DNA of 64,000 nucleotides from Agelas oroides. Taxonomy: Eukaryota; Porifera; Demospongiae; Agelasida; Agelasidae. Below, piece after piece: positions 1 through 64,000 of the stretch; the first letter of the stretch is position 1; every line of letters begins with the position of its first letter. Below the pieces are notes generated by a model. That model did not search any database. It was given only the letters and a program-made list of their open reading frames with translations, and was not told the DNA's origin. The position numbers and the translations under genes are program-made. The DNA is taken from contig OX422189.1 in assembly GCA_949130485.1 (NCBI GenBank), forward strand, positions 5,567,720 to 5,631,719, read 5' to 3'.

Positions 1-270
1 CCAGTAGAGCTAAGTAGAGTAATGGTAGAGTACGTGTAGTATAGCCAAGTAGAGAGATGATAGGGGGCACTAGTGTCATGTAGAGCCAAGGATATCCATG
101 GTAGAGAGTAGTAGACTCTAGTAGAGTTAGGTAGAGAAATGGTAGAGTGTAGTAGAGCCAGGAACAACCATGGTAGAGTCAAGTAGAGCCACGTAGAGCC
201 ATAGAAGTGTTTAGCAGAAGCCAGTAGAGTTAGGTAGAGCAATGGTAAGGTGTAGTAGAGTCCAGTAGAG

Positions 271-1773
271 CTAAGTGGAGCAATGGTAGAGTGTAGTAGA
301 GCCAAGTAGAGACATGGTAGAGTGTAGTAGAGTCATGTAGAGCCAATTAGAGCAATGGTAGAGTGTAGTAGAGTCAAGTAGAGCTACGTAGAGCAATGGT
401 AGAGTGTAGTATAGCGAAGTAGAGCCATGGTAGAGTGTTGTAGAGCCATGTAGAGCCAAGTAGAGCAATGGTAGAGTGTAGTCGAGTCAAGTAGAGCTAA
501 GTAGAGCAAAGGTAGAGTGTAGTAGAGCCAAGTAGACCAATGGTAGAGTGTAGTAGAGTCAAGTAGAGCTACGTAGAGCAATGGTAGAGTGTAGTAGAGC
601 CTCAAGTAGAGACATGGTAGAGTGTAGTAGAGTCATGTAGAGCCAAGTAGAGCAATGGTAGAGTGTAGTAGAGTCAAGTAGAGCTACGTAGAGCAATGGT
701 AGTTGTAGTAGAGCGAAGTAGAGCCATGGTAGAGTGTTGTAGAGTCAAGTAGAGCCAACTAGAGCCATGGTAGGGTGTAGTAGAGCCAAGTAGAGCAATT
801 GTAGAGTGTAGTAGAGTCCAGTAGAGCTAAGTAGAGGAATGGTAGAGTGTAGTAGAGCCCAGTAGAGCCATGGTATATAGAGTGTAGTAGAGTCACCTAG
901 AGCCAAGTAGAGCAGTGATAAAGTGTAGTAGAGTGAAGTAGAGCTAAGTAGAGCACAGGTAGAGTGTAGTAGAGCCAAGTAGAGCAATAGTGGAGTGTAG
1001 TAGAGTCAAGTAGAGCCTACTAGAGCCATGGTAGGGTGTAGTAGAGCCAAGTAGAGTCATGGTAGAGTGTAGTACAGTCAAGAAGAGCCAGGTAGAGCCA
1101 TGGTAGAGTGTACTAGAGTCAAGTAGAGACATGGTAGGGCCACTAGTGTCATGTAGAGACAAGTAGAGCAATGGAAGAGAGTAGTAGAGTCCAGTAGAGC
1201 TAAGTAGAGTAATGGTAGAGTGTAGTAGAACCAGGAAGAGTCATGGTAGAGTACAGTAGAGTCAAGTACAGCCACATAGAGACATAGAAGTGTTTAGTAG
1301 AATCCATCAAATGCAGGTAGAGCAATGGTAAGGTGTAGTAGAGTCCAGTACAGCTAAGTAGAGAAATGGTAGAATGTAGTAGAGCCAAGTAGAGACATGG
1401 TAGAGTGTAGTAGAGACTTGTAGAGCTACATAGAGCCATGGTAGAGTGTAGTAGAGACAAGTAGAGCCATGGTAGAGAGTACTAGAGCCAAGTAGAACAA
1501 TGATAGAGTGTAGTAGAGTGAAGAAGAGCTAAGTAGAGCAAAGGTAGAGTGTAGTACAACCAAGTAGAGCCATGGTGGAGTGTAGTAAAGTCAAGTAGAG
1601 CCAACTAAAGCCATGGTAGAGTGTAGTAGAGCCAAGTAGAGCCATGGTAGAGTGTAGTAGAGTGCAGTAGAGCCAAGTAGAGCCACGTAGAGACATAGAA
1701 GTGTTTAGTAGAATCCATCAAAGTCAGGTAGAGGAATGGTAAGGTGTAGTAGAGTCCAGTAGAGCAAAGTAGA
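271..1773. repeat. Higher-order block A, copy 1 (1503 bp)
   Basis: Block limits are set by recurrence of the same local sequence at 271, 1774, 4015, 7108, 8623, 10126, 12367, 13882, 15385, 17626, 19141 and 20656, so the phase is arbitrary. This copy recurs at 8623 and 13882. Most of its content also recurs inside block B, 1494 bp downstream, so A and B share an ancestor. Confidence 0.85.
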
Positions 1774-4014
1774 TCAACGGTAGAGTGTAGTAGAACCAAG
1801 TAGAGACATGGTAGAATGTAGTAGAGTCATGTAGAGCCAATTAGAGCAATGGTAGAGTGTAGTAGAGTGAAGTAGAGCTACGTTGAGCAATGGTAGAGTG
1901 TAGTATAGCGAAGTAGAGCCATGGTAGAGTGTTGTAGAGCCATGTAGAGCCAAGTAGAGCAATGGTAGAGTGTAGTCGAGTCAAGTAGAGCTAAGTAGAG
2001 CAAAGGTAGAGTGTAGTAGAGCCAAGTAGACCAATGGTAGAGTGTAGTAGAGTCAAGTAGAGCTACGTAGAGCAATGGTAGAGTGTAGTAGAGCCTCAAG
2101 TAGAGACATGGTAGAGTGTAGTAGAGTCATGTAGAGCCAAGTAGAGCAATGGTAGAGTGTAGTAGAGTCAAGTAGAGCTACGTAGAGCAATGGTAGTTGT
2201 AGTAGAGCGAAGTAGAGCCATGGTAGAGTGTTGTAGAGTCAAGTAGAGCCAACTAGAGCCATGGTAGGGTGTAGTAGAGCCAAGTAGAGCAATTGTAGAG
2301 TGTAGTAGAGTCCAGTAGAGCTAAGTAGAGGAATGGTAGAGTGTAGTAGAGCCCAGTAGAGCCATGGTATATAGAGTGTAGTAGAGTCACCTAGAGCCAA
2401 GTAGAGCACTGATAAAGTGTAGTAGAGTGAAGTAGAGCTAAGTAGAGCACAGGTAGAGTGTAGTAGAGCCAAGTAGAGCAATAGTGGAGTGTAGTAGAGT
2501 CAAGTAGAGCCTACTAGAGCCATGGTAGGGTGTAGTAGAGCCAAGTAGAGTCATGGTAGAGTGTAGTACAGTCAAGAAGAGCCAGGTAGAGCCATGGTAG
2601 AGTGTACTAGAGTCAAGTAGAGACATGGTAGGGCCACTAGTGTCATGTAGAGACAAGTAGAGCAATGGAAGAGAGTAGTAGAGTCCAGTAGAGCTAAGTA
2701 GAGTAATGGTAGAGTGTAGTAGAACCAGGAAGAGTCATGGTAGAGTACAGTAGAGTCAAGTACAGCCACATAGAGACATAGAAGTGTTTAGTAGAATCCA
2801 TCAAATGCAGGTAGAGCAATGGTAAGGTGTAGTAGAGTCCAGTACAGCTAAGTAGAGAAATGGTAGAATGTAGTAGAGCCAAGTAGAGACATGGTAGAGT
2901 GTAGTAGACACTTGTAGAGCTACATAGAGCCATGGTAGAGTGTAGTAGAGACAAGTAGAGCCATGGTAGAGAGTACTAGAGCCAAGTAGAACAATGATAG
3001 AGTGTAGTAGAGTGAAGAAGAGCTAAGTAGAGCAAAGGTAGAGTGTAGTACAACCAAGTAGAGCCATGGTGGAGTGTAGTAAAGTCAAGTAGAGCCAACT
3101 AAAGCCATGGTAGAGTGTAGTAGAGCCAAGTAGAGCCATGGTAGAGTGTAGTAGAGTGCAGTAGAGCCAAGTAGAGCCACGTAGAGACATAGAAGTGTTT
3201 AGTAGAATCCATCAAAGGCAGGTAGAGGAATGGTAAGGTGTAGTAGAGTCCAGTAGAGCAAAGTAGATCAACGGTAGAGTGTAGTAGAGCCAAGTAGAGA
3301 CATGGTAGAGGGTAGTAGAGACTTGTAGAGCCAAGTAGAGCAATGGAAGGGTGTAGTAGAGACAAGTAGAGCCATGGTAGAGAGTAGTAGAGCCTTGTAG
3401 AGGGACGTAGAGGAATGGTAGAGTGTAGTCGAGTCAAGTAGAGCTAAGTAGAGCAATGGTAGAGTGTAGTAGAGCCAAGTACAGGCATGGCGGAGTGCAG
3501 TACTGTCAAGTAGAGCCAAGTGGAGCCATGGTAGAGTGTAGTAGAGTCAAGTATAGCCACATAGAGCCATGGTAGAGTGTAGTAGAAACCAGTAGAGCTA
3601 AGAAGAGCAATGGTAGAGTGTAGTATAGAGCCAAGTAGAGCCAAGGTAGAGTGCAGTAGAATCAAGTACAACCAAGTAGATCCATGGTAGAGCATAGTAG
3701 AGCCGACTAGGTTCAAGTAGAGCCATGGTAGACAGTAGGAGAGTCCAGTAGAGCTAAGTAGAGTAATGGTAGAGTACGTGTAGTATAGCCAAGTAGAGAG
3801 ATGATAGGGGGCACTAGTGTCATGTAGAGCCAAGGATATCCATGGTAGAGAGTAGTAGACTCTAGTAGAGTTAGGTAGAGAAATGGTAGAGTGTAGTAGA
3901 GCCAGGAACAACCATGGTAGAGTCAAGTAGAGTCACGTAGAGCCATAGAAGTGTTTAGCAGAAGCCAGTAGAGTTAGGTAGAGCAATGGTAAGGTGTAGT
4001 AGAGTCCAGTAGAG
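1774..4014. repeat. Higher-order block B, copy 1 (2241 bp)
   Basis: The block begins as a near copy of block A and then carries about 750 bp of extra subunits. It recurs at 10126-12366 and 15385-17625 with the same length. It contains copies of the motif AGAAGTGTTTAG, near 2778 and 3190 and at 3947. Confidence 0.85.
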
Positions 4015-5529
4015 CTAAGTGGAGCAATGGTAGAGTGTAGTAGAGCCAAGTAGAGACATGGTAGAGTGTAGTAGAGTCATGTAGAGCCAATTAGAGCAAT
4101 GGTAGAGTGTAGTAGAGTCAAGTAGAGCTACGTAGAGCAATGGTAGAGTGTAGTATAGCGAAGTAGAGCCATGGTAGAGTGTTGTAGAGCCATGTAGAGC
4201 CAAGTAGAGCAATGGTAGAGTGTAGTCGAGTCAAGTAGAGCTAAGTAGAGCAAAGGTAGAGTGTAGTAGAGCCAAGTAGACCAATGGTAGAGTGTAGTAG
4301 AGTCAAGTAGAGCTACGTAGAGGAATGGTAGAGTGTAGTAGAGTCAAGTAGAGCTAAGTAGAGGAATGGTAGAGTGTAGTAGAGCCAGGTAGAGGCATGA
4401 CGGAATGCAGTACAGTCAAGTAGAGCCAAGTGGAGCCATGGTAGAGTGTAGTAGAGTCAAGTAGATCCACATAGAGCCATGGTAGAGTGTAGTAGAGTCC
4501 ATGTAGAGCTAAGTAGAGTACTTGTAGAGTGAAGTAGAGCCAAGTAGACCCATGATAGAGGGTACTAGAGTCATGTAGAGGCAAGGAGCAAAGGTAGAGT
4601 GCAGCAGAGTCCAATAGAGGTAAGTAGAGTAATGGTAGAGTGTAGTAGAACCAGGAAGAGGCATGGTAGAGTGCAGTAGAGTGAAGTAGAGCCACGTAGA
4701 GACATAGAAGTGTTTAGTAGAATCCATCAAAGGCAGGTAGAGGAATGGTAAGGTGTAGTAGAGTCCAGTAGAGCAAAGTAGATCAACGGTTGTGTGTAGT
4801 AGAGCCAAGTAGAGACATGGTAGAGGGTAGTAGAGACTTGTAGAGCTAAGTAGAGCAATGGAAGGGTGTAGTAGAGACAAGTAGAGACATGGTAGAGAGT
4901 AGTAGAGCCATGTAGAAGCACGTAGAGGAATGGTAGAGTGTGGTAGAGTCAAGTAGAGCTAAGTAGAGCAATGGTAGAGTGTAGTAGAGCCAAGTACAGG
5001 CATGGCGGAGTGCAGTACTGTCAAGTAGAGCCAAGTGGAGCCATGGTAGAGTGTAGTAGAGTCAAGTATAGCCACATAGAGCCATGGTAGAGTGTAGTAG
5101 AAACCAGTAGAGCTAAGAAGAGCAATGGTAGAGTGTAGTATAGAGCCAAGTAGAGCCAAGGTAGAGTGCAGTAGAATCAAGTACAACCAAGTAGATCCAT
5201 GCTAGAGCATAGTAGAGCCGACTAGGTTCAAGTAGAGCCATGGTAGACAGTAGGAGAGTCCAGTAGAGCTAAGTAGAGTAATGGTAGAGTACGTGTAGTA
5301 TAGCCAAGTAGAGAGATGATAGGGGGCACTAGTGTCATGTAGAGCCAAGGATATCCATGGTAGAGAGTAGTAGACTCTAGTAGAGTTAGGTAGAGAAATG
5401 GTAGAGTGTAGTAGAGCCAGGAACAACCATGGTAGAGTCAAGTAGAGCCACGTAGAGCCATAGAAGTGTTTAGCAGAAGCCAGTAGAGTTAGGTAGAGCA
5501 ATGGTAAGGTGTAGTAGAGTCCAGTAGAG
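4015..5529. repeat. Higher-order block C, copy 1 (1515 bp)
   Basis: It recurs with the same length at 7108, 12367, 17626 and 19141. Identity with the copy 8352 bp downstream ends at about 5547, where a different block follows here. Confidence 0.85.
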
Positions 5530-7107
5530 CTAAGTGGAGCAATGGTAGGGTGTAGTAGAGCCAAGTAGAGCCATGGTAGAGTGTAGTAGAGTGAAGTAGA
5601 GCCACGTAGAGCCATGGTAGAGTGTAGTAGAGTCCTGCAGAGCTAAGTAGAGTAATGGTAGAGTGTAGTAGAGTCCAGTAGAGGTAAGTAGAGTAATGGT
5701 AGAGTGTAGTAGAACCAGGAAGAGTCATGGTAGAGTACAGTAGAGTCAAGTATAGCCACGTAGAGACATAGAAGTGTTTAGTAGAATCCATCAAAGGCAG
5801 GTAGAGCAATGGTAAGGTGTAGTAGAGTCCAGTACAGCTAAGTAGAGAAATGGTAGAGTGTAGTAGAGCCAAGTATAGAGATGGTAGAGTGTAGTAGAGT
5901 CTTGTAGAGCCAAGTAGAGCAATGGTAGAGTGTAGTAGAGCCAAGTAGAGCCATGTAGAGGCACATACAGGAATGGTAGAGTGTAGTAGAGTCAAGAAGA
6001 GCTAAGTAGAGCAACGATAGAGTGTAGTAGAGCCAGGTAGAACCATAGTAGAGTGTAGTAGAGTCAAGTACAACCAAGTAGAGCCATGGTAGAGTGTAGT
6101 AAGAGTCCAGTAGAGGTAAGTAGATTAATGGTAGAGTATAGTAGAACCAGGAAGAGCCATGGTAGAGTGCAGTAGAGTCATGTAGAGCCACGTAGAGCCA
6201 TAGAAGTGTTTAGTAGAATCTAGTAGAGCTAGGTAGAGCAATGGTAAGGTGTAGTAGAGTCTAGTAGAGCCAAGTAGAGCAATGGTAGAGTGTAGTAGAG
6301 CCAAGGAGAGCTATGGTAGAGATTAGTTGAGCCATGTAGACACAAGTAGAGTCATGGTAGAGTGCAGTAGAATTATGTAGAGCGAAGCAGAGCCATATAG
6401 TAGGGAGTAGTGGAGTCCAGTAGAGCTAAGTAGAGCAATGGTAGAGTGTAGTATATAGCCAACTAGAGACATGGTAGGGGGCACTAGTGTCATGTAGAGA
6501 CAAGTAGAGCCATGTTAGAGAGTAGTAGAGCCATGTAGAGGCAAGTAGAGATATGGTAGAGTGTAGTAGAGTCAAGTAGAGCTAAGTAGAGCAATTGTAG
6601 AGTGTAGTAGAGCCAAGTTGAGCTAAGTACAGCAATGGTAGAGTGTAGTAGAGCCAAGTAGAACAATGATAGAGTGTAGTAGAATGAAGAAGAGCTAAGT
6701 AGAGCAAAGGTAGAGTCAAGTAGAGCCAAGTAGAGCCATGGTGGAGTGTAGTAGAGTCAAGTAGAGCCAACTAGAGCCATGGTAGGGTGTAGTAGAGCCA
6801 AGTAGAGCCATGGTAGAGTGTAGTATATAGCCAACTAGAGACATGGTAGAGTGTAGTAGAGTGAAGTAGAGCCAATTAGAGCCATGGTAGAGTGTAGTAG
6901 AGTCCAGCAGAGCTAAGTAGAGTAATGGTAGAGTGTAGTAGAGTCCAGTAGAGCTAAGTAGAGTAATGGTAGAGTGTAGTAGAACCAGGTAGAGTCATGG
7001 TAGAGTACAGTAGAGTCAAGTACAGCAACGTAGAGACATAGAAGTGTTTAGTAGAAGCCAGTAGAGTTAGGTAGAGCAATGGTAAGGTGTAGTAGAGTCC
7101 AGTAGAG
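5530..7107. repeat. Divergent block D interrupting the A-B-C order (1578 bp)
   Basis: This block occupies the place where an A block would be expected. It is made of the same decamers, but its subunit order matches the older right-hand part of the array (around 36170-37500, 40996-42200 and 42325-42640) and not the surrounding A, B or C copies. Confidence 0.75.
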
Positions 7108-8622
7108 CTAAGTGGAGCAATGGTAGAGTGTAGTAGAGCCAAGTAGAGACATGGTAGAGTGTAGTAGAGTCATGTAGAGCCAATTAGAGCAATGGTAGAG
7201 TGTAGTAGAGTCACGTAGAGCTACGTAGAGCAATGGTAGAGTGTAGTATAGCGAAGTAGAGCCATGGTAGAGTGTTGTAGAGCCATGTAGAGCCAAGTAG
7301 AGCAATGGTAGAGTGTAGTTGAGTCAAGTAGAGCTAAGTAGAGCAAAGGTAGAGTGTAGTAGAGCCAAGTAGACCAATGGTAGAGTGTAGTAGAGTCAAG
7401 TAGAGCTACGTAGAGGAATGGTAGAGTGTAGTAGAGTCAAGTAGAGCTAAGTAGAGGAATGGTAGAGTGTAGTAGAGCTAGGTAGAGGCATGACGGAATG
7501 CAGTACAGTCAAGTAGAGCCAAGTGGAGCCATGGTAGAGTGTAGTAGAGTCAAGTAGATCCACATAGAGCCATGGTAGAGTGTAGTAGAGTCCATGTAGA
7601 GCTAAGTAGAGTACTTGTAGAGTGAAGTAGAGCCAAGTAGACCCATGATAGAGGGTACTAGAGTCATGTAGAGGCAAGGAGCAAAGGTAGAGTGCAGCAG
7701 AGTCCAGTAGAGCTAAGTAGAGTAATGGTAGAGTGTAGTAGAACCAGGAAGAGGCATGGTAGAGTGCAGTAGAGTGAAGTAGAGCCACGTAGAGACATAG
7801 AAGTGTTTAGTAGAATCCATCAAAGGCAGGTAGAGGAATGGTAAGGTGTAGTAGAGTCCAGTAGAGCAAAGTAGATCAACGGTTGAGTGTAGTAGAGACA
7901 AGTAGAGACATGCTAGAGGGTAGTAGAGACTTGTAGAGCCAAGTAGAGCAATGGAAGGGTGTAGTAGAGACAAGTAGAGACATGGTAGAGAGTAGTAGAG
8001 CCATGTAGAAGCACGTAGAGGAATGGTAGAGTGTAGTAGAGTCAAGTAGAGCTAAGTAGAGCAATGGTAGAGTGTAGTAGAGCCAAGTACAGGCATGGCG
8101 GAGTGCAGTACTGTCAAGTAGAGCCAAGTGGAGTCATGGTAGAGTGTAGTAGAGTCAAGTATAGCCACATAGAGCCATGGTAGAGTGTAGTAGAAACCAG
8201 TAGAGCTAAGAAGAGCAATGGTAGAGTGTAGTATAGAGCCAAGTAGAGCCAAGGTAGAGTGCAGTAGAATCAAGTACAACCAAGTAGATCCATGCTAGAG
8301 CATAGTAGAGCCGACTAGGTTCAAGTAGAGCCATGGTAGACAGTAGGAGAGTCCAGTAGAGCTAAGTAGAGTAATGGTAGAGTACGTGTAGTATAGCCAA
8401 GTAGAGAGATGATAGGGGGCACTAGTGTCATGTAGAGCCAAGGATATCCATGGTAGAGAGTAGTAGACTCTAGTAGAGTTAGGTAGAGAAATGGTAGAGT
8501 GTAGTAGAGCCAGGAACAACCATGGTAGAGTCAAGTAGAGCCACGTAGAGCCATAGAAGTGTTTAGCAGAAGCCAGTAGAGTTAGGTAGAGCAATGGTAA
8601 GGTGTAGTAGAGTCCAGTAGAG
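7108..8622. repeat. Higher-order block C, copy 2 (1515 bp)
   Basis: Same length and subunit order as the C blocks at 4015, 12367 and 17626, with scattered substitutions. With D1 it explains the 8352-bp spacing between the first and second sets of blocks: 5259 + 1578 + 1515. Confidence 0.8.
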
Positions 8623-11600
8623 CTAAGTGGAGCAATGGTAGAGTGTAGTAGAGCCAAGTAGAGACATGGTAGAGTGTAGTAGAGTCATGTAGAGCCAATT
8701 AGAGCAATGGTAGAGTGTAGTAGAGTCAAGTAGAGCTACGTTGAGCAATGGTAGAGTGTAGTATAGCGAAGTAGAGCCATGGTAGAGTGTTGTAGAGCCA
8801 TGTAGAGCCAAGTAGAGCAATGGTAGAGTGTAGTCGAGTCAAGTAGAGCTAAGTAGAGCAAAGGTAGAGTGTAGTAGAGCCAAGTAGACCAATGGTAGAG
8901 TGTAGTAGAGTCAAGTAGAGCTACGTAGAGCAATGGTAGAGTGTAGTAGAGCCTCAAGTAGAGACATGGTAGAGTGTAGTAGAGTCATGTAGAGCCAAGT
9001 AGAGCAATGGTAGAGTGTAGTAGAGTCAAGTAGAGCTACGTAGAGCAATGGTAGTTGTAGTAGAGCGAAGTAGAGCCATGGTAGAATGTTGTAGAGTCAA
9101 GTAGAGCCAACTAGAGCCATGGTAGGGTGTAGTAGAGCCAAGTAGAGCAATTGTAGAGTGTAGTAGAGTCCAGTAGAGCTAAGTAGAGGAATGGGAGAGT
9201 GTAGTAGAGCCCAGTAGAGCCATGGTATATAGAGTGTAGTAGAGTCACCTAGAGCCAAGTAGAGCACTGATAAAGTGTAGTAGAGTGAAGTAGAGCTAAG
9301 TAGAGCACAGGTAGAGTGTAGTAGAGCCAAGTAGAGCAATAGTGGAGTGTAGTAGAGTCAAGTAGAGCCTACTAGAGCCATGGTAGGGTGTAGTAGAGCC
9401 AAGTAGAGTCATGGTAGAGTGTAGTACAGTCAAGAAGAGCCAGGTAGAGCCATGGTAGAGTGTACTAGAGTCAAGTAGAGACATGGTAGGGCCACTAGTG
9501 TCATGTAGAGACAAGTAGAGCAATGGAAGAGAGTAGTAGAGTCCAGTAGAGCTAAGTAGAGTAATGGTAGAGTGTAGTAGAACCAGGAAGAGTCATGGTA
9601 GAGTACAGTAGAGTCAAGTACAGCCACATAGAGACATAGAAGTGTTTAGTAGAATCCATCAAATGCAGGTAGAGCAATGGTAAGGTGTAGTAGAGTCCAG
9701 TACAGCTAAGTAGAGAAATGGTAGAATGTAGTAGAGCCAAGTAGAGACATGGTAGAGTGTAGTAGAGACTTGTAGAGCTACATAGAGCCATGGTAGAGTG
9801 TAGTAGAGACAAGTAGAGCCATGGTAGAGAGTACTAGAGCCAAGTAGAACAATGATAGAGTGTAGTAGAGTGAAGAAGAGCTAAGTAGAGCAAAGGTAGA
9901 GTGTAGTACAACCAAGTAGAGCCATGGTGGAGTGTAGTAAAGTCAAGTAGAGCCAACTAAAGCCATGGTAGAGTGTAGTAGAGCCAAGTAGAGCCATGGT
10001 AGAGTGTAGTAGAGTGCAGTAGAGCCAAGTAGAGCCACGTAGAGACATAGAAGTGTTTAGTAGAATCCATCAAAGTCAGGTAGAGGAATGGTAAGGTGTA
10101 GTAGAGTCCAGTAGAGCAAAGTAGATCAACGGTAGAGTGTAGTAGAGCCAAGTAGAGACATGGTAGAGTGTAGTAGAGTCATGTAGAGCCAATTAGAGCA
10201 ATGGTAGAGTGTAGTAGAGTGAAGTAGAGCTACGTTGAGCAATGGTAGAGTGTAGTATAGCGAAGTAGAGCCATGGTAGAGTGTTGTAGAGCCATGTAGA
10301 GCCAAGTAGAGCAATGGTAGAGTGTAGTCGAGTCAAGTAGAGCTAAGTAGAGCAAAGGTAGAGTGTAGTAGAGCCAAGTAGACCAATGGTAGAGTGTAGT
10401 AGAGTCAAGTAGAGCTACGTAGAGCAATGGTAGAGTGTAGTAGAGCCTCAAGTAGAGACATGGTAGAGTGTAGTAGAGTCATGTAGAGCCAAGTAGAGCA
10501 ATGGTAGAGTGTAGTAGAGTCAAGTAGAGCTACGTAGAGCAATGGTAGTTGTAGTAGAGCGAAGTAGAGCCATGGTAGAGTGTTGTAGAGTCAAGTAGAG
10601 CCAACTAGAGCCATGGCAGGGTGTAGTAGAGCCAAGTAGAGCAATTGTAGAGTGTAGTAGAGTCCAGTAGAGCTAAGTAGAGGAATGGTAGAGTGTAGTA
10701 GAGCCCAGTAGAGCCATGGTATATAGAGTGTAGTAGAGTCACCTAGAGCCAAGTAGAGCACTGATAAAGTGTAGTAGAGTGAAGTAGAGCTAAGTAGAGC
10801 ACAGGTAGAGTGTAGTAGAGCCAAGTAGAGCAATAGTGGAGTGTAGTAGAGTCAAGTAGAGCCTACTAGAGCCATGGTAGGGTGTAGTAGAGCCAAGTAG
10901 AGTCATGGTAGAGTGTAGTACAGTCAAGAAGAGCCAGGTAGAGCCATGGTAGAGTGTACTAGAGTCAAGTAGAGACATGGTAGGGCCACTAGTGTCATGT
11001 AGAGACAAGTAGAGCAATGGAAGAGAGTAGTAGAGTCCAGTAGAGCTAAGTAGAGTAATGGTAGAGTGTAGTAGAACCAGGAAGAGTCATGGTAGAGTAC
11101 AGTAGAGTCAAGTACAGCCACATAGAGACATAGAAGTGTTTAGTAGAATCCATCAAATGCAGGTAGAGCAATGGTAAGGTGTAGTAGAGTCCAGTACAGC
11201 TAAGTAGAGAAATGGTAGAATGTAGTAGAGCCAAGTAGAGACATGGTAGAGTGTAGTAGAGACTTGTAGAGCTACTTAGAGCCATGGTAGAGTGTAGTAG
11301 AGACAAGTAGAGCCATGGTAGAGAGTACTAGAGCCAAGTAGAACAATGATAGAGTGTAGTAGAGTGAAGAAGAGCTAAGTAGAGCAAAGGTAGAGTGTAG
11401 TACAACCAAGTAGAGCCATGGTGGAGTGTAGTAAAGTCAAGTAGAGCCAACTAAAGCCATGGTAGAGTGTAGTAGAGCCAAGTAGAGCCATGGTAGAGTG
11501 TATTAGAGTGCAGTAGAGCCAAGTAGAGCCACGTAGAGACATAGAAGTGTTTAGTAGAATCCATCAAAGGCAGGTAGAGGAATGGTAAGGTGTAGTAGAG

Positions 11601-13881
11601 TCCAGTAGAGCAAAGTAGATCAACGGTAGAGTGTAGTAGAGCCAAGTAGAGACATGGTAGAGGGTAGTAGAGACTTGTAGAGCCAAGTAGAGCAATGGAA
11701 GGGTGTAGTAGAGACAAGTAGAGCCATGGTAGAGAGTAGTAGAGCCTTGTAGAGGGACGTAGAGGAATGGTAGAGTGTAGTAGAGTCAAGTAGAGCTAAG
11801 TAGAGCAATGGTAGAGTGTAGTAGAGCCAAGTACAGGCATGGCGGAGTGCAGTACTGTCAAGTAGAGCCAAGTGGAGCCATGGTAGAGTGTAGTAGAGTC
11901 AAGTATAGCCACATAGAGCCATGGTAGAGTGTAGTAGAAACCAGTAGAGCTAAGAAGAGCAATGGTAGAGTGTAGTATAGAGCCAAGTAGAGCCAAGGTA
12001 GAGTGCAGTAGAATCAAGTACAACCAAGTAGATCCATGGTAGAGCATAGTAGAGCCGACTAGGTTCAAGTAGAGCCATGGTAGACAGTAGGAGAGTCCAG
12101 TAGAGCTAAGTAGAGTAATGGTAGAGTACGTGTAGTATAGCCAAGTAGAGAGATGATAGGGGGCACTAGTGTCATGTAGAGCCAAGGATATCCATGGTAG
12201 AGAGTAGTAGACTCTAGTAGAGTTAGGTAGAGAAATGGTAGAGTGTAGTAGAGCCAGGAACAACCATGGTAGAGTCAAGTAGAGCCACGTAGAGCCATAG
12301 AAGTGTTTAGCAGAAGCCAGTAGAGTTAGGTAGAGCAATGGTAAGGTGTAGTAGAGTCCAGTAGAGCTAAGTGGAGCAATGGTAGAGTGTAGTAGAGCCA
12401 AGTAGAGACATGGTAGAGTGTAGTAGAGTCATGTAGAGCCAATTAGAGCAATGGTAGAGTGTAGTAGAGTCAAGTAGAGCTACGTAGAGCAATGGTAGAG
12501 TGTAGTATAGCGAAGTAGAGCCATGGTAGAGTGTTGTAGAGCCATGTAGAGCCAAGTAGAGCAATGGTAGAGTGTAGTCGAGTCAAGTAGAGCTAAGTAG
12601 AGCAAAGGTAGAGTGTAGTAGAGCCAAGTAGACCAATGGTAGAGTGTAGTAGAGTCAAGTAGAGCTACGTAGAGGAATGGTAGAGTGTAGTAGAGTCAAG
12701 TAGAGCTAAGTAGAGGAATGGTAGAGTGTAGTAGAGCCAGGTAGAGGCATGACGGAATGCAGTACAGTCAAGTAGAGCCAAGTGGAGCCATGGTAGAGTG
12801 TAGTAGAGTCAAGTAGATCCACATAGAGCCATGGTAGAGTGTAGTAGAGTCCATGTAGAGCTAAGTAGAGTACTTGTAGAGTGAAGTAGAGCCAAGTAGA
12901 CCCATGATAGAGGGTACTAGAGTCATGTAGAGGCAAGGAGCAAAGGTAGAGTGCAGCAGAGTCCAATAGAGGTAAGTAGAGTAATGGTAGAGTGTAGTAG
13001 AACCAGGAAGAGGCATGGTAGAGTGCAGTAGAGTGAAGTAGAGCCACGTAGAGACATAGAAGTGTTTAGTAGAATCCATCAAAGGCAGGTAGAGGAATGG
13101 TAAGGTGTAGTAGAGTCCAGTAGAGCAAAGTAGATCAACGGTTGTGTGTAGTAGAGCCAAGTAGAGACATGGTAGAGGGTAGTAGAGACTTGTAGAGCTA
13201 AGTAGAGCAATGGAAGGGTGTAGTAGAGACAAGTAGAGACATGGTAGAGAGTAGTAGAGCCATGTAGAAGCACGTAGAGGAATGGTAGAGTGTAGTAGAG
13301 TCAAGTAGAGCTAAGTAGAGCAATGGTAGAGTGTAGTAGAGCCAAGTACAGGCATGGCGGAGTGCAGTACTGTCAAGTAGAGCCAAGTGGAGCCATGGTA
13401 GAGTGTAGTAGAGTCAAGTATAGCCACATAGAGCCATGGTAGAGTGTAGTAGAAACCAGTAGAGCTAAGAAGAGCAATGGTAGAGTGTAGTATAGAGCCA
13501 AGTAGAGCCAAGGTAGAGTGCAGTAGAATCAAGTACAACCAAGTAGATCCATGCTAGAGCATAGTAGAGCCGACTAGGTTCAAGTAGAGCCATGGTAGAC
13601 AGTAGGAGAGTCCAGTAGAGCTAAGTAGAGTAATGGTAGAGTACGTGTAGTATAGCCAAGTAGAGAGATGATAGGGGGCACTAGTGTCATGTAGAGCCAA
13701 GGATATCCATGGTAGAGAGTAGTAGACTCTAGTAGAGTTAGGTAGAGAAATGGTAGAGTGTAGTAGAGCTAGGAACAACCATGGTAGAGTCAAGTAGAGC
13801 CACGTAGAGCCATAGAAGTGTTTAGCAGAAGCCAGTAGAGTTAGGTAGAGCAATGGTAAGGTGTAGTAGAGTCCAGTAGAG
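8623..13881. repeat. 5259-bp higher-order repeat (A+B+C), complete copy
   Basis: It is composed of A (8623-10125), B (10126-12366) and C (12367-13881). It matches the following 5259 bp with only scattered substitutions and no length change, and it matches 271-5529 at an offset of 8352. Such near identity over 5 kb points to recent amplification by unequal exchange or a similar process. Confidence 0.88.
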
Positions 13882-16800
13882 CTAAGTGGAGCAATGGTAG
13901 AGTGTAGTAGAGCCAAGTACAGACATGGTAGAGTGTAGTAGAGTCATGTAGAGCCAATTAGAGCAATGGTAGAGTGTAGTAGAGTCAAGTAGAGCTACGT
14001 AGAGCAATGGTAGAGTGTAGTATAGCGAAGTAGAGCCATGGTAGAGTGTTGTAGAGCCATGTAGAGCCAAGTAGAGCAATGGTAGAGTGTAGTCGAGTCA
14101 AGTAGAGCTAAGTAGAGGAAAGGTAGAGTGTAGTAGAGCCAAGTAGACCAATGGTAGAGTGTAGTAGAGTCAAGTAGAGCTACGTAGAGCAATGGTAGAG
14201 TGTAGTAGAGCCTCAAGTAGAGACATGGTAGAGTGTAGTAGAGTCATGTAGAGCCAAGTAGAGCAATGGTAGAGTGTAGTAGAGTCAAGTAGAGCTACGT
14301 AGAGCAATGGTAGTTGTAGTAGAGCGAAGTAGAGCCATGGTAGAATGTTGTAGAGTCAAGTAGAGCCAACTAGAGCCATGGTAGGGTGTAGTAGAGCCAA
14401 GTAGAGCAATTGTAGAGTGTAGTAGAGTCCAGTAGAGCTAAGTAGAGGAATGGGAGAGTGTAGTAGAGCCCAGTAGAGCCATGGTATATAGAGTGTAGTA
14501 GAGTCACCTAGAGCCAAGTAGAGCACTGATAAAGTGTAGTAGAGTGAAGTAGAGCTAAGTAGAGCACAGGTAGAGTGTAGTAGAGCCAAGTAGAGCAATA
14601 GTGGAGTGTAGTAGAGTCAAGTAGAGCCTACTAGAGCCATGGTAGGGTATAGTAGAGCCAAGTAGAGTCATGGTAGAGTGTAGTACAGTCAAGAAGAGCC
14701 AGGTAGAGCCATGGTAGAGTGTACTAGAGTCAAGTAGAGACATGGTAGGGCCACTAGTGTCATGTAGAGACAAGTAGAGCAATGGAAGAGAGTAGTAGAG
14801 TCCAGTAGAGCTAAGTAGAGTAATGGTAGAGTGTAGTAGAACCAGGAAGAGTCATGGTAGAGTACAGTAGAGTCAAGTACAGCCACATAGAGACATAGAA
14901 GTGTTTAGTAGAATCCATCAAATGCAGGTAGAGCAATGGTAAGGTGTAGTAGAGTCCAGTACAGCTAAGTAGAGAAATGGTAGAATGTAGTAGAGCCAAG
15001 TAGAGACATGGTAGAGTGTAGTAGAGACTTGTAGAGCTACATAGAGCCATGGTAGAGTGTAGTAGAGACAAGTAGAGCCATGGTAGAGAGTACTAGAGCC
15101 AAGTAGAACAATGATAGAGTGTAGTAGAGTGAAGAAGAGCTAAGTAGAGCAAAGGTAGAGTGTAGTACAACCAAGTAGAGCCATGGTGGAGTGTAGTAAA
15201 GTCAAGTAGAGCCAACTAAAGCCATGGTAGAGTGTAGTAGAGCCAAGTAGAGCCATGGTAGAGTGTAGTAGAGTGCAGTAGAGCCAAGTAGAGCCACGTA
15301 GAGACATAGAAGTGTTTAGTAGAATCCATCAAAGTCAGGTAGAGGAATGGTAAGGTGTAGTAGAGTCCAGTAGAGCAAAGTAGATCAACGGTAGAGTGTA
15401 GTAGAGCCAAGTAGAGACATGGTAGAGTGTAGTAGAGTCATGTAGAGCCAATTAGAGCAATGGTAGAGTGTAGTAGAGTGAAGTAGAGCTACGTTGAGCA
15501 ATGGTAGAGTGTAGTATAGCGAAGTAGAGCCATGGTAGAGTGTTGTAGAGCCATGTAGAGCCAAGTAGAGCAATGGTAGAGTGTAGTCGAGTCAAGTAGA
15601 GCTAAGTAGAGCAAAGGTAGAGTGTAGTAGAGCCAAGTAGACCAATGGTAGAGTGTAGTAGAGTCAAGTAGAGCTACGTAGAGCAATGGTAGAGTGTAGT
15701 AGAGCCTCAAGTAGAGACATGGTAGAGTGTAGTAGAGTCATGTAGAGCCAAGTAGAGCAATGGTAGAGTGTAGTAGAGTCAAGTAGAGCTACGTAGAGCA
15801 ATGGTAGTTGTAGTAGAGCGAAGTAGAGCCATGGTAGAGTGTTGTAGAGTCAAGTAGAGCCAACTAGAGCCATGGTAGGGTGTAGTAGAGCCAAGTAGAG
15901 CAATTGTAGAGTGTAGTAGAGTCCAGTAGAGCTAAGTAGAGGAATGGTAGAGTGTAGTAGAGCCCAGTAGAGCCATGGTATATAGAGTGCAGTAGAGTCA
16001 CCTAGAGCCAAGTAGAGCACTGATAAAGTGTAGTAGAGTGAAGTAGAGCTAAGTAGAGCACAGGTAGAGTGTAGTAGAGCCAAGTAGAGCAATAGTGGAG
16101 TGTAGTAGAGTCAAGTAGAGCCTACTAGAGCCATGGTAGGGTGTAGTAGAGCCAAGTAGAGTCATGGTAGAGTGTAGTACAGTCAAGAAGAGCCAGGTAG
16201 AGCCATGGTAGAGTGTACTAGAGTCAAGTAGAGACATGGTAGGGCCACTAGTGTCATGTAGAGACAAGTAGAGCAATGGAAGAGAGTAGTAGAGTCCAGT
16301 AGAGCTAAGTAGAGTAATGGTAGAGTGTAGTAGAACCAGGAAGAGTCATGGTAGAGTACAGTAGAGTCAAGTACAGCCACATAGAGACATAGAAGTGTTT
16401 AGTAGAATCCATCAAATGCAGGTAGAGCAATGGTAAGGTGTAGTAGAGTCCAGTACAGCTAAGTAGAGAAATGGTAGAATGTAGTAGAGCCAAGTAGAGA
16501 CATGGTAGAGTGTAGTAGAGACTTGTAGAGCTACATAGAGCCATGGTAGAGTGTAGTAGAGACAAGTAGAGCCATGGTAGAGAGTACTAGAGCCAAGTAG
16601 AACAATGATAGAGTGTAGTAGAGTGAAGAAGAGCTAAGTAGAGCAAAGGTAGAGTGTAGTACAACCAAGTAGAGCCATGGTGGAGTGTAGTAAAGTCAAG
16701 TAGAGCCAACTAAAGCCATGGTAGAGTGTAGTAGAGCCAAGTAGAGCCATGGTAGAGTGTAGTAGAGTGCAGTAGAGCCAAGTAGAGCCACGTAGAGACA

Positions 16801-19140
16801 TAGAAGTGTTTAGTAGAATCCATCAAAGGCAGGTAGAGGAATGGTAAGGTGTAGTAGAGTCCAGTAGAGCAAAGTAGATCAACGGTAGAGTGTAGTAGAG
16901 CCAAGTAGAGACATGGTAGAGGGTAGTAGAGACTTGTAGAGCCAAGTAGAGCAATGGAAGGGTGTAGTAGAGACAAGTAGAGCCATGGTAGAGAGTAGTA
17001 GAGCCTTGTAGAGGGACGTAGAGGAATGGTAGAGTGTAGTAGAGTCAAGTAGAGCTAAGTAGAGCAATGGTAGAGTGTAGTAGAGCCAAGTACAGGCATG
17101 GCGGAGTGCAGTACTGTCAAGTAGAGCCAAGTGGAGCCATGGTAGAGTGTAGTAGAGTCAAGTATAGCCACATAGAGCCATGGTAGAGTGTAGTAGAAAC
17201 CAGTAGAGCTAAGAAGAGCAATGGTAGAGTGTAGTATAGAGCCAAGTAGAGCCAAGGTAGAGTGCAGTAGAATCAAGTACAACCAAGTAGATCCATGGTA
17301 GAGCATAGTAGAGCCGACTAGGTTCAAGTAGAGCCATGGTAGACAGTAGGAGAGTCCAGTAGAGCTAAGTAGAGTAATGGTAGAGTACGTGTAGTATAGC
17401 CAAGTAGAGAGATGATAGGGGGCACTAGTGTCATGTAGAGCCAAGGATATCCATGGTAGAGAGTAGTAGACTCTAGTAGAGTTAGGTAGAGAAATGGTAG
17501 AGTGTAGTAGAGCCAGGAACAACCATGGTAGAGTCAAGTAGAGCCACGTAGAGCCATAGAAGTGTTTAGCAGAAGCCAGTAGAGTTAGGTAGAGCAATGG
17601 TAAGGTGTAGTAGAGTCCAGTAGAGCTAAGTGGAGCAATGGTAGAGTGTAGTAGAGCCAAGTAGAGACATGGTAGAGTGTAGTAGAGTCATGTAGAGCCA
17701 ATTAGAGCAATGGTAGAGTGTAGTAGAGTCAAGTAGAGCTACGTAGAGCAATGGTAGAGTGTAGTATAGCGAAGTAGAGCCATGGTAGAGTGTTGTAGAG
17801 CCATGTAGAGCCAAGTAGAGCAATGGTAGAGTGTAGTCGAGTCAAGTAGAGCTAAGTAGAGCAAAGATAGAGTGTAGTAGAGCCAAGTAGACCAATGGTA
17901 GAGTGTAGTAGAGTCAAGTAGAGCTACGTAGAGGAATGGTAGAGTGTAGTAGAGTCAAGTAGAGCTAAGTAGAGGAATGGTAGAGTGTAGTAGAGCCAGG
18001 TAGAGGCATGACGGAATGCAGTACAGTCAAGTAGAGCCAAGTGGAGCCATGGTAGAGTGTAGTAGAGTCAAGTAGATCCACATAGAGCCATGGTAGAGTG
18101 TAGTAGAGTCCATGTAGAGCTAAGTAGAGTACTTGTAGAGTGAAGTAGAGCCAAGTAGACCCATGATAGAGGGTACTAGAGTCATGTAGAGGCAAGGAGC
18201 AAAGGTAGAGTGCAGCAGAGTCCAATAGAGCTAAGTAGAGTAATGGTAGAGTGTAGTAGAACCAGGAAGAGGCATGGTAGAGTGCAGTAGAGTGAAGTAG
18301 AGCCACGTAGAGACATAGAAGTGTTTAGTAGAATCCATCAAAGGCAGGTAGAGGAATGGTAAGGTGTAGTAGAGTCCAGTAGAGCAAAGTAGATCAACGG
18401 TTGTGTGTAGTAGAGCCAAGTAGAGACATGGTAGAGGGTAGTAGAGACTTGTAGAGCTAAGTAGAGCAATGGAAGGGTGTAGTAGAGACAAGTAGAGACA
18501 TGGTAGAGAGTAGTAGAGCCATGTAGAAGCACGTAGAGGAATGGTAGAGTGTAGTAGAGTCAAGTAGAGCTAAGTAGAGCAATGGTAGAGTGTAGTAGAG
18601 CCAAGTACAGGCATGGCGGAGTGCAGTACTGTCAAGTAGAGCCAAGTGGAGCCATGGTAGAGTGTAGTAGAGTCAAGTATAGCCACATAGAGCCATGGTA
18701 GAGTGTAGTAGAAACCAGTAGAGCTAAGAAGAGCAATGGTAGAGTGTAGTATAGAGCCAAGTAGAGCCAAGGTAGAGTGCAGTAGAATCAAGTACAACCA
18801 AGTAGATCCATGCTAGAGCATAGTAGAGCCGACTAGGTTCAAGTAGAGCCATGGTAGACAGTAGGAGAGTCCAGTAGAGCTAAGTAGAGTAATGGTAGAG
18901 TACGTGTAGTATAGCCAAGTAGAGAGATGATAGGGGGCACTAGTGTCATGTAGAGCCAAGGATATCCATGGTAGAGAGTAGTAGACTCTAGTAGAGTTAG
19001 GTAGAGAAATGGTAGAGTGTAGTAGAGCCAGGAACAACCATGGTAGAGTCAAGTAGAGCCACGTAGAGCCATAGAAGTGTTTAGCAGAAGCCAGTAGAGT
19101 TAGGTAGAGCAATGGTAAGGTGTAGTAGAGTCCAGTAGAG
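13882..19140. repeat. 5259-bp higher-order repeat (A+B+C), next tandem copy
   Basis: It is composed of A (13882-15384), B (15385-17625) and C (17626-19140). It is the direct tandem neighbour of the previous copy and has the same internal lengths. Confidence 0.88.
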
Positions 19141-20655
19141 CTAAGTGGAGCAATGGTAGAGTGCAGTAGAGCCAAGTAGAGACATGGTAGAGTGTAGTAG
19201 AGTCATGTAGAGCCAATTAGAGCAATGGTAGAGTGTAGTAGAGTCAAGTAGAGCTACGTAGAGCAATGGTAGAGTGTAGTATAGCGAAGTAGAGCCATGG
19301 TAGAGTGTTGTAGAGCCATGTAGAGCCAAGTAGAGCAATGGTAGAGTGTAGTCGAGTCAAGTAGAGCTAAGTAGAGCAAAGGTAGAGTGTAGTAGAGCCA
19401 AGTAGACCAATGGTAGAGTGTAGTAGAGTCAAGTAGAGCTACGTAGAGGAATGGTAGAGTGTAGTAGAGTCAAGTAGAGCTAAGTAGAGGAATGGTAGAG
19501 TGTAGTAGAGCCAGGTAGAGGCATGACGGAATGCAGTACAGTCAAGTAGAGCCAAGTGGAGCCATGGTAGAGTGTAGTAGAGTCAAGTAGATCCACATAG
19601 AGCCATGGTAGAGTGTAGTAGAGTCCATGTAGAGCTAAGTAGAGTACTTGTAGAGTGAAGTAGAGCCAAGTAGACCCATGATAGAGGGTACTAGAGTCAT
19701 GTAGAGGCAAGGAGCAAAGGTAGAGTGCAGCAGAGTCAAATAGAGCTAAGTAGAGTAATGGTAGAGTGTAGTAGAACCAGGAAGAGGCACGGTAGAGTGC
19801 AGTAGAGTGAAGTAGAGCCACGTAGAGACATAGAAGTGTTTAGTAGAATCCATCAAAGGCAGGTAGAGGAATGGTAAGGTGTAGTAGAGTCCAGTAGAGC
19901 AAAGTAGATCAACGGTTGTGTGTAGTAGAGCAAAGTAGAGAGATGGTAGAGGGTAGTAGAGACTTGTAGAGCTAAGTAGAGCATTGGAAGGGTGTAGTAG
20001 AGACAAGTAGAGACATGGTAGAGAGTAGTAGAGCCATGTAGAAGCACGTAGAGGAATGGTAGAGTGTAGTAGAGTCAAGTAGAGCTAAGTAGAGCAATGG
20101 TAGAGTGTAGTAGAGCCAAGTACAGGCATGGCGGAGTGCAGTACTGTCAAGTAGAGCCAAGTGGAGCCATGGTAGAGTGTAGTAGAGTCAAGTATAGCCA
20201 CATAGAGCCATGGTAGAGTGTAGTAGAAACCAGTAGAGCTAAGAAGAGCAATGGTAGAGTGTAGTATAGAGCCAAGTAGAGCCAAGGTAGAGTGCAGTAG
20301 AATCAAGTACAACCAAGTAGATCCATGGTAGAGCATAGTAGAGCCGACTAGGTTCAAGTAGAGCCATGGTAGACAGTAGGAGAGTCCAGTAGAGCTAAGT
20401 AGAGTAATGGTAGAGTACGTGTAGTATAGCCAAGTAGAGAGATGATAGGGGGCACTAGTGTCATGTAGAGCCAAGGATATCCATGGTAGAGAGTAGTAGA
20501 CTCTAGTAGAGTTAGGTAGAGAAATGGTAGAGTGTAGTTGAGCCAGGAACAACCATGGTAGAGTCAAGTAGAGCCACGTAGAGCCATAGAAGTGTTTAGC
20601 AGAAGCCAGTAGAGTTAGGTAGAGCAATGGTAAGGTGTAGTAGAGTCCAGTAGAG
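19141..20655. repeat. Extra block C in direct tandem (1515 bp)
   Basis: A C block follows a C block here without an intervening A+B, and it carries more substitutions than the C copies to the left. It is the last member of the homogeneous A/B/C domain. Confidence 0.8.
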
Positions 20656-23600
20656 CTAAGTGGAGCAATGGTAGAGTGTAGTAGAGCCAAGTAGAGACAT
20701 GGTAGAGTGTAGTAGAGTCATGTAGAGCCAATTAGAGCAATGGTAGAGTGTAGTAGAGTCAAGTAGAGCTACGTAGAGCAATGGTAGAGTGTAGTATAGC
20801 GAAGTAGAGCCATGGTAGAGTGTTGTAGAGCCATGTAGAGCCAAGTAGAGCAATGGTAGAGTGTAGTCGAGTCAAGTAGAGCTAAGTAGAGCAAAGGTAG
20901 AGTGTAGTAGAGCCAAGTAGACCAATGGTAGAGTGTAGTAGAGCCTCAAGTAGAGACATGGTAGAGTGTAGTAGAGTCAAGTAGAGCTACGTAGAGCAAT
21001 GGTAGAGTGTAGTATAGCGAAGTAGAGCCATGGTAGAGTGTTGTAGAGCCATGTAGAGCCAAGTAGAGCAATGGTAGAGTGTAGTCGAGTCAAGTAGAGC
21101 TAAGTAGAGCAAAGGTAGAGTGTAGTAGAGCCAAGTAGACCAATGGTAGAGTGTAGTAGAGTCAAGTAGAGCTACGTAGAGCAATGGTAGAGTGTAGTAG
21201 AGCCTCAAGTAGAGACATGGTAGAGTGTAGTAGAGTCATGTAGAGCCAAGTAGAGGAATGGTAGAGTGTAGTAGAGTCAAGTAGAGCTACGTAGAGCAAT
21301 GGTAGAGTGTAGTAGAGCGAAGTAGAGCCATGGTAGAGTGTTGTAGAGTCAAGTAGAGCCAACTAGAGCCATTGTAGGGTGTAGTAGAGCCAAGTAGAGC
21401 AATTGTAGAGTGTAGTAGAGTCCAGTAGAGCTAAGTAGAGGAATGGGAGAGTGTAGTAGAACCCAGTAGAGCCATGGTATGTAGAGTGTAGTAGAGTCAC
21501 CTAGAGCCAAGTAGAGCACTGATAAAGTGTAGTAGAGTGAAGGAGAGATAAGTAGAGCACAGGAAGAGTGTAGTAGAGCCAAGTAGAGCAATAGTGGAGT
21601 GTAGTAGAGTCAAGTAGAGCCTACTAGAGCCATGGTAGGGTGTAGTAGAGCCAAGTAGAGTCATGGTAGAGTGTAGTACAGTCAAGAAGAGCCAGGTAGA
21701 GCCATGGTAGAGTGTACTAGAGTCAAGTAGAGACATGGTAGGGGCCACTAGTGTCATGTAGAGACAAGTAGAGCAATGGAAGAGAGTAGTAGAGTCCAGT
21801 AGAGGTAAGTAGATTAATGGTAGAGTATAGTAGAACCATGAAGAGCCATGGTAGAGTGCAGTAGAGTCAAGTAGAGCCACGTAGAGCATTAGAAGTGTTT
21901 AGTAGAATCCAGTAGAGCTAGGTAGAGCAATGGTAAGGTGTAGTAGAGTCCAGTAGAGCCAAGTAGAGCAATGGTAGAGTGTAGTAGAACCAAGAAGAGC
22001 CATGGTAGAGTGCAGTAGAGTCAAGTATAGCCACGTAGAGCAAGAGAAGTGTTTAGGAGAATCCAGTAGAGCTAGGTAGAGCAATGGTAAGGTGTAGTAG
22101 AGTCCAGTAGAGCTAAGTAGAGCATTGGTAGATCATAGTAGAGCCAAGGAGAGGTATGGTAGAGTGTAGTAGGGTCTTGTAGAGCCAAGTAGAGCAATGG
22201 TAGAGTGTAGTAGAGCCAAGGAGAGCCATGGTAGGGGGTAGTTGAGCCATGTAGACACAAGTAGAGTCATGGTAGAGTGCAGTAGAATTAAGTAGAGCGA
22301 AGCAGAGCCATATAGCAATGGTAGAGGGTAGTATATAGCCAACTAGAGTCATGGTATGGGGTACTAGTGTCATGTAGAGACAAGTAGAGCCATGGTAGAG
22401 AGTAGTAAAGCCATGTAGAGACAAGTAGAGATATGGTAGAGTGTAGTAGAGTCAAGTAGAGCTAAGTAGAGCAATTGTAGAGTGTAGTAAAGCCAAGTAG
22501 AGCCATTAGAGTGTAGTAGAGTCAAGTAGAGCTACGTAGAGGAATGGTAGAGTGTAGTAGAGTCAAGTAGAGCTAAGTAGAGCAATGGTAGAGTGTAGTA
22601 GAGCCAGGTAGAGGAATGGCGGAATGCAGTACAGTCAAGTAGAGCCAAGTGGAGCCATGGTAGAGTGTAATAGAGTCAAGTAGATCCACATAGAGCTGTG
22701 GTAGAGTTTAGTAGAGTCCAGTAGAGCTAAGTAGAGTACTTGTAGAGTGAAGTAGAGCCAAGTAGACCCATGATAGAGGGTACTAGAGTCAAGTAGAGCC
22801 AAGTAGAGCAATGATAGAGTGCAGTAGAGTCCAGTAGAGCTAAGTAGAGTAATGGTAGAGTGAAGTAGAACCAGGAAGAGCCATGGTAGAGTGCAGTAGA
22901 GTGAAGTAGAGCCACGTAGAGACATAGAAGTGTTTAGTAGAATCCATCAAAGGCAGGTAGAGGAATGGTAAGGTGTAGTATAGTCCAGTAGAGCAAAGTA
23001 GATCAACGGTAGAGTGTAGTAGAGACTTGTAGAGCCAAGTAGAGCAATGGAAGAGTGTAGTAGAGACAAGTAGAGCCATGGTAGAGAGTAGTAGAGCCAT
23101 GTAGAAGCACGTAGAGGAATGGTAGAGTGTAGTAGAGTCAATTAGAGCTAAGTCGAGCAATGGTAGAGTGTAGTAGAGCCAAGTACAGGCATGGCGGAGT
23201 GCAGTACTGTCAAGTAGAGCCAAGTGGAGCCATGGTAGAGTGTAGTAGAGTCAAGTATAGCCACATAGAGCCATCGTAGAGTGTAGTAGAAACCAGTAGA
23301 GCTAAGAAGAGCAATGGTAGAGTGTAGTATAGAGCCAAGTAGAGCCAAGGTAGAGTGCAGTAGAGTCAAGTACAGGCAAGCAGATCCATGGTAGAGCATA
23401 GTAGAGCTAGGTTCAAGTAGAGCCATGGTAGACAGTAGGAAAGTCCAGTAGAGCTAAGTAGAGTAATGGTAGAGTACGTGTAGTATAGCCAAGTAGAGAG
23501 ATGATAGGGGGCACTAGTGTCATGTAGAGCCAAGGATATCCATGGTAGAGAGTAGTAGACTCTAGTAGAGTTAGGTAGAGAAATGGTAGAGTGTAGTTGA

Positions 23601-26600
23601 GCCAGGAACAACCATGGTAGAGTCAAGTAGAGCCACGTAGAGCCATAGAAGTGTTTAGCAGAAGCCAGTAGAGTTAGGTAGAGCAATGGTAAGGTGTAGT
23701 AGAGTCCAGTAGAGCTAAGTGGAGCAATGGTAGAGTGTAGTAGAGCCAAGTAGAGACATGGTAGAGTGTAGTAGAGTCATGTAGAGCCAATTAGAGCAAT
23801 GGTAGAGTGTAGTAGAGTCAAGTAGAGCTACGTAGAGCAATGGTAGAGTGTAGTATAGCGAAGTAGAGCCATGGTAGAGTGTTGTAGAGCCATGTAGAGC
23901 CAAGTAGAGCAATGGTAGAGTGTAGTCGAGTCAAGTAGAGCTAAGTAGAGCAAAGGTAGAGTGTAGTAGAGCCAAGTAGACCAATGGTAGAGTGTAGTAG
24001 AGCCTCAAGTAGAGACATGGTAGAGTGTAGTAGAGTCAAGTAGAGCTACGTAGAGCAATGGTAGAGTGTAGTATAGCGAAGTAGAGCCATGGTAGAGTGT
24101 TGTAGAGCCATGTAGAGCCAAGTAGAGCAATGGTAGAGTGTAGTCGAGTCAAGTAGAGCTAAGTAGAGCAAAGGTAGAGTGTAGTAGAGCCAAGTAGACC
24201 AATGGTAGAGTGTAGTAGAGTCAAGTAGAGCTACGTAGAGCAATGGTAGAGTGTAGTAGAGCCTCAAGTAGAGACATGGTAGAGTGTAGTAGAGTCATGT
24301 AGAGCCAAGTAGAGGAATGGTAGAGTGTAGTAGAGTCAAGTAGAGCTACGTAGAGCAATGGTAGAGTGTAGTAGAGCGAAGTAGAGCCATGGTAGAGTGT
24401 TGTAGAGTCAAGTAGAGCCAACTAGAGCCATTGTAGGGTGTAGTAGAGCCAAGTAGAGCAATTGTAGAGTGTAGTAGAGTCCAGTAGAGCTAAGTAGAGG
24501 AATGGGAGAGTGTAGTAGAACCCAGTAGAGCCATGGTATGTAGAGTGTAGTAGAGTCACCTAGAGCCAAGTAGAGCACTGATAAAGTGTAGTAGAGTGAA
24601 GGAGAGATAAGTAGAGCACAGGAAGAGTGTAGTAGAGCCAAGTAGAGCAATAGTGGAGTGTAGTAGAGTCAAGTAGAGCCTACTAGAGCCATGGTAGGGT
24701 GTAGTAGAGCCAAGTAGAGTCATGGTAGAGTGTAGTAGAGTCAAGTAGAGCTACGTTGAGCAATGGTAGAGTGTAGTATAGCGAAGTAGAGCCATGGTAG
24801 AGTGTTGTAGAGCCATGTAGAGCCAAGTAGAGCAAAGGTAGAGTGTAGTAGAGCCAAGTAGACCAATGGTAGAGTGTAGTAGAGTCAAGTAGAGCTACGT
24901 AGAGCAATGGTAGAGTGTAGTAGAGCCTCAAGTAGAGACATGGTAGAGTGTAGTAGAGTCATGTAGAGCCAAGTAGAGCAATGGTAGAGTGTAGTAGAGT
25001 CAAGTAGAGCTACGTAGAGCAATGGTAGAGTGTAGTAGAGCGAAGTAGAGCCATGGTAGAGTGTTGTAGAGTCAAGTAGAGCCAACTAGAGCCATGGTAG
25101 GGTGTAGTAGAGCCAAGTAGAGCAATTGTAGAGTGTAGTAGAGTCCAGTAGAGCTAAGTAGAGGAATGGGAGAGTGTAGTAGAACCCAGTAGAGCCATGG
25201 TATGTAGAGTGTAGTAGAGTCACCTAGAGCCAAGTAGAGCACTGATAAAGTGTAGTAGAGTGAAGGAGAGATAAGTAGAGCACAGGAAGAGTGTAGTAGA
25301 GCCAAGTAGAGCAATAGTGGAGTGTAGTAGAGTCAAGTAGAGCCTACTAGAGCCATGGTAGGGTGTAGTAGAGCCAAGTAGAGTCATGGTAGAGTGTAGT
25401 ACAGTCAAGAAGAGCCAGGTAGAGCCATGGTAGAGTGTACTAGAGTCAAGTAGAGACATGGTAGGGGCCACTAGTGTCATGTAGAGACAAGTAGAGCAAT
25501 GGAAGAGAGTAGTAGAGTCCAGTAGAGGTAAGTAGATTAATGGTAGAGTATAGTAGAACCATGAAGAGCCATGGTAGAGTGCAGTAGAGTCAAGTAGAGC
25601 CACGTAGAGCATTAGAAGTGTTTAGTAGAATCCAGTAGAGCTAGGTAGAGCAATGGTAAGGTGTAGTAGAGTCCAGTAGAGCCAAGTAGAGCAATGGTAG
25701 AGTGTAGTAGAACCAAGAAGAGCCATGGTAGAGTGCAGTAGAGTCAAGTATAGCCACGTAGAGCAAGAGAAGTGTTTAGGAGAATCCAGTAGAGCTAGGT
25801 AGAGCAATGGTAAGGTGTAGTAGAGTCCAGTAGAGCTAAGTAGAGCATTGGTAGATCATAGTAGAGCCAAGGAGAGGTATGGTAGAGTGTAGTAGGGTCT
25901 TGTAGAGCCAAGTAGAGCAATGGTAGAGTGTAGTAGAGCCAAGGAGAGCCATGGTAGGGGGTAGTTGAGCCATGTAGACACAAGTAGAGTCATGGTAGAG
26001 TGCAGTAGAATTAAGTAGAGCGAAGCAGAGCCATATAGCAATGGTAGAGGGTAGTATATAGCCAACTAGAGTCATGGTATGGGGTACTAGTGTCATGTAG
26101 AGACAAGTAGAGCCATGGTAGAGAGTAGTAAAGCCATGTAGAGACAAGTAGAGATATGGTAGAGTGTAGTAGAGTCAAGTAGAGCTAAGTAGAGCAATTG
26201 TAGAGTGTAGTAAAGCCAAGTAGAGCCATTAGAGTGTAGTAGAGTCAAGTAGAGCTACGTAGAGGAATGGTAGAGTGTAGTAGAGTCAAGTAGAGCTAAG
26301 TAGAGCAATGGTAGAGTGTAGTAGAGCCAGGTAGAGGAATGGCGGAATGCAGTACAGTCAAGTAGAGCCAAGTGGAGCCATGGTAGAGTGTAATAGAGTC
26401 AAGTAGATCCACATAGAGCTGTGGTAGAGTTTAGTAGAGTCCAGTAGAGCTAAGTAGAGTACTTGTAGAGTGAAGTAGAGCCAAGTAGACCCATGATAGA
26501 GGGTACTAGAGTCAAGTAGAGCCAAGTAGAGCAATGATAGAGTGCAGTAGAGTCCAGTAGAGCTAAGTAGAGTAATGGTAGAGTGAAGTAGAACCAGGAA

Positions 26601-27437
26601 GAGCCATGGTAGAGTGCAGTAGAGTGAAGTAGAGCCACGTAGAGACATAGAAGTGTTTAGTAGAATCCATCAAAAGCAGGTAGAGGAATGGTAAGGTGTA
26701 GTATAGTCCAGTAGAGCAAAGTAGATCAACGGTAGAGTGTAGTAGAGACTTGTAGAGCCAAGTAGAGCAATGGAAGAGTGTAGTAGAGACAAGTAGAGCC
26801 ATGGTAGAGAGTAGTAGAGCCATGTAGAAGCACGTAGAGGAATGGTAGAGTGTAGTAGAGTCAATTAGAGCTAAGTCGAGCAATGGTAGAGTGTAGTAGA
26901 GCCAAGTACAGGCATGGCGGAGTGCAGTACTGTCAAGTAGAGCCAAGTGGAGCCATGGTAGAGTGTAGTAGAGTCAAGTATAGCCACATAGAGCCATCGT
27001 AGAGTGTAGTAGAAACCAGTAGAGCTAAGAAGAGCAATGGTAGAGTGTAGTATAGAGCCAAGTAGAGCCAAGGTAGAGTGCAGTAGAGTCAAGTACAGGC
27101 AAGCAGATCCATGGTAGAGCATAGTAGAGCTAGGTTCAAGTAGAGCCATGGTAGACAGTAGGAAAGTCCAGTAGAGCTAAGTAGAGTAATGGTAGAGTAC
27201 GTGTAGTATAGCCAAGTAGAGAGATGATAGGGGGCACTAGTGTCATGTAGAGCCAAGGATATCCATGGTAGAGAGTAGTAGACTCTAGTAGAGTTAGGTA
27301 GAGAAATGGTAGAGTGTAGTAGAGCCAGGAACAACCATGGTAGAGTCAAGTAGAGCCACGTAGAGCCATAGAAGTGTTTAGAAGAAGCCAGTAGAGTTAG
27401 ATAGAGCAATGGTAAGGTGTAGTAGAGTCCAGTAGAG
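20656..27437. repeat. Second repeat domain: 3059-bp unit and its 3723-bp derivative
   Basis: The segment 20656-23714 (3059 bp) recurs from 23715, but the second copy is 3723 bp long. The extra 664 bp come from an internal duplication: at about 24738 the sequence jumps back and repeats material first read from about 24020, then rejoins the original order. Offsets are 3059 before the jump and 3723 after it. Confidence 0.82.
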
Positions 27438-30400
27438 CTAAGTGGAGCAATGGTAGAGTGTAGTAGAGCCAAGTAGACACATGGTAGAGTGTAGTAGAGT
27501 CATGTAGAGCCAATTAGAGCAATGGTAGAGTGTAGTAGAGTCAAGTAGAGCTACATAGAGCAATGGTAGAGTGTAGTATAGCGAAGTAGAGCCATGGTAG
27601 AGTGTTGTAGAGCCATGTAGAGCCAAGTAGAGCAATGGTAGAGTGTAGTCGAGTCAAGTAGAGCTAAGTAGAGCAAAGGTAGAGTGTAGTAGAGCCAAGT
27701 AGACCAATGGTAGAGTGTAGTAGAGTCAAGTAGAGCTACGTAGAGCAATGGTAGAGTGTAGTAGAGCCTCAAGTAGAGACATGGTAGAGTGTAGTAGAGT
27801 CATGTAGAGCCAAGTAGAGCAATGGTAGAGTGTAGTAGAGTCAAGTAGAGGTACGTATAGGAATGGTAGAGTGTAGTAGAGCGAAGTAGAGCCATGATAG
27901 AGTGTTGTAGAGTCAAGTAGAGCCAACTAGAGCCATGGTAGGGTGTAGTAGAGCCAAGTAGAGCAATTGTAGAGTGTAGTAGAGTCCAGTAGAGCGAAGT
28001 AGAGGAATGGTAGAGTGTAGTAGAGCCCAGTAGAGCCATGGTATATAGAGTGTAGTAGAGTCACGTAGAGCCAAGTAGAGCACTGATAAAGTGTAGTAGA
28101 GTGAAGTAGAGCTAAGTAGAGCACAGGTAGAGTGTAGTAGAGCCAAGTAGAGCCAAAGTGGAGTGTAGTAGAGTCAAGTAGAGCCTACTAGAGCCATGGT
28201 AGGGTGTAGTAGAGCCAAGTAGAGTCATGGTAGAGTGTAGTACAGTCAAGAAGAGCCAAGTAGAGCCATGGTAGAGTGTAGTAGAACCAAGAAGATCCAT
28301 GGTAGAGTGCAGTAGAGTCAAGTAGAGCCACGTAGAGCCAGAGAAGTGTTTAGTAGAATCCAGTAGAGCTAGGTAGAGCAATGGTAAGGTGTAGTAGAGT
28401 CCCGTAGAGCTAAGTAGAGCAATGGTAGATCATAGTAGAGCCAAGTAGAGACATGGTAGAGTGTAGTAGGGTCTTGTAGAGCCAAGTAGAGCAATGGTAG
28501 AGTGTAGTAGAGCCAAGGAGAGCCATGGTAGAGAGTAGTTGACCCATGTAGACACAAGTAGAGTCATGGTAGAGTGCAGTAGAAGTAAGTAGAGCGAAGC
28601 AGAGCCACATAGTAGGGAGTAGTGGAGTCCAGTAGAGCTAAGTAGAGCAATGGTAGAGTGTAGTATCTAGCTAACTAGAGACATGGTAGGGGACACTAGT
28701 GTCATGTAGAGACAAGTATAGCCATAGTAGAGAGTAGTAGAGCCATGTAGAGGCAAGTAGAGATATGGTAGAGTGTAGTAGAGTCAAGTAGAGCTAAGTA
28801 GAGCAATTGTAGAGTGTAGTAGAGCCAAGTTGAGCTAAGTAGAGAAATGGTAGAGTGTTGTAGAGCCAAGTAGAACAATGATAGAGTGTAGTAGAGTGAA
28901 GAAGAGCTAAGTAGAGCAAAGGTAGAGTGTAGTAGAGCCAAGTAGTGCCATGGTGGAGTGTAGTAGAGTCAAGTAGAGCCAACTAGAGCCATGGTAGGGT
29001 GTAGTAGAGCCAAGTAGAGCCATGGTAGAGTGTAGTAGAGTGCAGTAGAGCCAAGTAGAGCCACGTAGAGACATAGAAGTGTTTAGTAGAATCCATCAAA
29101 GGCAGTTAGAGGAATGGTAAGGTGTAGTAGAGTCCAGTAGAGCAAAGTAGATCAACGGTAGAGTGTAGTAGAGCCAAGTAGAGACATGGTAGAGGGTAGT
29201 AGAGACTTGTAGAGCCAAGTAGAGCAATGGAAGAGTGTAGTAGATACAAGTAGAGCCATGGTAGAGAGTAGTAGAGCCATGTACAAGCACGTAGAGGAAT
29301 GGTAGAGTGTAGTAGAGTCAAGTAGAGCTAAGTAGAGCAATGGTAGAGTGTAGTAGAGCCAAGGACAGGCATGGCGGAGTGCAGTACTGTCAAGTAGAGC
29401 CAAGTGGAGCCATGGTAGAGTGTAGTAGAGTCAAGTATAGCCACATAGAGCCATGGTAGAGTGTAGTAGAAACCAGTAGAGCTAAGAAGAGCAATGGTAG
29501 AGTGTAGTATAGAGCCAAGTAGAGCCAAGGTAGAGTGCAGTAAAGTCAAGTACAGCTAATTAGATCCATGGTAGAGCATAGTAGAGTCGACTAGGTTCAA
29601 GTAGAGCCATGGTAGACAGTAGGAGAGTCCAGTAGAGCTAAGTAGTGTAATGGTAGAGTACGTGTAGTATAGCCAAGTAGAGAGATGATAGGGGGCACTA
29701 GTGTCATGTAGAGCCAAGGATATCCATGGTAGAGAGTAGTAGACTCTAGTAGAGTTAGGTAGGGAAATGGTAGAGTGTAGTAGTGCCAGGAACAACCATG
29801 GTAGAGTCAAGTAGAGCCACGTAGAGCCATAGAAGTGTTTAGCAGAAGCCAGTAGAGTTAGGTAGAGCAATGGTAAGGTGTAGTAGAGTCCAGTAGAGCT
29901 AAGTGGAGCAATGGTAGAGTGTAGTAGAGCCAAGTAGAGACATGGTAGAGTGTAGTAGAGTCATGTAGAGCCAATTAGAGCAATGGTAGAGTGTAGTAGA
30001 GTCAAGTAGAGCTACGTAGAGCAATGGTAGAGTGTAGTATAGCGAAGTAGAGCCATGGTAGAGTGTTGTAGAGCCATGTAGAGCCAAGTAGAGCAATGGT
30101 AGAGTGTAGTCGAGTCAAGTAGAGCTAAGTAGAGCAAAGGTAGAGTGTAGTAGAGCCATGTAGACCAATGGTAGAGTGTAGTAGAGCCTCAAGTAGAGAC
30201 ATGGTAGAGTGTAGTAGAGTCATGTAGAGCCAAGTAGAGCAGTGGTAAAGTGTAGTAGAGTCAAGTAGAGCTACGTAGAGCAATGGTAGAGTGTGGTAGA
30301 GCGAAGTAGAGCCATGGTAGAGTGTTGTAGAGTCAAGTAGAGCTAACTAGAGTCATGGTAGGGTGTAGTAGAGCCAAGTAGAGCAATTGTAGAGTGTAGT

Positions 30401-32770
30401 AGAGTCCAGTAGAGCTAAGTAGAGGAATGGTAGAGTGTAGTAGAGCCCAGTAGAGCCATGGTGTATAGAGTGTAGTAGAGTCATGTAGAGCCAAGTAGAG
30501 CACTGATAAAGTGTAGTAGAGTGAAGTAGAGCTAAGTAGAGCACAGGTAGAGTGTAGTAGAGCCAAGTAGAGCCATAGTGGAGTGTAGTAGAGTCAAGTA
30601 GAGCCTACCAGAGCCATGGTAGGGTGTAGTAGAGACAAGTAGAGTCATGGTAGAGTGTAGTACAGTCAAGAAGAGCCAAGTAGAGCCATGGTAGAGTGTA
30701 ATAGAGTCCAGTAGATCTAATTAGAGTAATGGTAGAGTGTAGTAGAGCCAGGTAGAGCCATGGTAGAATGTACTAGAGTCAAGTAGAGACATGGTAGGGG
30801 CCACTAGTGTCATGTAGAGACAAGTAGAGCAATGGAAGAGAGTAGTAGAGTCCAGTAGAGGTAAGTAGATTAATGGTAGAGTATAGTAGAACCACGAAGA
30901 GCCATGGTAGAGTGCAGTAGAGTCAAGTAGAGCCACGTAGAGCATTAGAAGTGTTTAGTAGAATCCAGTAGAGCTAGGTAGAGCAATGGTAAGGTGTAGT
31001 AGAGTCCAGTAGAGCCAAGTAGAGCAATGGTAGAGTGTAGTAGAACCAAGAAGAGCCATGGTAGAGTGCAGTAGAGTCAAGTAGAGCCACGTAGAGCAAG
31101 AGAAGTGTTTAGGAGAATCCAGTAGAGCTAGGTAGAGCAATGGTAAGGTGTAGTAGAGTCCAGTAGAGCTAAGTAGAGCATTGGTAGATCATAGTAGAGC
31201 CAAGGAGAGGTATGGTAGAGTGTAGTAGGGTCTTGTAGAGCCAAGTAGAGCAATGGTAGAGTGTAGTAGAGCCAAGGAGAGCCATGGTAGGGGGTAGTTG
31301 AGCCATGTAGACACAAGTAGAGTCATGGTAGAGTGCAGTAGAATTAAGTAGAGCGAAGCAGAGCCATATAGCAATGGTAGAGTGTAGTATATAGCCAACT
31401 AGAGTCATGGTATGGGGTACTAGTGTCATGTAGAGACAAGTAGAGCCATGGTAGAGAGTAGTAGAGCCATGTAGAGACAAGTAGAGATATGGTAGAGTGT
31501 AGTAGAGTCAAGTAGAGCTAAGTAGAGCAATTGTAGAGTGTAGTAAAGCCAAGTAGAGCCATTAGAGTGTAGTAGAGTCAAGTAGAGCTACGTAGAGGAA
31601 TGGTAGAGTGTAGTAGAGTCAAGTAGAGCTAAGTAGAGCAATGGTAGAGTGTAGTAGAGCCAGGTAGAGGAATGGCGGAATGCAGTACAGTCAAGTAGAG
31701 CCAAGTGGAGCCATGGTAGAGTGTAATAGAGTCAAGTAGATCCACATAGAGCTGTGGTAGAGTTTAGTAGAGTCCAGTAGAGCTAAGTAGAGTACTTGTA
31801 GAGTGAAGTAGAGCCAAGTAGACCCATGATAGAGGGTACTAGAGTCAAGTAGAGCCAAGTAGAGCAATGATAGAGTGCAGTAGAGTCCAGTAGAGCTAAG
31901 TAGAGTAATGGTAGAGTGAAGTAGAACCAGGAAGAGCCATGGTAGAGTGCAGTAGAGTGAAGTAGAGCCACGTAGAGACATAGAAGTGTTTAGTAGAATC
32001 CATCAAAGGCAGGTAGAGGAATGGTAAGGTGTAGTATAGTCCAGTAGAGCAAAGTAGATCAACGGTAGAGTGTAGTAGAGACTTGTAGAGCCAAGTAGAG
32101 CAATGGAAGAGTGTAGTAGAGACAAGTAGAGCCATGGTAGAGAGTAGTAGAGCCATGTAGAAGCACGTAGAGGAATGGTAGAGTGTAGTAGAGTCAATTA
32201 GAGCTAAGTCGAGCAATGGTAGAGTGTAGTAGAGCCAAGTACAGGCATGGCGGAGTGCAGTACTGTCAAGTAGAGCCAAGTGGAGCCATGGTAGAGTGTA
32301 GTAGAGTCAAGTATAGCCACATAGAGCCATCGTAGAGTGTAGTAGAAACCAGTAGAGCTAAGAAGAGCAATGGTAGAGTGTAGTATAGAGCCAAGTAGAG
32401 CCAAGGTAGAGTGCAGTAGAGTCAAGTACAGGCAAGTAGATCCATGGTAGAGCATAGTAGAGCTAGGTTCAAGTAGAGCCATGGTAGACAGTAGGAAAGT
32501 CCAGTAGAGCTAAGTAGAGTAATGGTAGAGTACGTGTAGTATAGCCAAGTAGAGAGATGATAGGGGGCACTAGTGTCATGTAGAGCCAAGGATATCCATG
32601 GTAGAGAGTAGTAGACTCTAGTAGAGTTAGGTAGAGAAATGGTAGAGTGTAGTAGAGCCAGGAACAACCATGGTAGAGTCAAGTAGAGCCACGTAGAGCC
32701 ATAGAAGTGTTTAGAAGAAGCCAGTAGAGTTAGATAGAGCAATGGTAAGGTGTAGTAGAGTCCAGTAGAG
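27438..32770. repeat. Third repeat domain: 5333-bp spacing unit
   Basis: Sequence from about 25400 to 27900 recurs 5333 bp later (about 30720-33250). A second, overlapping duplication with spacing 4534 bp links about 28840-30250 to 33374-34784. The unit can be split at 29899 into 2461 and 2872 bp. Limits are approximate. Confidence 0.72.
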
Positions 32771-35700
32771 CTAAGTGGAGCAATGGTAGAGTGTAGTAGA
32801 GCCAAGTAGAGACATGGTAGAGTGTAGTAGAGTCATGTAGAGCCAATTAGAGCAATGGTAGAGTGTAGTAGAGTCAAGTAGAGCTACGTAGAGCAATGGT
32901 AGAGTGTAGTATAGCGAAGTAGAGCCATGGTAGAGTGTTGTAGAGCCATGTAGAGCCAAGTAGAGCAATGGTAGAGTGTAGTCGAGTCAAGTAGAGCTAA
33001 GTAGAGCAAAGGTAGAGTGTAGTAGAGCCAAGTAGACCAATGGTAGAGTGTAGTAGAGTCAAGTAGAGCTACGTGGAGCAATGGTAGAGTGTAGTAGAGC
33101 CTCAAGTAGAGACATGGTAGAGTGTAGTAGAGTCATGTAGAGCCAAGTAGAGCAATGGTAGAGTGTAGTAGAGTCAAGTAGAGGTACGTAGAGGAATGGT
33201 AGAGTGTAGTAGAGCGAAGTAGAGCCATGGTAGAGTGTTGTAGAGTCAAGTAGAGCCAACTAGAGCCATGGTAGGGTGTAGTAGAGCCAAGTAGAGCAAT
33301 TGTAGAGTGTAGTATAGTCCAGTAGAGCGAAGTAGAGCAATTGTAGAGTGTAGTAGAGCCAAGTTGAGCTAAGTAGAGAAATGGTAGAGTGTGGTAGAGC
33401 CAAGTAGAACAATGATAGAGTGTAGTAGAGTGAAGAAGAGCTAAGTAGAGCAAAGGTAGAGTGTAGTAGAGCCAAGTAGTGCCATGGTGGAGTGTAGTAG
33501 AGTCAAGTAGAGCCAACTAGAGCCATGGTAGGGTGTAGTAGAGCCAAGTAGAGCCATGGTAGAGTGTAGTAGAGTGCAGTAGAGCCAAGTAGAGCCACGT
33601 AGAGACATGGAAGTGTTTAGTAGAATCCATCAAAGGCAGGTAGAGGAATGGTAAGGTGTAGTAGAGTCCAGTAGAGCAAAGTAGATCAACGGTAGAGTGT
33701 AGTAGAGCCAAGTAGAGACATGGTAGAGGGTAGTAGAGACTTGTAGAGCCAAGTAGAGCAATGGAAGAGTGTAGTAGATACAAGTAGAGCCATGGTAGAG
33801 AGTAGTAGAGCCATGTACAAGCACGTAGAGGAATGGTAGAGTGTAGTAGAGTCAAGTAGAGCTAAGTAGAGCAATGGTAGAGTGTAGTAGAGCCAAGGAC
33901 AGGCATGGCGGAGTGCAGTACTGTCAAGTAGAGCCAAGTGGAGCCATGGTAAGGTGTAGTAGAGTCAAGTATAGCCACATAGAGCCATGGTAGAGTGTAG
34001 TAGAAACCAGTAGAGCTAAGAAGAGCAATGGTAGAGTGTAGTATAGAGCCAAGTAGAGCCAAGGTAGAGTGCAGTAAAGTCAAGTACAGTTAATTAGATC
34101 CATGGTAGAGCATAGTAGAGTCGACTAGGTTCAAGTAGAGCCATGGTAGACAGTAGGAGAGTCCAGTAGAGCTAAGTAGTGTAATGGTAGAGTACGTGTA
34201 GTATAGCCAAGTAGAGAGATGATAGGGGGCACTAGTGTCACGTAGAGCCAAGGATATCCATGGTAGAGAGTAGTAGACTCTAGTAGAGTTAGGTAGGGAA
34301 ATGGTAGAGTGTAGTAGTGCCAGGAACAACCATGGTAGAGTCAAGTAGAGCCACGTAGAGCCATAGAAGTGTTTAGCAGAAGCCAGTAGAGTTAGGTAGA
34401 GCAATGGTAAGGTGTAGTAGAGTCCAGTAGAGCTAAGTGGAGCAATGGTAGAGTGTAGTAGAGCCAAGTAGAGACATGGTAGAGTGTAGTAGAGTCATGT
34501 AGAGCCAATTAGAGCAATGGTAGAGTGTAGTAGAGTCAAGTAGAGCTACGTAGAGCAATGGTAGAGTGTAGTATAGCGAAGTAGAGCCATGTAGAGCCAA
34601 GTAGAGCAATGGTAGAGTGTAGTCGAGTCAAGTAGAGCTAAGTAGAGCAAAGGTAGAGTGTAGTAGAGCCATGTAGACCAATGGTAGAGTGTAGTAGAGC
34701 CTCAAGTAGAGACATGGTAGAGTGTAGTAGAGTCATGTAGAGCCAAGTAGAGCAGTGGTAAAGTGTAGTAGAGTCAAGTAGAGCTACGTAGAGCAATGGT
34801 AGAGTGTGGTAGAGCGAAGTAGAGCCATGGTAGAGTGTTGTAGAGTCAAGTAGAGCTAACTAGAGCCATGGTAGGGTGTAGTAGAGCCAAGTAGAGCAAT
34901 TGTAGAGTGTAGTAGAGTCCAGTAGAGCTAAGTAGAGGAATGGTAGAGTGTAGTAGAGCCCAGTAGAGCCATGGTATATAGAGTGTAGTAGAGCCAAGTA
35001 GAGCCATAGTGGAGTGTAGTAGAGTCAAGGAGAGCCTACCAGAGCCATGGTAGGGTGTAGTAGAGACAAGTAGAGTCATGGTAGAGTGTAGTACAGTCAA
35101 GAAGAGCCAAGTAGAGCCATGGTAGAGTGTAATGGAGTCCAGTAGATCTAATTAGAGTAATGGTAGAGTGTAGTAGAGCCAGGTAGAGCCATGGTAGAGT
35201 GTACTAGAGTCAAGTAGAGACATGGTAGGGGCCACTAGTGTCATGTAGAGACAAGTAGAGCAATGGAAGAGAGTAGTAGAGTCCAGTAGAGGTAAGTAGA
35301 TTAATGGTAGAGTATAGTAGAACCACGAAGAGCCATGGTAGAGTGCAGTAGAGTCAAGTAGAGCCATGTAGAGCATTAGAAGTGTTTAGTAGAATCCAGT
35401 AGAGCTAGGTAGAGCAATGGTAAGGTGTAGTAGAGTCTAGTAGAGCCAAGTAGAGCAATGGTAGAGTGTAGTAGAACCAAGAAGAGCCATGGTAGAGTGC
35501 AGTAGAGTCAAGTAGAGCCACGTAGAGCCAGAGAAGTGTTTAGTAGAATCCAGTAGAGCTAGGTAGAGCAATGGTAAGGTGTAGTAGAGTCCAGTAGAGC
35601 TAAGCAGAGCAATGGTAGATCATAGTAGAGCCAAGTAGAGACATGGTAGAGTGTAGTAGGGTCTTGTAGAGCCAAGTAGAGCAATGGTAGAGTGTAGTAG

Positions 35701-38700
35701 AGCCAAGGAGAGCCATGGTAGATAGTAGTTGAGCCATGTAGACACAAGTAGAGTCATGGTAGAGTGCAGTAGAAGTAAGTAGAGCGAAGCAGAGCCATAT
35801 AGTAGGGAGTAGTGGAGTCCAGTAGAGCTAAGTAGAGCAATGGATTGTAGTATATAACCAACTAGAGACATTGTAGGGGGTACTAGTGTCATGTAGAGAC
35901 AAGTAGAGCCATAGTAGAGAGTAGTAGAGCCATGTAGAGGCAAGTAGAGATATGGTAGAGTGTAGTAGAGTCAAGTAGAGCTAAGTAGAAGAATTGTAGA
36001 GTGTAGTAGAGCCAAGTTGAGCTAAGTAGAGAAATGGTAGAGTGTTGTAGAGCCAAGTAGAACAATGATAGAGTGTAGTAGAGTGAACAAGAGCTAAGTA
36101 GAGCAAAGGTAGAGTGCAGTAGAGCCAAGTAGAGCCATGGTGGAGTGTAGTAGAGTCAAGTAGAGCCAACTAGAGCCATGGTAGGGTGTAGTAGAGCCAA
36201 GTAGAGCCATGGTAGAGTGTAGTAGAGTGAAGTAGAGCCACGTAGAGACAAGGTAGAGTGTAGTAGAGTCCTGCAGAGCTACGTAGAGTAATGGTAGAGT
36301 GTAGTAGAGTCCAGTAGAGGTAAGTAGAGTAATGGTAGAGTGTAGTAGAACCAGGAAGAGTCATGGTAGAATACAGTAGAGTCAAGTATAGCCACGTAGA
36401 GACATAGAAGTGTTTAGTAGAATCCATCAAAGGCAGGTATAGCAATGGTAAGGTGTAGTAGAGTCCAGTAGAGCTAAGTAGAGAAATGGTAGAGTGTAGT
36501 AGAGCCAAGTAGAGAGATGGTAGAGTGTAGTAGAGTCTTGTAGAGCCAAGTAGAGCAATGGTAGAGTGTAGTAGAGCCAAGTAGAGCCATGTAGAGGCAC
36601 ATACAGGAATGGTAGAGTGTAGTAGAGTCAAGAAGAGCTAAGTAGAGCAACGGTAGAGTGTAGTAGAGCCAGGTAGAACCATAGTAGAGTGTAGTAGAGT
36701 CAAGTACAACCAAGTAGAGCCATGGTAGATTGTAGTAAGAGTCCAGTACAGGTAGGTAGATTAATGGTAGAGTATAGTAGAACCAGGAAGAGCCATGGGA
36801 GAGTGGAGTAGAGTCATGTAGAGGTACGTAGAGCCATAGAAGTGTTTAGTAGAATCCAGTAGAGCTAGGTAGAGCAATGGTAAGGTGTAGTAGAGTCTAG
36901 TAGAGCCAAGTAGTGCAATGGTAGAGTGTAGTAGAACCAAGAAGAGCCATGGTAGAGTGCAGTAGAGTCAAGTAGAGCCACGTAGAGCCAGAGAAGTGTT
37001 TAGTAGAATCCAGTAGAGCTAGGTAGAGGAATGGTAAGGTGTAGTAGAGTCCAGTAGAGCTAAGTAGAGCAATGGTAGATCATAGTAGAGCCAAGTAGAG
37101 ACATGGTAGAGTGTAGTAGGGTCTTGTAGAGCTAAGTAGAGCAATGGTAGAGTGTAGTAGAGCCAAGGAGAGCCATGGTAGAGATTAGTTGAGCCATGTA
37201 GACACAAGTAGAGTCATGGTAGAGTGCAGTAGAATTAAGTAGAGCGAAGCAGAGCCATATAGTAGGGAGTAGTGGAGTCCAGTAGAGCTAAGTAGAGCAA
37301 TGGTAGAGTGTAGTATATAGCCAACTAGAGACATGGTAGGGGGCACTAGTGTCAAGTAGAGACAAGTAGAGCCATGGTAGAGAGTAGTAGAGCCATGTAG
37401 AGGCAAGTAGAGATATGGTAGAGTGTAGTAGAGTCAAGTAGAGCTAAGTAGAGCAATTGTAGAGTGTAGTAGAGCCAAGTTGAGCTAAGTAGAGCAATGG
37501 TAGAGTGTAGTAGAGCCAAGTAGAGCCATGTAGAGTGTAGTAGAGTCAAGTAGAGCTATGTAGAGGAATGGTAGAGTGTAGTAGATCCAGGTAGAGGCAT
37601 GGCGGAATGCAGTACAGTCAAGGAGAGCCAAGTGGAGCCATGGTAGAGTGTAGTAGAGTCAAGTAGATCCACATAGAGCCATGGTAGAGTGTAGTAGAGT
37701 CCAGTAGAGCTAAGTAGAGTACTTGTAGAGTGAAGTAGAGCCAAGTAGACCCATGATAGAGGGTACTAGAGTCAAGTAGAGCCAAGTAGAGCAATGGTAG
37801 AGTGCAGTAGAGTCCAGTAGAGCTAAGTAGAGTAATGGTAGAGTGTAGTAGAACCAGGAAGAGCCATGGTAGAGTGCAGTAGAGTGAAGTAGAGCCACGT
37901 AGAGACATAGAAGTGTTTAGTGGAATCCATCAAAGGCAGGTAGAGGAATGGTAAGGTGTAGTAGAGTCCAGTAGAGCAAAGTAGATCAACGGTAGAGTGT
38001 AGTAGAGCCAAGTAGAGACATGGTAGAGGGTAGTAGAGACTTGTAGAGCCAAGTAGAGCAATGGAAGAGTGTAGTAGAGACAAGTAGAGCCACGGTAGAG
38101 AGTAGTAGAGCCATGTAGAAGCACGTAGAGGAATGGTAGAGTGTAGTAGAGTCAAGTAGAGCTACGTAGAGCAATGGTAGAGTGTAGTAGAGCCAAGTAC
38201 AGGCATGGCGGAGTGCAGTACTGTCAAGTAGAGCCAAGTGGAGCCATGGCAGAGTGTAGTAGAGTCAAGTATAGCCACATAGAGCGATGGTAGAATGTAG
38301 TAGAAACCAGTAGAGCTAAGAAGAGCAATGGTAGAGTGTAGTATAGAGACAAGTAGAGCCAAGGTAGAGTGCAGTAGAGTCAAGTACAGCCAAGTAGATC
38401 CATGGTAGAGCATAGTAGAGTCGACTAGGTTCAAGTAGAGCCATGATAGACAGTAGGAAAGTCCAGTAGAGCTAAGTAGAGTAATGGTAGAGTACGTGTA
38501 GTATAGCCAAGTAGAGAGATGATAGGGGGCGCTAGTGTCATGTAGAGCCAAGGATATCCATGGTAGAGAGTAGTAGACTCTAGTAGAGTTAGGTAGAGAA
38601 ATGGTAGAGTGTAGTAGAGCCAGGAACAACCATGGTAGAGTCAAGTAGAGCCACGTAGAGCCATAGAAGTGTTTAGCAGAAGCCAGTAGAGTTAGGTAGA

Positions 38701-41700
38701 GCAATGGTAAGGTGTAGTAGAGTCCAGTAGAGCTAAGTGGAGCAATGGTAGAGTGTAGTAGAGTCCAGTAGAGCTAAGTAGAGGAATGGTAGAGTGTAGT
38801 AGAGCCCAGTAGAGCCATGGTATATAGAGTGTAGTAGAGTCACGTAGAGCCAAGTAGAGCACTGATAAAGTGTAGTAGAGTGAAGTAGAGCTAAGTAGAG
38901 CACAGGTAGAGTGTAGTAGAGCCAAGTAGAGCCATAGTGGAGTGTAGTAGAGTCAAGTAGAGCCTACTAGATCCATGGTAGGGTGTAGTAGACCCAAGTA
39001 GAGTCATGGTAGAGTGTAGTACAGTCAAGAAGAGCCAAGTAGAGCCATGGTAGAGTGTAATAGAGTCCAGTAGATCTAATTAGAGTAATGGTAGAGTGTA
39101 GTATAGCCAGGTAGAGCCATGGTAGAGTGTACTAGAGTCAAGTAGAGACATGGTAGGGGCCACTAGTGTCATGTAGAGACAAGTAGAGCAATGGAAGAGA
39201 GTAGTAGAGTCCAGTAGAGGTAAGTAGATTAATGGTAGAGTATAGTAGAACCAGGAAGAGCCATGGTAGAGTGCAGTAGAGTCAAGTAGAGCCACGTAGA
39301 GCCATAGAAGTGTTTAGTAGAATCCAGTAGAGCTAGATAGAGCAATGGTAAGGTGTAGTAGAGTCCAGTAGAGTCAAATAGAGCAATGGTAGAGTGTAGT
39401 AGAGCCAAGTAGAGACATGGTAGAGTGTAGTAGGGTGTTGTAGAGCCAAGTAGAGCAATGGTAGAGTGTAGTAGAGTCAAGTAGAGCCATGGTAGAGAGT
39501 AGTAGAGCCGTGTAGAGCCAAGTAGAGTCATGGTAGAGTGCAGTTGAATCAAGTAGAGACAAGTAGAGCCATCATAGAGAGTAGTAGAGTCCTGTAGAGC
39601 TAAGTAGAGTAATGGTAGACTGTAGTAGAACCAGGAAGAGCCTTGGTAGAGTGTAGTAGAGTCAAGTAGAGCCACATAGAGCCATGGTAGTGTGTAGTAG
39701 AAACCAGTAGAGCTAAGAAGAGCAATGGTAGAGTGTACTATAGAGCCAAGTAGAGCCATGGTAGAGTGCAGTAGAGTCAAGTACAGCCAAGTAGAGCCAT
39801 GGTAGAGCATAGTAGAGTCCACTAGGTTCAAGTAGAGCCGTGGTAGATGGTAGGAGAGTCCAGTAGATCGAAGTAGAGTAATGGCAGAGTATGTGTAGTA
39901 TAGCCAAGTAGAGACATGATAGGGGGCACTAGTGTCATGTAGAGCCAAGCAGAGCCATGGTAGAGAGTAGTAGACTCTAGTAGAGCTAAGTACAGAAATG
40001 GTAGAGTGTAGTAGAGCCAGGAACAACCATGGTAGAGTCAAGTAGAGCCACGTAGAGCCATAGAAGTGTTTAGCAGAATCCAGTAGAACTAGGTAGAGCA
40101 ATGTTAAGGTGTATAGTAGAGTCCAGTAGAGCTAAGTAGAGCAATGGTAGGTGTAGTAGACCCAAGTAGAGACAGGGTAGAGTGTAGTAGAGTCAAGTAA
40201 AGCTAAGTAGAGCAAAGGTAGAGTGTAGTAGAGTCAAGTAGAGACATGGTAGGGGGCACTAGTGTCATGTAGATACAAGTAGAGCCATGATATAGAGTAG
40301 TAGAGTCTAGTAGAGCTAAGTAGAGTAATGGTAGATTGTAGTAGAGCGATGGTAGAGTGCAGTAGAGTAAAGTAGAGCCACGTAGAGCTAGAGAAGTGTT
40401 TAGTAGAATCCAGTAGAGCTAGGTAGAGCAATGGTAAGGTGTATAGTAGAGTCCAGTAGAGCTAACTAGAGAAATGGTAGATCATAGCAGAGCCAAGTAG
40501 AGACATGGTAGAGTGTAGTAGTGTCTTTTAGAGCCAAGTAGAGCTATGGTAGAGAGTAGTAGAGCCATGTAGACGAAAGTAGAGTTATGGTAGAGTGCAG
40601 TAGAATTAAGTAGAGCGAAGCAGAGCCATAGTAGGGAGTAGTGGAGTCCAGTAGAGCTAAGTAGAGTAATGGTAGAGGGTAGTAGAGCCAAGTAGAGCTA
40701 AGTAGAGCAATGGTAGAGTGTAGTAGAGTGAAGAAGAGCTAAGTAGAGCAAAGGTAGAGTGTAGTAGAGCAAAGTAGAGCCATGGTGGAGTGTAGTAGAG
40801 TAAAGTAGAGCCAACTAGAGCCATGGTAGGGTGTAGTAAAGCAAAGTAGACCCATGGTAGAGTGTAGTAGAGTCAAGTAGAGCCAAGTAGAGCCATGGTA
40901 GAGTGTAGTAGAGTCCAGTAGATCTAAGTAGAGCAATGGCAGAGTGTAGTAGAGCCAAGTAGAGCCATGGTAGAGTGCAGTAGAGTCCAGTAGAGCTAAC
41001 TAGAGTAATGGTAGAGTGTTGTAGAACCAGGAAGAGCCATGGTAGAGTGCAGTAGAGTCAAGTAGAGCCACGTAGAGACATAGAAGTGTTTAGTAGAATC
41101 CATCAAAGGCAGGTAGAGCAATGGTAAGGTGTAGTAGAGTCCAGTAGAGCTAAGTAGAGCAATGGTAGAGTGTAGTAGAGCCAAGTAGAGAGATGGTAGA
41201 GTGTAGTAGAATCTTGTAGAGCCAAGTAGAGCAATGGTAGAGTGTAGTAGAGCCAAGTAGAGCCATGTAGAGGCACATACAGGAATGGTAGAGTGTAGTA
41301 GAGTCAAGAAGAGCTAAGTAGAGCAACGGTAGAGTGTAGGAGAGCCAGGTAGAACCATAGTAGAGTGTAGTAGAGTCAAGTACAACCAAGTAGAGCCATG
41401 GTAGAGTGTAGTAAGAGTCCAGTAGAGGTAAGTAGATTAATGGTAGAGTAAAGTGGAACCAGGAAGAGCCATGGTAGAGTGCAGTAGAGTCATGTAGAGC
41501 CACGTAGAGCCATAGAAGTGTTTAGTAGAATCCAGTAGAGCTAGGTAGAGCAATGGTAAGGTGTAGTAGAGTCTAGTAGAGTCAACTAGTGCAATGGTAG
41601 AGTGTAGTAGAACCAAGAAGAGCCATGGTAGAGTGCAGTAGAGTCAAGTAGAGCCACGTAGAGCCAGAGAAGTGTTTAGTAGAATCCAGTAGAGCTAGGT

Positions 41701-44700
41701 AGAGTAATGGTAAGGTGTAGTAGAGTCCAGTAGAGCTAAGTAGAGCAATGGTAGATCATAGTAGAGCCAAGTAGAGACATGGTAGAGTGTAGTAGGGTCT
41801 TGTAGAGCCAAGTAGAGCAATGGTAGAGTGTAGTAGAGCCAAGGAGAGCCATGGTAGAGATTAGTTGAGCCATGTAGACACAAGTAGAGTCATGGTAGAG
41901 TGCAGTAGAATTAAGTAGAGCGAAGCAGAGCCATATAGTAGGGAGTAGTGGAGTCCAGTAGAGCTAAGTAGAGCAATGGTAGAGTGTAGTATATAGCCAA
42001 CTAGAGACATGGTAGGGGGCACTAGTGTCATGTAGAGACAAGTAGAGCCATAGTAGAGAGTAGTAGAGCCATGTAGAGGCAAGTAGAGATATGGTAGAGT
42101 GTAGTAGAGTCAAGTAGAGCTAAGTAGAGCAATTGTAGAGTGTAGTAGAGCCAAGTTGAGCTAAGTACAGCAATGGTAGAGTGTAGTAGAGTGAAGAAGA
42201 GCTAAGTAGAGCAAAGGTAGAGTGTAGTAGAGTCAAGTAGAGCCAAGTAGAGCCATGGTAGAGTGTAATAGAGTCCTGCAGAGCTAAGTAGAGTAATGGT
42301 AGAGTGTAGTAGAGTCCAGTAGAGCTAAGTAGAGTAATGGTAGAGTGTAGTAGAACCAGGAAGAGTCATGCTAGAGTACAGTAGAGTCAAGTATAGCCAC
42401 GTAGAGACATAGAAGTGTTTAGTAGAATCCATCAAAGGCAGGTAGAGCAATGGTAAGGTGTAGTAGAGTCCAGTAGAGCTAAGTAGAGAAATGGTAGAGT
42501 GTAGTAGAGCCAAGTAGAGACATGGTAGAGTGTAGTAGAGTCTTGTAGAGCCAAGTAGAGCAATGGTAGAGTGTAGTAGAGCCAAGTAGAGCCATGTAGA
42601 GGCACATACAGGAATGGTAGAGTGTAGTAGAGTCAAGAAGAGCTAAGTAGGGCAACGGTAGAGTGTAGTAGAGCCAAGTTGACCCATTGTAGAGTGTAGT
42701 AGAGTAAAGTAGAGCTACGTATAGGAATGATAGAGTGCAGTAGAGTCAAGTATAGCTAAGTAGAGCAATGGTAGAGTGTAGTAGAGCCAGGTAGAGGCAT
42801 GGCTGAATGCAGTACAGTCAAGTAGAGCCAAGTGGAGCCATGGTAGAGTGTAGTAGAGTCAAGTAGTTCCACATAGAGCCATGGTAGAGTGTAGTAGAGT
42901 CCAGTAGAGCTAAGTAGAGTACTTGTAGAGTGAAGTAGAGCCAAGTAGACCCATGATAGAGGGTACTAGAGTCAAGTAGAGCGAAGTAGAGCAATGGTAG
43001 GGTGCAGTAGAGTCCAGGAGAGCTAAGTAGAGTAATGGTAGAGTGTAGTAGAACCAGGAAGAGCCATGGTAGAGTGCAGTAGAGTGAAGTAGAGCCACGT
43101 AGAGACATACAAGTGTTTAGTAGAATCCATCAAAGGCAGGTAGAGGAATGGTAAGGTGTAGTAGAGTCCAGTAGAGCAAAGTAGATGAACTGTAGAATGT
43201 AGTAGAGCCAAGTAGAGACATGGTAGAGGGTAGTAGAGACTTGTAGAGCCAAATAGAGCAATGGAAGAGTGTAGTAGAGACAAGTAGAGCCATGGTAGAG
43301 AGTAGTAGAGCCTTGTAGAGGGACGTAGAGGAATGGTAGAGTGTAGTAGAGTCAAGTAGAGCTAAGTAGAGCAATGGTAGAGTGTAGTAGTGCCAAGTAC
43401 AGGCATGGCGGAGTACAGTACAGTCAAGTAGAGCCAAGTGGAGCCATGGTAGAGTGTAGTAGAGTCAAGTATAGCCGCATAGAGCCATGGTAGAGTGTAG
43501 TAGAAACCAGTAGAGCTAAGAAGAGCAATGGTAGAGTGTACTATAGAGCCAAGTAGAGCCTAGGTAGAGTGCAGTAGAGTCAAGTACAGCCAAGTAGATC
43601 CATGGTAGAGCATAGTAGAGTCGACTAGGTTCAAGTAGAGCCATGGTAGACAGTAGGAGAGTCCAGTAGAGCTAAGTAGAGTAATGGTAGAGTACGTGTA
43701 GTATAGCCAAGTAGAGAGATGATAGGGGGCACTAGTGTCATGTAGAGCCAAGGATATCCATGGTAGAGAGTAGTAGACTCTAGTAGAGTTAGGTAGAGAA
43801 ATGGTAGAGTGTAGTAGAGCCAGGAACAACCATGGTAGAGTCAAGTAGAGCCACGTAGAGCCATAGAAGTGTTTAGCAGAAGCCAGTAGAGTTAGGTAGA
43901 GCAATGGTAAGGTGTAGTAGAGTCCAGTAGAGCGAAGTTGAGCAATCGTAGAGTGTAGTAGAGCCAAGTAGAGAAATGGTAGAGTGTAGTAGAGTCATGT
44001 AGAGCCAATTAGAGCAATGGTAGAGTGTAGTAGAGTCAAGTAGAGCTATGTAAAGCAATGGTAGAGTGTAGTATAGCGAAGTAGAGCCATGGTAGAGTGT
44101 TGTAGAGCCATGTAGAGCCAAGTAGAGCAATGGTAGAGTGTAGTCGAGTCAAGTAGAGCTAAGTAGAGCAAAGGTAGAGTGTAGTAGAGTCAAGTAGACC
44201 AATGGTAGAGTGTAGTAGAGTCAAGTACAGCTACGTAGAGCAATGGTAGAGTGTTGTAGAGCCTCAAGTAGAGACATTTTAGAGTGTAGTAGAGTCTTGT
44301 AGAGCCAAGTAGAGCAATTGAAGAGTGTAGTAAAGTCAAGTAGAGCTAAGTAGAGCAAAGGTAGAGTGTAATAGAGCCAAGAAGACCAACGGTAGAGTGT
44401 AGTAGAGTCAAGTAGAGCTTCGTAGAGCAATGGTAGGGTGTAGTAGAGCCTCAAGTTGAGACATGGTAGAGTGTAGTTGAGTCATGTAGAGCCAAGTAAA
44501 GGAATGGAAGAGTGTAGTAAAGTCAAGTAAAGCTAAGTAGAGCAAAGGTTGAGTGTAGTAGAGTCAAGTAGAGACATGGTAAGTGGCACTAGTGTCATGT
44601 AGATACAAGTAGAGCCATGGTAGAGAGTAGTACAGTCCAGTAGAGCTAAGTAGAGTAAAGGTAGAGTGCAGTAGAACCAAGAAGAGCCATGGTAGAGTGA

Positions 44701-47700
44701 ATTAGAGTCAAGTAGAGCCACGTAGAGCCAGAGAAGTGTTTAGTAGAATCCAGTAGAGCTAGGTAGAGCAGTGGTAAGGTGTAGTAGAGTCCAGTAGAAC
44801 TAAGTAGAGCAATGGTAGATCATAGTAGAGCCAAGTAGAGTCATGGTAGAGTGTAGTAGGATCTTGTAGAGCGAAGTAGAGCATTGGTAGAGTGTAGGAG
44901 AGCCAAGGAGAGCCATGGTAGAGAGTAGTTGAGCCATGTAGACACAAGTAGAGTCATGGTAGAGTGCAGTAGAAGTAAGTAGAGCGAAGCAGAGTCATAT
45001 AGTAGGGAGTAGTGGAGTCCAGTAGAGCTAAGTAGAGCAATGGTAGAGTGTAGTATATAGCCAACTCGAGACATGGTAGGGGGCACTAGTGTCATGTAGA
45101 GAGAAGTAGAGCCATGGAACAGAGTAGTAGAGCCATGTAGAGGCAAGTAGACATATGGTAGAGTTTAGTAGAGTCAAGTAGAGCAAAGTAGAGCAATTGT
45201 AGAGTGTAGTAGAGCCAAGTAGAGCCATGTAGAGTGTAGTAGAGTAAAGTAGAGCTATGTAGAGGAATGGTAGAGTGTAGTAGAGTCAAGTAGAGCTAAG
45301 TAGAGCAATGGTAGAGTGTAGTAGATCCAGGTAGAGGCATGGCGGAATGCAGTACAGTCAAGGAGAGCCAAGTGGAGCCATGGTAGAGTGTAGTAGAGTC
45401 AAGTAGATCCACATAGAGCCATGGTAGAGTGTAGTAGAGTCCAGTAGAGCTAAGTAGAGTACTTGTAGAGTGAAGTAGAGCCAAGTAGACCCATGATAGA
45501 GGGTACTAGAGTCAAGTAGAGCCAAGTAGAGCAATGGTAGAGTGCAGTAGAGTCCAGTAGAGCTAAGTAGAGTAATGGTAGAGTGTAGTAGAACCAGGAA
45601 GAGCCATAGTAGAGTGCAGTAGAGTGAAGTAGAGCCACGTAGAGACATAGAAGTGTTTAGTAGAATCCATCAAAGGCAGGTAGAGGAATGGTAAGGTGTA
45701 GTAGAGTCCAGTAGAGCAAAGTAGATCAACGGTAGAGTGTAGTAGAGCCAAGTAGAGACATGGTAGAGTGTAGTAGAGTCATGTAGAGCCAATTAGAGCA
45801 ATGGTAGAGTGTAGTGGAGTCAAGTAAAGCTACGTAGAGCAATGGTAGAGTGTAGTATAGCGAAGTAGAGCCATGGTAGAGTGTTGTAGAGCCATGTAGA
45901 GCCAAGTAGAGCAATGGTAGAGTGTAGTCGAGTCAAGTAGAGCTACGTAGAGCAATGGTAGAGTGTAGTAGAGCCTCAAGTAGACGCATGGTAGAGTGTA
46001 GTAGAGTCATGTAGAGCCAAGTAGAGCAATGGTAGAGTGTAGTAGAGTCAAGTAGAGCTACGTAGAGCAATGGTAGAGTGTAGTAGAGCGAAGTAGAGCT
46101 ATGGTAGAGTGTTGTAGAGTCAAGTAGAGCCAACTAGAGCCATGGTAGGGTGTAGTAGAGCCAAGTAGAGCAATTGTAGAGTGTAGTAGAGTCCAGTAGA
46201 TCTAAGTAGAGGAATGGTAAAGTGTAGTAGAGTCCAGTAGAGCCATGGTATATAGAGTGTAGTAGAGTCACGTAGAGCCAAGTAGAGCACTGATAAAGTG
46301 TAGTAGAGTGAAGTAGAGCTAAGTAGAGCACAGGTAGAGTGTAGTAGAGCCAAGTAGAGCCATAGTGGAGTGTAGTAGAGTCAAGTAGAGCCTACTAGAT
46401 CCATGGTAGGGTGTAGTAGACCCAAGTAGAGTCATGGTAGAGTGTAGTACAGTCAAGAAGAGCCAAGTAGAGCCATGGTAGAGTGTAATAGAGTCCAGTA
46501 GATCTAATTAGAGTAATGGTAGAGTGTAGTAGAGCCAGGTAGAGCCATGGTAGAGTGTACTAGAGTCAAGTAGAGACATGGTAGGGGCCACTAGTGTCAT
46601 GTAGAAACAAGTAGAGCAATGGTAGAGAGTAGTAGAGCCCAGTAGAGGTAAGTAGATTAATGGTAGAGTATAGTAGAACCAGGAAGAGCCATGGTAGAGT
46701 GCAGTAGAGTCAAGTAGAGCCACGTAGAGCCATAGATGTGTTTAGTAGAATCCAGTAGAGCTAGGTAGAGCAATGGTAAGGTGTAGTAGAGTCCAGTAGA
46801 GCCAAGTAGAGCAATGGTAGCGCGTAGTAGAGCCAAGTAGAGACATGGTAGAGTGTAGTAGGGTGTTGTAGAGCCAAGTAGAGCAATGGTAGAGTGTAGT
46901 AGAGCCAAGTAGAGCCATGGTAGAGAGTAGTAGAGCCGTGTAGAGCCAAGTAGAGTCATGGTAGAGTGCAGTTGAATCAAGTAGAGACAAGTAGAGCCAT
47001 CATAGAGAGTAGTAGAGTCCTGTAGAGCTAAGTAGAGTAATGGTACACTGTAGTAGAACCAGGAAGAGCCTTGGTAGAGTGTAGTAGAGTCAAGTAGAGC
47101 CACATAGAGCCATGGTAGTGTGTAGTAGAAACCAGTAGAGCTAAGAAGAGCAATGGTAGAGTGTACTATAGAGCCAAGTAGAGCCATGGTAGAGTGCAGT
47201 AGAGTCAAGTACAGCCAAGTAGAGCCATGGTAGAGCATAGTAGAGTCCTCTAGGTTCAAGTAGAGCCGTGGTAGATGGTAGGAGACTCCAGTAGAGCTAA
47301 GTAGAGTAATGGCAGAGTATGTGTAGTATAGCCAAGTAGAGACATGATAGGGGGCACTAGTGTCATGTAGAGCCAAGCAGAGCCATGGTAGAGAGTAGTA
47401 GACTCTAGTAGAGCTAAGTACAGAAATGGTAGAGTGTAGTAGAGCCAGGAACAACCATGGTAGAGTCAAGTAGAGCCACGTAGAGCCATAGAAGTGTTTA
47501 GCAGAATCCAGTAGAACTAGGTAGAGCAATGTTAAGGTGTATAGTAGAGTCCAGTAGAGCTAAGTAGAGCAATGGTAGGTGTAGTAGACCCAAGTAGAGA
47601 CAGGGTAGAGTGTTGCAGAGTCATGTAGATCCTAGTAGAGTAATGGAAGAGTGTAGTAGAGTCAAGTAAAGCTAAGTAGAGCAAAGGTAGAGTGTAGTAG

Positions 47701-50700
47701 AGTCAAGTAGAGACATGGTAGGGGGCACTAGTGTCATGTAGATACAAGTAGAGCCATGATATAGAGTAGTAGAGTCTAGTAGAGCTAAGTAGAGTAATGG
47801 TAGATTGTAGTAGAGCGATGGTAGAGTGCAGTAGAGTCAAGTAGAGCCACGTAGAGCTAGAGAAGTGTTTAGTAGAATCCAGTAGAGCTAGGTAGAGCAT
47901 GCAATGGTAAGGTGTATAGTAGAGTCCAGTAGAGCTAACTAGAGAAATGGTAGATCATAGCAGAGCCAAGTAGAGACATGGTAGAGTGTAGTAGGGTCTT
48001 GTAGAGCCAAGTAGAGCCATGGTAGAGAGTAGTAGAGCCATGTAGGCGCAAGTAGAGTTATGGTAGAGTGCAGTAGAATTAAGTAGAGCGAAGCAGAGCC
48101 ATAGTAGGGAGTAGTGGAGTCCAGTAGAGCTAAGTAGAGTAATGGTAGAGGGTAGTAGAGCCAAGTAGAGCTAAGTAGAGCAATGGTAGAGTGTAGTAGA
48201 GTGAAGAGCTAAGTAGAGCAAAGGTAGAGTGTAGTAGAGCCAAGTAGAGCCATGGTGGAGTGTAGTAGAGTCAAGTAGAGCCAACTAGAGCCATGGTAGG
48301 GTGTAGTAGAGCAAAGTAGAGCCATGGTAGAGTGTAGTAGAGTGAAGTAGAGCCAAGTAGAGCCATGGTAGAGTGTAGTAGAGTCCAGTAGATCTAAGTA
48401 GAGCAATGGCAGAGTGTAGTAGAGCCAAGTAGAGCCATGGTAGAGTGTAGTAGAGTCCAGCAGAGCTAAGTAGAGTAATGGTAGAGTGTAGAACCAGGAA
48501 GAGCCATGGTAGAGTGCAGTAGAGTCAAGTAGAGCCACGTAGAGACATAGAAGTGTTTAGTAGAATCCATCAAAGGCAGGTAGAGCAATGGTAAGGTGTA
48601 GTAGAGTCCAGTAGAGCTAAGTAGAGCAATGGTAGAGTGTAGTAGAGCCAAGTAGAGACATGGTAGAGTGTAGTAGAGTCTTGTAGAGCCAAGTAGAGCA
48701 ATGGTAGAGTGTAGTAGAGCCAAGTAGAGCCATGTAGAGGCACATACAGGAATGGTAGAGTGTAGTAGAGTGAAGAAGAGCTAAGTAGAGCAACGGTAGG
48801 GTGTAGTAGAGCCAAGTTGAGCCATTGTAGAGTGTAGTAGACTCAAGTAGAGCTACGTAGAGCAATGGTAGAGTGTAGTAGAGTCAAGTAGAGCTACGGA
48901 GAGCAATGGTAGAGTGTAGTAGAGTCAAGTAGAGCTATGTAGAGCAATGGTAGAGTGTAGTAGAGCGAAGTATAGCCATGGTAGAGTGTGGTAGAGTCAA
49001 GTAGAGCCAAGTAGAGCCACAAGTGAAGCTTTGGTATAGTGTAGTAGAGTCCAGTAGAGCTAAGTACAGTAATGGTAGAGTGTAGTAGAGCCCAGTAGAG
49101 CCATGGTATATAGAGTGTAGTAGAGTCTCGTAGAGCCGAGTAGAGCACTGATAAAGTGTAGTAGAGTGAAGTAGAGCTAAGTAGAGCAAAGGTAGAGTGT
49201 AGTAGAGCCAAGTAGAGCCATAGTGGAGTGTAGTAGAGTCAAGTAGCTAGAGCCTACTAGAGCCATGGTAGGGTGTATGTAGTAGAGCCAAGTAGAGTCA
49301 TGGTAGAGTGTAGTAGAGTCAAGAAGAGCCAAGTAGAGCCATGGTAGAGTGTAATAGAGTCCAGTAGATCTAATTAGAGTAATGGTAGAGTGTAGTAGAG
49401 CCAGGTAGAGCCATGGTAGAGTGTACTAGAGTCAAGTAGAGACATGGTAGGGGCCACTAGTGTCATGTAGAGACAAGTAGAGCAATGGTAGAGAGGAGTA
49501 GAGTCCAGTAGAAGTAAGTAGATTAATGGTAGAGTATAGTAGAACCAGGAAGAGCCATGGTAGAGTGCAGTAGAGTCAAGTGGAGCCACGTAGAGCCATA
49601 GAAGTGTTTAGTAGAATCCAGTAGAGCTAGGTAGAGCAATGGTAAGGTGTAGTAGAGTCCAGTAGAGCCAAGTAGAGCAATGGTAGAGCGTAGTAGAGCC
49701 AAGTAGAGACATGGTAGAGTGTAGTAGGGTCTTGAAGAGCCAAGTAGAGCAATGGTAGAGTGTAGTAGAGCCAAGTAGAGCCATGGTAGAGAGTAGTAGA
49801 GCCATGTAGAGCCAAGTAGAGTCATGGTAGAGTGCAGTTGAATCAAGTAGAGACACGTAAAGCCATGGTAGAGAGTAGTAGAGTCCAGTAGAGCTAAGTA
49901 GAGTAATGGTAGACTGTAGTAGAACCAGGAAGAGCCTTGGTAGAGTGTAGTAGAGTCAAGTAGAGCCACATAGAGCCATGGTAGTGTGTAGTAGAAAGCA
50001 GTAGAGCTAAGAAGAGCAATGGTAGAGTGTACTATAGAGCGAAGTAGAGCCATGGTAGAGTGCAGTAGAGTCAAGTACAGCCAAGTAGAGCCATGGTAGA
50101 GCATAGTAGAGTCGACTAGGTTCAAGTAGAGCCATGGTAGACAGTAGGAGAGTCCAGTAGAGATAAGTAGAGTAATGGTAGAGTACGTGTAGTATAGCCA
50201 AGTAGAGACATGATAGGGGGCACTAGTGTCATGTAGAGCCAAGGATATCCATGGTAGAGAGTAGTAGACTCTAGTAGAGTTAGGTAGAGATGTGGTAGAG
50301 TGTAGTAGAGCCAGGAACAACCATGGTAGAGTCAAGTAGAGCCACGTAGAGCCACAGAAGTGTTTAACAGAATCCAGTAGAGCTAGGTAGAGTAATGGTA
50401 AGGTGTAGTAGAGTCCAGTAGAGCTAAGTAGAGCAATGGTAGAGTGTAGTAGTGCCAAGTAGCTCGAGACATGGTAGATTGTAGTAGAGTCATGTAGAAC
50501 GAAGTAGAGCAATGGTAGAGTGTAGTAGAGTCCAGTAGAGCTACGTAGAGCAATGGTAGAGTGTAGTAGAGCGAAGTAGAGCCATGGTAGAGTGTTGTAC
50601 AGTCATGTAGAGCCAAGTAGAGCAATGGTAGAGTGTAGTCGAGTCAAGTAGAGCTAAGTAGAGCAAAGGTAGAGTGTAGTAGAGCCACGTAGACCAATGG

Positions 50701-51884
50701 TAGAGTGTAGTAGAGTCAAGTAGAGCTACGCAGAGCAATGGTAGAGTGTAGTAGAGCAAAGTAGAGCCATCGTAGAGTGTTGTAGAGTCATGTAGAGCCA
50801 AGTAGAGCAATGGTAGAGTGTAGTAGAGTCAAGTAGAGCTAAGTAGAGGAAAGGTAGAGTGTAGTAGAGGCAAGTAGAGCCATGGTAGAGTGTAGTAGAG
50901 TCAAGTAGAGACGTGGTAGGGGCCACTAGTGTCATGTAGAGAGAAGTAGAGCACTTATAGAGAGTAGTACAGTCCAGTAGAGTTAAGTAGATTAATGGTA
51001 GAGTGTAGTAGACCAGGATGAGCCATGGTAGAGTGCAGCAGAGTCAAGTAGAGCCAAGTAGAGCAATGGAAGAGTGTAGTAGAGTCAAGTAAAGTTAAGT
51101 AGAGCAAAGGTGGAGCGTGGTAGAGTCAAGTAGAGACATGGTAGGGGGCACTAGTGTCATGTAGATACAAGTAGAGCCATGGTAGAGAGTAGTAGAGTCC
51201 AGTATAGCTAAGTAGAGTAATGGTAGAGTGTAGTAGAACCAAGAAGAGCCATGGTAGAGTGTAGTAGAGTGAAGTAGAGCCACGTACAGCCAGAGAAGTG
51301 TTTAGTAGAATCCAGTAGAGCTAGGTAGAGCAATGGTAAGGTGTAGTAGAGTCCAGTAGAGCTAAGTAGAGCAATGGTGGGTGATAGTGGAGCCAAGTAG
51401 AGACATGGTAGAGTGTTGTAGGGTCTTGTAGAGCCAAGTAGAGCAATAGTAGAGTGTAGTAGAGCCAAGTAGAGCCATGGTAGAGAGTAGTAGTAGAGCC
51501 ATGTAGACGCAAGTACAGGCATGGTAGAGTGCAGTAGAATTAAGTAGAGCGAAGCAGAGCCATAGGAGGGAGTAGTGCAGTCCAGTGGAGCTGAGTAATT
51601 GTAGAGTGTAGTATACAGCCAAGTAGAGACATTGTAGGGGGCACTTGTGTCATGCAGAGACAAGTAGAGCTATGGTAGAGAGTAGTAGAGTCCAGTATAG
51701 CTAAGTAGAGTAATGATAAACTGAAGTAGAACGAGGAAGAGCCATGGTAGCGTGCAGTAAGAGTCAAGTAGAGCCACGTAGAGCCATAGTAGTGTTTAGT
51801 AGAATCCAGGAGAACTAGGTAGAGCAATGGTAAGGTGTAGTAGACTCCAGTAGAGCTAAGTAGAGAAATGGTAGAGCATAGTAG
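32771..51884. repeat. Divergent right-hand part of the satellite
   Basis: Long similarities persist with irregular spacing: about 37556-38760 recurs 5200 bp later, and part of it again 7740 bp later. About 38700-40700 recurs about 7430-7470 bp later, and about 46657-47530 recurs 2866 bp later. Copies differ by more substitutions and small indels than in the left part. The final few hundred bases are the most degenerate and contain runs without a clear GTAGAG. Confidence 0.75.
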
Positions 51885-54800
51885 GATTCTATCTACACCA
51901 AGAACTGGGTTCATGCAGACCTCAATGTGGTGCATGGGAACTCACACCTTCAACTGCTCAATTAGCAACGGCAATCACATCATTGTGCTTTGCAACAATT
52001 TTTATAGTCGTGGATCTTGTCATCTCAGCACTTCAGTGGAGGACGTAAGTTTTGCAATGGCACAGAGACATATAGTCACGTACCCAACATATGTCATTAA
52101 GAATAAGGCCACTCAAGTTTACTTTCCTGTTTGTGGTCTTTCAAATTATTAAAAATGATCAAGTGCAAAGAAAAATGAAAGGCACTGAAGTGCCAAACCC
52201 TCGGCGCAGCAGTGGATGTGAATGTATTTGTGTGTTAACTAGAATTGATCACTGTCTCGTGAACAATAGTATCATGACGTTTGCTTTCGAGTTGATATGG
52301 CATGCCTTTTGATATCAATTCATTTGTAACTGTCTGTCCTCGAATCTGTTCTGACAGCTAGGCACTTGGGCCTAATATTCACACAGTGAAGTACATTGTG
52401 GTTATTTTACATCATGCAACCTCATGCTTGCTTTGTGCATTCTATCTTGCTCTTTCCTCTGCACAGTTTGCTCAAAGGTTTCAGACTCCCATGCTTGCTT
52501 TGTGCATTCTATCTCGCTCTTTTCTCTGCACAGTTTGCTCAAAGGTTTCAGACTCTCTCATGCCTGCTTTGTACATTCTATTTCGCTCTTTTCTCTGCAC
52601 AGTTTGCTCAAAGGTTTCAGACTCTCTCATGCTTGCTTTGTGCATTCTACCTCGCTCTTTCCTCTGCACAGTTTGCTCAAAGGTTTCAGACTCCCATGCT
52701 TGCTTTGTGCATTCTATCTCGCTCTTTTCTCTGCACAGTTTGCTCAAAGTCAGAGTTTGCACAGTTTCAGACTCTCTCATGCTTGCCATAGTCTCGAGAA
52801 CCACACAACGCATAAAGATGGGACTTGTACCGTTACGTTGGTAAGGACCTGTGAATTCCAATGATACTAGTATTGTTTGCCTATTGCATAGCTGGGGGTG
52901 TCCACGGCGAAAAAATATGTAAATCCACTGTCCGATTATTGATGGAGCAACCCACTCAATTTTCGTCAACACCCCTCAGCGCCCAAGGCAACTACGGGGA
53001 CGAATATCAGGCGTACAGCAGCAGGGTCTTGCAGCTTTCCAACAGTGCTGAAATCTTACCGAGAGTTGCTTCAGAAAGGGAGCAGGAAGCGGCGTCCGAA
53101 AACACAAAATTTTATCCGATTATCGTATGTTCCGAAATTTTACGTTAATCGCCCCTAGCGCAAGCGGGGATTGACGATCGAGCTCCATTTTTCAGTCGCC
53201 GGATACGGTGGACTCCACCTTCCTTTCAGTGGCATAACCCAGTATCTGAGTGGCTTGGTCTCCGTGTACGAGCGTCCGATTATTGTTGGTGTCCGAATAT
53301 TGATAGTTTCCTCTACTGCCCACGGCCAATAATCGAACTCGCAAAGAACGTCTCTCCCAAGAACAAAATGGCCGCTAGCCACGTGGTCCAAATTCATACG
53401 CATGCGCGTTTTCCGCGGAGTAAAAAATGGCTGACTTATCATGTAGCTGTACCAACAGGAAGCGCTCTAGCTTCGCAACGAAGCATTTTCAGAGAAAATC
53501 GCTTAAAAGTTTCGACCTTCATCCGCCGCTAAGAAGGTTGTATCGTTTGTGGCACGAATAATCACGTGAAAAATGAGATGTTGAGTAACAGACACACACG
53601 CAGACACAGACACACAGACACACACACAGACACACACACAGACACACAGACCAAGTACCGTAACCCTCGCTGCGCATGCGCGCCGAGGGTTAATGATGTC
53701 CCAAACCCAGCAAAAAGTAGACACTAAGCATCCTTAGACTGTGTAAACACTGTGGTTGCATGCTGAATACAGAGTTTACACAAGTCACCCACCTCGAGCA
53801 AGCACAGCTGAACAGGAACAGGAAACTAATTTTGTGTAGCCAAAGATAAGTGTCCAGTGGAAGCGGGCGCCCATTAATTAGAGGTCTGGATAAGGGCAGT
53901 TTTACGTGCAACACTGTTGCAGCCATCAGCTGGTGACAGGACGCATGAAAATCATATAGGTGATCGTCTCATTCCCAAGCCACTAACCATCTGTGGTTAG
54001 GGTACGAGTCATTTTGGACACTCTTAATAATTATTCTCTGAAATACTGTTCGTGTTTGATGTGAATTCCTTTGTGCTGCTTCATACTACCCATGTCCTCC
54101 CCATTACTCATAGTTTGCACTCAATACAGTTGCTTGGGCACCTGGAAGCAGATTCCCTGTATAGTGCTCTTTGAACACTTTTTTCACATAAATGAGTGGA
54201 ACACCTGGATTCGCTTCACAGTTTTCCTTCCACTTTCACCATCCTGCTGGCTATGACTAGCGTATTGTGTTTTGACATACTCACTTCACGGCTAGTACAT
54301 CAGATATTGTGAAGCAGAGTTAATGTTGTAAAATGGACTACTGCATGTCTTCCATTCCATGTGACAACTTGTTTGCATTGTTCATTGTTACAGTTGTGTT
54401 CATGGTATCAAGAGTAAATATGGTAATTTGCTTTCTGGCTCTGTAGGTTCGCATTCCCTTCATTTATTCTGGTTGTTATGATCTTTGACACCTTGGCCAT
54501 CGGTGAGAATTCAACCTACACAAGTTCATTTTCTTGTATCTTCATTTGTTGTGTTTCCTCCATGTGCAGTCTTCGTTATGACGCTAGCGTTCAACGAAAT
54601 GTGGTTCTGCAATTCGGTGGATTTAATAGACAGTCTACTCAATGCATCTCCCTACTGCACCCTCTCAGGTATCTAGCTACTTAATTATTAATGTCTTCAA
54701 ACTACAGGCCTGAACATGATTTTGCTTAAAAAATCTTGTGTGATTAGGGATACTGGCATATGCAGCAGAATCGGGGGGGGGGGGGGGCACTGGGGCAATG

Positions 54801-56951
54801 TGCTCCCCAAAAGTTTTGTGCTGGGGGTCAGTGCCCATCTTACAGCGGCAGGCTGCCAAACCATATATTATGAACTGCATTCACCTCTATCACACATACT
54901 AAGATACAAAGATTTACCATGATTGAGATTGTCGTGTGTTAGCCAGGCCTGTTTGAAAAATCCAAAAACAGCACTTGGTATCCATTCTTTGCACATGCGC
55001 TATATTACATAAATCTCATGTGAAATTATGCAAGCATGTGTCAAAATGACATTCCATATCATCATGTGGTCATGAATGATGACATCTATTTATACATGTT
55101 TGTACTATATCGGAGTCCAGAAACTTCTGAGTGATGTAAATAAATAGCTGGATGCTCATGCCGAGCTTGCTCGCTAGCTTGTTTGCTCACTAGTGCTACC
55201 TATATGATCAAGATCATGATTGACTTGGATGTTCATGCTAAACCTGCCTAGTAGCACTATCTAGGATGGAGGTCATGAGCGATGGAGGTTGGGCTGAATG
55301 CTTAAACTCAAGCCCGCTTGACGGTAGTGATGGAGACCATGTGTGCTTATAGACTTTCAGGGGCCCCTGTAGCCTCGTTCCCAGGCTCTCTCCTCACCGT
55401 GTTTGAGGAGAGAACCACGGTGAGGAGAGAACCTGGGGACGAGTCTAGGGCCCCTGGGGGCCTTAACATGACACTTCTTTAACATTTTTACCTATGGGGC
55501 CGACAGTGCAACACGATTACCAAGCCTTAATTGCCTTACTACACATACCTGATGTCACAGCAGTGGAAGATGACACAATATTATCCCTGGAATGTTGGGA
55601 AATTAAGTGCATGTGCAAACAGTGGATATCAGGTCCTTTGTCTAATTTATCAAACCAGCCTTGGAACAAGTGTAGTTGTATGCATGATTTGTTCTTTGGT
55701 TGAAGTTTGTTGACAGGCTGATAAACTGACAAACTGTGTGTATGGTAATTACTTACAAATCAATGCATTTATCATGTGTTCAATCCATATCTCTGCTTAG
55801 TCTGTTACACTATCACATTCATGATTTCATTTTATCTTTATTTTATACAGGCACTGTTTATTCTTACAGTTTACATCAGCTCTCCCTATGGGCCATCTTC
55901 TATATGGGTCTTCTCTTCTGGGCAGTTGTTTGCCCTTTCCACTACCAATCCTTTAGGAATGCAGGACGTTTGAAATACGTCTACACAGCAATGACTATAG
56001 CTGGTATTCTCCTGCCATGTGTGCCTGCGGGTGTCAACCTGGTGTTTGGACATGAAGTAATATCCTTTTCACCCATGGTGTGCCTAGTAGCTGTACAAGA
56101 TGTGGGTTTTTATACTGATGCATTGTTGGGAGCATTTGAAGTTGCCATATTAGGAACTCTGCAGGCACTTGTTTTCTGGACATTGGTGAAGGTATGCATA
56201 TAACCGGTAAAATATGCATTCACAGTATCGTATGAACTCATCTTCTTTTAGCACATAATTGTAACTGCTACCATAGTGTGCATGGGCTAAGTCACTTGAA
56301 GCTGTTCACACATGCTGGCTTTTAACCATTGCAGTTGTTGAGGCTTCTAAGATCAGCTTGAAGGCCTGTGTGTGGTAGGGTGCCTAGGCAAGTCTGTGTA
56401 CACAGGCTCACCCCCACAATGTCATGCAATTTCTAGAGCTTGTTCAACTTCAAAGGTTTCGTGTGTGGATTTCTTTCAACACGTGAAGATCCATAGCCTG
56501 TAATAAAACATTCAGTGACACAGAAAGAAGCTTTACTGTTAATATCATATTTAACTCTGTACAGCATGCTGTAGAGAAGACAAAGAAGAGAAAGGAGGCA
56601 CTCAGACGATCCCGAGCACAAAGAAGAATCCTTGGACTTCTACTGTATGTACTACTACTCAATATTCTACACTCAGTTCTGTCAGCTTCTGTATCAGCAA
56701 CAGTGAACTCAACAAGACAGGTATTTCAAGGCTATCTTCAGTGTGAGGCAACAGGCAGACAGGCAGAATGTAGTGCCAGTGAATTGGATAATACCCTGCA
56801 GACTAGTGAAAATATGGTAATTGCATTTATTTGTGTGAGTGCTCTGTATCCTGCTTATCTTCTACCTTTTATTGTGAAAGTCAAAGAACTCAAAAAGAAT
56901 TGTAAACAAATACATGGTTTGCTCAGATCCTGCTGGGTCAGCAACGGATGA
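51885..56951 (+). CDS. Class F (Frizzled/Smoothened)-like seven-transmembrane receptor, 5'-incomplete, five exons
   Basis: Exons 51885-52044, 54447-54502, 54570-54668, 55851-56191 and 56565-56951 (stop TGA) join in one frame across GT-AG introns to about 347 residues. The product has seven hydrophobic segments. TM1 follows a Cys pair (SCRPQCGAWEL), a further Cys pair lies in the TM2-TM3 loop, TM5 begins with DALLGAFEVAILGTLQALV, and a basic third intracellular loop (EKTKKRKEALRRSRAQRR) precedes TM6. The TM6-TM7 loop has spaced Cys residues, and TM7 runs from NMVIAFICVSALYPAYLL. This layout resembles Frizzled/Smoothened receptors, which carry Wnt or Hedgehog-type signals at the cell surface. 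No Frizzled cysteine-rich domain and no signal peptide lie in the window, and the upstream frame hits TAG at 51872. The seven-TM call is firm; the class F call is by pattern only. It could be another sponge-specific GPCR family. No canonical AATAAA was noticed just after the stop. Confidence 0.68.
52423..52790 (+). repeat. 67-69 bp minisatellite, about five copies
   Basis: Copies start with CATGCTTGC or CATGCCTGC at 52423, 52490, 52559, 52628 and 52695, spaced 67, 69, 69 and 67 bp. The last copy is expanded to 83 bp by a partial internal duplication before the partial copy at 52778. Each unit holds a pyrimidine run followed by TGCACAG, then TTTGCTCAAAG. All three forward frames stay open across the copies, a consequence of the unit sequence and not evidence of coding. 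Confidence 0.92.
53270..53480. promoter_or_regulatory. Possible CpG-rich promoter-like patch inside the receptor intron
   Basis: The patch is richer in CG dinucleotides than its surroundings. It carries a YY1-like AAAATGGCCGC near 53366, an E-box CACGTG at 53380-53385 and an NRF1-like CGCATGCGCG at 53399-53408. These motif types often mark animal promoters. No transcript start can be shown, and the patch could equally be part of a mobile element, because TCCGATTAT-type motifs recur at about 52930, 53115 and 53275. Confidence 0.25.
53461..53691. mobile_element. Probable non-autonomous repeat element with CA-rich core and terminal palindrome
   Basis: A short inverted motif GCTTCGCAACGAAGC lies near 53471. 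It is followed by unique-looking sequence, then a CACACAGACACAGA-type simple repeat (about 53590-53650), then a 30-bp near-perfect palindrome centred on GCGCATGCGC at 53662-53691 with arms AACCCTCG and CGAGGGTT. I recall similar palindrome-plus-CA sequences as common in sponge assemblies, but I cannot search for copies. Left boundary uncertain. Confidence 0.5.
54773..54787 (+). repeat. Run of 15 G
   Basis: A mononucleotide tract inside the third intron of the receptor gene. It is followed by GC-rich sequence with further G runs (CACTGGGG, GCTGGGGG). It may belong to an old repeat, and its length is a likely site of sequencing error. Confidence 0.9.
55361..55455. mobile_element. MITE with TAGCCTCGTTCCCAGG ends, 8-bp target duplication
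   Basis: The left end TAGCCTCGTTCCCAGG (from 55370) and the right end CCTGGGGACGAGTCTA (to 55447) form a long stem, extended internally by CTCTCCTCACCGTG against CACGGTGAGGAGAG. The 8-mer GGGCCCCT flanks both sides (55361-55368 and 55448-55455), with one extra base before the left end, exactly as in the copy at 58764. Eight-bp duplications fit hAT-type elements. It lies in the third intron of the receptor gene. It carries no coding sequence. Confidence 0.75.
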
Positions 56952-57166
56952 TCATTATCTTGAAATTTATACAGCCTGAACTCAAGAGTATTAACTATAG
57001 TGTATTGCATTCTGTGTTCCTTGGTTTGTATATATTGTTTCATGCCAGTATTATGCCACCTCCTGGCTGTACATGAGTGTTTTGGAAAAGTGTCAAGGAG
57101 CATTTTGAATTTATAGTCCAGTCAGCAGCTGTATATAAAAGTGGTGATGGAAAGGTAGCCTCAAAT

Positions 57167-57224
57167 GGATTATTGTAGTCTCGTAACCAGGTGCTCAGTA
57201 TCCTGGGAACGAGGCTGGAGTTAT
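57167..57224. mobile_element. Older, shortened copy of the TAGCCTCGTTCCCAGG MITE
   Basis: The left end TAGTCTCGTAACCAGG (about 57176-57191) and the right end CCTGGGAACGAGGCT (57202-57216) are degenerate versions of the same inverted ends. The flanks GGATTATT and GGAGTTAT are imperfect remains of an 8-bp target duplication. Confidence 0.55.
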
Positions 57225-57648
57225 CCTGCAGCAAAAAAATAGCTCCCCACTTTCAAGGCACATGACAGCGTACAGGAAGGAATAACCCACAGTCATGTAT
57301 ATGCATATAGCTACTCAAAGAAGCGATTGTGTTGTTGTGACCGAAAATTTGTTATTTTAGTCGCATCAATGAACAGTTGAAATGTGCAGAGATACTTCTG
57401 TGTGTTGCTTAAGAATTTTTGTATTCCCTAGAGCATCGTAGCTTCTGGGGGACATATACGTATCTGGTATGTATCATCTGTAACTGAATATTTGTAGTCT
57501 ATGCTCTGGGGATTTTGCATTAACTAAACATTTGTGCCTTGGGAGTTTGGAAGATGTTACTAAGCAACCTTTGTCACTAACTCACAGTAGCTAGTATATC
57601 TTGTTCACTTGCACAACTGAACTAGCATCCGTTGGGTCATTTACTATG

Positions 57649-57738
57649 CATAGGCGTAGGAAGCAAATTTGAAGTGTAGAGGCCATACTGAGCTGCACGA
57701 AGCTGCTACGGCCGCTACGGTTCCTACGCCACTGCTAT
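57649..57738. mobile_element. Possible small inverted-repeat element with GGCGTAGGAA ends
   Basis: GGCGTAGGAA at 57653-57662 is the exact reverse complement of TTCCTACGCC at 57721-57730, and the outer bases CATA and CTATG are also related. No clear target duplication is visible. The 57-bp interior is noncoding. Confidence 0.4.
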
Positions 57739-57889
57739 GAACAGCACTGGACTTAATTAGTGTGAAGTAGTTTTTGTTCAAATTGGAAATCTCTCTATCT
57801 TATCAACCATAATCTCCAACCTAGGTTAGACTATACCACCATAGCGCGCACACACACACACACACTCCCATGCTGCATATGCCATGGAG

Positions 57890-58371
57890 TCTTTGGAAGA
57901 TGGCAGTACCTGATACAGACCAGCAACAACACCAGCCTGCTCTTTCAGCCTCTTGAGGATGCAATACATCAACAGTTCATCCCTCAGAACTGACAAGAAC
58001 AATGAAAGAATGCTACTCTCCCTTCCTGTCTGCCATGGTGGTCTCAACATCTTGAATCCTGTGGCCATTGCAAACAGAGAACCGAATGCCTCAGAGATGA
58101 TCAGTGCAGCTTTAAAGGAGATGATCACAACCGACACCTTCACGATCGAGGCCTGATCACCACATCAAGCTACAAGTGCAACCCCAGAACCATTGATATA
58201 GTAAAGAAGTAAAAAGACAGCTTCCAGAACCCCTTCACAGACTCTTGAACCTAGCAAGTGAAAGGGGATCAGCTGACTGTGTTCCCACTAGCTACAGGAT
58301 CTGAACAAGCAAGAATTTCTTCATACACTGAGCCTGTGTTATGCGTGGATGGCAACTTACCAAGACACTGC
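57890..58371 (+). pseudogene. Decayed reverse-transcriptase-type retroelement fragment
   Basis: Broken frames on the plus strand spell recognisable pieces of the C-terminal part of a retroelement polyprotein, in order. First is a FGRWQYLIQT...LFQPLEDAIHQQFIP segment ending in a stop. One base out of frame follows LLSLPVCHGGLNILNPVAIA, the common LP-x-GGL-x-I-x-NP motif. Then come LHRLLNLASERGSA and a shifted remnant of the LCLRYGW-LP-C region. At least two frameshifts and several stops make it inactive. The catalytic palm domain is not present. Assignment rests on remembered motif patterns, so the exact clade is left open. Confidence 0.5.
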
Positions 58372-58695
58372 AAGAAGGAGCACTATTCAAAAAACAAGGT
58401 AAAATCAAATTATCAACAGCTTCTTGTGCTATTGGTATCATTCTTACAGCTACCCTGAAGCCATATTGTACTACAGCACCCAAGACATTTCTGAAAAGAG
58501 AACAAGTGCAGGAAAGAGTACAAAGATACAAAGAACAAAGATGGCAAGGAGGCAAATGGGAGACGTTTGTCACCAAACCATTCAAGTGATGGATTGTGCT
58601 CCAGGGTAGAGGAAGTACTCCTCCAGTTGGGACATACAGCTGTGTGTAGCCCAGCAGCTGAAGTGACACGAATAAGATCTTGGAGTAGTTTCTGG
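58372..58695 (-). pseudogene. Decayed partial copy of the polytopic membrane protein gene
   Basis: The plus-strand sequence parallels 61530-61907 inside the intact gene, in the same order. Minus-strand frames contain SKxx-type remnants, LQLLGYTQLYVPTGGVL, PSLEWFGDK, FQKCLGCC and CKNDTNSTR, matching the corresponding segments of the intact protein. Frames are broken by several indels and stops, and only an internal piece is present. It begins directly where the retroelement fragment ends. It is a dead duplicate; whether it arose by DNA duplication or retroposition cannot be told, because the matching region of the parent has no intron. Confidence 0.75.
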
Positions 58696-58763
58696 GGCAA
58701 CCCTTCTTTTAGTTGACAATAAAATGTGGAAGTGGACAAGTTGTGTAATGATGATGTAACTTC

Positions 58764-58863
58764 CTTATTTCATAGCCTCGTTCCCAGGCTCTCCCCATGC
58801 ACGACTGAAAAACTGCCAATGATGGAAAGCTGGGCGGGGCCTGGGAACGAGGCTACTTATTTC
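58764..58863. mobile_element. MITE with TAGCCTCGTTCCCAGG ends, perfect 8-bp target duplication
   Basis: TAGCCTCGTTCCCAGGC (58773-58789) and its exact reverse complement (58839-58855) bound about 50 bp of noncoding interior. CTTATTTC flanks both sides (58764-58771 and 58856-58863), with one extra base at the left junction. Perfect ends and target duplication suggest a young insertion of the same family as the copies at 55361 and 57167. Confidence 0.82.
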
Positions 58864-60577
58864 CTACATGTTGCGTTCACAGAGGCTTGTATTATACCTG
58901 TGCTATCATAGACCTTGCATACAACAGTTTACACAAATGTACTGTACCAGGGCAATACACTGATATTAGTGTATTAGGCATCTTGTATGAGTTGGAGTAT
59001 GCAAGATTGCCACACTAGCTAGTTGTATAAAGGTTTGGGTTACTTCAACCATATTTTGGTCACCTCAGTTGCATTCCTTTAATTTGTGTGTGTGACATGT
59101 AAAGTTCAAGGAGTGATTACAATTTGAACAGAGTGTAGTTGAAAAGCTTCCCCCTTTTGTTACTATTTCCTTTCAGAAAGCCTATTGATCAGCATTTCTG
59201 GTGATCTTACACATCTGTCCCTGGAGAGTTCTCTGGTTGCATGGTTGTGGCATAAATGCCAAGACTAAATTAAGTGGTGCTTTCTCTGCTGAACATTGTA
59301 CAATGATTGTCTGGTCAAAATACATGAGGATACATGTCCCACAGTGCTTTGCAAGAAAGTACACCAGTACATGCAATACAATCTTAATTGGTACATTTGT
59401 TTTCATTTGACCTCATACACTTGAGTGTGTATACTGTACTGTTTGACTCCAGCATTCACGCAGTACTCACTGATGCCATTCTCATTGCCAGAACAGCTAC
59501 TGCAACGACCCTTCAGCTAGCTCCTTATTCGTTTTAGCATATTTAAAGTGTGTGGAGAGCAGCATAACTATATAGATACCAATTGCCCATATGGCTTGCG
59601 AAATCAAGCTGATAGCCCTCATAGGTACCACTGCAAGGGTCTAAAACAGCAGTACATGGCTGGTCTGCTGGAAATGAATCATAGTTCTGACCATACTGCT
59701 GCTAGTTGGAGCCTTTCTGACATTGTAATTTCATATATAAAGTCATCTTGAAGTCTAGCTATTTTGTAATGTGTCTTTTGTTGAACTCATAATTACGTAA
59801 AAATATGCGTATCACAGTCATATAGAACACATTTATCTAGTAGAAAGCTCCATGCCACAACCTGCCTAGCTACATCAAAATGAGCAGTACGCATGCTCTT
59901 CATTTCTCCATATCTCACATACAGACACAGTATGTAGACTAACTTTGTAATGTCAGTAGTCAAATACATACCATGCAAATTTGTAGCTATATTTGCGGAC
60001 GTTAATCTCCATACTGAGCTAAATGCAGCTGTTTTGCTAACTAAGGTCAAGATGATAGACAGCTACAATCAGGATAGACCTAAACTGAATTCCTGATTTC
60101 CAGGTTAGGAGTCACAAGGCTGTGTACTCTTGCCTTGCTTGAGAAGGAATGTGGCCAACTAGATCCATTAGTCTATACCAACTCATGGGACTCTGCTAAT
60201 GCATAGTTCTTTGGATGTCATTCATCTGACCATATTTGTCGCCAGAGGAACAAACACTTGTACTAACTAAATCACTTTAGATTTGCTATTTTCAGCTTCA
60301 AGCTCCCTTCTCTCTACAATTTACACTACAGTGCCATTGTTGAACAGACTTGAAATATCAATAGTATAGATAATGGAGAGTTTAGGTTAAGGAGAGGGGT
60401 GTGCCACCTCTCATGATCAGTTGATTCATGAATGAAAATCCACCCCTTTGCAAACTCCATAAAAGCTGGCAGATGGTGAATTTTTTTTGTTGTTGTTTCT
60501 AGTTGTCACTAGCTACCATATGTGTACCATCTGTGTTTCAAAATTGTTTGTTGTGAGCTGTATATACGTATTCCTAC
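58864..60577. other. Intergenic stretch with no supported gene
   Basis: Only short open frames without recognisable domains occur on either strand. Base composition is AT-rich and ordinary. If the exon at 60578-60901 is real, its downstream exons should lie here on the minus strand, but I could not identify any. A T-rich tract lies near 60480-60500. Confidence 0.55.
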
Positions 60578-60901
60578 TCGCCTCCACGCATTAAAATTGC
60601 CTAGCGCCAATTGTGTGGATGCCGCCGTGTTCTTGGTCATGAATTTCTTCCCGAGGTATTCTTCTTCATCATCGCTAATGAAGTGCCAACGCTCACCACT
60701 GGGCTCCTTCTTGCTCAACTTGAGCTTTTTGGCTGGCTTTCGTGATGGCAAAGCATTCTCTTTCTCCTCCCTGCTGCTACTTTCTGTCCACTCTTCCATG
60801 CCCAAACACATCCGCTTGTGGGTGTCCTTCGACCGCTTTTCTGGAATATTTTCGAGGAGGGACGGGGACATCACCCCTCTCTTAGCTTTTTGCGCCTTCA
60901 T
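60578..60901 (-). CDS. Putative first exon of a nuclear protein with a recombinase-like N-terminal domain
   Basis: A minus-strand frame starting with ATG at 60901 encodes a charged, Ser- and Lys-rich N-terminus with a nuclear-localisation-like PAKKLKLSKKEP. It then has WHFISDDEEEYLGKKFMTKN followed by TAASTQLALGNFNAWR. The pattern of an acidic helix, then NT, an alternating hydrophobic helix and F-x-x-W, resembles the core-binding region of Crypton-type tyrosine recombinases and domesticated relatives (ZMYM/KIAA1958-like). A plausible donor CGA|GTAGGA follows at 60578/60577. Downstream exons were not found, so it may be a partial gene, a domesticated fragment or a remnant. It lies 128 bp downstream of, and on the same strand as, the polytopic gene. 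The family call is tentative. Confidence 0.4.
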
Positions 60902-60947
60902 TGCATAGATCTAGTATCAAGCTACAAGCATAATATTATATTATTCT

Positions 60948-60968
60948 CACTAAATATATATATATATC
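60948..60968. repeat. Short (TA)n tract between two minus-strand genes
   Basis: An AT-only tract in the 128-bp gap between the end of the polytopic gene and the start of the putative exon downstream. It could act as a TATA-like region for the downstream frame, but this is only positional. Confidence 0.5.
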
Positions 60969-61029
60969 AAGTCAATTATTCCACGAGTACAAAGACAGAG
61001 ACAATACAATCAAGTTCTCCACAGTTATG

Positions 61030-62919
61030 TTAAAAAGCCACATAATTTAGTTGTAGGTTGCTGGCTACAAAAGTCTCAGTCTCAATATCTTGAGGACAAT
61101 TGTCTGAGTCATGTTTTTTACCACCAGCAAGGAGTGGCTTGTGTTCTTCACTTCCATATTCCTCAGGGTGTAGGAGTCTGTCTGGTTCTTGTGGCTCAAG
61201 GATTGGATGATCTATACCTTTCTTACATAAGTGATGAGCCTTTGTCCATGTCAGCAGTTTGTATGTTGCATAAATAATGAAGTATATGAATGGTCCAGTA
61301 GCAAGCACACCCAAAATTTGGAAGGGAACAGGGGCAATGTATCGTGCATACATGTTACCAAATGTGGCAAAAGCTATAACAGCAAACACAGTGGAGTCCC
61401 AAAAATTTAGCCAAAAGTTGTCCTTGTAAGGACGAAAAAGAAGAAAAACTAGTGCTGCAATAACCAGACATACGATAGACACCATCTCATCATACATGCC
61501 AAATACACTGCCATCATACATAGCAAGCAGAAGCACTATTCGGAGAACAAGGTAAAATCCTGCAAAGTACCGACAGTCCCTTGTACCATTGGTACCATTC
61601 TTGTAGCAACCCTGGAAGACATCAGCAAATGCATGTAGTGCAAGCCACCTTCTACCACAGCACCCAAGACACTTCTGAAAAGCTTTTGTTGGATACAGTA
61701 ACAGAACAAGTGCAGGAAAGAAGATTAAGATACAAAGAACAAAGATGGCAAGGAGAGCAAATGGAAGATGTTTGTCACCAAACCATTCAAGTGATGGGTC
61801 ATGAAACACTCTCATGGGTGGGTCAAGCACTCCTCCAGTTGGGACATACAGCTGTGTGTAGCCCAGCAGCTGAAATGATACAAATAAGATCTTGGAGTAG
61901 GAAAGAAGCAGAAATGCAGCAAATGTATGAACAAGTGAAGCTACTGGGTCCCACCGTCTTCCCCACCTTCGTCTACAGCTGCTGAAACACTTACAAAACA
62001 CTCTCCCCAAACAAACCATGACTCGGCAGTCTCTAGCATGTAACTGCACACATATGTATGCAATGACAGTTAACAACAAAGGATAAAAAGCTACAGCATA
62101 CTCAAGGGCAACAACTCGGAGTGAACTAATCTGATCACTAGCACAAAATGGAGGAATGAGATGGCGAAAGAAGTCCAGATTCCAGACACCATATATGGTA
62201 CTAAGTGTCAACACAACTATATGGATAAATACTGATGTGCTTTCAAAGGTGATCGACCAATTTATAGCACTGACAATTAACTGACATGCAAATATGTATG
62301 CATTCAGTGGTCCAGAAGTAATACGAACTTGGAACATAAGCATAAGCAGGAAAAGTACGGTAGTGGGGAAAGTGGCAAGGAACACATACAATGTCCAACC
62401 AAGGCCACTGCTCATGCAGGGAAGACATTGCATTGAATAAGAAAAGATGGCAGTTCCCAGACCCTCCTGGCATTGACTACACAATACTCCAGTGCGATTC
62501 AACCCACCACACAGAAACTCATTCAATTCAGGAACATTTTGTGGAGGTTTTACATAGACCTCATCAACTTCACTTTGTTGGTTGACAAAAGGACATCCAC
62601 CGATGAAGACTACATCTTTTTCTTCATTATAGTCCATGCAGTTTCCTGTCAGCAGCAAGGTCTGTTTTGTATTTGAATCACACAGCACAATCCTTCCAGG
62701 ATCCGATGGTGTATTGGTTCACCACATTTGCAGTGGTTTGAATTATTACTGACGGGAATGAACCATGATGGGCAGCCCCGATTGATTGGGTTCACGGTTC
62801 TCCTCGGCCAACTGGACAGGTTTCCAGATCATTCCTTGCTGTCTATCAGAATATACAAAAGCGTCGCAGAATAAGGCACTAAAAAGCAGAATATTCGTGA
62901 TGGTTACAGACGCAGACAT
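61030..62919 (-). CDS. Cysteine-rich, multi-pass membrane protein (sponge/early-animal expanded family), two compensating frame changes
   Basis: Starting at the ATG at 62919, the product opens with a signal-peptide-like MSASVTITNILLFSALFCDA. About 140 nt later the conserved CPSWFIPVSNNSN-HCKCGE segment is read one base out of frame, and the original frame resumes near 62690 and stays open for about 550 residues to the TAA at 61030. Features in order are an extracellular Cys-rich part (GNCMDYNEEKDVV, GGCPF, CGGLNRTGVLCSQCQEGLG, QCLPC), then nine or ten hydrophobic segments. These include NAYIFACQLIVSAINWSI, LLLSYSKILFVSFQLLGYTQ and DSTVFAVIAFATFGNMY. The C-terminal tail is acidic and cytoplasmic-looking. 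I recognise the architecture from many uncharacterised sponge and cnidarian proteins, often with an N-terminal beta-helix that is absent here. Function unknown; a surface sensor or channel-like role is only a guess. The coding part visible here needs no intron. Confidence 0.72.
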
Positions 62920-63101
62920 GGTGGGGAGAATCTGTACACGATTTAGCAACGTCCGGTCACGCCCTAAATTTAATTATCTGATGCGGTTAGTTAAGCGGGG
63001 TTCCACTGTATTCCTTCGTATAAGTTATAATCCAAGCGACGCCATTTTTTCTCCCTCAAAAGCCCATGGCCTTACCAGCCGTACCATTGCCGCCGGCCCT
63101 G
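62920..63101 (-). promoter_or_regulatory. Probable promoter/5' region of the polytopic membrane protein gene
   Basis: The region just upstream of the minus-strand ATG is relatively CpG-rich. On the minus strand it contains GAAAAAATGGCGTCG (around 63037-63051), a YY1-like motif often found just downstream of animal start sites. No TATA box stands out at a clear distance. The patch ends where the duplicated receptor segment begins. Confidence 0.3.
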
Positions 63102-63960
63102 TAGACAGACTGATGTACTGACAAACTGTGTGTGTGGTAATTACTTACAAATGCTGTGTATTCAATCCATATCTCTGTTTAGTCTGCTGCACTGTAATTC
63201 TCACTTTCATGAGCTTTATTTCATACAGGTACTGTTTATTCACACCAGCTCTCCCTATGGGCCATCTTCCATATGGCTCTTCTCTTCTGGGCAGTTGTTT
63301 GCCCTTTCCACTAGCTACCGATCCTTCAGGAATGGAGGACGTTTGAAATACGTATATATACAGTAATGACTAGCTATAGCTGGTGTTCTCCTGCCATGTG
63401 TGCCTGCGGGTGTCAACCTGGTGTTTGGACATAAAGTAATATCCTTTTCACCCATGGTGTGCCTAGTAGCTGTACAAGATGTGGGTTTTTATACTGATGC
63501 ATTGTTGGGAGCATTTGAAGTTGCCATATTAGGAACTCTGCAGGCACTTGTTTTCTGGACATTGGTGAAGGTATGCATATACCAGTAAAATATGCATTCA
63601 CAGTATCATATGAACTCATCTTTGAGCAATATATAACTCTAACTGCTAATGTAGTGTGCATGGGCTAAGTCAGTAGGTGAATTAAGCTGTTACATCCAAT
63701 GCTGGCTTTTAACAATTGCAGTCGAATTTAGGCATCTAAGACCAGCTTGCAGGCCTGCATGGGGTAGAGTGCCTAGGCAAGTCTACGTACATGCTCAGGC
63801 TCACTCCTACAATGGCATGCATTCTCAAGTGAGCTTGAAAGTACCAAATTGTTTGGTATGTGGATTTCTTTCAACATGTGAAGATCCACAGCCTGTAACG
63901 TTTGAAATGAATTGGATTATAAAGTAACATTCGGTGACACAGAAATGAGCCTTACTGTTT
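63102..63960 (+). repeat. Partial duplication of the receptor gene (intron 3 end to intron 4 end)
   Basis: From about 63102 to 63960 the sequence parallels 55709 to about 56530 through the end of intron 3, exon 4 and most of intron 4, with many small differences. Similarity starts abruptly at about 63102 after an unrelated GC-rich stretch and fades near 63960, just before the position of exon 5. The copy has the same orientation as the original, about 7.4 kb downstream. Confidence 0.85.
63229..63570 (+). pseudogene. Broken second copy of receptor exon 4
   Basis: The exon keeps its acceptor (ATACAG before 63229) and its donor (GTATGC at 63571), but the coding frame is lost. Relative to the exon at 55851-56191 it has a 9-bp in-frame deletion near 63243 and an in-frame TAG at 63312-63314 created by a 4-bp GCTA insertion. 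A further 2 bp and 4 bp are inserted between 63355 and 63376. The distal part (GVNLVFGHKVISFSPMVCLV onward) is still well preserved in another frame, so decay looks recent. It could not produce a seven-TM receptor as it stands. Confidence 0.82.
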
Positions 63961-64000
63961 TGTATCTATACTTTTCAATCTATATTTACCTCATGATGTT

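Follow-up and report, generated by a model that had tools for sequence, protein, structure and literature searches.

The hexamer GTAGAG recurs at close to every turn of the double helix across some 52 kb of the Agelas oroides genome, and the locus raises the question of whether this spacing is a device, kept because it presents one face of the DNA, or a trace of the way in which the DNA was copied. The window, by which we mean the whole stretch analysed, comprises 64,000 bp (C7:5,567,720-5,631,719) of an assembly of 259.3 Mb in 141 contigs. The explanation we favor, with a probability of roughly 0.5, is that the array belongs to an abundant satellite family whose blocks would be heterochromatin, often probably of the (peri)centromere, and that its helical beat would be a by-product of copying.

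The satellite occupies the first four fifths of the window. GTAGAG is present in 3,316 exact copies between positions 1 and 51884, versus 48 expected from base composition, while the remainder of the window (51885-64000) contributes four to the whole-window total of 3,320. Its complement CTCTAC does not occur in the array, which is thus arranged head-to-tail in a single orientation. The principal features of the window are as follows.

1..51884 (C7:5,567,720-5,619,603), plus strand: right-hand end of the C7 satellite block, subfamily A, in one orientation and extending leftward beyond the window
471..511, plus strand: example of the 41-bp monomer, 10+10+10+11, one of 807 intact 41-bp units in the array
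1616..1646, plus strand: example of the 31-bp variant, 10+10+11, with one module fewer, one of 380 such units in the array
3593..3658, plus strand: 33-bp duplication marking one copy of a higher-order repeat; the next copy lies at 5108-5173, 1,515 bp on
51885..64000, no strand assigned: flank free of the satellite, containing a short minisatellite and reading frames that resemble genes

Further copies of the 33-bp duplication begin at 8201, 11945, 13460, 17204, 18719, 20234, 23297, 27020, 32353, 34011 and 38311. A Pfam scan of two reading frames in the flank returned no match, and a coding role for the array itself was considered and rejected, the longest frame inside it (359 codons, minus strand) being repetitive. 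An earlier interpretation made from the letters of the window, to which we refer as the sequence-only reading, had placed the right edge of the array correctly at 51,884 and had confined the array to 1..51884; leftward it in fact runs on, with interruptions, to approximately C7:5,221,781, the first sampler match among the matches listed. The block ending at 5,619,603 therefore spans about 0.4 Mb near the middle of a contig of 10,525,237 bp that is assembled telomere-to-telomere, beginning in CCCTAA repeats and ending in TTAGGG repeats. Among the interruptions, a probe at 5,337,720 lacks the satellite, and an island of about 3 kb at 5,547,720 carries a reverse-transcriptase frame (PF00078, E 3e-11); a probe at 5,437,720 holds satellite in both orientations.

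Parsing by dynamic programming, with permitted steps of 8-15 bp, divided the array into 5,028 steps, 3,560 of them 10 bp, 1,343 of them 11 bp and 125 of other lengths, with a mean of 10.314 bp. The recurrence every 10 or 11 bp and the mean of about 10.3 bp given by the sequence-only reading are borne out by these figures. The 11-bp modules it had called rare account for 27% of the steps; they are preceded by a run of three 10-bp modules in 837 of 1,343 cases, of two in 394 and of some other number in 112. When units are defined by cutting after every 11-bp module, the array resolves into 807 units of 41 bp, 380 of 31 bp, 12 of 21 bp, 17 of 51 bp and a few others, in agreement with the 10+10+10+11 and 10+10+11 subunits described from the letters. 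The consensus of the 41-bp monomer is GTAGAGTGTA GTAGAGTCAA GTAGAGCCAA GTAGAGCAATG, and the 31-bp units fit it best with the second module removed (317/380), less often the first (43/380) or the third (20/380), such that the 31- and 21-bp variants are monomers without some of their modules. The 11-bp module is a fixed member of the 41-bp monomer and not an inserted correction; as such, the phase correction that had been ascribed to it is unnecessary. Above the monomer stand higher-order repeats of 1,494, 1,515, 3,744 and 5,259 bp, among others (the top lags by self-identity or 40-mer recurrence), and one 50-mer of the C7 higher-order type has 20 matches genome-wide, 17 on C7 and three on C11, with none on any other contig.

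The same architecture extends through much of the genome. The pattern GTAGAG-N4-GTAGAG-N5-GTAGAG has 43,696 exact matches genome-wide, versus one for a reversed control. A DNA search with a 72-bp consensus, by a method that passes over common words, gave no match. Given its density in the window (7.9 per kb, 408 in 51.9 kb) and in other samples of two subfamilies, A (about 3.9 per kb, 141 matches) and B (about 5.0 per kb, 68 matches), the family can be estimated at roughly 5.6-11 Mb, or 2-4% of the genome. All 20 sampled 2-kb stretches, which were picked at pattern matches, have a mean step of 10.16-10.39 bp and a single orientation each. Subfamily A reads GTAGAGTGTA GTAGAGTCAA GTAGAGYCAA GTAGAGCMATG and subfamily B GTAGAGTGTG GTAGAGTGAG GTAGAGTCGG GTCGAGCCAGG, the module borders of the latter having been set by us. 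Units of 31 and 41 bp occur in both, the 41-bp unit holding in A of other chromosomes as well as in B, and the two share the 10/10/10/11 spacing while their linkers differ; they are found together on C5, C11, C13 and C21. In the same assembly, the 22.4-kb contig C141 has COX1 matches in two pieces, with TGA inside the COX1 frames and, in the gap between the pieces, a frame that by eye resembles a LAGLIDADG endonuclease; along with the 23 chromosome-size contigs and the TTAGGG-type telomeres, these features are in keeping with a demosponge.

A shared spacing over differing linkers is one of the observations that speak for a view contained in the sequence-only reading, namely that the spacing is under selection to stay near the helical repeat, with one face thereby shown to nucleosomes or to a binding protein, as with Prod on Prodsat in Drosophila; taken together with what follows, we judge it improbable. 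Over short distances the phase of the motif is indeed strong. Over 147 bp, the vector strength amounts to 0.96 when the best period is used (its median being 10.28) and to 0.90-0.92 at 10.2-10.3, and the coherence of exact-motif pairs at a period of 10.3 is 0.73 at 100-150 bp. A loss of phase within 100-200 bp had been named beforehand as telling against the structural idea, and no such loss is seen. The supposition that the same face of the helix persists for tens of kilobases does not survive, in that pair coherence falls to 0.57 at 200-300 bp, 0.32 at 300-500 bp and 0.05 at 500-800 bp, with values farther out of 0.13 (800-1200 bp), 0.21 (1200-1600 bp), 0.13 (2-3 kb), 0.13 (5-7 kb) and 0.09 (10-12 kb). 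Parsed modules behave likewise, with 0.725, 0.54, 0.32 and 0.06 in the bins 100-150, 200-300, 300-500 and 500-800 bp, versus 0.49-0.52, 0.23-0.29, 0.08-0.15 and 0.04-0.12 in three step shuffles, and the better phase of the real 10/11 order at 100-150 bp counts in favor of selected spacing. It is the odd modules that break the phase, since coherence at 500-800 bp stays at 0.87 once the 125 odd steps are swapped for 10 or 11. They are mostly without visible compensation: 26 of 124 have another odd module within the next ten, and 11 of these 26 (11/124 odd modules) are a 12 followed by a 9 or an 8, changes of opposite sign that count for selected spacing.

Arrays elsewhere bear on the matter from both sides. 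In all 25 samples picked at pattern matches, the vector strength per 147 bp at the best period is 0.92-0.99, and since the phase of the motif is strong within this length both here and in those 25 arrays, it is plausible that nucleosomes favor one rotational setting. Over 2 kb, 9 of the 25 arrays keep a coherence of at least 0.90 at 800-1200 bp and four fall below 0.20, while none of 25 pieces of 2 kb from the window array reaches 0.90; phase therefore varies much between arrays. Those with long phase support selected spacing and count against the by-product reading, while the decay within 500-800 bp in the window array weighs on the other side.

The order of bases within the module was examined for tuning to nucleosomes. 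The WW-minus-SS amplitude is 0.119 in the array and 0.139 in subfamily B; the corresponding figures are 0.086 for non-satellite DNA, 0.070 for dinucleotide shuffles and 0.165 for the 601 sequence, and random ordering of whole modules leaves the array at 0.118. In 400 permutations of the ten module positions, computed on the first 1,200 modules, the mean amplitude is 0.211 and a value no lower than the observed 0.115 is attained in 81.5%, which speaks against selected spacing. The WW periodicity of about 10 bp, a Prodsat-type trait, is thus present in the array at a level not above that of random orders within the module. Any 10-bp repeat is phased regardless of its letters, and this module is less so than most orders; by this simple measure, the sequence of the module is not adapted to nucleosome bending. 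A roll-energy model of the nucleosome, in which 46% of permutations of the module order were as deep as the real one and the bending energy of the real order lay above that of 91.7% of them, is not relied upon because it fails on 601, returning a rotational depth of 10.7 for the 601 sequence versus 59.5 for the array. A literature search for an artificial nucleosome-positioning 20-mer found nothing.

The possibility that the repeat bends in phase, such that the array would be a curved or superhelical element, was assessed with a wedge model, and we give it next to no credence. The predicted ratio of contour to end-to-end length over 125 bp has a mean of 1.17 in the array, slightly above the 1.085 of non-satellite DNA, which is the point in its favor. 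A phased A6 control gives 3.1 in the identical model, and the array peaks at 1.35, less than the 1.47 reached by non-satellite DNA. Runs of AAAA/TTTT are nearly missing, at 0.06 per kb versus 14.2 in the flank; the array shows neither the A-tracts at 10-11 bp nor the strong predicted curvature of phased A-tract DNA.

Selection on spacing ought to leave a deficit of insertions and deletions, and recent copies within C7 permit a rough test. We took as recent 33 higher-order pairs, not independent of one another, with at least 96% identity over at least 1,200 aligned bases; they amount to 49,173 bp at a mean identity of 99.0%, with 478 substitutions and 35 gaps. Sixteen gaps do not exceed 5 bp, 10 have the size of modules (10, 31, 72 or 113 bp) and the remaining nine measure 8 bp (six gaps) or 13, 18 and 33 bp (one each). 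Gaps of module size are what exchange in register would produce, a process that by itself would maintain the spacing; they make up 10 of the 19 gaps above 5 bp, and the other nine count against our preferred explanation. There are 30 substitutions per small gap and, for gaps not of module size, 19 (478:25). The long-term record, which differs in kind from the recent measure, has 0.0786 substitutions per bp in the motif and 0.0024 odd-length modules per bp, or 33:1, and about 17:1 once the 112 irregular runs of 10-bp modules are added. Setting 19 against 33 would suggest a possible deficit of indels, in favor of selected spacing; small indels alone give 30:1, the long-term ratio with irregular runs is about 17:1, and, because the recent (19-30) and long-term (17-33) ranges overlap, this rough test does not clearly indicate that spacing is selected, a mild deficit being compatible with it. 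An indel count from BLAST self-alignment (in every identity band, 4.0-5.7 substitutions for each small gap) was discarded because the alignments ran through misaligned monomers. In sum, what stands of the structural idea in the sequence-only reading is the module mean of 10.31 bp and the strong phase within 147 bp; phase correction, long-range phase, clear selection, tuning and strong curvature are not supported.

Sampling found at least 26 interstitial blocks on at least 19 of the 23 contigs of chromosome size, among which C24, at 89 kb, is not counted; assemblies with 23 chromosomes are also described for the sponges Spongilla lacustris (PMC12141999) and Eunapius fragilis (PMC12616128). Blocks were grouped by hand from matches to samplers of rarer variants, their extents running from first to last match and being possibly discontinuous, and any block could be misplaced by scaffolding. 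Since the samplers pick rare variants and missed an array on C4, the census is incomplete. Among the matches listed, the blocks are:

C2: 6.35-6.60 Mb
C3: 8.18-8.79 and 11.70-12.32 Mb
C5: 9.02-9.33 Mb
C7: 5.22-5.62 Mb
C8: 7.49-7.57 Mb
C9: 6.93-7.40 Mb
C10: 2.74-3.12 Mb
C11: 2.68-2.91 and 5.80-5.94 Mb
C12: 4.54-4.59 Mb
C13: 2.57-2.80 and 5.07-5.72 Mb
C14: 2.72-3.17 and 5.84-5.94 Mb
C15: 2.46-2.70 and 5.18-5.51 Mb
C16: 1.76-1.98 and 4.32-4.74 Mb
C18: 5.77-5.78 Mb
C19: 1.71-1.76 Mb
C20: 5.60-5.61 Mb
C21: 2.52-2.74 and 5.66-5.69 Mb
C22: 3.47-3.50 Mb
C23: 4.40-4.79 Mb
Single sampler matches in real arrays, excluded from blocks: C8 3.90; C10 6.74 and 7.29; C12 2.20; C19 1.88 Mb

Also excluded are B-type satellite on C4, present in one of nine probes (a single 200-bp probe at 6.7 Mb, an earlier one at 6.2 Mb being negative), and a degenerate array of about 35 kb in mixed orientation on C1 (26.35-26.38 Mb, at least 18 matches), a 2-kb sample of which contains 72 motifs. 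On C6 and on C17 alike, 20 of 20 probes, 400 bp long and placed 0.3-0.7 Mb apart such that a block below about 0.4 Mb could be missed, were negative, as was one further 500-bp probe on each.

The family thus forms head-to-tail arrays on most chromosomes, as would be expected of a centromeric satellite. For all 26 blocks among the matches listed, the center is 1.49 Mb or more away from the chromosome end, as happens in 4.5e-5 of uniform placements; the blocks are accordingly not subtelomeric, and small dispersed arrays do occur close to ends (C1:542,138, C1:32,557,016, C2:5,621 and C2:515,004, among the matches listed). One block was detected on 12 of the 19 chromosomes among the matches listed, three of these (C8, C10 and C12) having further arrays marked by single matches. 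The family does not form the one block per chromosome that a simple centromere satellite would give: seven chromosomes carry two blocks among the matches listed (C3, C11, C13, C14, C15, C16 and C21), and C6 and C17 yielded none in the probes described above. The canonical CENP-B box, NTTCGNNNNANNCGGGN, has no match on either strand of 132 kb of C7 and six sampled loci.

These observations make room for a different account, in which the blocks would be neutral or selfish interstitial heterochromatin of the knob type, and the centromeres would lie elsewhere, specified by other DNA or epigenetically. The double blocks, the further arrays on C8, C10 and C12, the two chromosomes on which none was found, the small dispersed arrays and the scatter of block centers anywhere between 0.24 and 0.79 of the chromosome all speak for this account, while the avoidance of the outer 1.49 Mb by every block center and the single block on 12 of 19 chromosomes speak against it; we hold it to be possible, if doubtful. 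The two blocks of the seven pairs lie 2.66-3.52 Mb apart, center to center, with a standard deviation of 0.27 that 0.00026 of random placements match in tightness, in a post hoc test with approximate block edges that leaves out the second arrays of C8, C10 and C12, single matches about 3.6, 3.8 and 4.4, and 2.4 Mb from the respective block, which would loosen the spacing. It is tempting to suppose that sponge centromeres sit on a helical-turn satellite and that several chromosomes have paired or multi-site blocks about 3 Mb apart, A and B perhaps having distinct roles, an idea to which we would attach only a small probability.

The best reading of the blocks is that they represent a satellite of the sponge that is either (peri)centromeric or heterochromatic, and (peri)centromeric heterochromatin would fit because they are interstitial, large, present on most chromosomes and associated with a higher-order repeat that is in part chromosome-specific. 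It is reasonable to postulate that the family grew through duplication of a module of about 10 bp, and that unequal exchange or slippage followed, in which homology between modules would favor breakpoints at multiples of 10, 31 or 41 bp; such exchange alone would hold the spacing near 10.3 bp. The resulting blocks would be constitutive heterochromatin and on many chromosomes probably (peri)centromere, and nucleosomes upon them may favor one rotational setting, given a period near the helical turn. The helical beat would then be a consequence, perhaps of help in packing, and not something that phase correction maintains. The satellite offers ready FISH and ChIP probes for most chromosomes and makes the question of the sponge centromere directly testable; full-text literature searches, judged by titles and abstract openings, found no paper on sponge centromeres. 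It also allows one to ask, in an animal other than Drosophila, whether satellite units of near-helical length are favored because they stabilize nucleosomes or come about through copying alone; here the rough indel test does not point clearly to selected spacing.

Among known systems, alpha satellite shares with this family a hierarchy of monomer and higher-order repeat, one 50-mer of the C7 type being confined to two chromosomes here (C7 17/20, C11 3/20); it differs in its 171-bp monomer and in its CENP-B box, present in part of its monomers, of which no canonical form was found here. The interstitial heterochromatin of maize knobs is comparable in forming more than one large internal block per chromosome, and is built of units of about 180 and 350 bp. 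To our knowledge, no 31/41-bp grouping is known for Dodecasatellite of Drosophila, whose unit also differs from ours. It is alike in having short units of two adjacent lengths (11/12 bp), and it lies near centromeres (PMC5844345). Satellite units are described as mostly of nucleosomal length or of 5-10 bp (PMC8122249), and the nearest parallel is among the latter: the 10-mer Prodsat (AATAACATAG), which is believed to lie at centromeres 2 and 3 of Drosophila (PMC5844345), and other 5- and 10-mer centromeric satellites of Drosophila, which form large arrays of units near one helical turn (PMC5844345, PMC8997354). The periodicity of Prodsat near 10 bp has been proposed to favor rotational phasing of nucleosomes (PMC5844345; similarly PMC8997354), an argument that lends some support to selected spacing and that means that the idea in the sequence-only reading was already known; that a near-helical satellite favors nucleosome phasing is an existing idea, applied here to a new family. 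This family, like Prodsat, forms long arrays from a basic element close to 10 bp in length (mean 10.31 bp here, 10.16-10.39 bp in 20 of 20 other samples). Compared by eye alone, the Prodsat unit and the one described here, GTAGAGNNNN, are unrelated in sequence, and, unlike Prodsat, this family has a 41-bp monomer with an 11-bp member, higher-order repeats and a presence on most chromosomes. What is new here is a satellite of two subfamilies, with blocks on at least 19 of 23 chromosome-size contigs and arrays on two more.

Two blocks of the satellite are found on each of seven chromosomes (C3, C11, C13, C14, C15, C16 and C21), separated from centre to centre by 2.66-3.52 Mb, and this spacing is tighter than that under random placement, as judged by a post hoc test from which C8, C10 and C12 were left out. 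The orientation of the paired blocks is variable. Among the matches listed, there was also a small dispersed array (C2:515004-516182) whose related modules are spaced 36 bp apart, a distance that does not correspond to a whole number of helical turns.

Within the array at positions 1-51884, AAAA/TTTT is nearly absent (0.06 per kb, versus 14.2 per kb in the non-satellite flank), and the strands are asymmetric (G 33%, C 11%). The following features accompany the C7 block and its flank:

C7:5,548,204-5,550,927 (485-3208 of L002, a stretch left of the window), reverse-transcriptase frame of 907 aa (PF00078), within the block
52421-52749, minisatellite with a 69-bp unit (4.8 copies, 93% matches), ~540 bp beyond the array edge
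61030-62718, (-) strand, 562-codon frame

No Pfam match was obtained for the 562-codon frame, which adjoins what appear, from likeness by eye only, to be duplicated gene pieces of the flank (55730-56200 with ~63130-63600, and 58330-58700 with ~61520-61900).

Elsewhere in the assembly, the mitochondrial COX1 (L101, C141:13976-16550) appears to be split by an intron, inside which lies a frame judged by eye to be endonuclease-like. Another COX1 match, without an internal stop, is located at C107:16176-16808, and C107 is possibly a bacterial contig within the assembly.
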